From Branchiostoma floridae (lineage: Eukaryota > Chordata > Leptocardii > Amphioxiformes > Branchiostomatidae), in the NCBI RefSeq assembly GCF_000003815.2, contig NC_049985.1, positions 9,938,637 through 10,002,636 on the forward strand: a stretch of 64,000 bases of DNA. Reading direction: 5' to 3'. The first letter of the stretch is position 1. Every line of letters starts with the position of its first letter. Shown here one piece after another: positions 1-64,000 of the stretch. The translations under genes and the position numbers were made by a program. The notes beneath the pieces were generated by a model. The model did not search any database. It worked only from the letters and a program-made list of their open reading frames with translations, and was not told where the DNA came from.

Positions 1-409
1 ACCTTCCTTTCGGGCGCTGTCAGACAAGATGGAGGAAAGGTGGCGGTCATGTGATACTGTCGTAAGGTACTGACGTCATTTACTGACGGAAAAACAACAC
101 ATTTCTTTTCAAAATATAACGTTAGCATATAAAAAGCTATTTTTTAAAATAACTTCAGCATAGTTGTGCTATTTTACGATAAAGATTTCGTATATATTTT
201 CAAAGTTGTGAAAGATCGACACTGTTGGGGTCAACTGTGTGTCAAAGGTGAAAGGTTGTATCCCGCACCACATGTGAGAAATGTTCAGACATATAGTTGA
301 TCAACGCGATTGATGCCGTTTTTCTACCTTCAGAAGTATGATAAACTAAAAACTTTGCTGTTCTACATTTGTAGCAACTGTGCTCTTTAAGTACAAGATA
401 ACTCCGATC
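1..409 (+). promoter_or_regulatory. PWP2 upstream region and 5' leader
   Basis: No coding sequence is recognised here. A perfect CRE octamer (TGACGTCA) lies at 71-78 and a YY1-like core (AAGATGG) at 26-32, both about 330-380 bp before the PWP2 start codon. No TATA box is obvious. The transcription start cannot be placed from sequence alone, so the split between promoter and 5' UTR is unknown. Confidence 0.35.
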
Positions 410-3400
410 ATGAAGTTTTCGTACAAGGTGAGTTTGACGGTTCTAATTTGTATTGATTTGTTGGGGCTTTCTTTCTGAAACTGCTGCCATAATTTGCTGT
501 GACTGAATTAAGACACATGGAATCTCCTTGATTTTAGGCCTTAACATTCAACTTGTAACTCAATGTATACTAGTATGCACAGACAAATTTACCTGTCATT
601 GGTTGAAATAACAAGCCTTCTTCTGTTGAATGATTAAGACATGTGGATTATAATTTATATAAAAGCTCCTTGATTATAATAACAAAATAATTTGTGTGTT
701 AGTTTTCCAACCTGCTGGGTTCAGTGTACAGGAGAGGGAATGTCAGCTTCACACCTGATGGCAACTCCATCATCAGCCCTGTGGGCAACAGGGTCAGCAT
801 CTTCGACCTCAAAAAGTGAGTTGGACCTACATGAATTATGGTTATGTCATAAATACTAAAAATAGGTTTTCCGTAAACCCTCATAAATATGATTAGCCAG
901 AGTGACGTCCTAGTTACTAGTAGCTTACCGTAGGCTCCCATACAAATGTAAGTTGGTGGTCGGTAAGGGGCGAATATACAGACTTTTTATGGACGTCATA
1001 CTAATCATAATTTAAATCCTCCAACGACCATGTTGGCGGGTAATTGAATTAAGCAGTAGCAACTTCATGTAGTTTACACACCTACGCTGTAATCTAACAT
1101 GGCACAAATGACGTCAAATGAAAAGCCTGACAGTGTATAGGAATCCTGATGAACTACTGTAACTTGGATGGCAACCAGGCTAAAATATAATATAATATTA
1201 TAATTGTTAATAATCCACAAAACAGTTGTGTCAAAAGTTAGACAAGTATGATCCCACTAGATACCAAAGCTGTAAGTGTAACATCTAATCTTAAATCATT
1301 ACAGTCTCATGTTAGAACATTCACATTGTTTAATGTTTTGATCCCCTGCAGTAACAAGTCAGAGACACTGCCAGTGGAGGCCCAGATGAACATTGTATGT
1401 GTTGCACAGTCTCCTGATGGAAGCACTGCTATTCTGGTGGATGAAGGTAAGTGACACTGATAGAGAGGACTGGTCCGGCTACATGTGGTTTGAATTTGTC
1501 AGAAATTGAAACCTTCATTTATTACAGATCTTACATGATTTTCTTGATCTTATTTTTTGTATCATTTCTTGGCTTCCAGCTGGGGCAGCACTACTGGTGA
1601 GCCTTGTGAGTAAGTCTGTCCTGCATCACTACCACTTCCACAAACCTGTGCACACGGTCAAGTTCAGCCCAGACGGAAGGTGGATGTTATTCTCTTTATG
1701 TTTGTCTGAAGTATTACATTTGTTACTATTTGGTACACCTGTAGTTGAACATTCTAAACAAGTGTAGGTATGGAGGCATTCCCATTTCTGTCCAGAATCA
1801 ATTTTATGGCATTTTTGTATATGTGTATGTGTGTACATTTGTATTTGAAAAACTTGGCGTTTTGCTTTAGGTCAAAAGTAATTACAGGAGCTGGTGTGTT
1901 ACGCTGAACGGCAGTTATACCGGCTATATAGATACAGATTACAGATTTTTACAGGTGAATGAAGGTGAATTTGGATGCCTTTTTTCTTAGCATGGCAATT
2001 GCAGTTTCCCGCAATACTGCTACATCTTGCTAGAGGTCACTAACATAATTGTTGGTTAACAGGAAGTTTGCAGTGACTCGTGAGAATCACACACTGGTGT
2101 ACCACGCTCCTGGAAAGACACATGACTTCAACCCCTTCCGTCTGTACCGGAGTTACCACGGACCTTACGATGATGCCACATGTATCGACTGGACAGATGA
2201 CTCCAGGTAACAACTCAATTCTGATGTCATTTTCTTTTGAAAACTTTGATTTAGGCATATTCATTTTAAAAAATGGCTATGGCAGAAGAGATGTAAGTTT
2301 TAAGACATCATAAAGGTTACATACTACACATGCAGATTTCTGCAATATGTGTGTCTATCATATAAATGCAGACTTTCAGTGGTACTGGATGATGGTATGT
2401 TGAGTACTGAAAGGTATGTTTACAATAGGCCACTCTGGACTGATTGTCATGCTTTGCATATTGTGTATCTCTGCTGGTGGTATGGTGAAAATTTGAAAGA
2501 TTATACATGTTAATGTCCACAGAGCCTTTGCAGTAGGCAGTAAGGACATGAACACACGTGTGCACGCTGCGACAGCCCTACAGAACCTGGCAGTCTACAG
2601 TTTTGGTGGTCACAAGGATGCCATTGTGGGCTGCTTCTTTGAGCACAAGTCTTTGGATGTATCCTTAATTAATGAGTGATTGTATTGACACTTAGTATTT
2701 GTTACTGCTTTTGATAGTCCAACTTAGGAAAGACTTTAGTTTTTAGTTAAGTACTGATGACAATGATATACGTACAAGTACATGTACCAAGAGCATTTGT
2801 ACAATGTAGAAGGATGCATGCTTTTTTATTGACACATGGCCTTGTATTGCACATTAAACCACATGTTGAAATGCAAGAACAAATACCAATTAAATTTTCC
2901 GAATCCTCAATGTTCATTCAACTTGAAAGTCACCAGCAATAACAGAGGTCAGATAAATGCAATGTATAGATGTTGTCTTGAGTATGTAAAGACAACTCTA
3001 AATGCTTGTTTAATTTTTAGCTGCTTGCCCAAATGTAGTTGTGATGGCTAGCAATTTTTTTTATACATGTGACCCTTGACCTGCCCATTCAGTTGTACAC
3101 AATCAGTCGGGATGGTACCTTGGTGATCTGGGAATGTGATACTGACCTGGATGGTCTTGTTCCCGGGTCAGCACGACCCAAAAAGGAGAAGGAAACAGAA
3201 GAAAAGGTCAAAGATGACTCTGAAGGTTAGATAAATGTACCCTTGATCATTAATGTACATTTTTTGTGCAATTATTCATGAAATTCTGTTTGGCAGATTT
3301 GTAACATTTTCATCTTTGATATAATATCCTTACTGTTTCATCTATGCAATTTTTCATTTAACTTTTCTGGTATGAACTGGATTCACAGAAAGTGAGGAAG

Positions 3401-6400
3401 AGGAAGACAAAGACAAGCAGGAAAAGATTCTGTACAAGAAAGTTTCAAAGTAAGTGTACCATTGACAACTTGATCAATTGAAACTGTTGTATTTTGTAAG
3501 ACAAAGTTTTAAAATGCTTCTTTGAGAATACTAATGTCTCTCTGTTCTTTTGACTTCCAGGCATTACTTCAACAAGGAAGGTGACTTCAACACCCTGACA
3601 TCATGTGACTACCACAAACGGACCCACTTCCTGGTGACAGGTTTTGCTTCAGGAATCTTCCACCTACATGAGCTACCTGACTTCAACCTCATCCACTCTC
3701 TCAGGTGTGGTGTTGTAAATCTGGTGTAAATTGGTGCTGCATTTATTATAGAAGTGAATTTATTGTCATCAAATACAGTATAGGCGCAACACTTATCTGT
3801 AAACAATGATACAAGTATTTAGGTATGAAAAGTTTCATGTTATAAACACAGCCACCACTTGCTTATAGAGCTGGTTCCTATCCTAGGCCTAATGCTAAAG
3901 GACAGTTAAAAAAAGGTCATCCACAGCATTTGCCATTGCTTATGGCATATGCATGGCCAAGATCAATATGTCCATCACAGCAATGAGCATATTTGGTTAT
4001 GCAGCATAGATGCAGATTTGGAACAGTGCAAGATATGTGTAAATGTTGATAACACTTTGTATTGTCCCTACAGTATTTCGGACCAGAGAATAGCATCAGT
4101 ATCCTTCAACTCTACCGGAGACTGGATTGCACTGGCCTGTTCCGGTTTGGGCCAGCTGCTAGTTTGGGAGTGGCAGAGCGAATCGTACGTCCTGAAACAA
4201 CAGGGACACTTCAACAACATGTCCTCATTAGCATATTCACCAGATGGGCAGTATATTGTCACAGGAGGGGAGGATGGCAAGGTAACATTCTCTCCTTAGA
4301 AATAGTTTAACCTTAAACAACCATTTGCACAAAATTTCAAAGATAACTTTGGTTTTTCTGATTTTAATGTAAAGTTGATTTTTCTACTGTATTTGAATCT
4401 TGCTGGATCATGAATTTGAGTAATGTAGCGCAGTATGTTAAGGATGAGGAAACTTACAATTTGAATTTTTGATTTGATATAAAGATGGACTTAATTAGAT
4501 ATCTGCCTGTGCCTATAGCTTCGTTCCTTATGACTTTGAATATGTGACTCAGTAATTTGTCGAAGGTGCCTTACTTAATATTACACAGTGTCTTGGTTGA
4601 CTCCTATTTGAAATACATAAACTGTTCCCCTTTTCAATTCTTCCATCAGGTGAAAGTCTGGAACACAGGCAGTGGTTTCTGTTTTGTGACCTTTACGGAA
4701 CACACGGCAGCCATCGCTGGAACCATCTTCACCTCCAACGGTCATGTGGTGATCAGTGCTTCTCTGGACGGCACAGCAAGGGCATTTGACTTGCACAGGT
4801 AGTGTAGAGCACCTATTGTTATTTTACTATTGTCTTTTGTTACATGCTACCCTGCATAACCTGCAAAGCCAGCCTTTTCAGAGACAGTAGAAAATACAAA
4901 GTAATTGCTTTTCTAGAGATCCTTACTTTTCTTTGTTTTGCATTTGACCAGAAGTTTTCTTTATCATTGGTTCATCATTTGAAGGTTGGTAGATGACTCA
5001 AGATGTAGTGTTAGCTGTCTCTAAGGCACAGCAAAGTGATACTTAATTTCTGAATTTTGCCCCGTTTGTTCCCCAGATACCGTAATTTCCGTACGTTCAC
5101 GTCACCGCGCCCGGCACAGTTCTCGTGCCTGGCCGTGGATCACAGCGGGGACCTAGTGTGCTGCGGGGCGCAGGACATGTTCGAGATCTTTGTGTGGTCC
5201 ATGCAGACTGGAAGACTGCTGGAGGTCAGCAACTGTTCTTTGAAATAGACTTTTTATAAATTTATTTATCATTTATTTTTCTTTGTGACGATTTAATCAT
5301 TCCTTTAGAGTTTAGTATTCATAATGTGACTTTCAATAAAAAGTTGCTGCAACAAAATTTAGGGCTTAAGAAAATGTGGATAAATAAACTACATTGTATT
5401 TTATTGTTCTTGTAGGTTCTGGCTGGCCATGAAGGTCCTGTTGCCAGCCTAAGTTTCAGCCCAGCAGATGCCATTTTGGCCAGTGCATCCTGGGACAAGA
5501 CAGTAAGGGTCTGGGACATCTTCGAGCGCAAAGGGTGTCGTGAGACTCTGCAACTGGGGTCAGATGGTATGTGATAGTTGTAGAATGTGTCTATCAATTT
5601 TGCACTGTTTGTATCAAGAAGAACAGAAGCTATTTGTACAGTTTCATTGCATAATGGAAATATATCCTTGTAACTTTTTTTTGACTTAACATGTGTCATA
5701 TGTAATTTATGACCCCATTCACACTCAGAAAAATGATTCGGATAAAACATTTATCATGATAACATGTTTTATTCGAATCGTTTTTCTGAGTGTGAATGGG
5801 GTCTATGTTAGCGCTGGCCATTCTAGATTTGGGAAGACAAATAGAAATACAGGATCTCAAATTTCAAAATCAAAATGATATCTAACATTATGTGTCTTCT
5901 TTAGCCCTGGCTGTTACATTCCGCCCTGATGGAAAAGAGGTTGCCATAGCAATGCTGAGTGGTGAGATTCAGTTCTGGGATCCACACAACGCCACGCAGA
6001 CCGGCAGCATCGAAGGTCGGCATGACCTTGGAGCAGGGAGGAAGGAAACTGACAAGATCACTGCCAAGACATCTGCTGCTGGGAAGTGAGTTTGGGTCAA
6101 AGTCGTGTCCAGGATGTCAACATAAACTCATTGCAGGGCAGGTGCCGCAGATACAGCAAGAATGCGGCAATTACATTTGTATTTTAAAGTTTAATTTGCA
6201 GGTCATTATACAACCGGTGCAATGGCCTAGTGGGTAGAGTGTTCGCCTTGCATTCGGTAGGTCGTGAGTTCGATCCCTGGCCGAGTCATACCAAAGACTT
6301 CAAAAATGGTGCATGCTTCTTTCTCTGCTTAGCACTCAGCATTCGGGAAAGAGTATGGAAGTTGAACACACACCACTACCAGTGGACTAGCCCCCTGCTG

Positions 6401-9299
6401 TAGTAATTGCGTTGTGTGGCCCAAGGGCTATTGAAACGGAGATGGGCGCCGCCCTATGCGCCATCAGGCGCGGGAAGGACTTTAACCCTTTAACTATACA
6501 ACCAGTGGGGCTAACTCATCAAGCAACGATATGGTGAATGAATATAGAAATGCTCCATTTAATGTAGTCTGAGGGATACTGTCAACCTATTTAGGTTGTT
6601 GAGTAGGTTATGAATGTCTCGTAGGGACTATAAAAATGTTATCTCATAGGTGGATGTAACACTTGTTGTTGCCAGGTCCTTCTCCTCCCTGTGCTACACA
6701 GCAGATGGCACCTGTATCCTGGCAGGGGGGAGGAGTAAGAACATTTGTATCTACCATGTGGCAGAACAGCTGCTCATCAAGAAGTTTGAGATCTCCTGTA
6801 ATCTCAGCTTTGATGCAATGGAGGTGGGTTTACAACATGTTACTTTTGTTCATACAGTTTGATGTACTCATTCAGGGCCTCTCTCATCCTCTTGACAATG
6901 ACAACTAATGGTAGTACATGTACAAAGCTTGAAAGTTCATTTGTGTTGGTATACTTGTATATAGCTATCTCTTCAAGATTATAAATAGGAGATTGTATAG
7001 TACGTGACAGGATATAGGCTGAGGTTTTTGCCCAATCTTTTTTCTTTTATGAGATTATACGCCAAAGGTTAGAATATACTTTTTCTTCAATTCCATATTT
7101 TAAACAAGGTTAACAATTGTCCTGGTTTCCCATTTTTTCAGGAATACCTGGACAGGAGAAAGATGACGGAGTGGGGCAGCCTGGCATTGGTGGATGAAGG
7201 ACAGGAGGAGGGGGAGGGGGGCACAGCCATCAGCTTACCTGGGGTCAGGAAAGGTCAGTTAGGAACATTTTTTATACCTGAAGGCATGTTTTTGAAGTGT
7301 TTCTTTGATAACAGGATGAATGAAACAAATGAGATTTGATAGATTTTTAAATGATAATAGGCTAGTTGGTAACAATGATCTTGTATCTTGTCTTACTGCA
7401 GGTGACATGGCGTCTCGGCACTGGAAGCCAGAGGTCAGGGTATCGTGTGTGCAGTTTTCTCCTACAGGTATTGCAGACATTTCTACATTTAAGACCAAAA
7501 AAATTCTGATTGAAAATCATATCTCTTAGTTGACAAAGTTTAGGTTTTTCCTTCATCTATTTCAGTTAGGTTTGTATCGTGTTTTTTTCTGTCTTTCTCC
7601 CAAGGTCGTGCCTTTGCCACCACCACCACCGAGGGCCTCATGGTCTACTCCCTGGACAACAGTTTGACCTTTGATCCATTTGACCTCGACATGGACATCA
7701 CCCCAGCGACCATCAGGAGGATGCTGGGAAGGAAAGAGTATGCCACAGCCCTGATGATGTCATTCCGGCTGAACGAGGGAGCTGTGATACAGGAGGTGGT
7801 AGAGACCATTCCACACACAGAAGGTAGGGACAGCTTGATTTTTAGAAAATAATTAGTTTGACTGACATGGAAACACAATTAGTGATAGGCTATTACTAAG
7901 GGAGGTCTTATGTGTTTAAAACTGGTAGATTTTGGCTATCAGGTTCCAAAAACTGCTCACATTGTACATCCATAAGTTCATCAATCAGGTTAGTTAACTT
8001 GAAGGAGACAAGATTTGGTGAGTCTTCTTTAGTGTGTTGGAAACTATTTCCACCTTTTCCATAAGGCATATCAGGATATTCTCAGTAGGGTCTTAATTGT
8101 GCTGAAGATGTGGCTGTCTTTAAACCTGGACTAACTTCTTGCCTGTTCATCTGTTGTACAGTTTCCCACGTGAGCCAGACATTACCAGACACATACGTTG
8201 ATCGAATGTTGCTGTTTGTGGCCAGTCAGTTGGAGACGTCACGTCACCTGGAGTTCTACCTCACCTGGTGCCAGACACTCCTGATGTTACATGGACAAAG
8301 ACTGAAGAACAGGTGTGTGTGTGTGTGTTAGCATATTTATCTATATAAACGTGTGTGCAAATTTGTCTCTTGTGAAATGTAAATGTCTGGACACCAGTTC
8401 TACTTCACCTGACACTACAGTACAAAGGCTGAATAATTGGTAGGTGTGTGTGTGTGTGTGTGCGTGCGTGCGTGCGTGTGTGAGAATTTCTTCAACATGT
8501 GCTTGTGTGCGCACCTACATACATAAAACAATGTTTGTCAATTTTTCTACAGATCTATGTCAGTTTTGGCCATGTTGAGAGCACTGCAGAAGAGCGTTAC
8601 AAGGAGATATGAAGACATCAGCAAATTGTGAGTAAAGCAGTACTGATAGCTTGAGATTAAGACGACTCAGTGTGTACCTGTAGTACTGTGCAAGTATGCA
8701 TATGGCGTGTTATTCATGCGGTTATATCTGCAGGCACTATATTCTGACCTAACCACAAGTGTATTTTCTCTGTACATCCTCTCAGTGGCCCAACAGAAAG
8801 CTGATGTTTGATCATCAGTTGTTGGGCTGATTGACAGAATTTTTCAATCCTCCAAGGTTACTTACTGTAAATGTTGAAACTTTTGCAGTGGTTTTATTTT
8901 CTAGCTTTTTGGGGTCCCTTTCCACTGTGAATTCATGACACACAAATCCAATGTACCACTGCTATTGTACAAAAGTGTTTCACCTACGAATAAAAAAAAA
9001 AATACACAGAAACCTCCTTTTCCCTCCCACTGCCAAATAAAACCACTGTAGAAGCAAATGAAGTTACTGTATTATCCATATGCATGTAGTCTAATGTACT
9101 CTGTATGTTTTCTCCCAGGTGTGACAGTAACAGGTACAGTCTGCAGTACATCCTCTCAGTAGCACAGCAGGATGGCAGCAGGAAACGGAAGGCAGGAGGG
9201 GAGGAGGAGGAGGAGGGAGAGATGGAGGAACTTGGAGAAGAGGACTCCTCCGTACAGATGTCTGAAGACGATCTCCCCATGAAATCACACCACATCTGA
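410..9299 (+). CDS. PWP2: Periodic tryptophan protein 2 (PWP2/UTP1), 21 exons
   Basis: Nucleolar WD-repeat protein of the UTP-B part of the SSU processome, needed for U3-dependent 18S pre-rRNA processing. Exons: 410-427, 703-815, 1352-1446, 1580-1679, 2063-2206, 2523-2658, 3093-3225, 3389-3449, 3561-3704, 4074-4281, 4650-4798, 5077-5224, 5416-5566, 5905-6085, 6676-6823, 7142-7253, 7402-7467, 7605-7823, 8162-8312, 8553-8627, 9119-9299. All junction phases agree and the spliced frame is 2733 nt (910 codons plus stop), close to the human protein of about 919 residues. The start MKFSYK follows the family's MKFAYR. WD repeats fill roughly residues 10-690, with family blocks such as [16 protein letters not shown] and [13 protein letters not shown]; an acidic linker lies near 225-258, a Utp12-type C-terminal region near 710-860, and an acidic Glu-rich tail follows. 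Intron 6 has a weak donor (gtatcc). Transcription converges on MRPL22. Confidence 0.97.
5711..5803. repeat. Near-perfect 93 bp palindrome (foldback MITE-like) in PWP2 intron 13
   Basis: The segment begins GACCCCATTCACACTCAG and ends with its reverse complement. The arms of about 45 bp differ at only a few positions and meet at a palindromic centre (TTATCATGATAA). There is no coding capacity. This is the form expected of a short foldback element inserted in the intron between exons ending 5566 and starting 5905. Confidence 0.8.
6220..6494 (+). mobile_element. tRNA-derived SINE in PWP2 intron 14
   Basis: The head carries RNA polymerase III promoter boxes: an A box (TGGCCTAGTGGG, 6223-6234) and a B box (GAGTTCGATCC, 6266-6276) at tRNA-like spacing. 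A non-tRNA body of about 200 bp follows. Nearly identical 13 bp target-site duplications flank it (TATACAACCGGTG at 6207-6219 and TATACAACCAGTG at 6495-6507), showing insertion by retrotransposition. It is sense-oriented to PWP2. The tRNA head is too diverged and lacks a clear 3' acceptor, so it is not called as a tRNA gene. Confidence 0.8.
8313..8481 (+). repeat. Two GT microsatellites and a decayed copy of the PWP2 exon 19 end
   Basis: The exon 19 donor runs straight into a GT run (8312-8328). About 80 bp later, 8395-8445 resembles the end of exon 19 itself (blocks like AGTTCTACTTCACCTG and ACAAAGGCTGAA) and again leads into a GT run (8446-8481). It looks like a local duplication of exon end plus donor that has since decayed; its frame is not maintained. 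Confidence 0.5.
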
Positions 9300-9329
9300 C
9301 AGATTTCTTAAACGTTTTAATTTCTGACA

Positions 9330-9335
9330 AATAAA
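9330..9335 (+). terminator. PWP2 poly(A) signal AATAAA
   Basis: A canonical AATAAA lies 31 bp after the PWP2 stop codon. If used, the PWP2 3' UTR would be very short and would end before the MRPL22 stop codon on the other strand at 9644. Confidence 0.5.
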
Positions 9336-9643
9336 CTCCATACATTCTGCTCTGAAGTTGTTTTCTGACATCTTATTGGTGGATGGAATAGCTATTTTGA
9401 GATATTGTAATATTACATGGATAAGGCCTACAGCGTAACCATCAGCCTCAGGGCATATGCTTCTGTACAAGGTGTCATATCACTTTTAACGCATGATCAC
9501 TTAGGGGATAGTTTCAGTGAGCTTGTTTACTAAGATGGGTCCTGGTTTTCAAAATATTTGATACAACCAAGACTTGAAGCCCAGCCCACAAGTCCTAAAG
9601 GCTCTTCTGCAATCTGAGTCCTAAGATTTACACCATTGAGTTA

Positions 9644-12112
9644 TCATAATCCCATTTGGATCGTCCGTTTCCTCAAACTCGCCATGTAGTCGCTTGCCTT
9701 GTCATACCCTGTTGGATCACGTTTCTTGGGCGGAGGCGGGCCCTCTTCTAGCCTCACCAGGTAATGGCAGTATCCGCAGTGCATGATGCCAAAGTATCCG
9801 CGGCCATGGTAACGAATTGCCTGAGTATGGCGACCCTTCAACGCCAGAGACTCCGCTATGAAGGGAAACAGATCACACATGTTGAAGACACTGCAAGGAT
9901 ATTCAAGCTATAAGATCAAGCCATAAGATCAAAAGCTAATAGAAATTCGAAAGGTTACCTTCTAGTGGTAATTAGTTATTGCTGATATCCTGGGTTGTTT
10001 CACTTTTCCCCATTGCACTTAGAAGTTCTAATAGACCATTAAATGACCATAAAAAGTGGCAACTCTGCATGTAAAAGTATTAAGTACAGAAGATGACATG
10101 ATATATTACCCAATGATAAGATACATAGACTTTAAATCTAATACACTCTAAACCCAGGCCTTGTCTAATCTTTGCCTATTTTGGGACGCAATATTGTTAA
10201 CAAGGCAACTTACCGATCCACAGGTTTGACTTGTATTCAACATTACACTCCTTGACTGCTTTTTCCTGTGCTTCCAACAATACCTCCTCGATGAGACGTG
10301 CACCTTTTTTGGAGATAGCCTGGAGCTGAACCAGAGCCTCATCAATACTCATTCCTCTCACCTGGAAAAGAGTAGAATTAGAATTAGAACTGTTGAGATA
10401 CTGAACATGCCAAAAGTTATATAAATTGTAGGCTGTCTTCTGGTGTCTTTAGCCTGTTAGTTTAACACCACTATTATTATAGTTATGAAATGAAAATCAG
10501 GAGAGAACCTACCATGGTGGCAAGGTACCACAGTTTGTGGTGGCTGTACTTGAAATTCCTTCTGCTTACCCAGATGGACTGCAAGACATGGAACACATGT
10601 TAACTTGTTATAAACATGAAGTCTACATACACAAGGCCCTACCTAAAAATGAGTGATGTACATCTAATACAGTAGGGTCCTCTTCAATAGGTAGTTTTAA
10701 ATAACCTTTCCCTTGTCAGTCCTAGTTTTCATGTTGACCAGTTCTGCAGTACTTTGGACTGTTAAAATTTGATAAGACGTTTCACAGAGATCAGAATGCA
10801 TGTGCGGTGACAGGAATTCTAGGTAATATGTCAAAGGCAAAGTTCTCGGAAAAGATAACAGTCCTTGTCTCGACCATTGTTTCGATTTACATAACAATGT
10901 CCAGACAGCTTTTTTCTTTTCTTTTTCAGGGCCTCTACCATTGACATACCGGTATTACCTAGAAGTCCTATTGCCGCATATGCCTTCTGGTCTCTGTGAA
11001 AGGGTTTATTGCTTAATATTGGTGTGGCCTAAATGGTATGCGATAGGATATCAGTATACAGCTCTTACTGCAGGGTTTCTGGGTTCCCCTGGAGCCTGGG
11101 GCGGCAACACTTTGCGGTTCTTTGTGTCCCAGCGCCTTTTTCCATCCCGATCCTCCTGATCTCGTGCTCTGGCGACAGTGGTGGTGTGTAGGCAGCGGGC
11201 TAGGGACTGATGTACAGCTGGGGAACAGCTGGCTGACAGTTGGGCAGCAGCTATTCTGTTGGTGACAGCAGCTGTACCATATAACCTTGGTGAGAAAAGG
11301 ATAGAGGATGATCTTGTATATTCTGTATTGTGCAAAACAGAGAGCAAAAACCCCTAACCTTCACATGCATAAAACATGTATTTAGGGACAGCGGCTATTC
11401 TGTTGGTGACAGCAGCTACATACCCTGTAACCTTGGTGTCAAAAGAATTGAGAATGATCTTGTAATCTGGATTACATATTCTGTATTATACAAAAACTAT
11501 CAAAGCATAAGCCTCTAACCTTTAACATATATAACGTTATGTATAAAACATGTACAAAGTATTTAGTCTGAGAGGAAATTTGAAAAGAAGATGTAAGGGG
11601 ACATGGCAAATATTTTCAAGAAAGTGACTTCCTTACCTTGTTGCACTGGCAACATTTTGAGACAGCACTATAGCTAGTCTCTGCAGACCTGAAATCGACA
11701 GTGTCATAATTTGGCGTTTAGTATTTTGGTACCTAGCTAGCAATGTACAAAAACAATGTATATGCTGATTCCATACGCATAACTTGATTTAACAAAATTA
11801 TATAAGCTTGATTCGGTAATTTCATGTTTGATTCGTAGATGAAAAAGAGCGATCAGGGGCTAAACAAAACGCAGATTTCTAGGGCGTAACGTTACGTGAT
11901 CCAAGAAAAAAAAGATGGGGAGGGGGGCGAGTTTAAAGATGTCATCTTTCCTTTCCACCATAGTGATACTGAAAACAGATATCTAACAGGTTAACAATCG
12001 GAAAACAGAGATTAAACACGTTAAAAATCTTCTATCCTACGAATATCTGTCGGATCATACGAGGTAAACTAACAAATATTTTCCACGCACCTTTCGACAA
12101 GGACGCTGCCAT
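9644..12112 (-). CDS. MRPL22: Mitochondrial large-subunit ribosomal protein uL22m (MRPL22), 6 exons
   Basis: Structural protein of the mitoribosomal large subunit, of the uL22 family that lines the nascent-chain exit tunnel. Exons on the minus strand: 12091-12112, 11637-11688, 11069-11285, 10513-10578, 10214-10361, 9644-9855. Phases agree and give 238 codons plus stop. The N-terminus [20 protein letters not shown] is a basic, acid-free mitochondrial presequence. Family blocks are clear: [56 protein letters not shown] and [11 protein letters not shown]. The last acceptor (cttcatag before 9855) was chosen because it restores the conserved IAES join; an upstream cag acceptor would hit a stop. 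The start codon overlaps an AAAGATGGC YY1-like element common at housekeeping genes. Confidence 0.95.
11380..11510 (-). repeat. Duplicated copy of MRPL22 exon 3 start plus flanking intron
   Basis: The stretch matches 11230-11350 with moderate divergence. Shared blocks in order include GCTATTCTGTTGGTGACAGC, TAACCTTGGTG, GATCTTGTA, TTCTGTATT and ATAAAACATGTA. The original spans the exon 3 acceptor and its first codons; the copy sits upstream (minus-strand sense) in intron 2 and carries its own acceptor-like sequence, but the frame and pyrimidine tract have decayed. Confidence 0.65.
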
Positions 12113-13765
12113 CTTTGCCGCAAATCGTCACCAGTTGACGTAAACCAGTCGGTATATGTCACTCTCCAAGAAGAGGTTAGGCTAGGCTGGTTTTTTTTTG
12201 GGGGGGGGGGGGGTATGCGTTTTTTATAGGGCTTTCTCTTTGTACCGTTTTGTTTGTCTAAAGCGACACAGTAAGAACGCATAAAAACGGCAAAAAAAAA
12301 GATAGCCGGAGCCTAACCTCTGCTTGGAGAGAAACATAATTAACGTTATAATTAACGTTACCGACTGGTTATGGCTATTCCATCTGATTCGGGATTTGAG
12401 GGGGCCGGGTAACAAAAATGATTTAAAAATGTGACTTGTTTTTCTACCTTTGCTTCAACAAACTTTGGGTATAAGGTATCTTAAATGCATGAGGCAAGGG
12501 CTCTTCTCTCTCATTCTTTCCCTCTTCCTCCATTTCTACGGTAAAAAGTCTACCATGCTTCCTGTTCTGCTCCTTCGAATCCTGTCATCGATAACTTGCT
12601 ACTTACAAACTAGCATATCTACCATTTCCTATCTCCCCATTCAGGAGCAGAAACAGGGCGAAACTTTGGAACTATGAACTCTAACAGGCCTCCTACTAGT
12701 CTGGCCCATAAAGGGAGGGCCGGCTCCATAGTGTCATAGACACACATTAGTTGTGTACTTTTCCATCACTTAACAGTTGAATTTTGCGACGCATCCTTGA
12801 CTATCTGACTTGAGAATACATAGACCATGGTACCATGATCGGTCCTCTGTCACAGACCTGCCGTGCGGAGCCCTATAACCTTACGATGAGAACTTTGGAC
12901 CAATTCTGTCTGGGACATGTGTTCGAACTGATGATTGATCGACCAAAACGTATGAAATTTCAGCCATCAACTTTCCACAAGTCTACAAAGGTGTTCAACC
13001 GAAGTAAAACAGTATTTGAACGGCATCAGCACGGACGATTTGGGTTCCCTCACTGAATAAATTAACGGTTAGCTTCGCTTGATAGCTACATTGGATTTCA
13101 CCATAGTAACATTTATGCGGAAGGAATTGCTCTAAATCATACTAAGAAATTAGTCCAAATATAATACGTTAAAATATGTAACGTTACGGGGTAGGCCACA
13201 CACGAGAGCTAAATCTCAAACGTTTTGAAAAGAGACGATGCATACGTTTGTAGGGAGTGTCGTAACGTTTTTACTGCCCCATGACACATTTTGACAAAGC
13301 AGTTGGCCATGAAAGCCTGGTTCGCCGCCCGCCAAAGCGAGCCGGGAGAAAAGACGCCAAGGTAAGGAATGACTGCTGAATGAGCCCCGTGTCTGTGGTA
13401 TAATAGTGGGCGGGGAGACAGGTGGAATTTTGGCGGGTTGCCTGGAGTCGGCCACGGTCATGACGACAGTGGATTCCTTTGAACTTACGAGCAGATCGTC
13501 TCTTCACATTGCCGTAGGGTTTTGGGTAGGAAGGTTTTTGCCTGCCTTGCACTGCGACATTTCAGTGAAGCTAGAAACCGGAATTAGTCGTTTAATCGTA
13601 AAGTTATCATCCACGTCAATCTTTCTTTCTTTCTGAACGTCTAACCGGGAAAGCCTTTCAATCCGATAAAGTAGCGTCTTGCAGACCCAACAAGTGGTTG
13701 TAGCTAGCTACATATTAGGCTACCCGCCTATCAAGTAGAACCTTTGAGCGCACGACAACGGCGCC
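12113..13765. other. Divergent intergenic region between MRPL22 and the kringle gene
   Basis: The two genes are transcribed away from each other, so both promoters should lie here. A homopolymer T then G run sits at 12191-12213. TAACGTTA octamers occur at 12341, 12353 and 13179. Short open frames show no recognisable protein and no splice-supported continuation. No further RNA or protein gene is seen. Confidence 0.5.
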
Positions 13766-16700
13766 ATGCGCCGGTCTAGACTGTCAAGACGACCCCCGAC
13801 AAGCCGGGGCGAGAGAAGCCCGTGGGTGGAGGTAGTTTGGACCGTCACTCTCCTGATCGCTGTCGCTTCAGTTGGCAAGGGTAAGCTCGTACAAGTTTGT
13901 GAATTTCTTTTGGTAACCAACATTATGTTTTGTTTGATCCTCTAATGTGGTACATGTAATGTTATCAATTATTGATCAAAGATGTAAACTTTACCTTTAC
14001 CCAGGGCACATTTCCCACGATGAATATTGACACACGATTTGACCCGATGTATATTTGCTGAAGTTACTTTACCATTTAACAAAATAAGTATGCACTCCGT
14101 AATCAATACACCCACGTGTACTTATACCTAATGGTGGAATGAATCATAGTGTATTTGTTCAGCGAAAAGAATAGTAAAAGTTGTCAAAAAAGACTAAATA
14201 ATCAGCTTTTCGGCAACCTGGGTCTTCTCAGGCTGCATAGTTCCTCTTAAACATTCTTATCCTACTTGGCCAACCTCTTTTTTGCTATTTTCTCAGTCAT
14301 TAAATCGGTCTTGTGCATGTGGAAATCAGAATAATCGCACACAAACTCTCAAGATCGTACGGTCGATATAACGATCGTATTAGGCACATGTTCGTGTGGC
14401 TACTCTGATCGATACACTGCTCCAAGCAGATCCTACGGTAGCATAAGATAGTATCAAAAGCTGCCAGAGGAGTGAAGCCGGCCTAGGAGTAGGAGTGTGT
14501 TTGGCTACCGCTGGCTGATGACCCCCTTTGGTCAACTGTACTCTTAGCCAGCTTTGATACTATCTTATGCCACTGTTAAGATTGACACCTGAAGATTAAC
14601 ACCGCTCTTGTCTCAGGGGAAGATAACGTCGACTGCTACACGGCGGAAGACAAAGGTGCGAGTTACATCGGCACGGTCAACGTCACCGTCAACGGGCTGG
14701 TGTGCCAGCGGTGGGACCAGCAGGCACCCTGGGTCAGTACAACAGCCGTAACTATGGCGACGGGAGCGACACACTATCGATTTTGTCATGTTGTTGTTGT
14801 ATAAATATTGGCCTATGTGTACAAGTCCAAATATCATACAGAATTAGTCATGTCCCGAAATGGACTAAAGTGACTCATTCCATTTACACGATAGTGGAAG
14901 AAATATCAGAAAATACCAAGGACGTTATATATCCTTGAAAATACCTAGCCTGGAATCCAGCCGAATCATAGCTCCTGAGTCTCTTCTGTTCTCACACCCC
15001 AAGGGCAGAAGCACTGTGGGACAGAAGAGACTTGGGAGCTATAATAAGGCTGGGTACCAGGCTAGAAAATACCGTATTGTCACCCTGATGACATTGTCCT
15101 GTAAAGTCCGTATGGTCACAGTCTTCTCATGTAACCGCTCGGTCACATGTGCCGTAGGTCGTCTATTTTGGTGTCCTAAAATTTTCAAGCAGGTTGTGAC
15201 AGAACCAACTGCCGACAAGGGTCCAAGGCAGCCTTGTCCGTAAAAAGACAGATGAGGTATATACGACACATGCAAGAATGTCTTCACGTTCGCACGACAA
15301 TTGCACGACGTATGTGACCAGACCATTACTAGTACATTATTTTGGCAATCTCAAAATAGCAAGATGTATGCATTTCATGAAATAGACGTATCACTTCATC
15401 ACAATAAAAGAAATGTAAGCTTTTGCCTTTACCTATATGAATGGGCCGATGTAACTTCAGAAATAAGATTGAATCATGGCCGGCTGTCAGAAAAGACCAG
15501 CAATCAGCGACGCAGTACAAAAAGAAATGGCCAGCAAAAGTGCCAAAAAGGCCATAGAGAGCCTGCTATGGAGGCTAGATGTAACTACCCTACGGGATAA
15601 TACACCGGCTTCGGTACCGTAGCCTATTGTATTACATATACATACACGGTGACATTCTGTACATCTAACTAACTGTATAACGGATACACTATATACCTAA
15701 CGAAGGCGCTCAAAATCACTCTGTCTCTCTTCCTCCCCCTGTAGACCCACCGGTGGAATCCGTCCAATCATCCGGATAAGAATCTGGCCAGTAACTACTG
15801 CCGCAACCCTGACAACGGATCCGGGCCCTGGTGTTACACCACCAACCCAGATGTCAGCTTTGAGTACTGTAATGTCTCTGTCTGTCCGAATGGTGAGTAC
15901 TGTAACATATCTGTCTGTCCGAATGGTGAGTACTGTAACATCTCTGTCTGGTGAGTACTATAACATCTCTGTCTGGTGAGTACTATAACATCTCTGTATG
16001 TCTGTCCGAACGGTGAGTATTGTAACATCTCTTTCTGGTGAGTACTAATATTGTGACATCTCTGTCCGAATGGTGAGTACTGTAATATCTCTGTCTGTCC
16101 GTATAGTGAATACTGTCAATTCATTTGAGTGAACGGTTATGTAGCATTATGTAGCATTTTGATTTTAAACGATTAGAATGTTGGCTCTGGATAATAAACA
16201 AAATGATATGAAATGAAGAGTACATTTAACTACTGTACATTCAATTACCCCCCTTTACCGTGTAAGTGAATGCTGTTCATAAGCCGTGCACAATGTTATA
16301 CGACAGTGACTACTGCCGTCCCCACAACGACCACATTGGCGACAACGACCACAACAGCAACGACCACAACGGCAACAACAACCACAATGCCAACAACAAC
16401 CACGGCAACTACCACAACGGCGACAACGACCAAATTGGCAACAACAACCACATTGGCAACAACAACCAGGGCAGCAACAACGTCCCTGTCAGGAGCAACT
16501 GTCGTGACCACAGCAACAGCAGCGGCAAACTCAGGTTTAGTAGTGCACTGATGATAGGAGTAACCAGAGTGGCACCATCAGGGGTACCTTCAAATGAAAA
16601 ATACAACGTTACTTCTGAAAGAAATGTTTCTCTATCGAACGTTCGGCAAAAGTTATGTCAACATTTTCCTGAAATTGATGAAATGTCAGTCTGCTCCGGT

Positions 16701-17024
16701 TATACCTGTCAATTGTTGATGTAGACTTATTTCATGGTTGAATGAATCTGTTGAATGAGTGAGCATGGCTGTTGGTGGAGTGAGAGTGAAGATGATGATC
16801 CCTTCTTGTCTGTTGTACCTGTACCACGCACACGCACGCACACACACGCACGCACGCACACACATATCTTTGCAGGTCGAGACCTACCAGCTGCAGTCTC
16901 TCCTGCTGGAGTACGAAACCACACAACTTTGCTGTTATTGCAACCTCTGAGATGGACTCAACCACCTCCAGTTGCCATGCCAACAGATGAACGGATACTG
17001 GACTGCAGAGAAGACACCAGCTGA
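13766..17024 (+). CDS. Single-kringle protein with Thr-rich mucin-like stalk, 5 exons
   Basis: Exons: 13766-13880, 14617-14732, 15745-15892, 16307-16534, 16876-17024; phases 1,0,1,1 give 251 codons plus stop. Exon 1 encodes a basic N-terminus and hydrophobic stretch (VVWTVTLLIAVASVG), a signal peptide or type II anchor. Exons 2-3 encode one kringle, from CYTAEDKGASYIG through VCQRWDQQAPW, NYCRNPDNGSGPWCYTT and EYCNVSVC, with all six cysteines. Kringles bind proteins or lipids outside the cell; the second Asp of the usual DxD lysine-binding pair is absent, so lysine binding is doubtful (inference). Exon 4 encodes about 75 residues dominated by Thr and Ala, a likely O-glycosylated stalk. The last exon is the least certain; another frame there would end at 24 residues. 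No poly(A) signal was found near the stop. Confidence 0.8.
14421..14575. mobile_element. Foldback MITE, CCAAGCAGATC family, in kringle-gene intron 1
   Basis: The left end reads TCCAAGCAGATCCTACGGTA. GCATAAGATAGTATCAAA near it is repeated inverted at 14552-14570. The right terminal stretch is degraded. The insert ends about 40 bp before the acceptor of exon 2 (14616). Related copies occur at 27211-27257, 48261-48384 and 59788-59865. Confidence 0.65.
14946..15064. mobile_element. Palindromic MITE with TAGCCTGG ends
   Basis: The two halves are inverted copies: TAGCCTGGAATCCAGCC... at the left and ...GGCTGGGTACCAGGCTA at the right, with AGCTCC and AGTCTCTTCTGT blocks also mirrored. Total length is about 119 bp with no coding capacity. 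It lies in kringle-gene intron 2. Confidence 0.75.
15495..15578. mobile_element. Half-copy of the palindromic MITE found at 28291-28520
   Basis: The segment shares AATCAGCGA, AGTACAA, AGAAATGGCCAGCAAAAGTG and GAGAGCCTGCTATGGAGGCTAG with the right arm of the element at 28291-28520. Only one arm is present, so it cannot fold as the full copy does. Confidence 0.65.
15860..16120 (+). repeat. Minisatellite of the kringle exon 3 end plus donor site
   Basis: The last 32 bp of exon 3 and its donor (…TGTCCGAATG then GTGAGTACTGTAA) are repeated about eight times into intron 3. Units are 33 bp (with the TGTCCGAA block) or about 24 bp (lacking it). Most units retain GGTGAGTA, so several potential donors lie in tandem. 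The first extra unit is in frame and would add 11 residues that repeat EYCNxSVCPNG. Confidence 0.8.
16822..16864. repeat. CA/CACG microsatellite
   Basis: An alternating CACGCACA-type dinucleotide run lies just before the acceptor of the last kringle-gene exon (16875). It interrupts the pyrimidine tract, which leaves only ATATCTTTGCAG next to the junction. Confidence 0.7.
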
Positions 17025-20000
17025 AGCTGACCACGCCTGCTCCTTCTGTCGTATATTACCTATTGAGGCACTAGTTAGTTGCTGAAAATCATGAGGGCGC
17101 AAGAATATCAATCTCCAAGCAGATGTTTGGCTTAGCCTTGACTTTCCACGTTGTCACTTAACTTTTACATCTTTCGATTTCTTATTTCCTCGGCTACCTC
17201 GCATTCTGATGAAGGGAGGGGAAAAGTTTACTCGAAAGGTATTCAAAATGAGAGGTAAAAGCTAAGGAAAACAGGCTGAAGCTATATTGAGTGTCTCGGA
17301 GATTGCATGGACATTGTCAACTGAACGAACTGCGGACAAGATTTTAAGTGTGTTTTGACTCGCGAAACTGACCTCGATGTTTATTCTATCTCACGGGTCG
17401 ATATGTGTCCTATGCGGAGGGACTGTCTGAAACACTCACAGTCATGTTCGATTGACGTTTAACGTTTTGGCTTACCTGCAAAAGAAATTTTTGTGTGGCA
17501 GGGGCCATAGGTGACACCTGTACATACGACCAGTTAAAGGAAACGCGCCGTGGGGCATGACAGGGGCTGATGTAACGTCAGAACGTCATACAGTGTATTT
17601 AAAGCTACATGGGGTTAATGTGTATGTACTTCAACCATGTCATAACGTTCAGTCTAAGCTTTTAAATTCAACAAAAGATCCTTTGATAATCTCAGCAACA
17701 CCTCTTAGTTATGTCGTTATTTACCTAGTCGCCTGAAAGTGATTTATTGAACAAAAGCAAGTAACTCAACACTTAAGTTGTTCCAGTCGAACTTAAAGAA
17801 AATTCTTGAACAAGAAAGTTGGCCCTTTGCAGTATTGCCAGTCTGAAAGACAAGCTTTGTTTTGTTTTCAAAAGTTTGTTTGAATAGACAAGCATTCCTG
17901 CAATGCCGATGGATTGATGTGAAGACAAGCCAAACTCAACATTGCATGGTACGTTAAGATATAAAGGAATACACGTTTTGTGTCGAACTCTCCTTTGTCC
18001 TTTTTATTTGCTTAGCTATATATAGGACATTGCAAAATCAATAGATATCAAAAGATATATTTATTTTCTTTCTAGTCGCATTGAAATGATCGTGTCTTTC
18101 TATTTTGAAATTAAAATACGACAGTTTTGGACAGAAAAATGAACAAAGGTGTTTGGAGACTGAAGTGCGTCTTTACAATGTCCCCAGCTTCGAATTTAGA
18201 AAGTCAATTGGGTATGAACACCAATTCTTCAAACAACAAGTATGTTAGTGCGCTTCTTTTGTTGGCTACGGCCCCCAGTCAACTAGACGGTGATGGTGCT
18301 GGGACCTTCACTATACTTTTGGCAATGAAAGGAAGTTCAGTCGAGACGAACAGACGCCTGCAGACAAATATGTCACTTTCACCTGCGTCATGTGTTACTG
18401 TACTAACACTAACGCTGATACCGACCGACGTACTTGGCACATGAGCACTGTCTACGACTATCGCACGTGAATAGTGGCCAATGGGAAACGTTATTGTCAC
18501 ACAACAATTATTGACCCATGAGGAGTTATAAAAAAGGTGTGATACAGATCTATTACAGACAGCAACGTGTGACAGGAAATAATGGCGCCATGTAGACGTG
18601 AAAACCCGTAAAAGTTCGATATCATAGACAGGTACTAGGTATCTGTACCAGAAAGTCACTCTGCAAAGAGTGGCGACATAACCTCTAGGTTCCTTCCGGA
18701 CGATAAAGTTAAAAATAGAATAAGACGCATATAGAAATTAATGTTTACCAGTGTACCTTTTGATGTACACATGTAAAGAATGCGCACAGTTACATGATCA
18801 GAGACGAAACAGCATAGCATGTTAAGATATCACACATGAGCATAGTTTTAGTAGAGGTGTAACAAGAAGATTGTGATCACTTGCAGATACTATGACTGGA
18901 CTATCACTGTGTTGAAATAATAGCAGGATGGGTCATAATTTGTTTATATTGGTCACATTTCCAAACCGGGGCCCGGCCGGGCAGCTTTCGGGAACGAAAA
19001 GTACGATACCAAAACACCAAGCTACACAAGACGTAAAGAGAATAGTCGTTGGCAAAGTTGGTGTATATTTCTACGAAGACATTTTTATTGTTCGTTTCCA
19101 CAAACACTGCAACAGCCCGGCCGGGCCTGTTTGGAAATGTGACGTTAGCCTACTGGCATGTCCACCTGGGCCAATATAGACATAATGCTATCCAAAAGAG
19201 AAGTAGTGTTTTAACGATGTGAAATACACTATGCCGCCACATTTTCTATTATGTTAGATAAGTATGCTGATGTAGACAGTTTGTAGTTGTTAGTAATACG
19301 TGATATCTGCCATACATTGTACCTGATGCAATCGTTGTGCAATAAACTTGACTTGACTTGTAACTGAGACATACGGGCGCGCCCTATTGTTCTATTCTTC
19401 GTGGTGCGCACGTGGGCTTTTGTGTCCTTGTCCGGATGAGACGTAATATTTGCTAATTTTTCAAACATTATGTATGATTAATGATGTGATAGAACACATG
19501 CCGTTTCTCTCATGTTATCATGCATGCGTTTCTGACAGCCATCATATTGCCATCGTTACAGTCCTAGTCGACTAGACGTTCCTTGATGAAAGGATGTTTA
19601 CATTAGCTATGATAACAACATATGATATTTGGCGTATGAGAATATGGCATATGGTTAAGTACTCAGTGATTAGTACTCAGAACTCGAGAGGAAATATGAT
19701 TACTTAAGTGTTCGATTTCATTCGTATTAAAACAATAATTCAAACATTCAGCATTAATCTGTCATGCAAAATTGATATTTTCAACAAAGTGTACACAAGC
19801 AATGCTTTACTTTATTTGGTGTCAGAAGGGGCCATTTAAAATCATATTCTGTACATTTTATTCAATGGCTAAAGGTGATCAAAGTTAAATGCGTTATCAC
19901 CCATCAGAAATTAAATCTTTGGCGATTACTTTGGAATTTTAATTCTCCTTTACATGTGACAGTCGACGTGAATCAAACAGATAACAGGTTACTAAGCGTA

Positions 20001-20219
20001 TTTGCATTCTTTTAACTTTAAACTATTATCATATACTATTATAACGTCACCCCTGTTACTGTGTTGCTTCTGCCCTATGTACTTTATATTGGTCCCCCGC
20101 ACAGAACTTTGCACAGGAAACTTTGTACTTGAGTTCCGTCCACAGCGACAGAGGAACATATCGCCATATCGACCGTGAGGGAATCAGACTGTTCCAAATT
20201 TAGCTAACAACTAAACGCG
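17025..20219. other. Intergenic region between the kringle and ShK/EGF/FN1 genes
   Basis: No gene is recognised in these 3.2 kb. Overlapping open frames near 18127-18659 on both strands have no recognisable motif and no splice-supported neighbours. AATAAA followed by repeated CTTGA at 19340-19360 resembles the 3' end of a degenerate retroposon or an unplaced 3' UTR. One MITE (18952-19143) lies here. A TATA-like TTTATATT occurs about 140 bp before the next gene's start codon. Confidence 0.45.
18952..19143. mobile_element. MITE with GC-rich terminal inverted repeats (copy 1)
   Basis: The ends are GTCACATTTCCAAACCGGGG...CCCGGCCGGGC and the mirror GCCCGGCCGGGC...TTTGGAAATGTGAC. Next to the left end is a block CAGCTTTCGGGAACGAAA that is also present, inverted, in the copy at 21914-22110. 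There is no transposase frame; it is a non-autonomous element. Confidence 0.8.
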
Positions 20220-23200
20220 ATGGAACTTTTGGCTACAGTGCTGTTTCTCCTGGTTCCCACAGCGCTGGCACAGGGTAAGTTAAGTTTTCTTTCGGACAGT
20301 TGTACGTGGTCACGTCTGTTGTTAGTAACGTCTCAGCAACCATATTACATTAACATATGGACGCCAGACAGAGTCGCCAAGAAAGGGTAAAAAGAGCAGA
20401 TAGAGTTTCCTTACCTCCAAGTAGATCTTTTGTCTTTGGTTCGTTTTATACTTTATTTTGTAGTTGTCTTTTACATGTGTCTGTTTCATCGATTTGATGA
20501 AGACCGCTGTCAGAAACGGACCACCTCCAAAAACTTCCCAAACGAACAGGGGACGTACGAACCAAGGACGTTATAACGTCCTTGTACGAACTAACCAAAA
20601 CCGGCACATACTTTGGAAATCAGAATTTTTTTTTACGATGACACCGGTCTTCATCCGCAAACATTTATGTATCTTACTAAACAAAGAAACGGATTTGTCT
20701 AAAGCTGTGCGAGAACCATGTCAATCAATGTATTGATTACCGATAGACCAATCCGTATAACACAAATGTGAAAGTGACGGAGGTCTTTAATTTCGTTGTG
20801 CGTTTGATATCTTGGAATAAGTGGAGCAACTCATAAGAGTATCATAGATACGCTCCAGTGTGAGTTGATCACACCAATCAGTCTCTTTGTGAGCATCATG
20901 AAATTTCCAAAAGTGTGATATACTACGAGAACATTTACCGATTATGTGATACCAATTAAATGGTGTAGAAGTGTAGATATATATAAAAAGTTCATAGAAT
21001 TTATTTCCACACAGCAAAAATGTTTAAGAAGTCATACCGACATTTCATGCTCGACGAACTGTTGAGCTTCCAAGTTTATGATGAATATTTTCCCCAGGCC
21101 AGTGCATGAACCTGTCCCCGCTGTGCGGCCAGAGTCCAGGCTGGCCCGACCCCGCCCTGTGTACCACCCACTACGTCAGCTCCAACTGTCAGGAGTTCTG
21201 CGGAGGGTGCTGTAAGTCATGATCCTCTCCTTATCTCCGCAGAGACGCCAAGGATAGCATCAAACATTGTTTAGGCATGGCGAGGAGGCAAATGAAAATG
21301 TTGCACCATGTACCATTGAAAGAATGTTACATATGCATACCTAAGTTTTCTTCAAATTTTGATTGGCGTATGTTTTCCTCTCTTCAATTTGCCAGTTCTT
21401 GGTAAACCTAACGTTCGTATTCGCCATTTGACCGGAGAGGATATATAACACAGAAAGGACAGTGTTTGTGAGTTGACCATGGTACCAAGAAACGACGCAA
21501 ACCATTTGACGACAGAAAACATAACGTAGTTAGAGAAATTAAATGGACTTTCATAAGCTTGACTAGAATAAACTTATTTGCCACTGTATTGTCCCCGCCT
21601 TTTGTATGTAAGGTTCTGTCCTAGTATGATATGATACAATCAGATTTGCATTGTAATTGATGTGTGGATCGAAGTAATTAGTAAACATGGCCTAAAACCT
21701 CATCCCCCGCCTAGCCTGTGACACGGACCCGCGCGGGCCATGCCAGAACGGCGGCACGAGAGGAGGGAACCCGGCCAATTACGGATCCTTCACCTGCGAC
21801 TGTAACTGTCCCGCACCATGGACGGGGGATCTGTGTGAAGGTCAGCATTTTTGTTTGTTTGTTTGTTTGTTTCGTGTACTCTCCTCCAGGCATAGCACAC
21901 CAATTTTGTACAGTAAGGCCTGCGTCACATTTCCCAACCGGGGCCCGACCGGGCTGTTTTTGGAAACGGAAAATAGAAATGAAAAAAACACACAGAAATA
22001 ATGCCCACGACTATATTCTCTTTATGTCCTGTGTAGTATGGTGTCTTTTATATCATACATTTCGTTCCCGAAAGCTGCCCGGCCGGTTTGGAAATGTGAG
22101 GTAGGCTTTAGACTGACGACCCGTCACCGTTACACATTGTGTCATAGTCATGTGACAAAAAAGCACTCTAGTCAGTCGGAAAATAAAAAGGTCGATACAA
22201 AATGTGTAATGACACCGTGTGGTCTCTAGCACAATGACATGTACACTGTTTGCCAATTCTATCATAAGTAGGGCAATAAGGAGGTTTAATCAAATTTAAA
22301 CCTCCTTATGTGCATGTATTCATTTGTAGATCAACAATGGCAAAGTTCGTCGTGCCTTATCACTGCTTTGGTGCTCAACTTTGTCCTTCTCGGCAGGTGG
22401 AAACGGTAGTGTGGGGCGAGATGTCAAGGCGAATGGAATAGGTTATCATACACATGACGCAGCTACATATGTATACACGCACACACCTACATATGATTCA
22501 TTTCGTCCAAACATATTTGTATGAAATATGACAGGGTGGCAGAAGTCCGGAACTAAGCGGAACTTGGTGTTTTTGTTTCACGAGTGCGTAGATGTCTTGT
22601 ACACACAAACCACATCAGAAACACATTGCTATAGAGACCTTCTTAAGATTGTCCTGAACACCTAAATATCTGAAGTACATATGTTACCCCAGGATTACTT
22701 ATGATGCATTGGTACATCTCTCTGAATAAGTTTAAATTCACGTATTTTTTTTTTTGTTCGTGTGGCGTTATTATGGCATTTCGGTGCAATCATGAGAGTG
22801 TTACAGTGATACTATAAAGATCAATAAACGCGCCAAATCGTTCAATCTATTAATTGTTGTGTTTTTTTAACCACAGTCTGCACTGCGACTTGTTTCAACG
22901 GAGGCGTGGTGGATCAGACGACATGTTCCTGTCAGTGTGCTCCTGGTTACTATGGCGACGACTGTTCAGGTGAGACATTGCTTTCTGGAACGTTCGTGTA
23001 TTTATCTATTTTCTCATTGAACTGATTGAAGAATCCTGCCTATGGTGACCAATTAACTGTCCACATAGACCAGAGTTTGTCGGTTCCCTGGGCCGGGTGG
23101 TTTTCTTGGGCAAATTTTGTCTGCGACTTTTATACATAGAAATCACAGTGAAGTGTATTTGTACGCTACATTTCTACGTTGGTCTGTGGAATAGACGACT

Positions 23201-25604
23201 ACAAGAGATTCTTTCTCCACAGAGACGTGTAAGAACCTGGACCCGAAGTGTGGTGCGAGCCCTGGATGGCCTTTGACCTCCATGTGCGCGGACTATGTCC
23301 TTGACCTCTGCCCTGAGTTCTGTGGAGTTTGCAGTAAGCTATAGCTTATTTGTTTGTTTGTTTGTTTGTTTGTTTGTTTGTTTGTTTTAGACGGGATTTT
23401 AAGAAATGAGCAGGATACTTAAAAGGTACAGATCATTGATGAGTATGTGGGTGGGCGTGTTTGCCGGTGACAGGCCTTGACCCAAGGAAAAAGTAAATAG
23501 TAAATGTGGGAACAAGCCTGAGGAAAGATCCGGACACAACCCCTCTAAGGGTATTTTTAGCTGTTGTCCGACATGTAGATACACAAACGCGTGGGAACCA
23601 ATGACCTGCGTGGTACGGAATGCAGGCCAGGCAACCTCACTGAAAAACATTCGGACTAGAAGGCTGACAGTCAAATAACCAATCACATAGGACATGTGAC
23701 GTCAGCAATCACTCAACATGGACGGGGATATAAATTTCACACCTGTTTACACGAACCACTGATATTACGATCACGTGCCCTATGGACTGATAATTCGAAC
23801 CTAATAAAGGCTGCAGTACAAGCAGTCGGAAATTAAGTGGGAATTATTTGTGATGTTTGAACACAGATTACCATAGACCTTAGTCCCGTGCCTCTTTTCC
23901 CCAACCAAAGTCGGCCCTGTGTCGGGGGTAGCCTGGAATTCCCCTTTTCTATATATGTAGATATAGCTCCTCCGGTTACATCCAAACAGATCTATGACTT
24001 TCCGGGCTTTTGTCTTTAAAAGATTACAGTCGGATGGCGCATACGACTTCTAAAGACTAGTCCCTTGTCACCCTTGTCTAGCAACTCCCAAACACAGATA
24101 ACCTTACCCACGACTAACCATGGTCTGGAGAAGGTCGGGAGGCAATGGTCGGCTAAGAATTAGATATACCTAAACTTTTAATACGGACATACTCAAGTTC
24201 AAGTTGAAAGGCATGTCTTTGTGTTCCCAGGTTGTGACGACGACCCCAGAGGTCCATGTGTGAACGGCGGCAGTCGCGGCGGGAACCCCGCTCTATACGG
24301 AGACGACACCTGCAACTGTAACTGTGTGGGCAACTGGGTCGGAGAGAGGTGTGAAAGTACGTGTCTTCTCTGTCAATGTTTCTGGTCAACAACATTAGTA
24401 CGCGTCCAACAATATGATATCAAGATTTTATATGATATTTCCGAACACAAAGTAAAGCTTTTACCACCAACATTTTTATCAGTCCTCTGATCCTTGTCAA
24501 GTTAAAATGACCCGAGAGCTATACCATGTGACCTTGAAAATAAACGGGTGACAGGTGCCAGTCAGTCGGTATCGGCCCCCGTCTCGGTTGAAGGATGTGC
24601 ACCTCATTTATCTTGAACGTAATGTATCAACATCGATATGACTCTTGACACTTGTAACTGCTTTTGTTTATTCGTTCATTTTTTGCTTGCCCAGTTTGCG
24701 CTGTGGCCTGCGCCAACGGTGGGATCCTGGACCCCGTGACCTGTACCTGCTCATGCGGTGACGGCTGGGACGGCGAATTCTGTCACAGTAGGCATTGATC
24801 ATTGATAAGGCATAGTTGCAAAATCTGTCATTTTAAGCTTAAGAATATACATTTTCATCAGTTTCATGCATGAAGTTCGGATTTGTAGGACGAATTCTTT
24901 TTCTGTCCTAACCAGCAAATTTCCTTGACAAGTGTTGTATCCCTGTCTACAGTGCCGTGTATCGACTCCAACCCGCTGTGTGGCGCCAACCCGGGGTGGC
25001 CGGACGCCAGCATGTGCAGCACGGACTACGTCATGGAGGGCTGCCACGCCATGTGCGGGGTCTGCAGTATGTAGTCAATATTTCTCTGTCCGAATCGATA
25101 ATGAAGTTGGAGTAAAATTAAAGGTCTTAATTATTGCTTTTTTCGCGCTCTCGATCTCCCAACATCTGCTTGATGCTTGATCTGGACACTTAAATAGATG
25201 AGCTTTAGTGGGCCTTTATCTTGCACTGTCTCAGCCACTCTCAGGAAAAGAAGTCGAGCCCATCAAGTTATGCAGTAGTTTAAAGTTGGCGTTTAGACTA
25301 GAATAGACACATTCTATATTTTTCTCCACGACTTGTTTGTCCCCTTTAATGTTTAGATACCTGCTATTATCCCTTGGGCAAGAATTTGCAATAAACTATT
25401 ACATGTATTATTATTAATTGACTGGTTGATTTTATCCGCACAGCCCTTGCAGAAGAATGTACTGACGCGGACTCCGGAGTGACCTACCAGAAGGGGCAGC
25501 AGTGGGCGAAGCACGACGCCGCGAACCAGCACACCATGCTGTGCACCTGCCTCGGGCGGGACAACTACGTCTGTGAGGATGTTCCAGACTGGACGGGGCC
25601 GTGA
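20220..25604 (+). CDS. Secreted ShK/EGF-like/fibronectin type I modular protein, 9 exons
   Basis: Exons: 20220-20274, 21098-21211, 21715-21840, 22877-22969, 23223-23333, 24231-24356, 24695-24787, 24953-25066, 25444-25604 (330 codons plus stop). Exon 1 is a signal peptide (MELLATVLFLLVPTALAQ). Each of the next seven exons is one module with phase-1 introns on both sides: ShK-like six-Cys (e.g. CTTHYVSSNCQEFCGGC), EGF-like (CQNGGTRGGN...CDCNC), short EGF-like (CFNGGVVDQTTCSCQCAPGY), then ShK, EGF, EGF and a third ShK. The last exon matches a fibronectin type I module: GVTYQKGQQW, then CTCLG and a fourth Cys. Equal lengths (114/126/93, 111/126/93, 114) point to duplication of a three-exon cassette. 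It is likely an extracellular matrix or plasma protein; the specific role is unknown. The stop at 25602-25604 lies inside a donor-like GTGAGT, so the protein may be longer. Confidence 0.9.
21914..22110. mobile_element. MITE with GC-rich terminal inverted repeats (copy 2)
   Basis: The left end TAAGGCCTGCGTCACATTTCC mirrors the right end GGAAATGTGAGGTAGGCTTTA. Internal blocks (TTCGTTCCCGAAAGCTG, and TAAAGAGAATA in reverse) match the copy at 18952-19143 in the opposite orientation. It sits in the third intron of the ShK/EGF/FN1 gene. Confidence 0.8.
22276..22309. repeat. 34 bp hairpin built on AAGGAGGTTTA
   Basis: ATAAGGAGGTTTA is followed after an 8 bp loop by its reverse complement TAAACCTCCTTAT. 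The arm motif recurs at 28129-28145 (fused palindrome), 41596-41606 and 60106-60116, so it is probably the terminal repeat of a MITE family with most of the interior lost. Confidence 0.7.
23343..23386. repeat. (TTTG)n microsatellite
   Basis: About ten tandem TTTG units follow the donor of exon 5 of the ShK/EGF/FN1 gene by about 10 bp. A shorter run of the same unit occurs at 21848-21872. Confidence 0.9.
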
Positions 25605-26642
25605 GTCCCTGTCACAATCGTCGCACGACAACAGCCTAGGTCACATACTTCGTACGACAAGTTAACCACAGTAAACCAAAAATATATCTAATCCTCATCA
25701 CGGTTGAGGATAAGTACAAATGTTTGTGACGGAGAAGGTTGCCGTGGAACGGTCTGTTCTGTCACATGTAGCCTAGCTAACAAAATGTCGCACGACACAA
25801 AAGAATCGTACAGCGTATGGGCCTAGCGAGCTCTCTGCACAATATTTGATTTTGCACATTAGATAATATGGAATAAATCAGCCAAGAACCATTGACACTT
25901 GCCTCTGGGTTTGATTTATGAATGAATTGATGTGAGGATGGATGGATGGATGGATGGATGGATGAATGGACGGACGGAAGGATGAATGGGTGGATAAATG
26001 AAGTGAGACAACGAACTATTAAAGGATTCACAGCTTTATTGCCCCGTAAAATAAACAGCGATAGCGAAATCACTCCTCTAGACATTGACGCTCTAATAGC
26101 TAATGTTTAGGTATCTGGGAAAAGTTATTTTCACAGGCGCATATAATTTCAGCTAAAATCAGCTTTTGGAGTCATACAATCCCTAACCCCAAACCCTAGA
26201 CCACACTGACTCAATTTACAGTAGTACCGTTACATCAAAGCTAGAACCTCTTTTGGTAAGACTTTAGACACATGTGGATAAGCATCTGCTTAAAACCCAC
26301 AATGGATACGGATATTATCCGTAACATCAAGTCAGTGTGGCCTTATATAGACTCCAATATGGGCTAACCTACTGCAGTACAATTTCATTTTCTAACATCG
26401 AAGTTTTATTCAACATCTAAACTTGTTTTTATAATTATAAAACACTTTGAGAATTCCAGATACGATTGTGTACCCAGGTCCTTTGCTATCTCCTCGTCTG
26501 AGGCCGGGTTTGCAATGGCTCAAGTCGAATTCTGGGGCAATTCGGCTAAAACCAAATAGATATTTTGGGGTGATCTGAACTGCCCTAATGCGTCTGACTA
26601 TCAAAGGCAGACTAGTTCAAGTTTTAAGTCCGTTTTTGAACA
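25605..26642. other. Convergent intergenic region between the FN1-module gene and the glutamate receptor
   Basis: Both genes end here. AATAAA at 25872-25877 (+) and TTTATT at 26405-26410 (AATAAA on the minus strand) are plausible poly(A) signals for the left and right gene. A GATG-type microsatellite lies at 25935-25995. No other gene is seen. Confidence 0.5.
26405..26410 (-). terminator. Candidate poly(A) signal of the glutamate receptor gene
   Basis: AATAAA on the minus strand, about 235 bp beyond the receptor stop codon at 26643. It is the nearest canonical hexamer found by eye. Confidence 0.4.
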
Positions 26643-26807
26643 TCACGATGTAGCCTGCGTGTTACACTCGTATTCCTCTTTGGCAGGGACGGGAGTTCTT
26701 CTCCTCTGAGGAAGCCGGAATCTGGCCAGGGGGTCGGCGTCTCCGAACAGCTTCTGCTTCAGACTCTTGAACCTTCCAAGGAAAGCCTCTGGCATTGTCT
26801 GGGGTTT
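26643..26807 (-). CDS. Glutamate receptor last exon, cytoplasmic tail
   Basis: 55 codons including the stop, opened by a good acceptor (ctcttttcag) in phase 0 after the M4 exon. It encodes a basic tail with LPQRRRTPVPAKEEYECN and ends in QATS. The last residues do not fit the class I PDZ-binding pattern (S/T-x-hydrophobic). Confidence 0.85.
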   Translation of the reverse strand, partial: KPQTMPEAFLGRFKSLKQKLFGDADPLARFRLPQRRRTPVPAKEEYECNTQATS

Positions 26808-29800
26808 CTGAAAAGAGTAGAAGGGAAATATGTCAACCACGGACGCAAACAATGGAGAATAACTTGATCTAAAGCAAGAAAAACAGAAGGAAATCGTAAT
26901 CTAACGCCTCTGTAAAATACTTTTGTACAGTTCTTTTTTATTCATCATTGTGGACGTAAACTACAGACGAAATACATCGTAGCCTGACAAATCGCGCTCC
27001 TAGCGGCCGGCCCTACAGTTGCCGCCACCTAGAAGATGGGGGTCATTAACCTCAGTCAGCGAGAGATTGTATAAACACAGGCTAAAATACTTCCTAACCT
27101 ATAAGTTATTTTTCAATGACTCCCCTCCCCCTAATATTCAAGTATAGCCGGCCAAAGAGAGTCAGACGGGCTCCATAGCATACACATTCCTAGGACGACT
27201 TCACTTCTCTGCCAGCTTTTAAAAATATCTTATGCCACCGTAGGATCTGCTTGGAGATCACCCTCCCCTCCTGACCTTTGCACTTTTCTTGTCCACGTCG
27301 CCCACACAGACGAGGATCCACTCCAGCGTCAGCACCACCAGGCTGATGGCCATGGCGCCGTACACCAGCACGAACACGCCCAGCATGTGGTCCAGCCCGA
27401 TCACTATCGTACTCAGCTTCGCGTCCTCTCGGGCGCACTCCGAACCGCCAGTCCTGGGAGATAGAGGGGAGGATAGAATGCATGAATGAGTGAGTGAGTG
27501 AATGAATGTATGTATGAATGAGTGAGTGAATGAGTGAACAAATGTGTACAAGTGGATATGTAAATGGGTGAATGAATTAATGGAAGAATGAATGAAAATA
27601 TAAATGAATGGATGGATGGATGGATGGAGGAATGGATAAATAAATAGATGAATGGTTGTATGGATGGATGAATGAAAGAATACATACATAAATGGATGAA
27701 TGAATGAATGAGTAGATAAATGAATTGATGTATGGATGAATCAATGAAAGAATAGATCAATTGGTTAGCTATATGAGGACCTCATATGGCTACATATAAC
27801 GTTACAATGGTTGTATGTATCTAACATGTAATGGAAGGCAATTCAGCACTTCCATAATAGAAAATGTTGTTTTGAGAGTTTTGATGTAAAAAGCAAACTG
27901 GGATTTACCACTTGTTGAAAAGCTCTTCCAGTTTTCCCGACTCGCGTGCCCAAAGTATCTTTTCCGTGAACTCTTTCGTGTAGGGGGAGTTCTTCTGCAG
28001 GGCAAAACCGTACCCCGTCTTGGAAAACAGTCTGCCGACTGTCTTCAAGTCGCATGGTGGCGTTTTTGTCTGGAGAGGGAGGTAAGTGAGACGTTATATC
28101 ATGGGATCGCTTATGCATGGTTTATGCAAGGAGGTTAACCTCCTTGGTTTATGCATGATCAAGATCAATGTTATCTATCTGCAATTACGTACGATTAAGT
28201 TTTCGTGCCATTTGTTGTTTTGTAAACAAAAGTAGTAGAAGAGGTATTGATGGATTTTCATGGTTTTTGGTCCGTGCGTTGTCTTAAGTTAGCCTCCTTA
28301 GCAGTCTCTCAGGACCTTTTTTTGCTCATAATACACTTTTGCTGGCCATTTCTTTTTGTACTGGGTCGCTGATTGCCGGCCTCCGCTGGTGTATTAGCCT
28401 CCGCAGGGCCAATAGATCAGCGGAGGTCGACAATCAGCGAGCCAGTACAAGAAGAAATGGCCAGCAAAAGTGTATTATGAGCCCAAAAAAGGCCCCCGAG
28501 AGCCTGCTATGGAGGCTAGCCTTAAGTCCAGATTAAGAAATGAAGCCTCCCAAGATACAAGTTTCCCTAGCACTTACCACATAGTCAAGTATCCCACTGT
28601 CCCAGACGAAGGCGTAGTGTCCCCTGCGCGCACGCGCTATCCCCTCCTCTGACGTAGCTACCATGACGTCATGTGTTGACATGTAACGCGCCATCTTCTG
28701 AAAGGTCTCTATGGTGGACTGTAGGAAGAAGCTGTGAGGACCCGAAGACAGAACAGTTCCATAGGCGATCTCCGTCTGAAGACAAAGACAAGAAAAGGTA
28801 TACGTACTTGATGAGTAAAAAATTGGCCAATATAAAAACATACAGTTTCAAGGAGTAACTCTAGTCAGATATAAGCTTTCCTCCTCAACTGATTCCCCAA
28901 TTTTAAAACACAGGGATCTAAATGCTAAATGTTGTCGGGGCGATAATTTTTCGCCGATAACCTGCCTGGCTATCAAACGGGAAAAAAATCGTAGGCCGTA
29001 AACTCGTCTTTACTTTTTTTAGCCACTTTTCATTATGTTCTCCTTCTTGATTTCTTCTTTAACTTCTGTGATCTTCGTGCTAACGACAACCAAGAGAATC
29101 TGACCTGTTTGGCCAGGTCCTCCACACTGCCGATGGTCTCCTGCAGCCTGCCGATGGTGAGGTGTGCGGCCAGGTTAGCCGTGTAGGTGGCGATCAGGAT
29201 CAGGATCACCAGCCACCACACACCTGCCGTAAACCGGCCTGGGGCGGAGGACAAAACGTCGTAAAGGGACTGTCACTGTTTTGTCAACAAGTTTCTACCG
29301 AATTTGTTTAGATTTCGGCCGAAGTGATACGTCAAACACGGTTTAACAATGTTCCTTGGTATTTTTGACATCATATTTTGATTATACAGATTCATTTCAT
29401 ATTGCAACGTAGGGTAGGGTAGGGTTTTGCTAGGATCGGTCGGGTAACCGGGAAAACATTTCCCTGTGCCTAAGGGCCATGTATGATACAAGTTAACAGC
29501 ATGCAACGTTTAATGTTGTGAGTACCTGCTGCAGACTTGGGGTACTCCTCCGGGCCCTGTTGGAACAGCGTGCAGAAAGAGTTCCAGATCCAGTCTCCTA
29601 ACGTGATCTTCGTCTGGTCATTCTCATCATCATCTGAATCATTACCATCGTCATCATCATCATCTTTCCCTGTCTTCTCATTCTGTTTCAAAGACGGCTC
29701 TCTGTGAACGTATAAATCAGATCATCAGGGATTTTCAATCATATCGGGATGAAAAATTCAAGCCTTCGATATACCTGAATGATTCAGGTCTTTCGTTCTA

Positions 29801-32800
29801 TCAACTCAAAAGTATGGCCGATACCAAGCCTCATGCAGCTGGTTAAATATGTTTTTGGGCGTGTTTGCAACCGACGTTAGGTGTAGCCGGCGTAGAGATG
29901 TTTGAACTTAACTCCTCCCCCCCATTTATGCATGTACACACAATAGACGTAAGGTATCATAACAAACAAATAAGATGGCTAGGCACGTTAGATACAGGTT
30001 CACACCGTCCTACACACATCACTCCATCTCCTTAAGCTGAAGAGTCTTGACCTGACTGACCTCTCGTGGTTGTCCTGTCCCGGCCGTGTGACGGCGACAG
30101 GTCGGCAGCTGTAGGGGCTGAGTTTGTTGACGATAGACAGGAAGACGCCCACAGCTACCGTGGTGATGGCGATCAGCAGCCACAACCTGCGGTCAGATGG
30201 AAGGAAAAGGCGAGGGCATCTTATTAGACTTTCTTATTATAACGCCATTGGAAAAGAGAACGAAATCAAGAGTGATTGGTACAACAAATAAGAAGTCATT
30301 GGACATAAAACATAGATCGCGTAAACATGGATACGAAAGAAGATTACATAAGCTTGCATAAGAGTAACATATTGCAGCACTGCATCAGCCTGGTTTTATA
30401 CAAATACTAGAAGCTTGTCATTATCTAGCCACGACTGTGTATACCAGTAGTTAGATTTGTATGTTGTTCTTAATGATGTGTTTATGTGTGCCTGAAGTAA
30501 AATGAAATAAAACAGAGATGTATAAGTTCCATACATCTTGTCGCCATTGTGTCTCAAGAGTCAAGACTGTTGTCTCCCCACTTCGGAATTAGGAAACGAT
30601 TTTACCTCTAAATGACTTCCGGCTGAAATGTAGCCAGGAAAGTGATTACTCAATGAGAAACACTACAAGTGTAAACCAGGAGACAATGTAAGGACTCGCC
30701 TTTTCTCCAGTGGTCCGAAGAAGTTGAAGAGTGAGATCTCCTTCCGCCCCACCTTACTCATGACGAAGGTGAGCCCCACGTCGATATAAGGCGTGGTGAA
30801 GTCAACAACCTCCTCCCGGTCTGCCCGTATGGTGATGGACGCTACCACCATGTCGGCTTTCTGAAAATACAGGTATTATCGTCACTTACATCTGTTTTAT
30901 ATTAGCAGCTACTTTAAAGGGATATATTGTAAAAGATAAAGTCACTGTAACGTTATATGGTCATTTTTTACAGTATGAGTTGAATGAGTGCTTATGACAC
31001 CAGTAACACCAAAATACAACATTGTTTTATTACATTCTAACGTGATAAGTATTATTCGATTAACATGGATGTTGGCACAAAATATACACTGTTCGGAAGT
31101 AAAGACGTGAAACAAAGCAAAAACGTCGCACAGATCCAAGCCACAGTCCTACGTCTGCTTTGAAATGTCGCCATGCTAACCTTGTAGGCCACGTCAGCGA
31201 CCACCCCGTTCCATTTCCCTGTGATCGGGTCCTTGGCGCCCCAGTTGTTGTCGGCCACGTGATACAGGTCATACCTGAACCCCATGCCCTGAGACATCCA
31301 GTCCAGAAGGTCCACGCAGAAACCTGCAGCCGAGACGGAGGACATAAACTTCCCGACACATTTTGTCGATTAGTGACGTTACAAATGCGATCTAACTTTG
31401 CAAATCTCAACTAATCTNNNNNNNNNNNNNNNNNNNNNNNNNNNNNNNNNNNNNNNNNNNNNNNNNNNNNNNNNNNNNNNNNNNNNNNNNNNNNNNNNNN
31501 NNNNNNNNNNNNNNNNNCGCAGACTCGTCGTCCGATCGAATCGCGCGTAATGTGAGGGGGGTATAAGCACAGCCTCCAAATGGAAGATGCGCTGCGCAAG
31601 AGATTGTACAAGTATATATGAACTCCTGAAGATGACGGTCCAATAATCTGGTCACATGATACCTCAGGCAAATCATCTATCTTATTTACTCCGCCAAACG
31701 AATCTAGTAGAGACTACAGAACGCTGGTTACCTGACCTTCAGTGTTCTGTTGCGCAGGTCCGTCCGGTAGTCCTCTGGGACCGGCTCCGCCATCCCCATG
31801 AACGTCACGTTCCGAGTCGGCATGCTCAAGCCGCGCGCCTCGTCCCACCTCCCAACCTGTATAGGGACGGTAAGGTCCATATTCGCCGGTACCATGCATG
31901 GCGATACTCACCCAAAATTATCACAAAGACGAAATCAAGTTTAATCACATCCTAAATTTGTTAGACACAAGAGGCACGGATATATGACTAGAAATTCAAA
32001 GGAATAGCAAGATAGAAGTGTAAGAGCGCTCTTCGACGGGTCTACGTCACTTATCATCTCTTTGTGAGGTACTATCCCCTCGCCTTAACTAGTGATCAGT
32101 CTATACGTTAGATACTGTCGCTACAGAAATGATTGACAGATGACGTACCGTCTGCCAGCCGTGTTTCCTCAGGTTGACGATGTCGAACAGCGGTTCCCGC
32201 GGGATCCTGCTGGACGTGAAGCGGAGCCGCTGGGAGATGCCGGGCTCGTCTACCTGAAGGAGAAGGCTCGGGATGGTTAGAAAATTGTCTTCATCCCCTC
32301 TCCCTACAGACATTTCCATGAACGACTATCTTGTTAGGATGGCCATGTATGTTTCTGTGAACACAGCAGCTATAAGGAGGATTTTGTGTTTACTACATAG
32401 CCTTCTTCATAATTTTTTGTATAAAATATCGAAATAAACAAATCAAGAGCAGATCAAACAGCATTTGAAGCACTGACTAGTGATCCACGGCGGTACTGCC
32501 ATCTTGGAGAGGTGGCGAGCGGGAGCCTCCAGAATCCATAGATGGTTACGCCCGTCGATAGCGACGAATTCAAAACAGGTTTCTCTAGCAAGAGCCTGTG
32601 ATTATGCCAATACGTGACTTTAGTTACCTTCTTGAGGTACTCCAGCATGGCGGGCCCGTTGCTCCACTTCCAGGAGACGTTCCCCTCGCAGAAGAGCGGC
32701 GTCTCGGGGCGGTAGAACCCGTCCTTGATGACTTGTTGAAAGGCGTAGGCGAAGGTGAGAATGGCGTCGGCGTACTTGGCAGCCCTGGCCTATAACAAGT

Positions 32801-35800
32801 TAGTGCATAAGATATACTTAACGTTTGAGCAAATGAATGAATTCTGCTTGTTTCGGATTATTTTGCCTCATTTCGCAAGACTTTCAAGATGTGCGTTTTG
32901 TTTGCCTAGATACGCTAGGTATAAGAAAGACCTCGCCATTTGAAACACGCACCAAACAGGTATAGGAACAGGTCAAATATACAGTCTGTTTGGAAAGCAC
33001 ACATGTAACTTAACATATCTCAAATGTCTCTTATCAAAATGTTTTGTGGCGTAATGATTCAGTTCCCCAATGCACGTCACCCAAAGATGAGCCACTTACC
33101 TCAATCTTCACCCTACCGGCCCCTGGGTACAAGATGGGATCCGCGGCCCGCCAGAACTGTCTGAATGACGTGTACAGGTCACCGCTGGTACCTACAGGTC
33201 TCGTCCCCAGGACACCCACCAGCTCGTCCGGTACCTCCCTACCAAAGTCCGACTAACGCAAGAGGAAATGTTAACGTTACTGTTTTACATTCAACTGAAA
33301 TGATGACGGGTTGAAGCCATAACTGGCACAAAACATACCTTGAGTATCATATTGAAACCAGTTGGACACACCATTGTATTCTGCTAGACTTGGATAACCT
33401 TTTTAAGCAGCATAGTACATTTACGATTCTTAATATCAAAATTAAACGTTTTTCATAGAAGATGAGAAAAAAGATTTGTTTTATTTTGAACAAAACGTAA
33501 GTGAGGAAGAATGACAGTATTTCCGGCCACGTGGATGTGCAGTTGGGGTAAAGAACACGTGATGTGATGTGCATGTTGCATGCAGACAATGAATTGTCCT
33601 CAAACATATCAGACCCACAAACCGCCACAAAAAGGGCTAATCCATCCAGACAGTAAGGTACAAAAGATCAGGGCATTTCACAGGCACCATTTACTCCTGT
33701 GATCGATAGCAGTCACGTGTCTATGTGGTCACGTGTCCAAGATGACTGGGTCAGCCATCCTGAAGAAGGTGGCAGGTTATGTTGCATATCAGTCTTCAAA
33801 CCTTAGTTTCATTGTTTGTGATGGAAACTTTGGTCGAACCAAAACAAATGAGGCAACCAACATAGATGGGGATTCCATGCTGTTTTTCTGCTCTGTCTAG
33901 TCTGGACTAGCCTTTAAGAAAATCATAAATGTGCTCAATAACAGGACGGTTGTGCGAGGTGAATCACGTGGCCAAGGCATGCCACATGCAGAGATGCACG
34001 TGATCAAAACCTACCTTCACCTTCGTCTCTCCAATGGACTATGACAGGGAAAGACATAACGACACAGCTATGAGAAAATGAGCAATTTGCGAACTATGGT
34101 GTCCTCTCTAGTGACCTGGGAATCAATACAACCCTCTTCAACTCATATTAAAAATGCACAAAGTAGCCTAATGGGCTGGATTACGGAGAAAGAAGATAGC
34201 TTATTTGACTACATATTAGATTATTGCTCTTCGCCTCGAGGTCTGCCCTGGAAATTAACTCCCATGTGATAAAGTCCCATCCTGTCCATCTAAACCAAGA
34301 GAACATACGATGAAAGCACTATCCCAACGCGGATGCATTACAGAGTACACCTACTATCAAATAGACCATACATCGATTTTTGTCCCATGAGTAAAAATGG
34401 CTCATCTTGATAACTCTATTAGGAGCGAGCCGACCACATTTGAGAGTAAAGTACCTGCACAGTCCATTATGACCGGTGCAGACTTAAAACAAAAATAGTA
34501 AGTGCCCTTAACGACCACTCATTAAAGATGCATCTAGATTCAGCTTACATATAATGTGCGAGTCCTGGAATGTTTGGTCGATTTTTATCTGTCTGTTTAC
34601 CTCCAATGAGATTTAGATTAACGATGTTAATTAATGTTAGTTCGCCTTTATCCGCGGGGTAACCTATATCCGTTGTTATATCAAACTACAATGGGGTACC
34701 CTATTGGTTGTTATATCAAACAGCTATATTTTCAAAATATTGCAGTTTGAAACCTCCGAACGTCGCCTTGATTTTGGAAAACAACGGATATACGTAACCA
34801 CGCGGATAAAGGTGAACTTACATTACTGACAGTAACATACAACCTGCTGACAAACATTCATAGACACTTTTGCCAACGATTCATACTCATAGATACTTTT
34901 GGATATGAGATTGCTTGCTTGTTTGTTTGTTGTTTGGGGGATGTCAGCATGAGGTCTTCAATTCCCACGAGTTGTTTTTTTCAATCAGTTAGAAAATGTT
35001 ACAGTTAGCGGTTAGGAGGGAGACCTGAGACTTACAATGCTGGCGATCCCGTCGGTGACGATCCAGACCCAGCCGCCTCCCGTCATGCCCATGGTGGAGG
35101 CCTTCCTCAGCACCTCCATGCCCAGCAACCCGCCACAGTTCAGCAGGATGATCCTCGCTCCTGGGAGGACGGATATCGCGGAGAATCGTTACAAACAACA
35201 CGAAACAACAACACGAAAGTTTATAAAATGAGTTTCTTCTTTATTCGTTGTGAATTTTTCGTCTATTTTGGCCAAGTTATATTATTTCGTCTATAAATTT
35301 TTCTACCAGCCCGTCTGACCAACTCGGACCTGAGCCAAACCATCCTTCTCATCATACCAGTCTCCGGGAACACCACCTTCCGCCTCACATCCTGTCATTC
35401 CACAAAACTACGGACACACTCACAAATACAAGCACATGAACCGAAAAATGCCTCTGTTTCACATTTTACGACCCTGGGAGCTGTGGAAATGGTTGAGATG
35501 TTCGGCACAACAGAAGAGCACACATGGTCTTTGTAATGGTCATTGGACTCTTGGATAACCCGGGCCCATATCTTCGTAGAAACAACAATAAAAGTTGTGG
35601 AGGTGGGAATGTAGAGATCTCGTGATATAGAGTGAAGTATTCTTTTACTGCTAATATGCTATTATTCATTTTGTACTTATCAATAAGTCGTCATTTTGTA
35701 ATTGTGAAATGAAAGTATCTCCGAAAATTAGTAAAGGGCATCTTCGAAATCCCCAGTGTCTTTCAAAATTCTTAGTGTGCAGTGTCTCTTAGATATTCAT

Positions 35801-38800
35801 GGACTGAGGTTACTGAGATTTATTTTGGGATGATAGTCACGAGACCATCCCTCATTCTCCTCATGCAATATACGCAGATAAAGATGATCTTATGGCTTAT
35901 GGGCCCCAGTAGGGTCATCAAAATGATATAATCAAGGAAGAATGAGTGACCGTTAATTAAGTCTTTTTCCCAACACAGCCGTCGCTCATCAACATTATGT
36001 AGGTTACTACCCAAGGCGTTAATTATGTACGCTTTGATTTAATATTAAGGTGTTGTTGATGATCTAAGATGTTTTCAAAGGGCGTGGCCTTAATAGTCCC
36101 TACATGCAGCTCGTGCAGCAAATATGTAAGATTATCATTTTCCCACCACAGAGAGATATCTATCTATGAACACAGTGTACTAGGACTTACTGCCCTGGTC
36201 TACCAGGGTTTTATTTTCGGCGCGCTTATGTGTGTATTTGTTTGTGTGTCCATAGCATTGTGACGCACAGTACAGGAACGCGACAGGAAGTGAAGGGCGA
36301 ATGATGTTTTGATCATGAATGAATGGTTTCCACACAGTAAGGACCTTCGGGACTGTGACAGGAAGTTAGGTCAAAGGTTTTATTTACTGTGTTCAATTTC
36401 CTGCAATAACGTTATGTATGTTTGTTGTCTTAGTGAACAAAACTGCATACATTTAGCGAAAACGTTTACAATAATGAGTAAAACAAGACATTCGCAAAAA
36501 CTATTTAGAAATTAACACAGGTATGATATCTTCGATTTTTTTGTGTGCTTTTAAGCCATATTTCATTCCCCTGTACCCAGATGCAGGCATCGAGCGGCGG
36601 ATTTTCCTGGGATTTACCATATTATTGGTTTGCGTGTTGCACCACATGGTGTCCGGGCAGGTGTGTGGGTCTATGTCGTTAGAATATAGGTCAGTATGAC
36701 AATCTTCAATAAAATATCAATTATTCCTTTTACACTGGGGATATGATGTAGAAGGTCACATAAATAACAGGGCCTTTGAAGTAGAACGATGGGGTGAGAG
36801 TATTGATCAATCTGGAATACCTGACCATGATCATGCCACCAACTGATAACTTTGAAATTGAGAAGACACTGGGCCGTGCATAGGGATTCGTATTGTGTAA
36901 TTAACCTAAGAAAATGAACTTTCTTTACATGCCGTTATGTATACATGGCGTTACATATGACGTTATAAATAAACATCATAACAGAAAGAAACAAGATCAA
37001 CGCAATTAAACATTGTCTTTCAATTGCCATACGAAAGCTTGATAAATATTCAGCAACGAGTTACACACATTCTCAAACTAACAAGTTTTGAAGACGAAAT
37101 GCTACATCAAGCTGCGTCATCTTCCATAACATGTAGCAAAACTTTGTGACATTTTATGGAGATGTTTGCCCCAACCTGAACCGTCTGCCCCGTCTGTCTG
37201 CCCTGAAAACAGATGGTTTAATTAATCGGTGTCTGCCTGTGAAGACGGCAGGGTTGTAAACCAACGATTCGACACCTGCTGTGCACGCAAGTGTAGCCGG
37301 TAATAATGAGCTTATAGTAAGTACACGTCGGAGTTCACGTAAGTACACAGACGATATAATCTCTTGGCGTTTCTAATATATCCATCATGTGTTGTTTTCA
37401 CGATGACTCAACAGCTCGTTTTATAGTCCTCAGTGTTCTGATACATGTAGAGCAATGCTGATGAAGTGTACGGGCATCGTAAGGGGGCTGCAATCAAATC
37501 TAGTGAACTGTATGTGATAGTGAACTTAAAAGATAAATAAACAGAACTTCGCACGGAGCTTCGTAAGAAGGTTACATAGCCTTATCACATTCGGAGTGCG
37601 GTCGTCGTAAGATCGGTAACCGAGGACATCCTTGTGAGAGTCGTGCTCGTGACGTACAAAGTCAATGCAGCTGTCTTGCTGCAGAAATTGCTGTCCTAGA
37701 TGATAAATCCTTATTGGCGGCTGGTCCTGTCACAGCCTGCGACGTCAAAATCGCACGACGACCTACGTCGAATGTGATCGCACAGTTTGATATCATCTTG
37801 AGATTGAGAATGTTGTGGTTGCCATGCCTGGCCATAGTGAACAATGTTGTTGATTTTGCCATTAATATATTCTTTTTTCTTTATTTTCTGCCCCATGGCA
37901 GCCTCTACCAGGCTCAGCGGACCGGTGGTCTATAGAACGCTGGGGGAGTCCGACGGTGAGGAAAATGGTATCCCGGTTCTTTCCCGTGGTCCGAGTAGCT
38001 GACCTTCCACACGCCATGAACTATCCAGATTCACCTTGCAAAATCGATCAATATGTCGCAGCCGCGCAGCTGAAGATACAGCACAGAAGTTATAAGCCGT
38101 CCGACATGCTCAAATCTACTTAACTCTTATCTTCAGCGGAAAAAGGCGCTCTAAATCCCCAAGAAAGATAGCAATATGTCACACAGATGCCAGGCAAGGA
38201 TGCGTCCGGATGGAACCGACACATGTCAGACTTACCGGGTTACTATGAGGATTTATTCGGAATCAGAAATTAAATTTGAGTTGTTTTCAGATTTAAAAAA
38301 AAGCTTCGATACATTAGAAGGATGGATTTATATTGAGAAGACCAAAGCAGACATTTTTCTTCTGAATAATTGAACGGCTGTCAGTCAGTGGTTGGCGGGA
38401 AGCCATGTTTCTGTCGGGTTATCGTCCGAAAGGGAAACCCGTACAACTGCTGCAGTGCGCAGGAAATCCCTCTGATTTAGTTTCAAGTTTGACACTAATT
38501 GATAAGGACCTAATGCCAGAAGCTATTTGCGTCGTTTATCAGATTGAGATAACAACTACAGTGCAAAGTCTGACCGTAATGGCCGCGTCTTGTTTTTAGA
38601 CGAGTTCGTCACCGTCTGTCTTGCATGTGTTGTACAACGAAAAAGTATCGGTCAGACAGATAAAATGAATGATGCTAGTTCAGTTGACACAATTTAGCCT
38701 GTTCCGGCCGGCCATAATCATATGTTAGTCCGTTCATTCAACCCTCATACGTATACGCTCTCTGAGAATTATGTATACGTAACATTCTTGCAGCGAAACT

Positions 38801-40955
38801 GAGTCAGCGGAGATATGAAAACGGAGATATACATACAATCACTCACTCACTCACTCACTCACTCACTCACTCACTCACTCACTCACTCACTCACTCTCTC
38901 GCTCGCTCGCTCGTTCACAATCACTCACTCACTCACTCACTCCGTCATTCCCTCACTCACTCCGTCATTCCCTCACTCACTCACTCACTCACTCACTCAC
39001 TCACTCACTCACTCATTCACTCACTCACTCTCTCGCTCGCTCGCTCGTTCACAATCACTCACTCATTCACTAACTCACTCATTCACTCCGTCCGTCATTC
39101 CCTCACTCACTCACTCCGTCCGTCATTCCCTCACTCACTCACTAACTCTCCCCTCCCTGCAGCCTACCTGCCTGTTTGATGGCCTTAAGCTGCAGCAGCA
39201 CGTCTATCTGTGCGCGGCTCTCCCTGGGCTGGAACACAGTCACTCCCTCACTCCCTCAGTCACTCCCTCAGTCACTCCCCCACTCCCTCAGTCACTCACT
39301 CATTCCCTCACTCACCCCCTCCCTCTCCCCCTCCCTGCAGCGTACCTGCCTGTTTGATGGCCTTGAGCTGCAGCAGCACGTCTATCTGTGCGGGGTTCTC
39401 CCTGGGCTGGAACTGCTGCACGGTGCGGATGAGCCATCCCCGCTGACTGGCCAACGTCTTGAACTCCATCAGTCCGTGCGTACCTGGGGATATGGAAGTT
39501 GGAGGACTTTGAATGACTTGAAGTTCTCCTACTTCTTTTATAATGAATGAATGGACTGATCGATATGTCGAATGCAAGATATGGAGAGTTTATGCTTCAT
39601 TTGCCCTCCAGTTTTTGCCATATTCTCACATCTTTGCCACTATTACTCATTTATCGTTCGGCAGATAACTTTCTGCCAATTGGTATTGTCCAAGTTCCAC
39701 CCTGTGTTTAGCATACCTGAGCAAGGTGCCGTGCTAGATGAAAAGAGTTTAATGTAGGTGTGAAGTGAGCTTGCTTGGACCATACCATAGTCGTCCCGTG
39801 AGACCAGGATGCTCATCTGCTGCCAGCCGAACTCGTTAACCAGGTCCACCAGCACGCGGCTCTGCACGGTGTCGGGCGCGGACATGCGCAGCAGGTACGG
39901 GTACTTCTCGGAGTTGTCCAACATCGGGTCGGTGGCGATGGGCGCGATCTGAGGTATCGCGAGACCCGCCGAGACTAGCTGCGTGGTTTTGACCGAGCTG
40001 GAACTCCCGGGCCCGACGAACGTTGCAACACCTTTTTCAGCTTGATGGCAGACTGTTAAGAAAACAAAAATCCTTTATGGAGGGAGAAAGCATACAAGAC
40101 AAACCTGTACACATCAGGGCATATCAACCTGTTCTCAGCAGAGACGGGGGGCATTACAGACTTCCGGGCACCTTGGAGCCTTTCCTGGACCCATTACGTT
40201 GAATAATTACTGGTACCACTCATTGAGACCCAGTGATTCGATCAACAGGCGAAAACGCTATTCTAACTCAGATTTCTCTATGATTTTCCATTTTCCAAAG
40301 GTTTTATGTACAGCTCGATACATGACTCAGTGCTCTTGGTTAACCATCTCCCATTGGTATACTTGTCCAGAACAAATGGAGGAACAAACCTTTACATAAC
40401 CAATACAATACCTATAACATTAACAGTTAAATGTGCGGAAATATAGCGTTATACACCCATGAGGTACAATTTGCGCTCATTCGAACCAATCTGATCTAGA
40501 AACATCAATAATCCCTCATCTAGGAAACAGTAGAGTTCGATCTGGTTTGCTCATATGAAGTATTATTTAACGTATAGCTGTATGATTAATTGTACTTGGG
40601 TATCACATTCACCTGCGTCACATAGCTGTTACAGTCGGAAGGTTATCACACCTCGTGCATTCACACATGTAGATAGCGTCAATGGTCATGGGGAAAGGTA
40701 TGCTGATTACAGTGGAACGTTATTTTTAACCATAATGTTGTGTTTTATTATGAGATGTTAGGACATAGTTATGGAATAATGAAGTGATAGAATTTCTACT
40801 TTTAACTCGGAAAATGTGAAGGTTGTTTTAGTACATGTCCGCCTGTGCACGTGCGAATTTGTGTGTGTGTGTGGAAGTGGGTAGGTGATGGTTTGGCTGG
40901 CCGGTGCTACTTTGTATGTATTTGCCAAAGAGTGTGTGTGTATGTGTGTCTGCGT

Positions 40956-40986
<31 letters not shown>

Positions 40987-43900
40987 CATGATGTGAGTGG
41001 TTGTGTTTAATCACACCAAAAAGCATTATTTTATTCTATGATTGATAACAAATTAAGTCAATGATCGAGGAAAATATGCTCTAGTTCCCATGCAGTCATC
41101 AAGTCAGATCTTGCTTGTGATTTTGCGATGATTTGTGGTCAATTTCAGATGTAGGGCAGAGTCCCAAATATGGTGCCTTTCGTGAAAATGCCATCAAGTA
41201 TGGATCGGCCGAGGCGCAGAGTTTCATCTTCCCTTTATCAAATTTTATAGATTAGAAAACAGCCATGACTAATGGCTCATCGTATAGCAATTTGTCAGCC
41301 CCAGATAATTCTCCAATTTGAGTATGGAGATGAGGCTTTTGTAGATGGAAATAAACTCCAATACTCCGATAGGAAACGATTTGTAATAGAACGCAGTATA
41401 GAACGGAAGATCAGAACTTTTTTCTGTTTGACTGGCTGTCCTGTTTTTGTGCCTACTCTTCAACCAATGGGATGAAGTAGAAGAAGATTTGGAAGTGTTG
41501 GTTTTCGTAATAACGGGATGATCGGAAAAACATCTCTTTCTCTTCCTCGAGATTACATGACTGTCAATCACAATTAGTACACATGTAGTTCAACCAAGGA
41601 GGTTAAAATTTTAACATGCCCCGATGTGATAAACGATCCACAAAGACAGTTAACATTACATTATCCTGTTGTTTTCTGCTGTTGACGGTTTGATTTGCTG
41701 TACTCTCCTACCTTACCTGTGAGTACGCTGTCCAGGTTAGCTAACATCACCACGGTTCCCTCCACGATCCGGATCCTGGTCGCAGGTAAGATGTCGGTCC
41801 TGTTGTTCACGAACTCCACCGCTAGGCGGACAGCCGTTCGGTCCGTGGGGCTCTCCCCGTCGTACAATGCACCTAGGGGATGGTATTAATAGAGAGTTTA
41901 TTTGCAAGTTCTTGGCCGAGGTCCAATCGCAACATGGGATATACAGAATATATACTAAACATACAGAAAATAAAAGACTTTGGTATAGACACGGATCTTC
42001 TTAGATTTTTTTCACACGAGGGATTTGGAAAATCTATCAAATTTTCCCACTAATCAAGATAATAACTAAATCGGTGAAATAAACATATGGTGATAAAAAG
42101 CATTGGTTTTTAGATCCAACCACGTCAATGGAAACTTTTCCAACTTGAAAGTGTCTTTGCAAGGGTCGCCAAGGTTAACCTTGGACACATCCTAAACCGT
42201 CAAGTTCAAGATCATATCGATACATAGCTGCAGTCACACGCGCTGCAATAATCTCATTTATTGTACAGTATTGCTCTTTACTGTCTTAGAGCTTTCATCT
42301 TTACTGTGAGAGAGCTAGTACGAATAACGCATGTCCGCTGGTTAAAATCATGGCAAGCCACGTGCGCGAGCCCGGAACGGAAGCCTGAGTCATACGTCAA
42401 GCCATTACCCGAAGGAGATAGGAAGTGTAGATATATTTCTAGAGGAGTAAGATTTGACAATGAGGAAAACGTCTGAATGGTGGCAAGAATCATGGAGCCA
42501 TTAAAAGTGCACTTAAGAAAATCTAGGTCACATCGTTCACAAACGGCTTCCAGATGATGAGGTTTTAGCAGGAAGTTAAAATGGAGTGACTCCGTAATTC
42601 TTTGTCTTTCTAAACAAACTTCGCCCATTAGAAGCCTAAGGCGCCGCCGGCTGTATTGAACAGATCACTATCAATGTGTTTTATCCCCACATTGAACTGA
42701 AGGGCCCCGTATATGTGTCAATGTCTGCACCTCCATTAGTGCTGCGCTTTGCCTTTTAAGGGGATCCGGCATCTTCGCGTCTCTGTGGGTGTTGCATCAG
42801 CAGAACAGGCAGTAAAACCTCACGTGGAGGACCATTCGTCAAATTACTGTCACAGCACGTGACGCGCGCTGATCAGCTGGGACACAGATAGCGGCAAAGT
42901 GTAATGCATGGTTATTGAATAACGTTATTTTACGAGAACAAGCCGTCTATGGCCCACCGGTGAACCGAGATTACGATCGCTCGGTCAACGAACCTGTTGG
43001 GCCGGCTGACGATGACTACAACGGCAATCCTACGAGGGGCGTTCAATGCGTTCTAGGTCTCAGTCAGACATAACGGACTCAGCTCAAATATTGGGGCATA
43101 GTCATGATCTATGAAGCCCTCAATCAACATCTAGCACAACTCAGCCAATTGTGATCATTACTTTGCAGGCGACACCCGTTTGAAAATCAGTAACGGTAGA
43201 TGAGAGAGATAACTGAGATGAGGTGTGTGGACAACAAGAATTTCCTTGCTCTTCTTATTAAGTCATTTACTCACTTTTTTTCCAGTTAAGATACGAAGGG
43301 ATTCCTCATCAAACATTGTGACTGCGTCTCGCATATTGTTAACTCCGTAGACTACAGTATTCCTGTCTAAATTTAGAATGTTGTCCCTGCTTGGGGGTTA
43401 CGCAAAGGCTGAAGTGGCAATGATTGTTTTTGTGAAAAATGCATTAGAGGGCTAACGAGAATTTCACCCACCATAATGGTGGGATGAAATGATTTCTCCA
43501 TTAAGTGATATTGTGTGGACCGCTAACGGCAGTTGTGACATTGGGGAGAGGTAAGGTCACCAGAAAGCAGGGCCGTGGGCATCATTTCATATTCATTAAA
43601 ACATCCATACTTCAGAGCCGATATTGCTTTTTATATGCAGACCGAGTCTCCCTGGTGACGAGTAAATTTCTTATCATCTTCATTTTTTGGCAAGGCTTCC
43701 CAACTTGAGAAATGCTATCAGTGTTTATTGCTAGTCTTATGAGTTCGTAACTGATTGTTTTTGGCCTTCGCACAACCTTAGTGCACTCCCACTTTTAGCG
43801 ATGTGTTCTTTAACGTACCCTCGGTGTGGCTGTCCTTACAGAGGTACAGTACACGACGTCCCATCCAAATGACTCAATACCTGGAACACTGACGGCCACG

Positions 43901-46900
43901 ACAGGAGGGACAAGACTTCGAAGACGACTGGGCTGCCACCTCTAAACTCTACTTCCTTTCATTTTCCACAAGTCTTACCTTTTTGTTGTCACCACTTCTG
44001 GACACGTTACTGACAGTGTATTGAAATAACTACGGACACACACGAACACAAACACCCAGACACATCGAAAACAAACCCTGCGTATACAGAGAGACAACAA
44101 GAACGCGTGAACAGCCAAACTTCGAATCACCTAAACACACAGGTGAAATTTCATGCCAACAAACAGACTGGTAAAATCTCGACAGATTCGTCTGGACACA
44201 CGTACCTGTTTTACTCATACCGAAGTAACATTATCAGTGTGGTTTTTCAGGTCGTGTTTTTGTTTCGTTATGCTATAATGATCCATCATGGTTCATCTAC
44301 ATTTGAGTACTGTCTAACATACTCTTCCATCTGAACGTGGACAACAGAAAATGGCTGTCCTTCATTCCATTGTTTTATTAGTTTACTGAAACAGGCAATG
44401 GTGGGACGACAATTCGTTGTCGTGAAATTACCTGGTAACAGCGCACGTAGTACACATTCACTTTGGGATCAGCACTCTAATGAAGTGATGAATTGTGCTA
44501 CTTGGACAAACCATGTTGGCATTCTAACAACACGTCAAAGCAAAATTACTCATTTCCCCCTCAATTGTAGTTTGTCTAACGTATAACCAATGTAACGTAT
44601 CGAAGACTATCTAAGAATATTGACATCTAAAACATGTCTGTGGGCAAACGAAGATCAGGTCAAATGAAATAATCAATGATGGAAAGTGAACAATCGACGT
44701 ATGATTTATCGGGCATTTACGTTGAACCATCATAAATCTGTAATGTTACATACGGACATGCGACACTGGATATGCGACATCACATGTCAACACCGGTCAT
44801 CTATGATGATATGTACCAAGTACTGTTGCTGTTTCACTTGTCAACTCTGTGTGCGGAGGTTTTGTTATTTTCTGTGTGTATCATCTGCCTGTTTCTTTGC
44901 TTGTTTGTTTGTGTGTCCGTATACAGTGGAGTGGCTCGTTTTCACAAGGTAGACACATTGGGGAAACTGATAGAAAGCTAGGTCAAAGGTCCCCAAAAGG
45001 TACCAGAATAGGTTATCTCATTTCCTGTCTTCAGCTTTCTGCTATATACATGTATGTTGCATTAGGCAGGATCATCGAGAAATTGAAAATAATGAATGAA
45101 AACAAGAAATTCACAAAACTTACAATATTTTGAGTATGAGATATTTCATGTTTCTATCATTATTGTTTTGATGCTTGACGCTAGATGTCGAGAGGTTGTA
45201 ACCAAACCACGGATCAATGGAGTAAAAAAAAAGGTTCTTTGCACACAGCTAATACGAATGATCAGCCAAATATTTGATATTGTCCTTAGTCAAAGAAAAG
45301 AACTACTGAAAGGTTGGTAGGTAATTGGCACCGGTCGTGTACAAAGAACCCTTTTACCCAGTCGTTTACCAACTTGATTAAGCCACACATCTCGTTTGAA
45401 AGAAACACATTGAGAGGTTATTGAACTTTCCACTTCTGCTCATCAGGGAGTTATTGAAATGTCTACAGAGGCTGTTTTGGGGGACAAATCTTTTCATTAG
45501 TGAACTTCTGAATGGAAATGATTCCCGGTTGACAGGACTGTCGTGACGAAAGGTCAATGACCTCAGTACGGGATAAAACATTCTTCTTTAACCACTGAAT
45601 GGTTTGATATACTGTACATGTATGAACTGTACCATGTTTCGACAAGGCTCATGTAGTGTGATGCTCTTAAAAATGGCCAGCAGCGATTTCCGCGTATGAC
45701 AGCACATTTTTAATGAACGAGTTAATCAGGACATCCTAAGCTACATGTCGCCTTGTCGACTATCTTTTCTAAACAAATAAATAAAAACAAACAAACAAAC
45801 AAACAAAATGACAAACAAGATGACAAACAAGCAAAAAAGAATGGGTCTCATATAACGATGCAAAACTGTGAGGGAACGTTTACGCCAACCTAGCGAATCA
45901 TGTTTTTTTAATGAAAAGGAAGGAATATGTGACTTTATCAAGAAGCATTTTTTTCTTCTCCCAAATCTACGTTTTAATGGCCTTTATAAGTACCGAAGTG
46001 CTAGTTAGTTGCCCATGTACATATCACATTATGGTGCAAACCTTCACATGAAGTGAAGGTCTTAAAAATGCATCTCTCTGTTTCCTCTTAAGGTAATGAA
46101 GCAATGACGTACATGTATCTAGTCCGCCATCAAATTACACCTCAATCTCCCCTGTACAATTTACGGTTATGTGTTCCCACTTCGTTGTGAGCATCACGTG
46201 CACGTGTTTGTGAGACGCAGGCCGTGTACTGACGGATGGGCCCCGGAGTGTGTTCTAGGACGGGCTAAGCCACCTATGATTCCCCCTAAGCTCCCGTAGG
46301 ACGCCCGGAGGCCCGTATAAATTGCTCCAGTGAAACCCGTTTGTTCGCTGGAAGGTTGAGAAAATCCGCTTATAGCGAGGTGAGATGGGAAACGGCACTT
46401 AGCACGGTATCACTGCTAGCAGGGCTCACAAACAACTGCAATTTACAGCAAGAACACTTTAAGGGCTCTGTTAGCTTGTAGTGGGCTTAACGACAAGCTA
46501 CGGCAAAGAAGAGACTAGCTCATAACATATGGTCATAAGACGTAATTATCATTGTTTATTGGGTCTCACAAATGACGCATATTTGCTGCATAATCACTTT
46601 ACAAAATGCCAGAAAGTTTAAAAACTATATATAACTGTCTTAGAGATCATCCGTAAAATAGCAAGAAATCCAATACACAAAACGTGATCTCCATAGTCTG
46701 ATTTTATCAGGTCTTACAACTAATAGGGATTTACTACAAATCGGTAGAAAGCTTGACAACATATTTAAGATCATTTTTCCATGAAACAATCTTGGGGTGA
46801 AGTCTCACAAATAACAGACTGAACTACAGTTGGAGATCACTACAAATACAATGTTTTGAAACTCCCTGGAGACTTGAGTCACTTGTAACATGTGATGTTA

Positions 46901-49900
46901 TGTTAGTGAAACGAGGTAAGAAAACATGATCCTTAAATGGTCCCACAAATACCTTGATCCTCATAGCCTAACTTTAGCCCGGCCTCACAAATAACAGGAA
47001 CCGACAGCAATCTTAAGCTTCAGTCGGAGATAAACTTCAAGGGTTCTAGAAGCGGGCTTACTTATAAATATGACATTCATTAAGTGGGACAAGGCGAGAG
47101 GATGTGGTCTCCAAGCAGCCCGGCTTGTTTTGCACTGTCGTTCGTGGTGAACGTTTCTGTTCTGCTCCTCGTGCCATTCATAGAGAACAAGGGTTCAGAG
47201 ATCTCACGCCTCCGTGAAATATTTAGCGTAGTTCGTATGTCTTGTTTAATTGTAGTTCATCAACTATGCAAACAAGGTCTTGATTAATATGACATGTGTC
47301 CATTACCTCCTCTAACTCTACGGTGAACGTGACAACACAGTATGCCACAGACAGACAGACGGACAGAAACACACACAGACAGACGGAAGGATCGCCAAGT
47401 CGACCTTTCAATCCTGTCAGTCTCTGGTTTCACCATTTTGCTCCACACACCCTGTCACTCTGCTGTGTTCAAATAACTACCGACACACAAGAATTCAAAC
47501 ATGCAGACAGAGCGAAAATAACACCGTACACTGAGGTAAAACGTTATTCATTCAGAAGTTCGAAACACCTGAAAATGAGTAGGAGCCATCCATCTGTTTG
47601 AAGATTGATCTTCATGGGTATATACGGTGAAAATGCCTTTGCTTAGGGAACACCGTTGCCTGGAGCGCAGTTATTTACCAATGAGTGCTGAACAAAGAAC
47701 CATATCGTAACAGTTCATCGATCAATCAAAGTAATCTACAAATATTACTACGTTTCTTGAACCCAACAGCTTAATTTGTTCACACGATTTGGGGACTTTG
47801 GTCACTCTATAAGCATGTCAGAAACAACATCTGTAAAATACAACATCTGGAATGAAGTGGTTGACGTAGAATGACGGGCGTTATTTTCGGCTTATGGAAA
47901 TCATTATTGTGGTCATTTAACGCTTTCGTCCAGGTGGATGGGTACCTTGTTTGAAGACATATTCAAGATATTTCTATCACGTACCAAGGTTACCAAAGTA
48001 AGACATTTCCGGCCAGGTGGTTCATATTCATGACTCTTTTATCACTAAGATAACCAAGATAAAACAAAGTGAAGATTGCCTATGATGATGTAACGAGCAC
48101 AGCATCTCTGTGTAAAACTTCTATAGCGTTTCGGTCTGATCACTGTCATCGTGTAATGGTCGCACGATGGCAAACTGATAAAGGCATTCTTGGGATAGTC
48201 ATGCATGTGTCCTGCAAAATTCAATCGTTTCGTTACTGAAAAGGCTGACTGAGATAATCTCCAGGCAGATCCACCGGTGGCATGGCATAACGAGTTTAGC
48301 TGGCCAAGAAGTGTTCTGAGCCACTAGAGAACACTTCTTGACCAGCTAAACTCCTGATGCCATGCCACCGGTGAATCTGCCTGGACATTAGACTGAGATC
48401 CTTGTGGGGGTGGATTCCATGGTTCTCTCACAGCCTTCGCAAAAATCCTACTACATCAAAATCGTACTACGAAGATAATCTGGATACGTGTTATTGACGT
48501 AACGTTATCTCTTTACTGTGACCTGTTTCCTTGTGATGCACACACGAGAGCTGCATCAATATGGCCACTATGGTGCATGTACGTGCGAAACGCCCATATG
48601 CCATTGAATACAGGCTGATGGCATCCCTTCTTAGTTCCTAGTCTTCATGCCGGTGAAAAGAATGCCCCCATTTTCTAAAAACCTCCCACATCATACCCGT
48701 ATTCCAAGGGTACACGTCGCTACTCTCTTCGTGACATCACCGTTTGAAGCTTTTAAACTTACCTCTTGAATATCTCCTTTGCTAAATAATGTACGTGGCA
48801 TTGTCAAAATTGACCCAGTTCTGAGAATACATTAGACTGGATGCTTGTCGCAGTATGTGTCTTGTAAACGGCCTGTTAGGTCAATTGCTTTCGAGTGTTT
48901 CTCAACACCGGTACACGTATCGGATATTCGTTAAGAGCTCATAGCCATAAAACCGTACTCCCAAGCAGATGTTGCAGTCGGACGTGTTAAAAGAGTATTT
49001 GGTAATGTTTTGTGTGGTTTGCTGGAGATTAAGAGTTTTCCTGCCAGGATGGTATCTGTAAAATCGCGATATCTCATGAAAACCGCACAGAACATCTCCC
49101 TATACGCTTAAACTTAACCCAACTGTTTCATCTGCTTGCAAATTAATAAAACCGCATTCCATTGCTTTCAGAATTTGCATTGCAACATGCAATATATTTA
49201 TAACTTGAATAACATTTTTTTGTAGTAACATCTGATATTGTTTCTTTGCGGTTCAATTAAAAAACACATTACTGTCATCTTTGCCGCCAAACTTCCATAA
49301 ATCATTCATATATCCTCGGGCTGCTTTTAACAAATGTGAAATGAAATATGATGGATCATCTAACACGGACGCAGACATAGGTGCTGCTTTCACACGATGG
49401 AATCCATAGTTGTACCTGTGCTGATCTACAATTAAAAATGTATGACGAAATAGTCGGCTCACATCTGTCACGAGAACATGCTGACTGACACAAAAGTGGC
49501 TTACCTGTATTACTCGTACGATACACAAATGCTGATTTCATTGGAATGCCAATAGATCATCATACATTTACCATCATATCTTTTCCATGAATTTGTAATC
49601 AATTTGAGCTAAGCCCTGCACAAAGTCAGTTCTTTTGGGTGCCGTTATGCCCTAGTTGCTGCTATCCTTTTTTTTCCAATTTTCCTTTCCCCATACAGCC
49701 AGGAAATCCAGGTATAAGAACTTATCAGTCAAGTTCTCAAAGAACAAATGCATAATTGTGATTTTACTACTACGGCAACAAATCTCGGGAAGGTAAGCTT
49801 GTAGCTGGATATTTTCACATTTTGAAACTGTCTATACCGATGTCAGGCCTCTTTTCTTGTTGATCTTCCATTTTCATTTCAAAACCAAATTTCAAACGAT

Positions 49901-52900
49901 AAACCAGGTGTGGTCAGACACATCCCACTTCGATTTAACACCTGTTATGCCTGGTTTACTTGGCGGAATTCCAGCGACCCGACAAAGGGAGGAGATCAGA
50001 CCAGGTCTCCAGAGACTCAGTTCGCAGACGATATTTAATAACATAAAGCTATCGGCCACCTGGCCGGCTTCCATAAGAGCGTATTAATGCTAACGTTAAC
50101 TTTACTATTCCTGTATATCTGTCAGTCATGTCCTGTATGTAAAGCGACTGCACGGCCTACTACAATTATATGTAAACTACACTTTTAGTTTAGACCCACT
50201 ATTTGACTTCTTATGATCTGTTCTACGTACGAACAAACATTACTGTTATGCTAAGTTATCTTTATCTTTACTCTCAGTGTTAGTTACTACTAATACTTCT
50301 TAAATTTTTGTCTATCTATGAAGGTTGATTTATTCTAATGGACCTTTGTTCTCATTTTTATCATATGTTGAAATGTTATGCAATTAGGCCAAATGTCTAA
50401 CCTGGCAAAACAAATAGAACTGAAACTGAAGCTCTTGTTTAACGGTTCCTTGCTCATTACCTCACATTACTCGCATGACTAACGCAGCTGATGTTGCATA
50501 AATTATTCAAACTCCACAAGCTAAAAGCAATAAAAACTCCATCGAAGAATCGAGCCTTTCGGAAAATCGATACGACTGACCCCATTTTGTAGCGACTTTT
50601 CCTGTCCGATTCGCCTATTCTTCTCGTAAAAAGAAAAAGAAAACCTCACGCGAAAGTCCCTTCATGTTCATGGTCGACACTCGACCCGTTAAATCCAGCG
50701 GAGTTCTCAGTGTGTATGAAGGGGCAAGGAATCATGGATTCAAGTCGTTAAGTTGAGCTTTTGGCATTTAGATCAGTGGTACGAAATAAACCAAAACAAT
50801 GTCAGTGGCATTGAGAGTAGCTTACAGGAAACGCTAACCGACGTTTGTAGCCCTTCCTCTTCACGGGGAATGCACATCTTTAAAAGCGAGTACAGTCAAA
50901 CCTGTACAAGTGGCTACCTTTACATCAGGACCACTTGATCGTTGTGGCTACACTTTGGCGGCCCCTTGATAATATTTCCTAATGATAAAAGCAATACGAA
51001 TCCTGTCTATAGTGGTCACCTGTCCACATAGACCAGATTTTATGGGCTCCATGATAGCGATCTTCGTGGGCAGTCAAAATACCGCAGTAATGCTTCGGTC
51101 GCAATCGCGCCGGTGCCCGTACGGGATTTGTCAAATGTGTCCTTATGGACAGCCTGATACTGCGGGGTAACTCTTGGTGTTCTCACGTGTAGGCCAGATA
51201 TTCTACTTCTCGCCGGGTCCCGGGTTGATTTAAATCTCAAGTTAAAAAAATACGGGACCCGGCTGGACCCGAATATAGCCCGGTAGCCGCACTCGCAGGG
51301 GTCGTGTCACGCCCTTAAGTTCTCTAAACAACCCGTAAACTGCCCGGCAGGGCCCCTTTTTCCAATTGTGACCTAAGCATTACAAATTGTAACTTGTTTC
51401 TTCAGCTCCATGAAATCAACTTTGGCTCTGAATCAGCTCTATACATCAGCACATAAAACGTATCTTGTTTTGCGTGATTAACGTTCAGGACCTTTTCATC
51501 AAAGTTTGATTCTTAATATACGTATTCATAAAGTCTACTGTACATCCGGTGATTCATAAAAGTCTACTGTACATCCGATGACCAAATGAAGAATCGATGC
51601 TAGAAGTCACAAAAATTAGGTAGGAGAGAAGGGAAAACCACAAAGTCTTCCTCTTATCATCATTTCATCTTTAATTATTCTACACATCATTCACTAATTG
51701 CCTGGACTGGACCAGAATTGACCGTTTTTGTCCTTCCAGCTTCCTGGAAGTCTTTCTCGAACGACGGGAATCTCATTAGTATCGGTTCACACAGTCACGG
51801 CGTGTCTTTTAACTGGGTTACAACTAAAAAACAGTCGAGAAATAAGTTTCAACTCTGTTTCTAATCCTGTAAAGCATCGCTCTCCGAATCACCCCTTAGT
51901 AACATCGGCCATCTATTGGTATACATGACAAAGTAGCTTTATCTTAGATAGTTTTTCAAGCTTAAAATGAAGTTAAAGGCTAGTCTTTGTAGCAGCGTGT
52001 TTTTATCAGTGTAACCGCAATTGTCGTGTCTTCACTCAGCTTTGTAAGTAGTGAGTTGTGTATGGCCAGTCGACCATTGCCTGTCTAAACCTGTCGTGAA
52101 CAAGGTCGTCTGTGGTCGGTGGTGGGTCGGTGAATTTGTCTAATAGTTTTATCTGAGTTTCGAAAAATAAAAGTCAGAATAGTCATGTACTGACTTGATA
52201 CAACCAGAAGAGGAGTGAGTTGAAGCTCGAATAGAACTGATTCTATCTTGTGTTGCACTATATCTCTCGCTACTGGGCAATTATACTGGGCACTTGTATT
52301 GATGGTGGGTGTCCTTCCCGGGAATGGGCCTGACCAGCCGAAAGGCTCAAGAAGCTAGAATTAGTCAGGCAGACTAGGATGGAGTCCGGACTACTTTCAA
52401 CTCAGTCCTAACCTTGGTTCTGGAGTGGTCGGAAGGTCGCAGGAAAGTCTTTAATGTGTGACAGGGTCTTAACATCATATGACATTTAGGTCCAAATGTG
52501 GTCATGACACAGAAATGAGACAATAATACCACAAATAGACTTAACGCCAATGAAGCCGTATTATGATGATCCAATTAACGCTGTCCAAGTTATTCAAAAT
52601 ATAGAGAACAATCTTGATAGACATGATAGAAGATATCCCCATTTTATCCCATTTCATGCGAGAGTTCTCTTTGTATATTCCTTTCTTGATTAGACTTGGA
52701 CGTCTTATTACGCTTTCGTCACCGAACAACAACAATTCAGAATAGTACCTGCCAGAAAATGCTTAATGTTATTGCTAGGTCCCATTTGTGTTCACGACAT
52801 AGTTCACCAAGCAGAAGTATGGAACCCACCGTATGAAAAACCTGTGTTAATCACCAGAAGTGCGATCTGTAATTTAGGTCACGCAGGGGCGGTTCTTATT

Positions 52901-55900
52901 GTGTCATGTAATTGGATGGAGATCACCTCTGATGGAAACCGTATATTCAATTATTTAAGAATCCACTTGATGACATGCCTGGGGACTTAATGGCGATGGG
53001 CTTAATCCGAGCTCTTAAGAGGGGTATAGATAATTGAACTTTGCAACATAAAACTGGTATATAATGACTTCAAAACGTAGAGGTGTTGGTCATATCACTT
53101 CAGTGCAAATAACAAGGTGTAGACGTTAACATGATTTCCTTTTACAAGATTTACTGAACCTTACTTAGTTCAGCTATGGATATTCAGTTATTGATTGGTA
53201 CTTGATCAATCGATAAAAGGTCAAATGCAGCTTACTATTTGTCAATTCTTTGTAAAATGTACAGTACACTACAGACCATGAAAGTTCTTCCACCTGTTCT
53301 ACCACCTGACGGAGAGGCTGTGCCCTCATCAATACCGGTAATTCTGACCATATGGTCCACCGTTACGTCACCGCCCGCCCCAGATATGTCAGTATTCCGA
53401 TGTCAGATAACGCCGCTATATTGAATACTTCCGCTGGAATCTACGTAATGAAACTCCGGGGCTGTTTGTGAGTGATTAAATCGTGCAGGAGGAGACAGTA
53501 TTGCTACTCCACCATATCGCTACTTTTTGTGTTATAGCGGAGAGCATTTGTGTAACAAGTGGTATATTGGTCTACCGGTGGGTGTGTACCCGCACCACAC
53601 TAGTCTGTATGACACAAACTCTGCTGTCCAGGACTGTAACTGGCCCCTCCGGCCGGATGTTGGGCGGCTGCTATAAGCGAGATTTAATCAGGCTAGTAAC
53701 ACACGTTGCTGAAAGGGGGTGGTCTCGGACCAGTTTACCTCATATTAACTCAACGGACTGGTCGTGACAGAGGCGACAGACGCTGTGAACAGTACATAAA
53801 GGGTCAGTATACCTGGGAAATTACCTAGCTCTTTTCGACAAGCACAATAAACAGTGGACCACGGCTCAGCGTCCCGTCTTGAGGACTGAGACCCTTATCA
53901 TTCGACTACTCATGCACGCTACATTGCCTACTTGCCGGCTTGGTTGCTGAAAAAAGAGCAGAATTTGGCCATGGTCTTTACGTGTTTGCAAACCTCTAAT
54001 TCTATGACCGGCTAACCCCTCTGAAAAGTTATTCACTCAATTTGACCAATGTCTACCAGTTTTTTTCCAGCGACCAAACAAATGGGCGTGGTTGAAGGAG
54101 ACTTCCAGTGTCTCAAGTGCCGCGGCAGGTTCAGTTATTTTCCAGCTCTAGTAACCACGCAATGAGTTGTGTTTTCAATCAATCTGCATGTTATAAGATA
54201 ACGGAAGGCAATAAGTCAACTAGAGATACATATCCCAACAAGTAATATCACCAGATAATAACAAGCGGTCTTGTTTTGACGTATTGTACCATTATGAGCA
54301 GAGTCTATGACTAAGACATGATTTATTGATCCAGCAGGTTTATAAGAGGTCAATATGTTATTTATGTTTCCCCCGATAGGGGAACATATTGTATTCGCTG
54401 GTGTGTTCTTCTTCTTCTGTCAGAAACCAATCAGTGCTTAGAACTGCTATGAACCAATCAGAGCTTAGAACTGCATCAGCATATTAGCTGTATGAATATG
54501 AACAGCCACAGGTTTGCGATAGCCAAACCTAGCTGTATTGGTAACTTTTTTTTACTCTCACATAATACTACAGAGCGAGCCGCATACATACTGGTGAGCC
54601 CAATGGTATAGTATTGTGTGCGAGTGTGTGTTTGTTTGCAAAAGGCTACGCGAAAAAAATTCTGCATTTTCTCTAAAATGTTGCCTTTCTAGTTTCCCGT
54701 CACTTTTCCATCAGAGAAAATGTTGAGTATAAATGCTAGCATCAGTTCTGACCGTGTTGTAAATAAAGAAGGATGGTGCACTTCGGTGCGCTTTCAAAAC
54801 GTTTGGAAATCATTTCCGTTGGCGGTTGGATATTACTTTGGCGGTTGTCTGTAAACATCGATTTTCTAGATGCCTTACATATTTGTGACTTCATGAAGTA
54901 ATGATATCCTTGTTTCCTGAACTATAGTTGACGCCAACGTTTTCACAATTAGTAGTGCGTTTCGCAATTAGGTTTCTATGATTGACTGATGTCATACATG
55001 TAGGCACAATAATGATATTAGGAACAGGCTTAGTACGAGGTTAACCAGGAGACAACGCTGGAGGAGGGAATAGAGGGCGGTTTAATTAGTTGCACAGGGA
55101 GGATAACTCTTACCTGCACGCGAAAGAAAATCGGTAGCGACAAAACATAACGACACAATTACAAATCACAACTACTTTCGTATCTACAAGTTAGTACAAA
55201 CTAAGTAATGACACCGATGTTTTCAAACACCTCTTTGGTCTTTGTTGTGGTAACTCCTTTCTAAAGTCCCAATAACAGTTTATCACGTCACCAGCTCCTT
55301 AAGATAATACTAACTTTCATTTGTCGCGCCTTTCTTGTCGGTATCACCTGTAAGCCTTAAGAACACCTTAATTGTCGAAACTTAAGCAGCAGGAACGACT
55401 ACCATTACAAAACAAAGACCAACAAAAGTCCTCAACAAAGGAGGATGACTACACGAGTCTCCACCGGGTGGCTGGAAGACGCTTGCTCCACTTTTCCAAC
55501 ACCTTAGATCCGCCATGCTTTTGTCTTTTGCTCCAGCCCTGTCTTTCGTATAATTAGTTTCCCCGAGGTGCTGGATGAAAAGATTTTGTTGGAGACGTGG
55601 TTTGGAAGACCAACGGACCGCTTGGGGAGAAATTTGACTTTTTATTTCAAATGTACTACTTTGAAACTAAATCAAATCAAATCTAACTCTTGGAAGTTGT
55701 AATGATATTTTGTTTTAGTCAGACAGTATGTACAAACCTGTGGGGAAACGTCTAGCAGATGTTTGAAACTTTTTCTGGCTGTCTTGTTTTTCTACGAAAC
55801 AACTTTCCCAATGATCCAGGCCCTTGTAGTTCTAATCTAGTCTAGATTCCAGGCTTAAGTGGCGGTCGATAGATATGGCGCCTCGCATTGTATCACCACA

Positions 55901-57596
55901 AGTATAGACGCATCCGCGTCTGTTAGCAGTTCACACAACACAATGCGAGACAACGGGTCGATACATACAGCAAATTGTCACCCTTTAACTCAACCCTTTG
56001 TCCGCGAACATGCGGGGATCATCCGGGTCTGACCTATGACATTTATCCTCGAGGCAAAACTAATCCGTTTCCATGGCAACAGATCCCCGCACACCTGTAT
56101 CAAAGCGAAACATGACTAAGGTTGCCAACTAGAATACATAAAAGGAACAAGACTGAGAAAATCCTCTTGTGTCATCGTTTTGATATTTGTTGTTTAAGGA
56201 GACAAATACACCGAGTACATCTGATATGAGGCCGATTAGACGGTCATAATGGTACAAAGAGAGTATAATTTTGGACACTTATTTTCTTGCTATCGCTTTA
56301 CATAACGTACATATAGGTATGTAAGATGCCCTAAAGGTCATTCTTCAATTGATACCTCGGACCCCCCGCTGTTACCAATACTAACTGCTGTAGACTTTAG
56401 TGTATAGATAATGTCTGGTGAATAAATGTAGACAACATAATACAGTACTACTAAGTGATTATAAACTTCAATGGGCCTATAAAACTGAGGGTTTTTTTAG
56501 CGTAAAATACTTATCAAGGCGCAATAAGTAAGATCGATAGACAGTCTGCAAGTAAGGCAGCATCTGAGACGTCTGCGAGCTCGACTTTCAAAATACTAGT
56601 CACAGCGTTACATTTGAAAGTCAAAGGAGAAAACATTGGACTAAGCGCAACGCTGCTAGCTCTTGATATCATGCTGAAGGTATTCCCCCGCAAAGCAAAC
56701 AAATTTACCTTCGCTATCCATTTGCTAATGCTGGTGGTATAGAAGGTGACAATATTTCTGAAAACCAACAACGTCGGTTCCCTTACTACTTTTACTGTCA
56801 TACTGACGCTCAACATGAACATTACCTTCTTACATCTTTACATAATACATGTGCTAAAAAATAGTCAATTGAAAAGGGAAACTGAAGAAAATACGTCAAC
56901 CGGTTGTATTTTGCGTTCGGCTTAGTTCTTTTCACAGTAGTCGCCACGCGGCCACTCTTAAGGCGATGTTTTTCTTGTCTTAAGTCACTGTTTACTTGGT
57001 CGTTGGAAAGCAACACGAATCGGCATTCAAAATGTTTAGATTTAATAAGAAATCAAGGAAACTGAATAGATAACATAAGAAAAAGGACGTGACAATGAGA
57101 TAAAAGGCTGGTGTGTCATAATTGAATGATACGTCTTATCAAATGAGACAAGAACAACCGAAAGAACATGTATTATTTAGGGAGGAGATATGGCGCTCTC
57201 CCATCCCACCAGTACGTACATAAACAAGGGCTTAGCCGTACAAACTAGTCCGCATACCTGCTTTCTATGAATAAAACACCAGAAAATTGTCACAAAACAC
57301 AGAAATACGGACACGTGGACGGAGAAGTCATCCAATACAATCTATATGTCTGCATACCACTACTATCATTCGCGATACTCGCAATACCAACCATATTACG
57401 CAAGAACCTGCCTCCGACGTACTAGCTATAGTATAAGAACAGATTGAAACTCACCGATTCGGACTTCTGAAGGCACAAGAACGGCAGAACTTCTCTCCTG
57501 CACCGAGGCGAACAGAAGGAAGAAGTTGAGGAGAGAGGTAAGAACGGAGCTGGTGACACGGGGCATGACAAGACCGGGGCTGGAGACGCGGGGCAT
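26643..57596 (-). CDS. Ionotropic glutamate receptor subunit, AMPA/kainate-like frame, 19 recognised exons
   Basis: Ligand-gated cation channel subunit of the plasma membrane. Exons in order: 57455-57596, 41717-41872, 39786-40052, 39346-39483, 35036-35160, 33100-33252, 32628-32789, 32149-32253, 31737-31856, 31518-31591 (runs into the N gap), 31181-31323, 30700-30860, 30061-30186, 29526-29701, 29105-29238, 28578-28775, 27909-28069, 27276-27453, 26643-26807. Phases agree at every junction that can be checked; about 960 residues are visible. Order: signal peptide, amino-terminal domain (VRIGALYDGESPTDRTAV to about residue 440), S1 (GFCVDLLDW; SITIRADREEVVDF with the ligand Arg), M1, pore loop (FCTLFQQGPEEYPKS), M3 (ATYTANLAAHLT), S2 (FVWDSGILDY), M4, short cytoplasmic tail. 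The S1-S2 core is nearest AMPA/kainate types, but the Trp-Asp in S2 is as in GluN1. The amphioxus Epsilon group is one candidate assignment, unproven. Confidence 0.95.
26980..27084. mobile_element. TAGCCTGA...TCAGCGAGAG repeat family, copy 1
   Basis: The segment starts TAGCCTGACAAATCGCGCTC and ends CAGGCTA in inverse. AATCGCGCTCCTAGC, GCCGGC and GAGAGATTGTATAAAC recur in opposite orientation at 60379-60458, and a decayed partial copy is at 53636-53697. There is no coding capacity. It lies in the last intron of the receptor gene. Confidence 0.6.
27211..27257. mobile_element. End fragment of the CCAAGCAGATC MITE family
   Basis: On the minus strand it reads CTCCAAGCAGATCCTACGG, then TGGCATAAGATA and AAAAGCTGGC, matching the left half of the element at 14421-14575. 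It lies about 18 bp from the donor of the M4 exon (27275). Confidence 0.65.
27276..28775 (-). CDS. Glutamate receptor S2 half of the ligand-binding domain and M4 (exons 28578-28775, 27909-28069, 27276-27453)
   Basis: The first exon opens TEIAYGTVLSSGPHSFF, where AMPA receptors have a Ser-Thr pair that contacts ligand; here the aligned positions are Gly-Pro. It then gives HYAFVWDSGILDYV, with Trp-Asp as in GluN1 instead of the AMPA Glu. The second exon has CDLKTVGRLFSKTGYGFALQ and the conserved lobe-2 cysteine. The third starts after a Cys that pairs in the family, then M4 (MLGVFVLVYGAMAISLVV). What is seen is sequence; the ligand effect is inferred. Confidence 0.9.
27483..27765. repeat. Imperfect GAAT/GATG microsatellite
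   Basis: About 280 bp of degenerate tetranucleotides (GAAT, GAGT, GATG variants) begin 30 bp upstream of the M4 exon, replacing the normal pyrimidine-rich intron end except for a short tract. The long reverse open frames rich in Ile, His and Ser here are translations of this repeat and not genes. Confidence 0.9.
28119..28155. mobile_element. Minimal transposon footprint: 17 bp fused inverted ends between 10 bp direct repeats
   Basis: AGGAGGTTAACCTCCTT (28129-28145) is a perfect palindrome with the preceding A. It is flanked on both sides by the exact 10-mer GGTTTATGCA (28119-28128 and 28146-28155), which looks like a target-site duplication. The arm motif AAGGAGGTTAA is seen elsewhere in the window. 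The element has no interior left. Confidence 0.65.
28291..28520. mobile_element. 230 bp palindromic MITE
   Basis: The two arms of about 95-100 bp are inverted copies: AGCCTCC...CTCATAATACACTTTTGC and TTTCTTTTTGTACTGG at the left, mirrored at the right. CTTAAGT occurs just outside both ends (28283-28289, 28521-28527), a possible 7 bp target duplication. One arm is also present at 15495-15578. It is inserted in the receptor intron between S2 exons. Confidence 0.8.
29105..30186 (-). CDS. Glutamate receptor pore region, M1-M3 (exons 30061-30186, 29526-29701, 29105-29238)
   Basis: M1 is LWLLIAITTVAVGVFLSIV, followed by KLSPYSC. The M1-M2 loop is long and acidic, with DDDDDD and DSDDDEND runs coded by GAT repeats. 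The pore loop is LGDWIWNSFCTLFQQGPEE: Gln at the Q/R site and Glu four residues on, which in AMPA-type channels goes with calcium permeability (family knowledge). M3 has ATYTANLAAHLT where the usual motif is SYTANLAAF, so two of the most conserved gate positions differ (Ser to Thr, Phe to His). Confidence 0.92.
30187..30699 (-). other. GC-AG intron in the glutamate receptor gene
   Basis: The S1 exon ends GAGAAAAG and the intron opens GCGAGT; the acceptor is ccgcag. Only this junction keeps phase 2 and joins S1 (PLEKR) to M1 (LWLL) without frameshift. The nearest GT, three codons on, gives the wrong phase. AAG followed by GCRAGT is the usual context of the minor GC donor class. Confidence 0.75.
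30700..31323 (-). CDS. Glutamate receptor S1 half of the ligand-binding domain (exons 31181-31323, 30700-30860)
   Basis: The first exon encodes GFCVDLLDWMSQGMGF and NNWGAKDPITGKWNGVV, the second KADMVVASITIRADREEV and VDFTTPYIDVGLTF. The Arg of DREEV is the invariant alpha-carboxylate ligand residue of the family. The usual Pro before it (APLT) is Ser here (ASIT), the Thr is kept, and the aromatic at the AMPA Tyr450 position is Trp. S1 continues upstream into the N gap. Confidence 0.9.
31418..31517. other. Assembly gap of 100 N
   Basis: Exactly 100 N, the usual placeholder for a gap of unknown size. It cuts an exon of the glutamate receptor gene, so its true length and content are not known. 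Confidence 0.99.
31518..31591 (-). CDS. Glutamate receptor exon broken by the gap (start of S1)
   Basis: A good acceptor (tcttgcgcag) opens at 31591 in phase 0, matching the preceding exon, which ends RNRTLK. The frame reads RIFHLEAVLIPPSHYARF and continues open to the N run. In this family this is the beta strand at the start of S1. The rest of the exon, which must finish in phase 1 before GFCVDLL, is inside the gap. Confidence 0.6.
33528..34002. promoter_or_regulatory. Cluster of six CACGTG E-boxes in a receptor intron
   Basis: CACGTG occurs at 33528, 33556, 33714, 33730, 33965 and 33997. By chance about one is expected per 4 kb. The hexamer is bound by bHLH and bHLH-ZIP factors such as MYC/MAX, USF, MITF and CLOCK. 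It could mark an intronic enhancer; nothing in the sequence proves activity. Confidence 0.35.
34632..34825. mobile_element. MITE with about 46 bp terminal inverted repeats
   Basis: The left end TAATGTTAGTTCGCCTTTATC and the right end, whose complement reads TAATGTAAGTTCACCTTTAT, continue to match through CCGCG..GTTAC/AACC and TATATCCGTTGTT. The interior of about 100 bp is non-coding. It lies in the intron between the receptor exons at 33252 and 35036. Confidence 0.8.
37585..37777. mobile_element. MITE with TCACATTCG...CGAATGTGA ends
   Basis: The left end TCACATTCGGAGTGCGGTCG with TCGTAAGAT is mirrored by ATCGCACGACGACCTACGTC then GAATGTGA, with several mismatches. Related CGCACGACGA words occur at 25618, 25785 and 48440, suggesting older fragments of the family. 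Confidence 0.6.
38838..39160. repeat. (CACT)n microsatellite with higher-order repeats
   Basis: Long CACT tracts alternate with CTCTCGCTCGCTCGCTCGTT and CCGTCATTCC blocks, so a longer unit has been copied at least twice. A related tract fills 39237-39330. The long open frame of repeating THSL here is the translation of the repeat, not a protein. Confidence 0.9.
39163..39236 (-). repeat. Partial duplicate of receptor exon 4 (3' end plus donor)
   Basis: The segment repeats 39341-39410 at about 90% identity: CTACCTGCCTGTTTGATGGC, CTGCAGCAGCACGTCTATCT and TCTCCCTGGGCTGGAAC are shared. It holds the last 20-odd codons of the exon and an intact GT donor context (minus strand CAGGCAGGTAGG), but no acceptor; its other edge is CACT repeat. 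It cannot be a complete exon. Confidence 0.85.
40857..40988. repeat. GT microsatellite, interrupted
   Basis: Three GT tracts separated by short unique sequence lie in the intron between receptor exons at 40052 and 41717. The rest of this 1.7 kb intron shows no gene. Confidence 0.85.
46430..47000. repeat. Diverged periodic motif GYCTCACAAATAAC
   Basis: Versions of CTCACAAATAAC occur at about 46431, 46563, 46712, 46804, 46942 and 46985, each followed by AT-rich sequence of varying length. This looks like a very old tandem repeat. No coding potential. Confidence 0.35.
48261..48384. mobile_element. Foldback MITE related to the CCAAGCAGATC family
   Basis: CCAGGCAGATCCACCGGTGG with CATGGCAT, GTTTAGCTGG and CAAGAAGTGTTCT at the left are mirrored at the right over about 58 bp with few mismatches; the loop is under 15 bp. 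CTGAGAT occurs on both outer flanks. Confidence 0.8.
51180..51375. mobile_element. Diverged GC-rich MITE with internal hairpin
   Basis: GCCGGGTCCCG at about 51213 is mirrored by CGGGACCCGGC at about 51253. The right end, GCCCGGCAGGGCCCC then TTTCCAATTGTGACC, resembles the GCCCGGCCGGGC...GGAAATGTGAC end of the elements at 18952 and 21914. It is a degraded relative; the left boundary is uncertain. Confidence 0.45.
54424..54476. repeat. Two tandem CCAAT-box repeats
   Basis: AACCAATCAGTGCTTAGAACTG is followed by a second copy with AACCAATCAGAGCTTAGAACTG. Each carries CCAATCA, the core bound by NF-Y. Whether this is promoter-like or part of a repeat cannot be decided from sequence. Confidence 0.5.
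57455..57596 (-). CDS. Glutamate receptor exon 1, signal peptide
   Basis: The exon reads MPRVSSPGLV, then MPRVTSSVLTSLLNFFLLFA and SVQERSSAVLVPSEVRIG, then a donor (gtgagt) in phase 1. Joining it to the exon at 41872 gives VRIGALYDGES, the standard start of the amino-terminal domain. Two in-frame starts exist, at 57596 and 57566, created by a 30 bp tandem duplication. The second gives a more usual signal peptide length. Short tandem repeats (CCCTCCCATACTGGT three times, 57726-57773) lie just upstream. Confidence 0.8.
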
Positions 57597-59364
57597 GGCT
57601 GATGCTGGGCCGGCCGTACGGATGTGAGAGTAGCACTGATACTGGTGATAGTGCTGTAGGGCGATGGGAGAGACATGAGCTGGGCGATACCATTACTGTT
57701 CGTACTGGTGGGGTGGGTTTATCTATGTCCCTCCCATACTGGTCCCTCCCATACTGGTCCCTCCCATACTGGTTCATTCCATGTGGTTCATAATTCTTCA
57801 GTACTAACGTTGACTACAAGCCGTAAAGTAGTCTGCAGTTGGTATTAAAAGATTATGAATTTAAACTTCTTTGAAAATTGTAAAGGGTTTTACTTGTTTT
57901 ACTGTACCGTCATTATGACACCGTATCTAAATTATGGTGCAAATCTACACATATAAATGGTACCTGAGTTTTGCAAATAGTAAGAAATTAGCTTGGTAAG
58001 ACAGTATCTAACATTGAGTCTTTGACTTTGCTTGCTTGCCTGTGGTTGCTTTGATTAAAAGGGTTTAGAAATTTCGAAAGTCCCGCAAAGCTGGACACTG
58101 GGCTACGACGGGCACCAACGTCTGGATCTGCCTTGACGCTGCAATTTAGTTGTTACTTGACAGGTGGCATGGCGTACTTTATATTTGCTGCTGCTTTGTT
58201 ACAAACCTGAAAACGCTTCTTTTTACTTTATTGCGCGAAAATTGTAACAGGTACAATGTATGGCAATCTGTATATACACAGGAGTTCAACTATGTACTAT
58301 TGTTAGAATCTAATAACTAATGTAATCTAATCTAACAGCATAGACTATGTAAGTTAATGTTATACAAGCTAATGCTTCAGAACATTAAGTCAATATAGCA
58401 TTGTCTCGTTTTTGCAAGGAGTTGTGTATAAAATGGCAAACGGGACACCCGGACAGGCTATCTGAAGAACTCGATAACTAATGTGTACTACTTACACTAC
58501 TTACACAATAGGCCGGTGTATGTATGTGTGTGTCATCAAGAAACAGTTCAATAAACAGAGCGTAGTTCTGAACTCGGTTTATCAACAGCGTGAAAACTTT
58601 AATAGGCAAAGCCATGAAAGAATATGAGCTGACCAGCGCTGAGCTATTTTACGTTATCATTGCCACTTAGACTGATAACAGTATCATTGTCAAGAACAGC
58701 AACAAAGGGAAAATAACATTCCTACAAGAGTTGACGTCGCCAATTTTACTTAAACAATACTTGAAGCATCAGAGTTTCCTCACTTACATCTCATATACAA
58801 ACATGGATTCTAAACCATGCATTGTTGGATATTTTACCAAGCTGACCGTTATATAATCCACTATTTGCACACTTGCACTCACTAGCAACAAAATAAAGAA
58901 CATCCCGTCGAAAAAAAACCCGAAGAATTATCATGTGCGTTTATCTACCTTTTTAATACCGTTGTTTAATATCGAACTATATAAAATTTGAATCGCTCGC
59001 CACACTGTTCCCATGTAAAAGGATAACTACCGAAGACGAAAGTTTTGTGAAAGAATCCAGAATCTACAATATGTCTCGACAGGGACGGCGGGTGGTATAC
59101 GCTCTCAGGCACCTTTAACCCCTCCTGACGTCACGTGTACGTAATGTCACGTGTTTGAATCAGTGGGTCATTCACCCTGAGTAAGGCCGTAATTTCGGTG
59201 AGTTTGATAGTGTTGAGTTGGATCAGTGTGACGTTTCACACAAAAGGAGTGATTACTGTTGATTTTCCGCCGTCTTTTCTAAGCTGCTCATCAGTAAGGT
59301 AGGTTCGGGAAGATGAAGGTCACACAGAGGATGAAGGTCACACAGAGGACGCAGCTTCACCCGT
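57597..59364. promoter_or_regulatory. Upstream region of the glutamate receptor gene
   Basis: This 1.8 kb lies between the receptor's first exon and the 3' end of the Cys-rich gene; both are on the minus strand. A composite CRE/E-box (TGACGTCACGTG) is at 59126-59137 and a second CACGTG at 59147-59152, about 1.5 kb before the receptor start codon. No coding sequence is recognised. Confidence 0.4.
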
Positions 59365-60619
59365 TCAGCCCCTCCAGCCCACCAACATGGCGGTCAGCAG
59401 AGCGCCGAGGAGGACGTCGATGCAGAGGCGACACCTAGCGGCCACGTTGGTGTATTTCTCACAGGCCTGTGGGGGCTCGGCAGCTGTAAAATGGAAGTAA
59501 TTTCATTCTACATTAGTTTATTTTGTTCGAGATAATCTGGGGAAAACAACAGCAAAGTAAAAACCAGCTGGAGGACATACAAGATTCGGAAGAGGCAATG
59601 ATACATACAAACGTCGTATGGCAGCTATTATAAGGCAACAAATTGATGAAATTGGGAGGCAGTTGCGTACGTATGTGTTACAGTTACACGATTCGGACGT
59701 AGAACTTGTAGTCGATGGTCCATTCTGTCATAGTCTCACTGAAAATCGCACAACAAAACCCTTTGACTGCGACTCCATACTTATCTCCAAGCAGATCTTT
59801 GGAGGGGGCGCAACGGTTTCTGACTGGGCTGTTACGTTACGATCTGGCCTCCAAAGATCTGCTTGCAACACCACTTACAGGCCTGAGACTTGTACTGCTC
59901 ATACTGATCCTGTCCGGTGGCCATGCACTCCATGGTCTGGGAGGCGTCCTTCACACAGGTGTCCATCGTTGGATACAGCCTGTGGACGACACACAAGTAA
60001 AGCATCACACACTGCGCAGTAAGTTAGTTACGAAGATGCTAGAGAAAATGACAACAGCTTCAAATCAAGACGAAAAAGAAACGAAACGTCGCACGGTATC
60101 GCGCCAAGGAGGTTAAATAATTGCTTTCCAAATAACTGCCAGAAGAGGTACTGCGCCTGCGTGTATTTTTTTAGATAGAACTAGGGATGGGTTATAGTAA
60201 GAGCTGCCTCTCCTCCGAAAATTCGCTCAGGCCCTTGCTTGAAAATTACTTATGGCAATGGGTCGCGGCAACACGCACGTCCAAGAGTGCGACACACTTC
60301 TTGCCCCACAGGTATACTGGAATTCTCCCAGCGGCATGGGGCGTAACACCGGAAAAGACACGCCTCTATCCCACTTACTAGACTGAGTTTATACAATCTC
60401 TCGCTGGCAGCGGTTGTTAATGCAGCCGGCTGCTAGGAGCGCGATTTTAGTCAGGCTAGCCCACTCACATGCAGAGCTGCTTGAGCTCCGCCTCGCCAGG
60501 CTCGGGCGCTCCCGGGGCGAAGATCCGGGTGATGGTCTGGAGGGCAGGCGCCGTGCAGTTGGTGATGATCTCAGCACAGTTCAGAATGTCGTCAATACTC
60601 CCAGCGGCTGGAGATGGTA
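59365..60619 (-). CDS. Unrecognised Cys-rich secreted or anchored protein, last three exons
   Basis: Exons on the minus strand: 60469-60619, 59879-59979, 59365-59483, with matching phases. The 5' end is missing: the first visible exon starts in phase 1, and no signal exon was identified before the satellite array. Visible sequence includes DDILNCAEIITNCTAPALQ, ELKQLCMLYPTMDTCVKDAS, TMECMATGQDQYEQY and ACEKYTNVAARCRLCIDV, followed by a hydrophobic end LLGALLTAMLVGWRG. Paired cysteines in short helices suggest a small disulfide-rich ectodomain, and the hydrophobic C-terminus could be a GPI-attachment signal or a tail anchor (inference). I do not recognise the family. Confidence 0.6.
59788..59865. 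mobile_element. 78 bp foldback of the CCAAGCAGATC family beside a splice donor
   Basis: CAAGCAGATCTTTGGAGG is mirrored by CCTCCAAAGATCTGCTTG. It lies in the last intron of the Cys-rich gene, 13 bp from the exon boundary at 59879, so the hairpin is almost against the donor site. Confidence 0.8.
60379..60458. mobile_element. TAGCCTGA repeat family, copy 2
   Basis: The segment reads GTTTATACAATCTCTCGCTG and later GCTAGGAGCGCGATTT, then TCAGGCTA: the reverse of 26980-27084 with a shorter middle. It ends about 10 bp from the donor of the first visible Cys-rich gene exon (60469). Confidence 0.6.
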
Positions 60620-61074
60620 CTGTTGAGGATATAACACGGCTTTGTTAGAAGAAAGAAGAATGAAAATGTTGTCTATTAAAACGGGATACATTTGCAGTTG
60701 CTAAAGCGCCACCTACATCGGCTACTTATAGCGGTGATGAGAGAGTGGGGTAAGGAGCGCTCCCGGTGCCAGCCATATGGGGAGGACAGGCCGGGGAGAG
60801 TAGGCCGGGGAGAGGGGGCCAGACTATACCATTGTACCTGTAGGGGAGAAAGTACAGCATTATTGCAATCACTTCTATGTCCTCTCAAACACATTTCTGG
60901 CTAGCTATGGCCCGTTTTGGAAGCTAAAATATGACATTTCTTGGATTACCACATACTTATGCTATGGCAAAGTCGGGACTCTTAGTTAAACAAAAAACAA
61001 CAAAATTATATAAACCTCTAACAGCGACACCTACCGGAGTGAGTGTCCTTTCTTACTGTCTTGCAAAATCCTAC
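60620..61074. other. Region upstream of the visible Cys-rich gene exons
   Basis: An upstream exon of the minus-strand gene is expected here or beyond the satellite. One acceptor-like site (CCCCTACAG, minus strand, about 60846) opens a frame rich in Pro and Ser, with no support from family motifs. Nothing firm is called. Confidence 0.3.
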
Positions 61075-64000
61075 ATTTTTACCGAACTAACAGCCTCATC
61101 GACATTAAACTAAACATAGAAGTTTGTCTAAACTCATTTCAAGTGTACTAAAATGTCAACGCGTCGTACTTCAAGTGACAAATTTAACAGACAGCAAGGC
61201 GTAATAACGTCAGAGTGCCATAAAGTTGACATATGCGGTCATATGGAAGCCAGAGCGGGTTTCAACCATTTTAATCGCATTAATAGCTTCATCGACAATA
61301 AACTAAACATACAACTTCAACCAAACTCTTTTCAATTACACCAGTGTGTCTACGCTACGTACTCAAAGTGACAAATTTAACAGACATCAATGCGTAATGA
61401 CGTCAGGGTACAATAAAGTTGACATATGCGGTCAGAGGGAAGTCAGGCCGGGTTTTCCATGCTATTGACCTAATTGAAAATTCATATACAATACACTAAA
61501 CATACAACTTCAACCAACCCCCTTCTGTTTACACCGGAGTGTCTCCGCTACGTATTACTAGTCTCAAATTTAACAGACATCGAGGCGTAATGACGTCAGA
61601 GTGCCATAAAATTGACATATGCGGTCAGAAGAAAGTCAGGGCGGGTTTTCCACTGTTTTGACCTAATTCAAAAAGTCACAGACAATAAACTAAACATAAA
61701 ACTTCGACCAAACTCTTTTAAAGTACACCGGCGTGTCTACGCCACGTACTCAAGGTGACAAATTTAACAGACATCAATGCGTAATGACGTCGGGGTACCA
61801 TAAAGTTGACAAGGAAATCATGGCGGGTTTTCCACTGTTCTGACCTAATTCAAAAAGTCATAGAGTGATAGACAATAAACTAAATATACAACTTCGACCA
61901 AACTATTTTTCATTACACCGGTGTGTCTACGCTACGTATTCAAAGTGACAAATTTAACAGGCATCAATGCGTAATGACGTCGGGGTACCATAAAGTTGAC
62001 AAGGAAATCATGGCGGGTTTTCCACTGTTCTGACCTAATTCAAAAAGTCATAGAGTGATAGACAATAAACTAAACATAAAATTAAACTTCGACCAAACTC
62101 TTTTTCATTACACCGGTGTGTCTACGCTACGTATTCAAAGTGACAAATTTAACAGACATCAATACATGTACGTAATGACGTCAGGGTACCATAAAGTTGA
62201 CATATGCGCTCAGAAGGAAGTCAGGGCGGCTTTTCCACTGTTTTAACCTAGTTCATAAAGCCATAGACAATAAACTAAACATACAACTTCGACCAAACTC
62301 TTTTCCATCACACCGGGGTGTCTACGCCACGTACTCAAAGTGACAAATTTAACAGACATTAATGCGTAATGACGTCAGGGTACCATAAAGTTGACAAGGA
62401 AATCATGGCGGGCTTTCCACTGTTTTGACCTAATTGAAAGGGTCATTGACAATAAAGTAAACATACAACTTCGACCAAACTCTTTCCATTTACACCGGGG
62501 TGTTGACGCTACGTACTCAAAGTGACAAATTTAACAGACATCAATGCGTAATGACGTCAGGGTACCATAAAGTTGACAAGGAAATCATGGCGGGTTTTGT
62601 TTTGACCTAATTGAAAGGGTCATTGACAATAAAGCAAACATACAACTTGGACCGAACTCTTTTAGATTACACCAGTGTGTCTACGCCACGTCACTCAAAG
62701 TGACAAATTTAACAGACATCAATACGTAATGACGTCGTCAGGGTACCATAAAGTTTACATATGCGCTCAGAAGGAGGTCATGGCGGGTTTTCCACTGTTT
62801 TGACCTAATTGAAAGGGTCATTGACAATAAAGCAAACATACAACTTGGACCGAACTCTTTTAGATTACACCAGTGTGTTTACGCCACGTACTCAAAGTGA
62901 CAAATTTTACAGACATCAATGCGTAATGACGTCAGGGTACCATAAAGTTGACATATGCGCTCAGAAGGAGGTCATGGCGGGTTTTCCACTGTTTTGACCT
63001 AATTGAAAGGGTCATTGACAATAAAGCAAACATACAACTTGGACCGAACTCTTTTAGATTACACCAGTGTGTCTACGCCACGTACTCAAAGTGACAAATT
63101 TAACAGACATCAATACGTAATGACGTCGTCAGGGTACCATAAAGTTGACATATGCGCTCAGAAGGAAGTCAGGGCGGCTTTTCCACTGTTTTGACCTAGT
63201 TCATAAAGCCATAGACAATAAACTAAACATACAACTTCGACCAAACTCTTTTTCATTACACCGGTGTGTCTACGCTACGTACTCAAAGTGACAAATTTAA
63301 CAGACATCAATACGTAATGACGTCAGGGTATCATAAAGTTGACATATGCGCTCAGAAGGAAGTCAGGGCGGCTTTTCCACTGTTTTGACCTAGTTCATAA
63401 AGCCATAGACAATAAACTAAACATACAACTTCGACCAAACTCTTTTTCGTTACACCGGGGTGTCTACGCTACATACTCAAAGTGACAAATTTAACAGACA
63501 TTAATACGTAATGACGTCAGGGTACCATAAAGTTGACAAGGAAATCATGGCGGGTTTTCCACTGTTTTGACCTAATTGAAAGGGTTATTGACAATAAAGC
63601 AAACATACAAGTTGGACCGAACTCTTTTAGATTACACCAGTGTGTTTACGCCACGTACTCAAAGTGACAAATTTAACAGACATCAATACGTAATGACGTC
63701 GTCAGGGTACCATAAAGTTGACATATGCGCTCAGAAGGAAGTCAGGGCGGCTTTTCCACTGTTTTGACCTAGTTCATAAAGCCATAGACAATAAACTAAA
63801 CATACAACTTCGACCAAACTCTTTTCCATCACACCGGTGTGTCTACGCTACGTACTCAAAGTGACAAATTTAACAGACATCAATACGTAATGACGTCAGG
63901 GTACCATAAAGTTGACATATGCGCTCAGAAGGAAGTCAGGGCGGCTTTTCCACTGTTTTGACCTAGTTCATAAAGCCATAGACAATAAACTAAACATACA
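61075..64000. repeat. Tandem satellite array, monomer about 190 bp, at least 15 copies
   Basis: Each monomer has the order ACAATAAACTAAACATACAA, CACCGGTGTGTCTACG, TCAAAGTGACAAATTTAACA, GTAATGACGTCAGGGTACCA, AAAGTTGACA, then GGCGGSTTTTCCACTG. The leftmost copies are the most diverged and the array continues past the window. Two length forms exist: long (ATATGCGCTCAGAAGGA after GTTGACA) and short (AAGGAAATCATGGCGGG). Spacing varies from about 180 to 205 bp. Recurrent open frames of 62-63 codons are a by-product of the repeated sequence. About nine copies keep an intact TGACGTCA. Confidence 0.95.

Follow-up and report, generated by a model that had tools for sequence, protein, structure and literature searches.

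A probable Epsilon-type ionotropic glutamate receptor gene of amphioxus with Delta-shared pocket residues and a likely preference for glycine

Epsilon receptors were defined as a class of ionotropic glutamate receptors (iGluRs) in 2018, in a study that also described 24 iGluR genes, with all classes represented, in the amphioxus Branchiostoma lanceolatum (PMC6307864), and published trees recover the class as the sister of AKDF (PMC6307864, PMC12226733). The B. lanceolatum member GluE1, which carries S653 and W704 (residues are numbered throughout after GluA2, as in the cited papers), is opened by glycine and not by glutamate or aspartate (PMC6307864), and GluE1alphaA of Trichoplax adhaerens is gated by glycine, alanine and serine, again not by glutamate (PMC12226733). 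Mutagenesis of a placozoan Epsilon receptor showed that the exchanges S653 to G and I655 to T together make it glutamate-sensitive and that F732Y lowers its glycine sensitivity (EC50 from 0.11 to 0.30 mM; PMC12226733). Across iGluRs more generally, Ser653 with a non-polar residue at 655 is described as the mark of glycine receptors (PMC6307864), and the residues admitted at 655 by the rule are V, L, A, I and P, that is, Pro included (PMC12226733). Outside the Epsilon class, binding of glycine and D-serine is ascribed to GluN1, GluN3 and GluD2 (PMC6307864) and to both vertebrate deltas, GluD1 and GluD2 (PMC10861852). A literature search covering annelid Epsilon receptors from 2019 onward listed only PMC12226733.

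The stretch of Branchiostoma floridae DNA analyzed here (64,000 nucleotides of contig NC_049985.1; hereafter the window) holds one copy of an iGluR gene, on the minus strand, which runs from a start codon at 57596 to a stop codon at 26643. Eighteen exons, all on the minus strand (E1-E9 and E11-E19), could be placed by their splice sites; joined in phase, they give two open stretches, one of 456 and one of 479 residues. The encoded protein matched three Pfam families far above chance (ANF_receptor, 7e-54, covering residues 59-410; Lig_chan, 8.5e-33; Lig_chan-Glu_bd, 1.5e-25), and the Pfam matches and exons taken together account for the parts of the family, i.e., the amino-terminal domain, the S1/S2 ligand domain, and M1-M4 with the pore loop. 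Exon E1 (57455-57596) bears the start codon and a signal-peptide-like stretch (LTSLLNFFLLFASV), and ends in ...SEVRI plus the first base of a Gly codon at a phase-1 GTGAGT donor. The amino-terminal domain starts in E2 (41717-41872; GALYDGESPTDR..., within the ANF_receptor match), continues through E3 (39786-40052), E4 (39346-39483), E5 (35036-35160), E6 (33100-33252) and E7 (32628-32789), and ends in E8 (32149-32253), and E9 (31737-31856; ending ...LRNRTLK) forms the linker leading to S1. S1 itself is read from E11 (31181-31323; FCVDLL...DNNWGAKD..., with Trp450 at 31243-31241) and E12 (30700-30860; KADMVVASITIRADREEVVDF, with Ser478, Thr480 and Arg485 within 30839-30816). M1 and the beginning of the M1-M2 loop come from E13 (30061-30186), the remainder of this acidic loop (KDDDDDDGNDSDDDENDQ) and the M2/pore segment QQGPE, with Q586 and E590, from E14 (29526-29701), and M3 from E15 (29105-29238). 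S2 follows in E16 (28578-28775; S653-G654-P655 at 28745-28737, and FVWDSGILDY with W704-D705 at 28610-28581) and ends in E17 (27909-28069; GYGFALQKNSPY..., with Tyr732), M4 lies in E18 (27276-27453), and E19 (26643-26807) encodes the intracellular C-terminus, whose last residues are ...NTQATS, and the stop codon. The gating motif in M3 reads TYTANLAAHLT (29238-29105), with His replacing the Phe of SYTANLAAF.

An assembly gap of exactly 100 N (31418-31517) lies between E9, which ends at 31737, and E11, which starts at 31323, and this interval is expected to hold the missing S1 exon, E10, of about 28-30 codons as judged from GluA2; no matching frame was seen in the flanks of the N run. Because the assembly lacks E10, which would carry the Glu402 position and loop 1, S1 is only partly readable. 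Among the 17 splice donors, 16 are GT, and the one after E12 is an apparent GC donor at 30700 (AG/GCGAGT), where the neighboring GT alternative breaks the frame. By inspection, one of five AG sites keeps the frame as acceptor of E14, the four others leading to stops. Exon E1 lies 15.6 kb upstream of E2; when the sequence was scanned for M-starting segments of 15 aa or more with a phase-1 G/GTRAG donor at their end, it was the sole match on the minus strand in the 22 kb upstream of E2. Applied to the whole window, the same scan gave ten segments (three minus, seven plus), of which only E1 combines a hydrophobic core with a [VILF]x[VILF] end, and this end, ...VRI(G), is of the type expected ahead of the first strand of the amino-terminal domain.

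The possibility that the window holds a second receptor copy was discarded, because tblastn (E up to 0.1) matched only the gene's own exons and a partial tandem copy of E4. The latter belongs to a tandem duplication at 39073-39413 whose 178-base unit repeats the 3' end of E4, the second copy (39234-39166) being 91% identical over 23 residues; it was not taken as an exon because no acceptor keeping the phase of E3 was seen on inspection. Another repeat, within the intron that separates E16 from E17, is a foldback element (28283-28526), 85% identical to its reverse complement across about 248 bases, with a 43-base near-copy of one of its parts at 15500-15542. Across the window, 241 open frames with a length of 66 aa or more were found, 149 of which remained after removal of satellite and low-complexity frames and of the receptor interval, and 10 of the 149 were run against Pfam. 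On the plus strand, 1242-8328 holds parts of a WD40 protein whose end is of the Utp12 type (Pfam places WD40 at 3910-4296 and Utp12 at 8089-8328; the other pieces were judged by eye) and which looks like PWP2/UTP1. On the minus strand, 9647-10448 holds two Ribosomal_L22 pieces (Pfam E 1e-9 and 0.007, the second missing the family cut-off), presumably of mitochondrial ribosomal protein L22. Two kringle pieces follow on the plus strand at 14586-15951 (Pfam Kringle 6e-6, which misses the cut-off, and 2e-15), and beyond them cysteine-rich, EGF-like-looking pieces stand at 21696 and 24182, for which Pfam gave no match at 0.01. A satellite array with a 194-base unit in about 15 copies occupies 61154-64000 and reaches the end of the window, and Rfam and tRNA scans of the window returned no matches.

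In overall frame the protein resembles AMPA receptors, its highest identity being to GluA2 (about 37%). With M1-S2 as query, the PDB gave GluA2 at 206.4 bits, the best non-AMPA chain being GluD2 at 192.9 bits (best 60 of 369 matches), and with S2 alone GluK2 (89.2), GluA2 (88.7) and GluD2 (85.4 bits) came close together (best 60 of 368). For the ligand domain, the best match among the best 60 of 386 was the GluA2 chain 2anj, in which position 450 is Trp. We take it to be an engineered mutant; a literature search for Y450W with GluR2 found none. The amino-terminal domain is diverged, with plant GLR3.4 (70.9 bits), GluK2 (69.0) and mGluR1 (66.5) as its best PDB matches and no GluA- or delta-named chain among the best 60 of 252. 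No Epsilon chain appeared among the best 60 of 369, 386 and 368 matches to the M1-S2, ligand-domain and S2 queries, respectively.

The pocket was compared by alignment with ten references (GluA1, GluA2, GluK2, GluK3, GluD1, GluD2, GluN1, GluN2A, GluN3A and plant GLR3.4), the GluN2A residues being PDB letters and those of GluN3A entered by hand. The window protein has W450, S478, T480, R485, S653, G654, P655, H656, W704, D705 and Y732. The original prediction, which described an AMPA-like frame with GluN1-like ligand residues, was accurate in its individual observations, namely Trp-Asp within the FVWDSGILDY of S2, Gly-Pro (G654-P655) in place of the AMPA Ser-Thr (S654-T655 in GluA2), an S1 that keeps the invariant Arg and Thr (R485, T480) and has Ser for the usual Pro at 478, and Trp at the AMPA Tyr450 position. 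Its comparison with GluN1 was, however, too narrow. GluN1 does match at S653 and W704-D705 and differs at 732 (Phe) and 478 (Pro), but among the ten references Trp-Asp is common to the window protein, GluN1 and GluD1/2 (GluD2 YAFVWDAAVLEYV, GluD1 YAFLWDVAVVEYA) and is hence no mark of GluN1, and six positions (T480, R485, S653, W704, D705 and Y732) are identical in the window protein and both GluD1 and GluD2. Nor is Ser478 a striking loss, given Ser at this position in GluN2A and, in the row entered by hand, GluN3A, and Ala in GluD1/GluD2. Since GluD1/GluD2 share Trp-Asp, the lack of Pro478, and S653, the pocket resembles that of Delta receptors no less than that of GluN1. Under the published rule the more telling residue is Ser653, which the original prediction did not mention and which, among the ten references, the window protein has in common with GluN1, GluN3A, GluD1 and GluD2; with S653, non-polar P655, R485 and acidic D705, the protein agrees with the residue rule for glycine-binding iGluRs. 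We therefore consider it likely, judging from sequence, that the pocket suits glycine, or a small amino acid like it, better than glutamate, and the earlier proposal that the subunit may bind glycine or some other small amino acid gains backing from these residue rules and from the functional data on amphioxus GluE1.

Class marks outside the pocket bear on the choice among Epsilon, Phi and AKDF. The M1-M2 loop spans 59 residues in the window protein and 19-32 in all ten references over the same alignment columns (several reference rows are PDB constructs, in the case of GluA2 one whose loop has been shortened). According to PMC6307864, an insertion at this place in Epsilon is all that noticeably sets the new iGluR groups apart, so the long, acidic loop fits Epsilon. 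Gln586 with an acidic 590 is usual both in non-ctenophore Epsilon receptors and in most AKDF receptors (PMC6307864), and the window protein's Q586 and E590 thus do not separate these two groups. Gln586 does count against the Phi class, for which the survey of 2018 reports no subunit with this residue (PMC6307864). That the gene belongs to Phi, a class that does occur in cephalochordates (PMC6307864), consequently seems very unlikely to us, the more so as amphioxus Phi receptors are commonly altered at the amino-acid site (PMC6307864), whereas R485 and D705 are intact in the window protein. Of the two homes that the original prediction had named for the gene, an Epsilon and a Phi-like group, Epsilon is hence the better, while Phi is disfavored.

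For phylogenetic placement, we used 11 rows, i.e., the window protein and the same ten references, which cover AMPA, kainate, Delta (GluD1 and GluD2), NMDA and plant receptors, so that any likeness to Epsilon is judged by published descriptions of that class. Five data sets were analyzed: all rows (11); without the plant row and GluN3A (9), which were dropped because of their long branches; and three 10-row sets from which the plant row was left out, namely the ligand domain only, the membrane part only, and without 12 pocket columns. The best tree of all five sets had a branch of AMPA, kainate and Delta with the window protein outside it, although this branch was weakly supported (bootstrap 52, 52, 56, 52 and 61; SH-aLRT 47, 7, 55, 32 and 57). 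This is the position where Epsilon belongs, because Epsilon is the sister of AKDF in published trees, even if such support proves nothing on its own. The AMPA-only, kainate-only, GluN1 and NMDA clades were tested on the 11-row set alone. There, a clade of the window protein with AMPA (GluA1/GluA2) was rejected (AU p 0.0007), as was one with kainate (GluK2/GluK3; AU p 0.0012); placement inside the canonical AMPA or kainate groups, the outcome that the original prediction had named as speaking against it, was thus checked and did not occur.

These rejections also bear on whether the protein could be a receptor of AMPA or kainate type that has gone on using glutamate, with neutral changes in its pocket. 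The top identity and PDB score to GluA2, the best S2 scores with GluK2 and GluA2, the retained Tyr732, and a clade with AMPA plus kainate that was not rejected in any of the five sets (AU p 0.325, 0.203, 0.287, 0.344 and 0.214) all agree with such a reading. Nonetheless, AMPA plus kainate formed a starred branch without the window protein in four of the five sets (76/83 with the membrane part only), and neither the Gly653 nor the Thr655 typical of glutamate receptors is retained, which, together with the rejected groupings, makes this alternative highly improbable in our view. An NMDA-type, GluN1-like subunit, as the Trp-Asp and Ser653 shared with GluN1 might suggest, is barely credible: a clade with NMDA receptors was not rejected in the tree with the long plant row (AU p 0.196), but a clade with GluN1 was (AU p 0.0049), the four sets without the plant row split NMDA receptors from the rest, including the window protein, with support of 100/99, 100/99, 95/92 and 100/99, and at the pore site that is Asn in GluN1 and GluN2A the window protein carries Gln.

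The most serious alternative is a receptor of the Delta class or of another early AKDF group, for instance the uncharacterized AKDF group II, with a Trp-Asp pocket that binds glycine/D-serine or, like invertebrate deltas, GABA; we regard it as possible, though somewhat doubtful. A window plus Delta clade was not rejected in any of the five sets (AU p 0.366, 0.414, 0.369, 0.379 and 0.321), the shared pocket residues and the GluD2 score for M1-S2 agree with it, and of the 35 columns that are invariant within the Delta pair and within the four AMPA/kainate rows but differ between them, the window protein agrees with Delta in 10, with AMPA/kainate in 10 and with neither in 15. AKDF group II is known to include cephalochordate proteins (PMC12226733), and deltas of starfish, acorn worm and acoel gave GABA currents while an oyster delta gave none; in the same study, pocket residues alone did not settle GABA versus D-serine (PMC10861852). 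Against this alternative, the best trees leave the window protein outside Delta, no delta chain is among the best 60 of 252 amino-terminal-domain matches, FCVDLL stands where GluD1/2 have FSIDVL, the M1-M2 loop of 59 residues compares with 24 in GluD1 and 20 in GluD2, and an S2 insertion of about 6 residues in GluD1/GluD2 is lacking, with the reservation that only these two deltas were compared and that the short loop and the S2 insertion may not define invertebrate deltas.

Hence, we favor, with some reserve and from sequence comparison, the hypothesis that the gene encodes an Epsilon-type iGluR subunit, probably forming tetrameric cation channels that are non-selective and open in response to glycine. 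Counting against it are the low support of the tree branch, the AU values for the window plus Delta and window plus AMPA/kainate clades, and a pocket equal to that of GluD1/GluD2 at 480, 485, 653, 704, 705 and 732, and to these can be added that Tyr732 is a glutamate-type residue, that part of S1 is missing, and that ctenophore Epsilon receptors have other pocket residues (PMC12226733). Glycine gating is nevertheless the best inference because of the S653/655 rule, the placozoan S653/I655 mutants and the amphioxus GluE1 data.

In the iGluR family, R485, T480 and D705 hold the backbone of the amino-acid ligand. R485 and the acidic residue at 705 are described as the amino-acid backbone site of iGluRs in PMC6307864 as well. 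In the Epsilon-type subunit that we propose, the glycine carboxylate would be bound by R485/T480 and its amine by D705, while Ser653, Pro655 and Trp704 would occupy the space of the glutamate side chain and render it hydrophobic, and Trp450 would form a lid over the ligand; glutamate would be expected to be a poor agonist, and Tyr732 may reduce glycine sensitivity by analogy with the placozoan F732Y. Closure of the lobes would then pull on M3 and open the pore, which, given Q586 and the acidic 590, would be expected to pass Ca2+ and show inward rectification via polyamine block.

If the subunit is glycine-gated, it would provide a natural test of the iGluR residue rule, combining S653 and W704 with Pro655 and the glutamate-type Tyr732. 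The pocket shared with Delta further raises the question of whether this pocket is ancestral to the non-NMDA receptors. A variant in which the gene represents an early non-NMDA branch that kept the Delta pocket (S653, W704, D705 and Y732) and gained Trp450 and Pro655, and in which glycine or GABA is excitatory, seems unlikely to us; if true, the "Delta" pocket would be older than the Delta class or would have arisen twice. In any case, since Epsilon was defined in 2018 and one amphioxus member has been shown to be glycine-gated, the gene described here is a further example of a known receptor kind, and it possibly equals an already listed amphioxus iGluR gene.

Among the known receptors, amphioxus GluE1 agrees with the window protein, as far as it is described in PMC6307864, in S653, W704, the M1-M2 insertion of the Epsilon group, Gln586 and an acidic residue at 590, which is Asp in GluE1 and Glu in the window protein (PMC6307864); its Q/R/N site is, however, given as Phe in PMC12226733, which disagrees with the Gln586 of PMC6307864. 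The two also differ in the signal peptide, as the window gene has the signal-like exon E1, whereas none is predicted for GluE1 or GluE7, which reach the membrane only with a borrowed one (PMC6307864); a distant signal exon that gene prediction missed could explain the latter. GluE1alphaA of T. adhaerens shares S653, a hydrophobic 655 and D705 with the window protein but has Ile rather than Pro at 655, Phe rather than Tyr at 732, and Ser rather than Gln at the Q/R/N site (PMC12226733). GluD1/GluD2 are alike in T480, R485, S653, W704, D705, Y732, the absence of Pro478 and a QQGxE pore, and differ in having Val instead of Pro at 655, Tyr instead of Trp at 450, and, as noted above, the short M1-M2 loop and the S2 insertion. 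GluN1 is similar in S653 and W704-D705, unlike the window protein in Phe732, an Asn at the Q/R/N site and Pro478. Finally, GluA2 is alike in overall frame and in its QQG pore and has the highest identity, and it departs from the window protein in Gly653, Thr655, Leu704-Glu705 and Tyr450.
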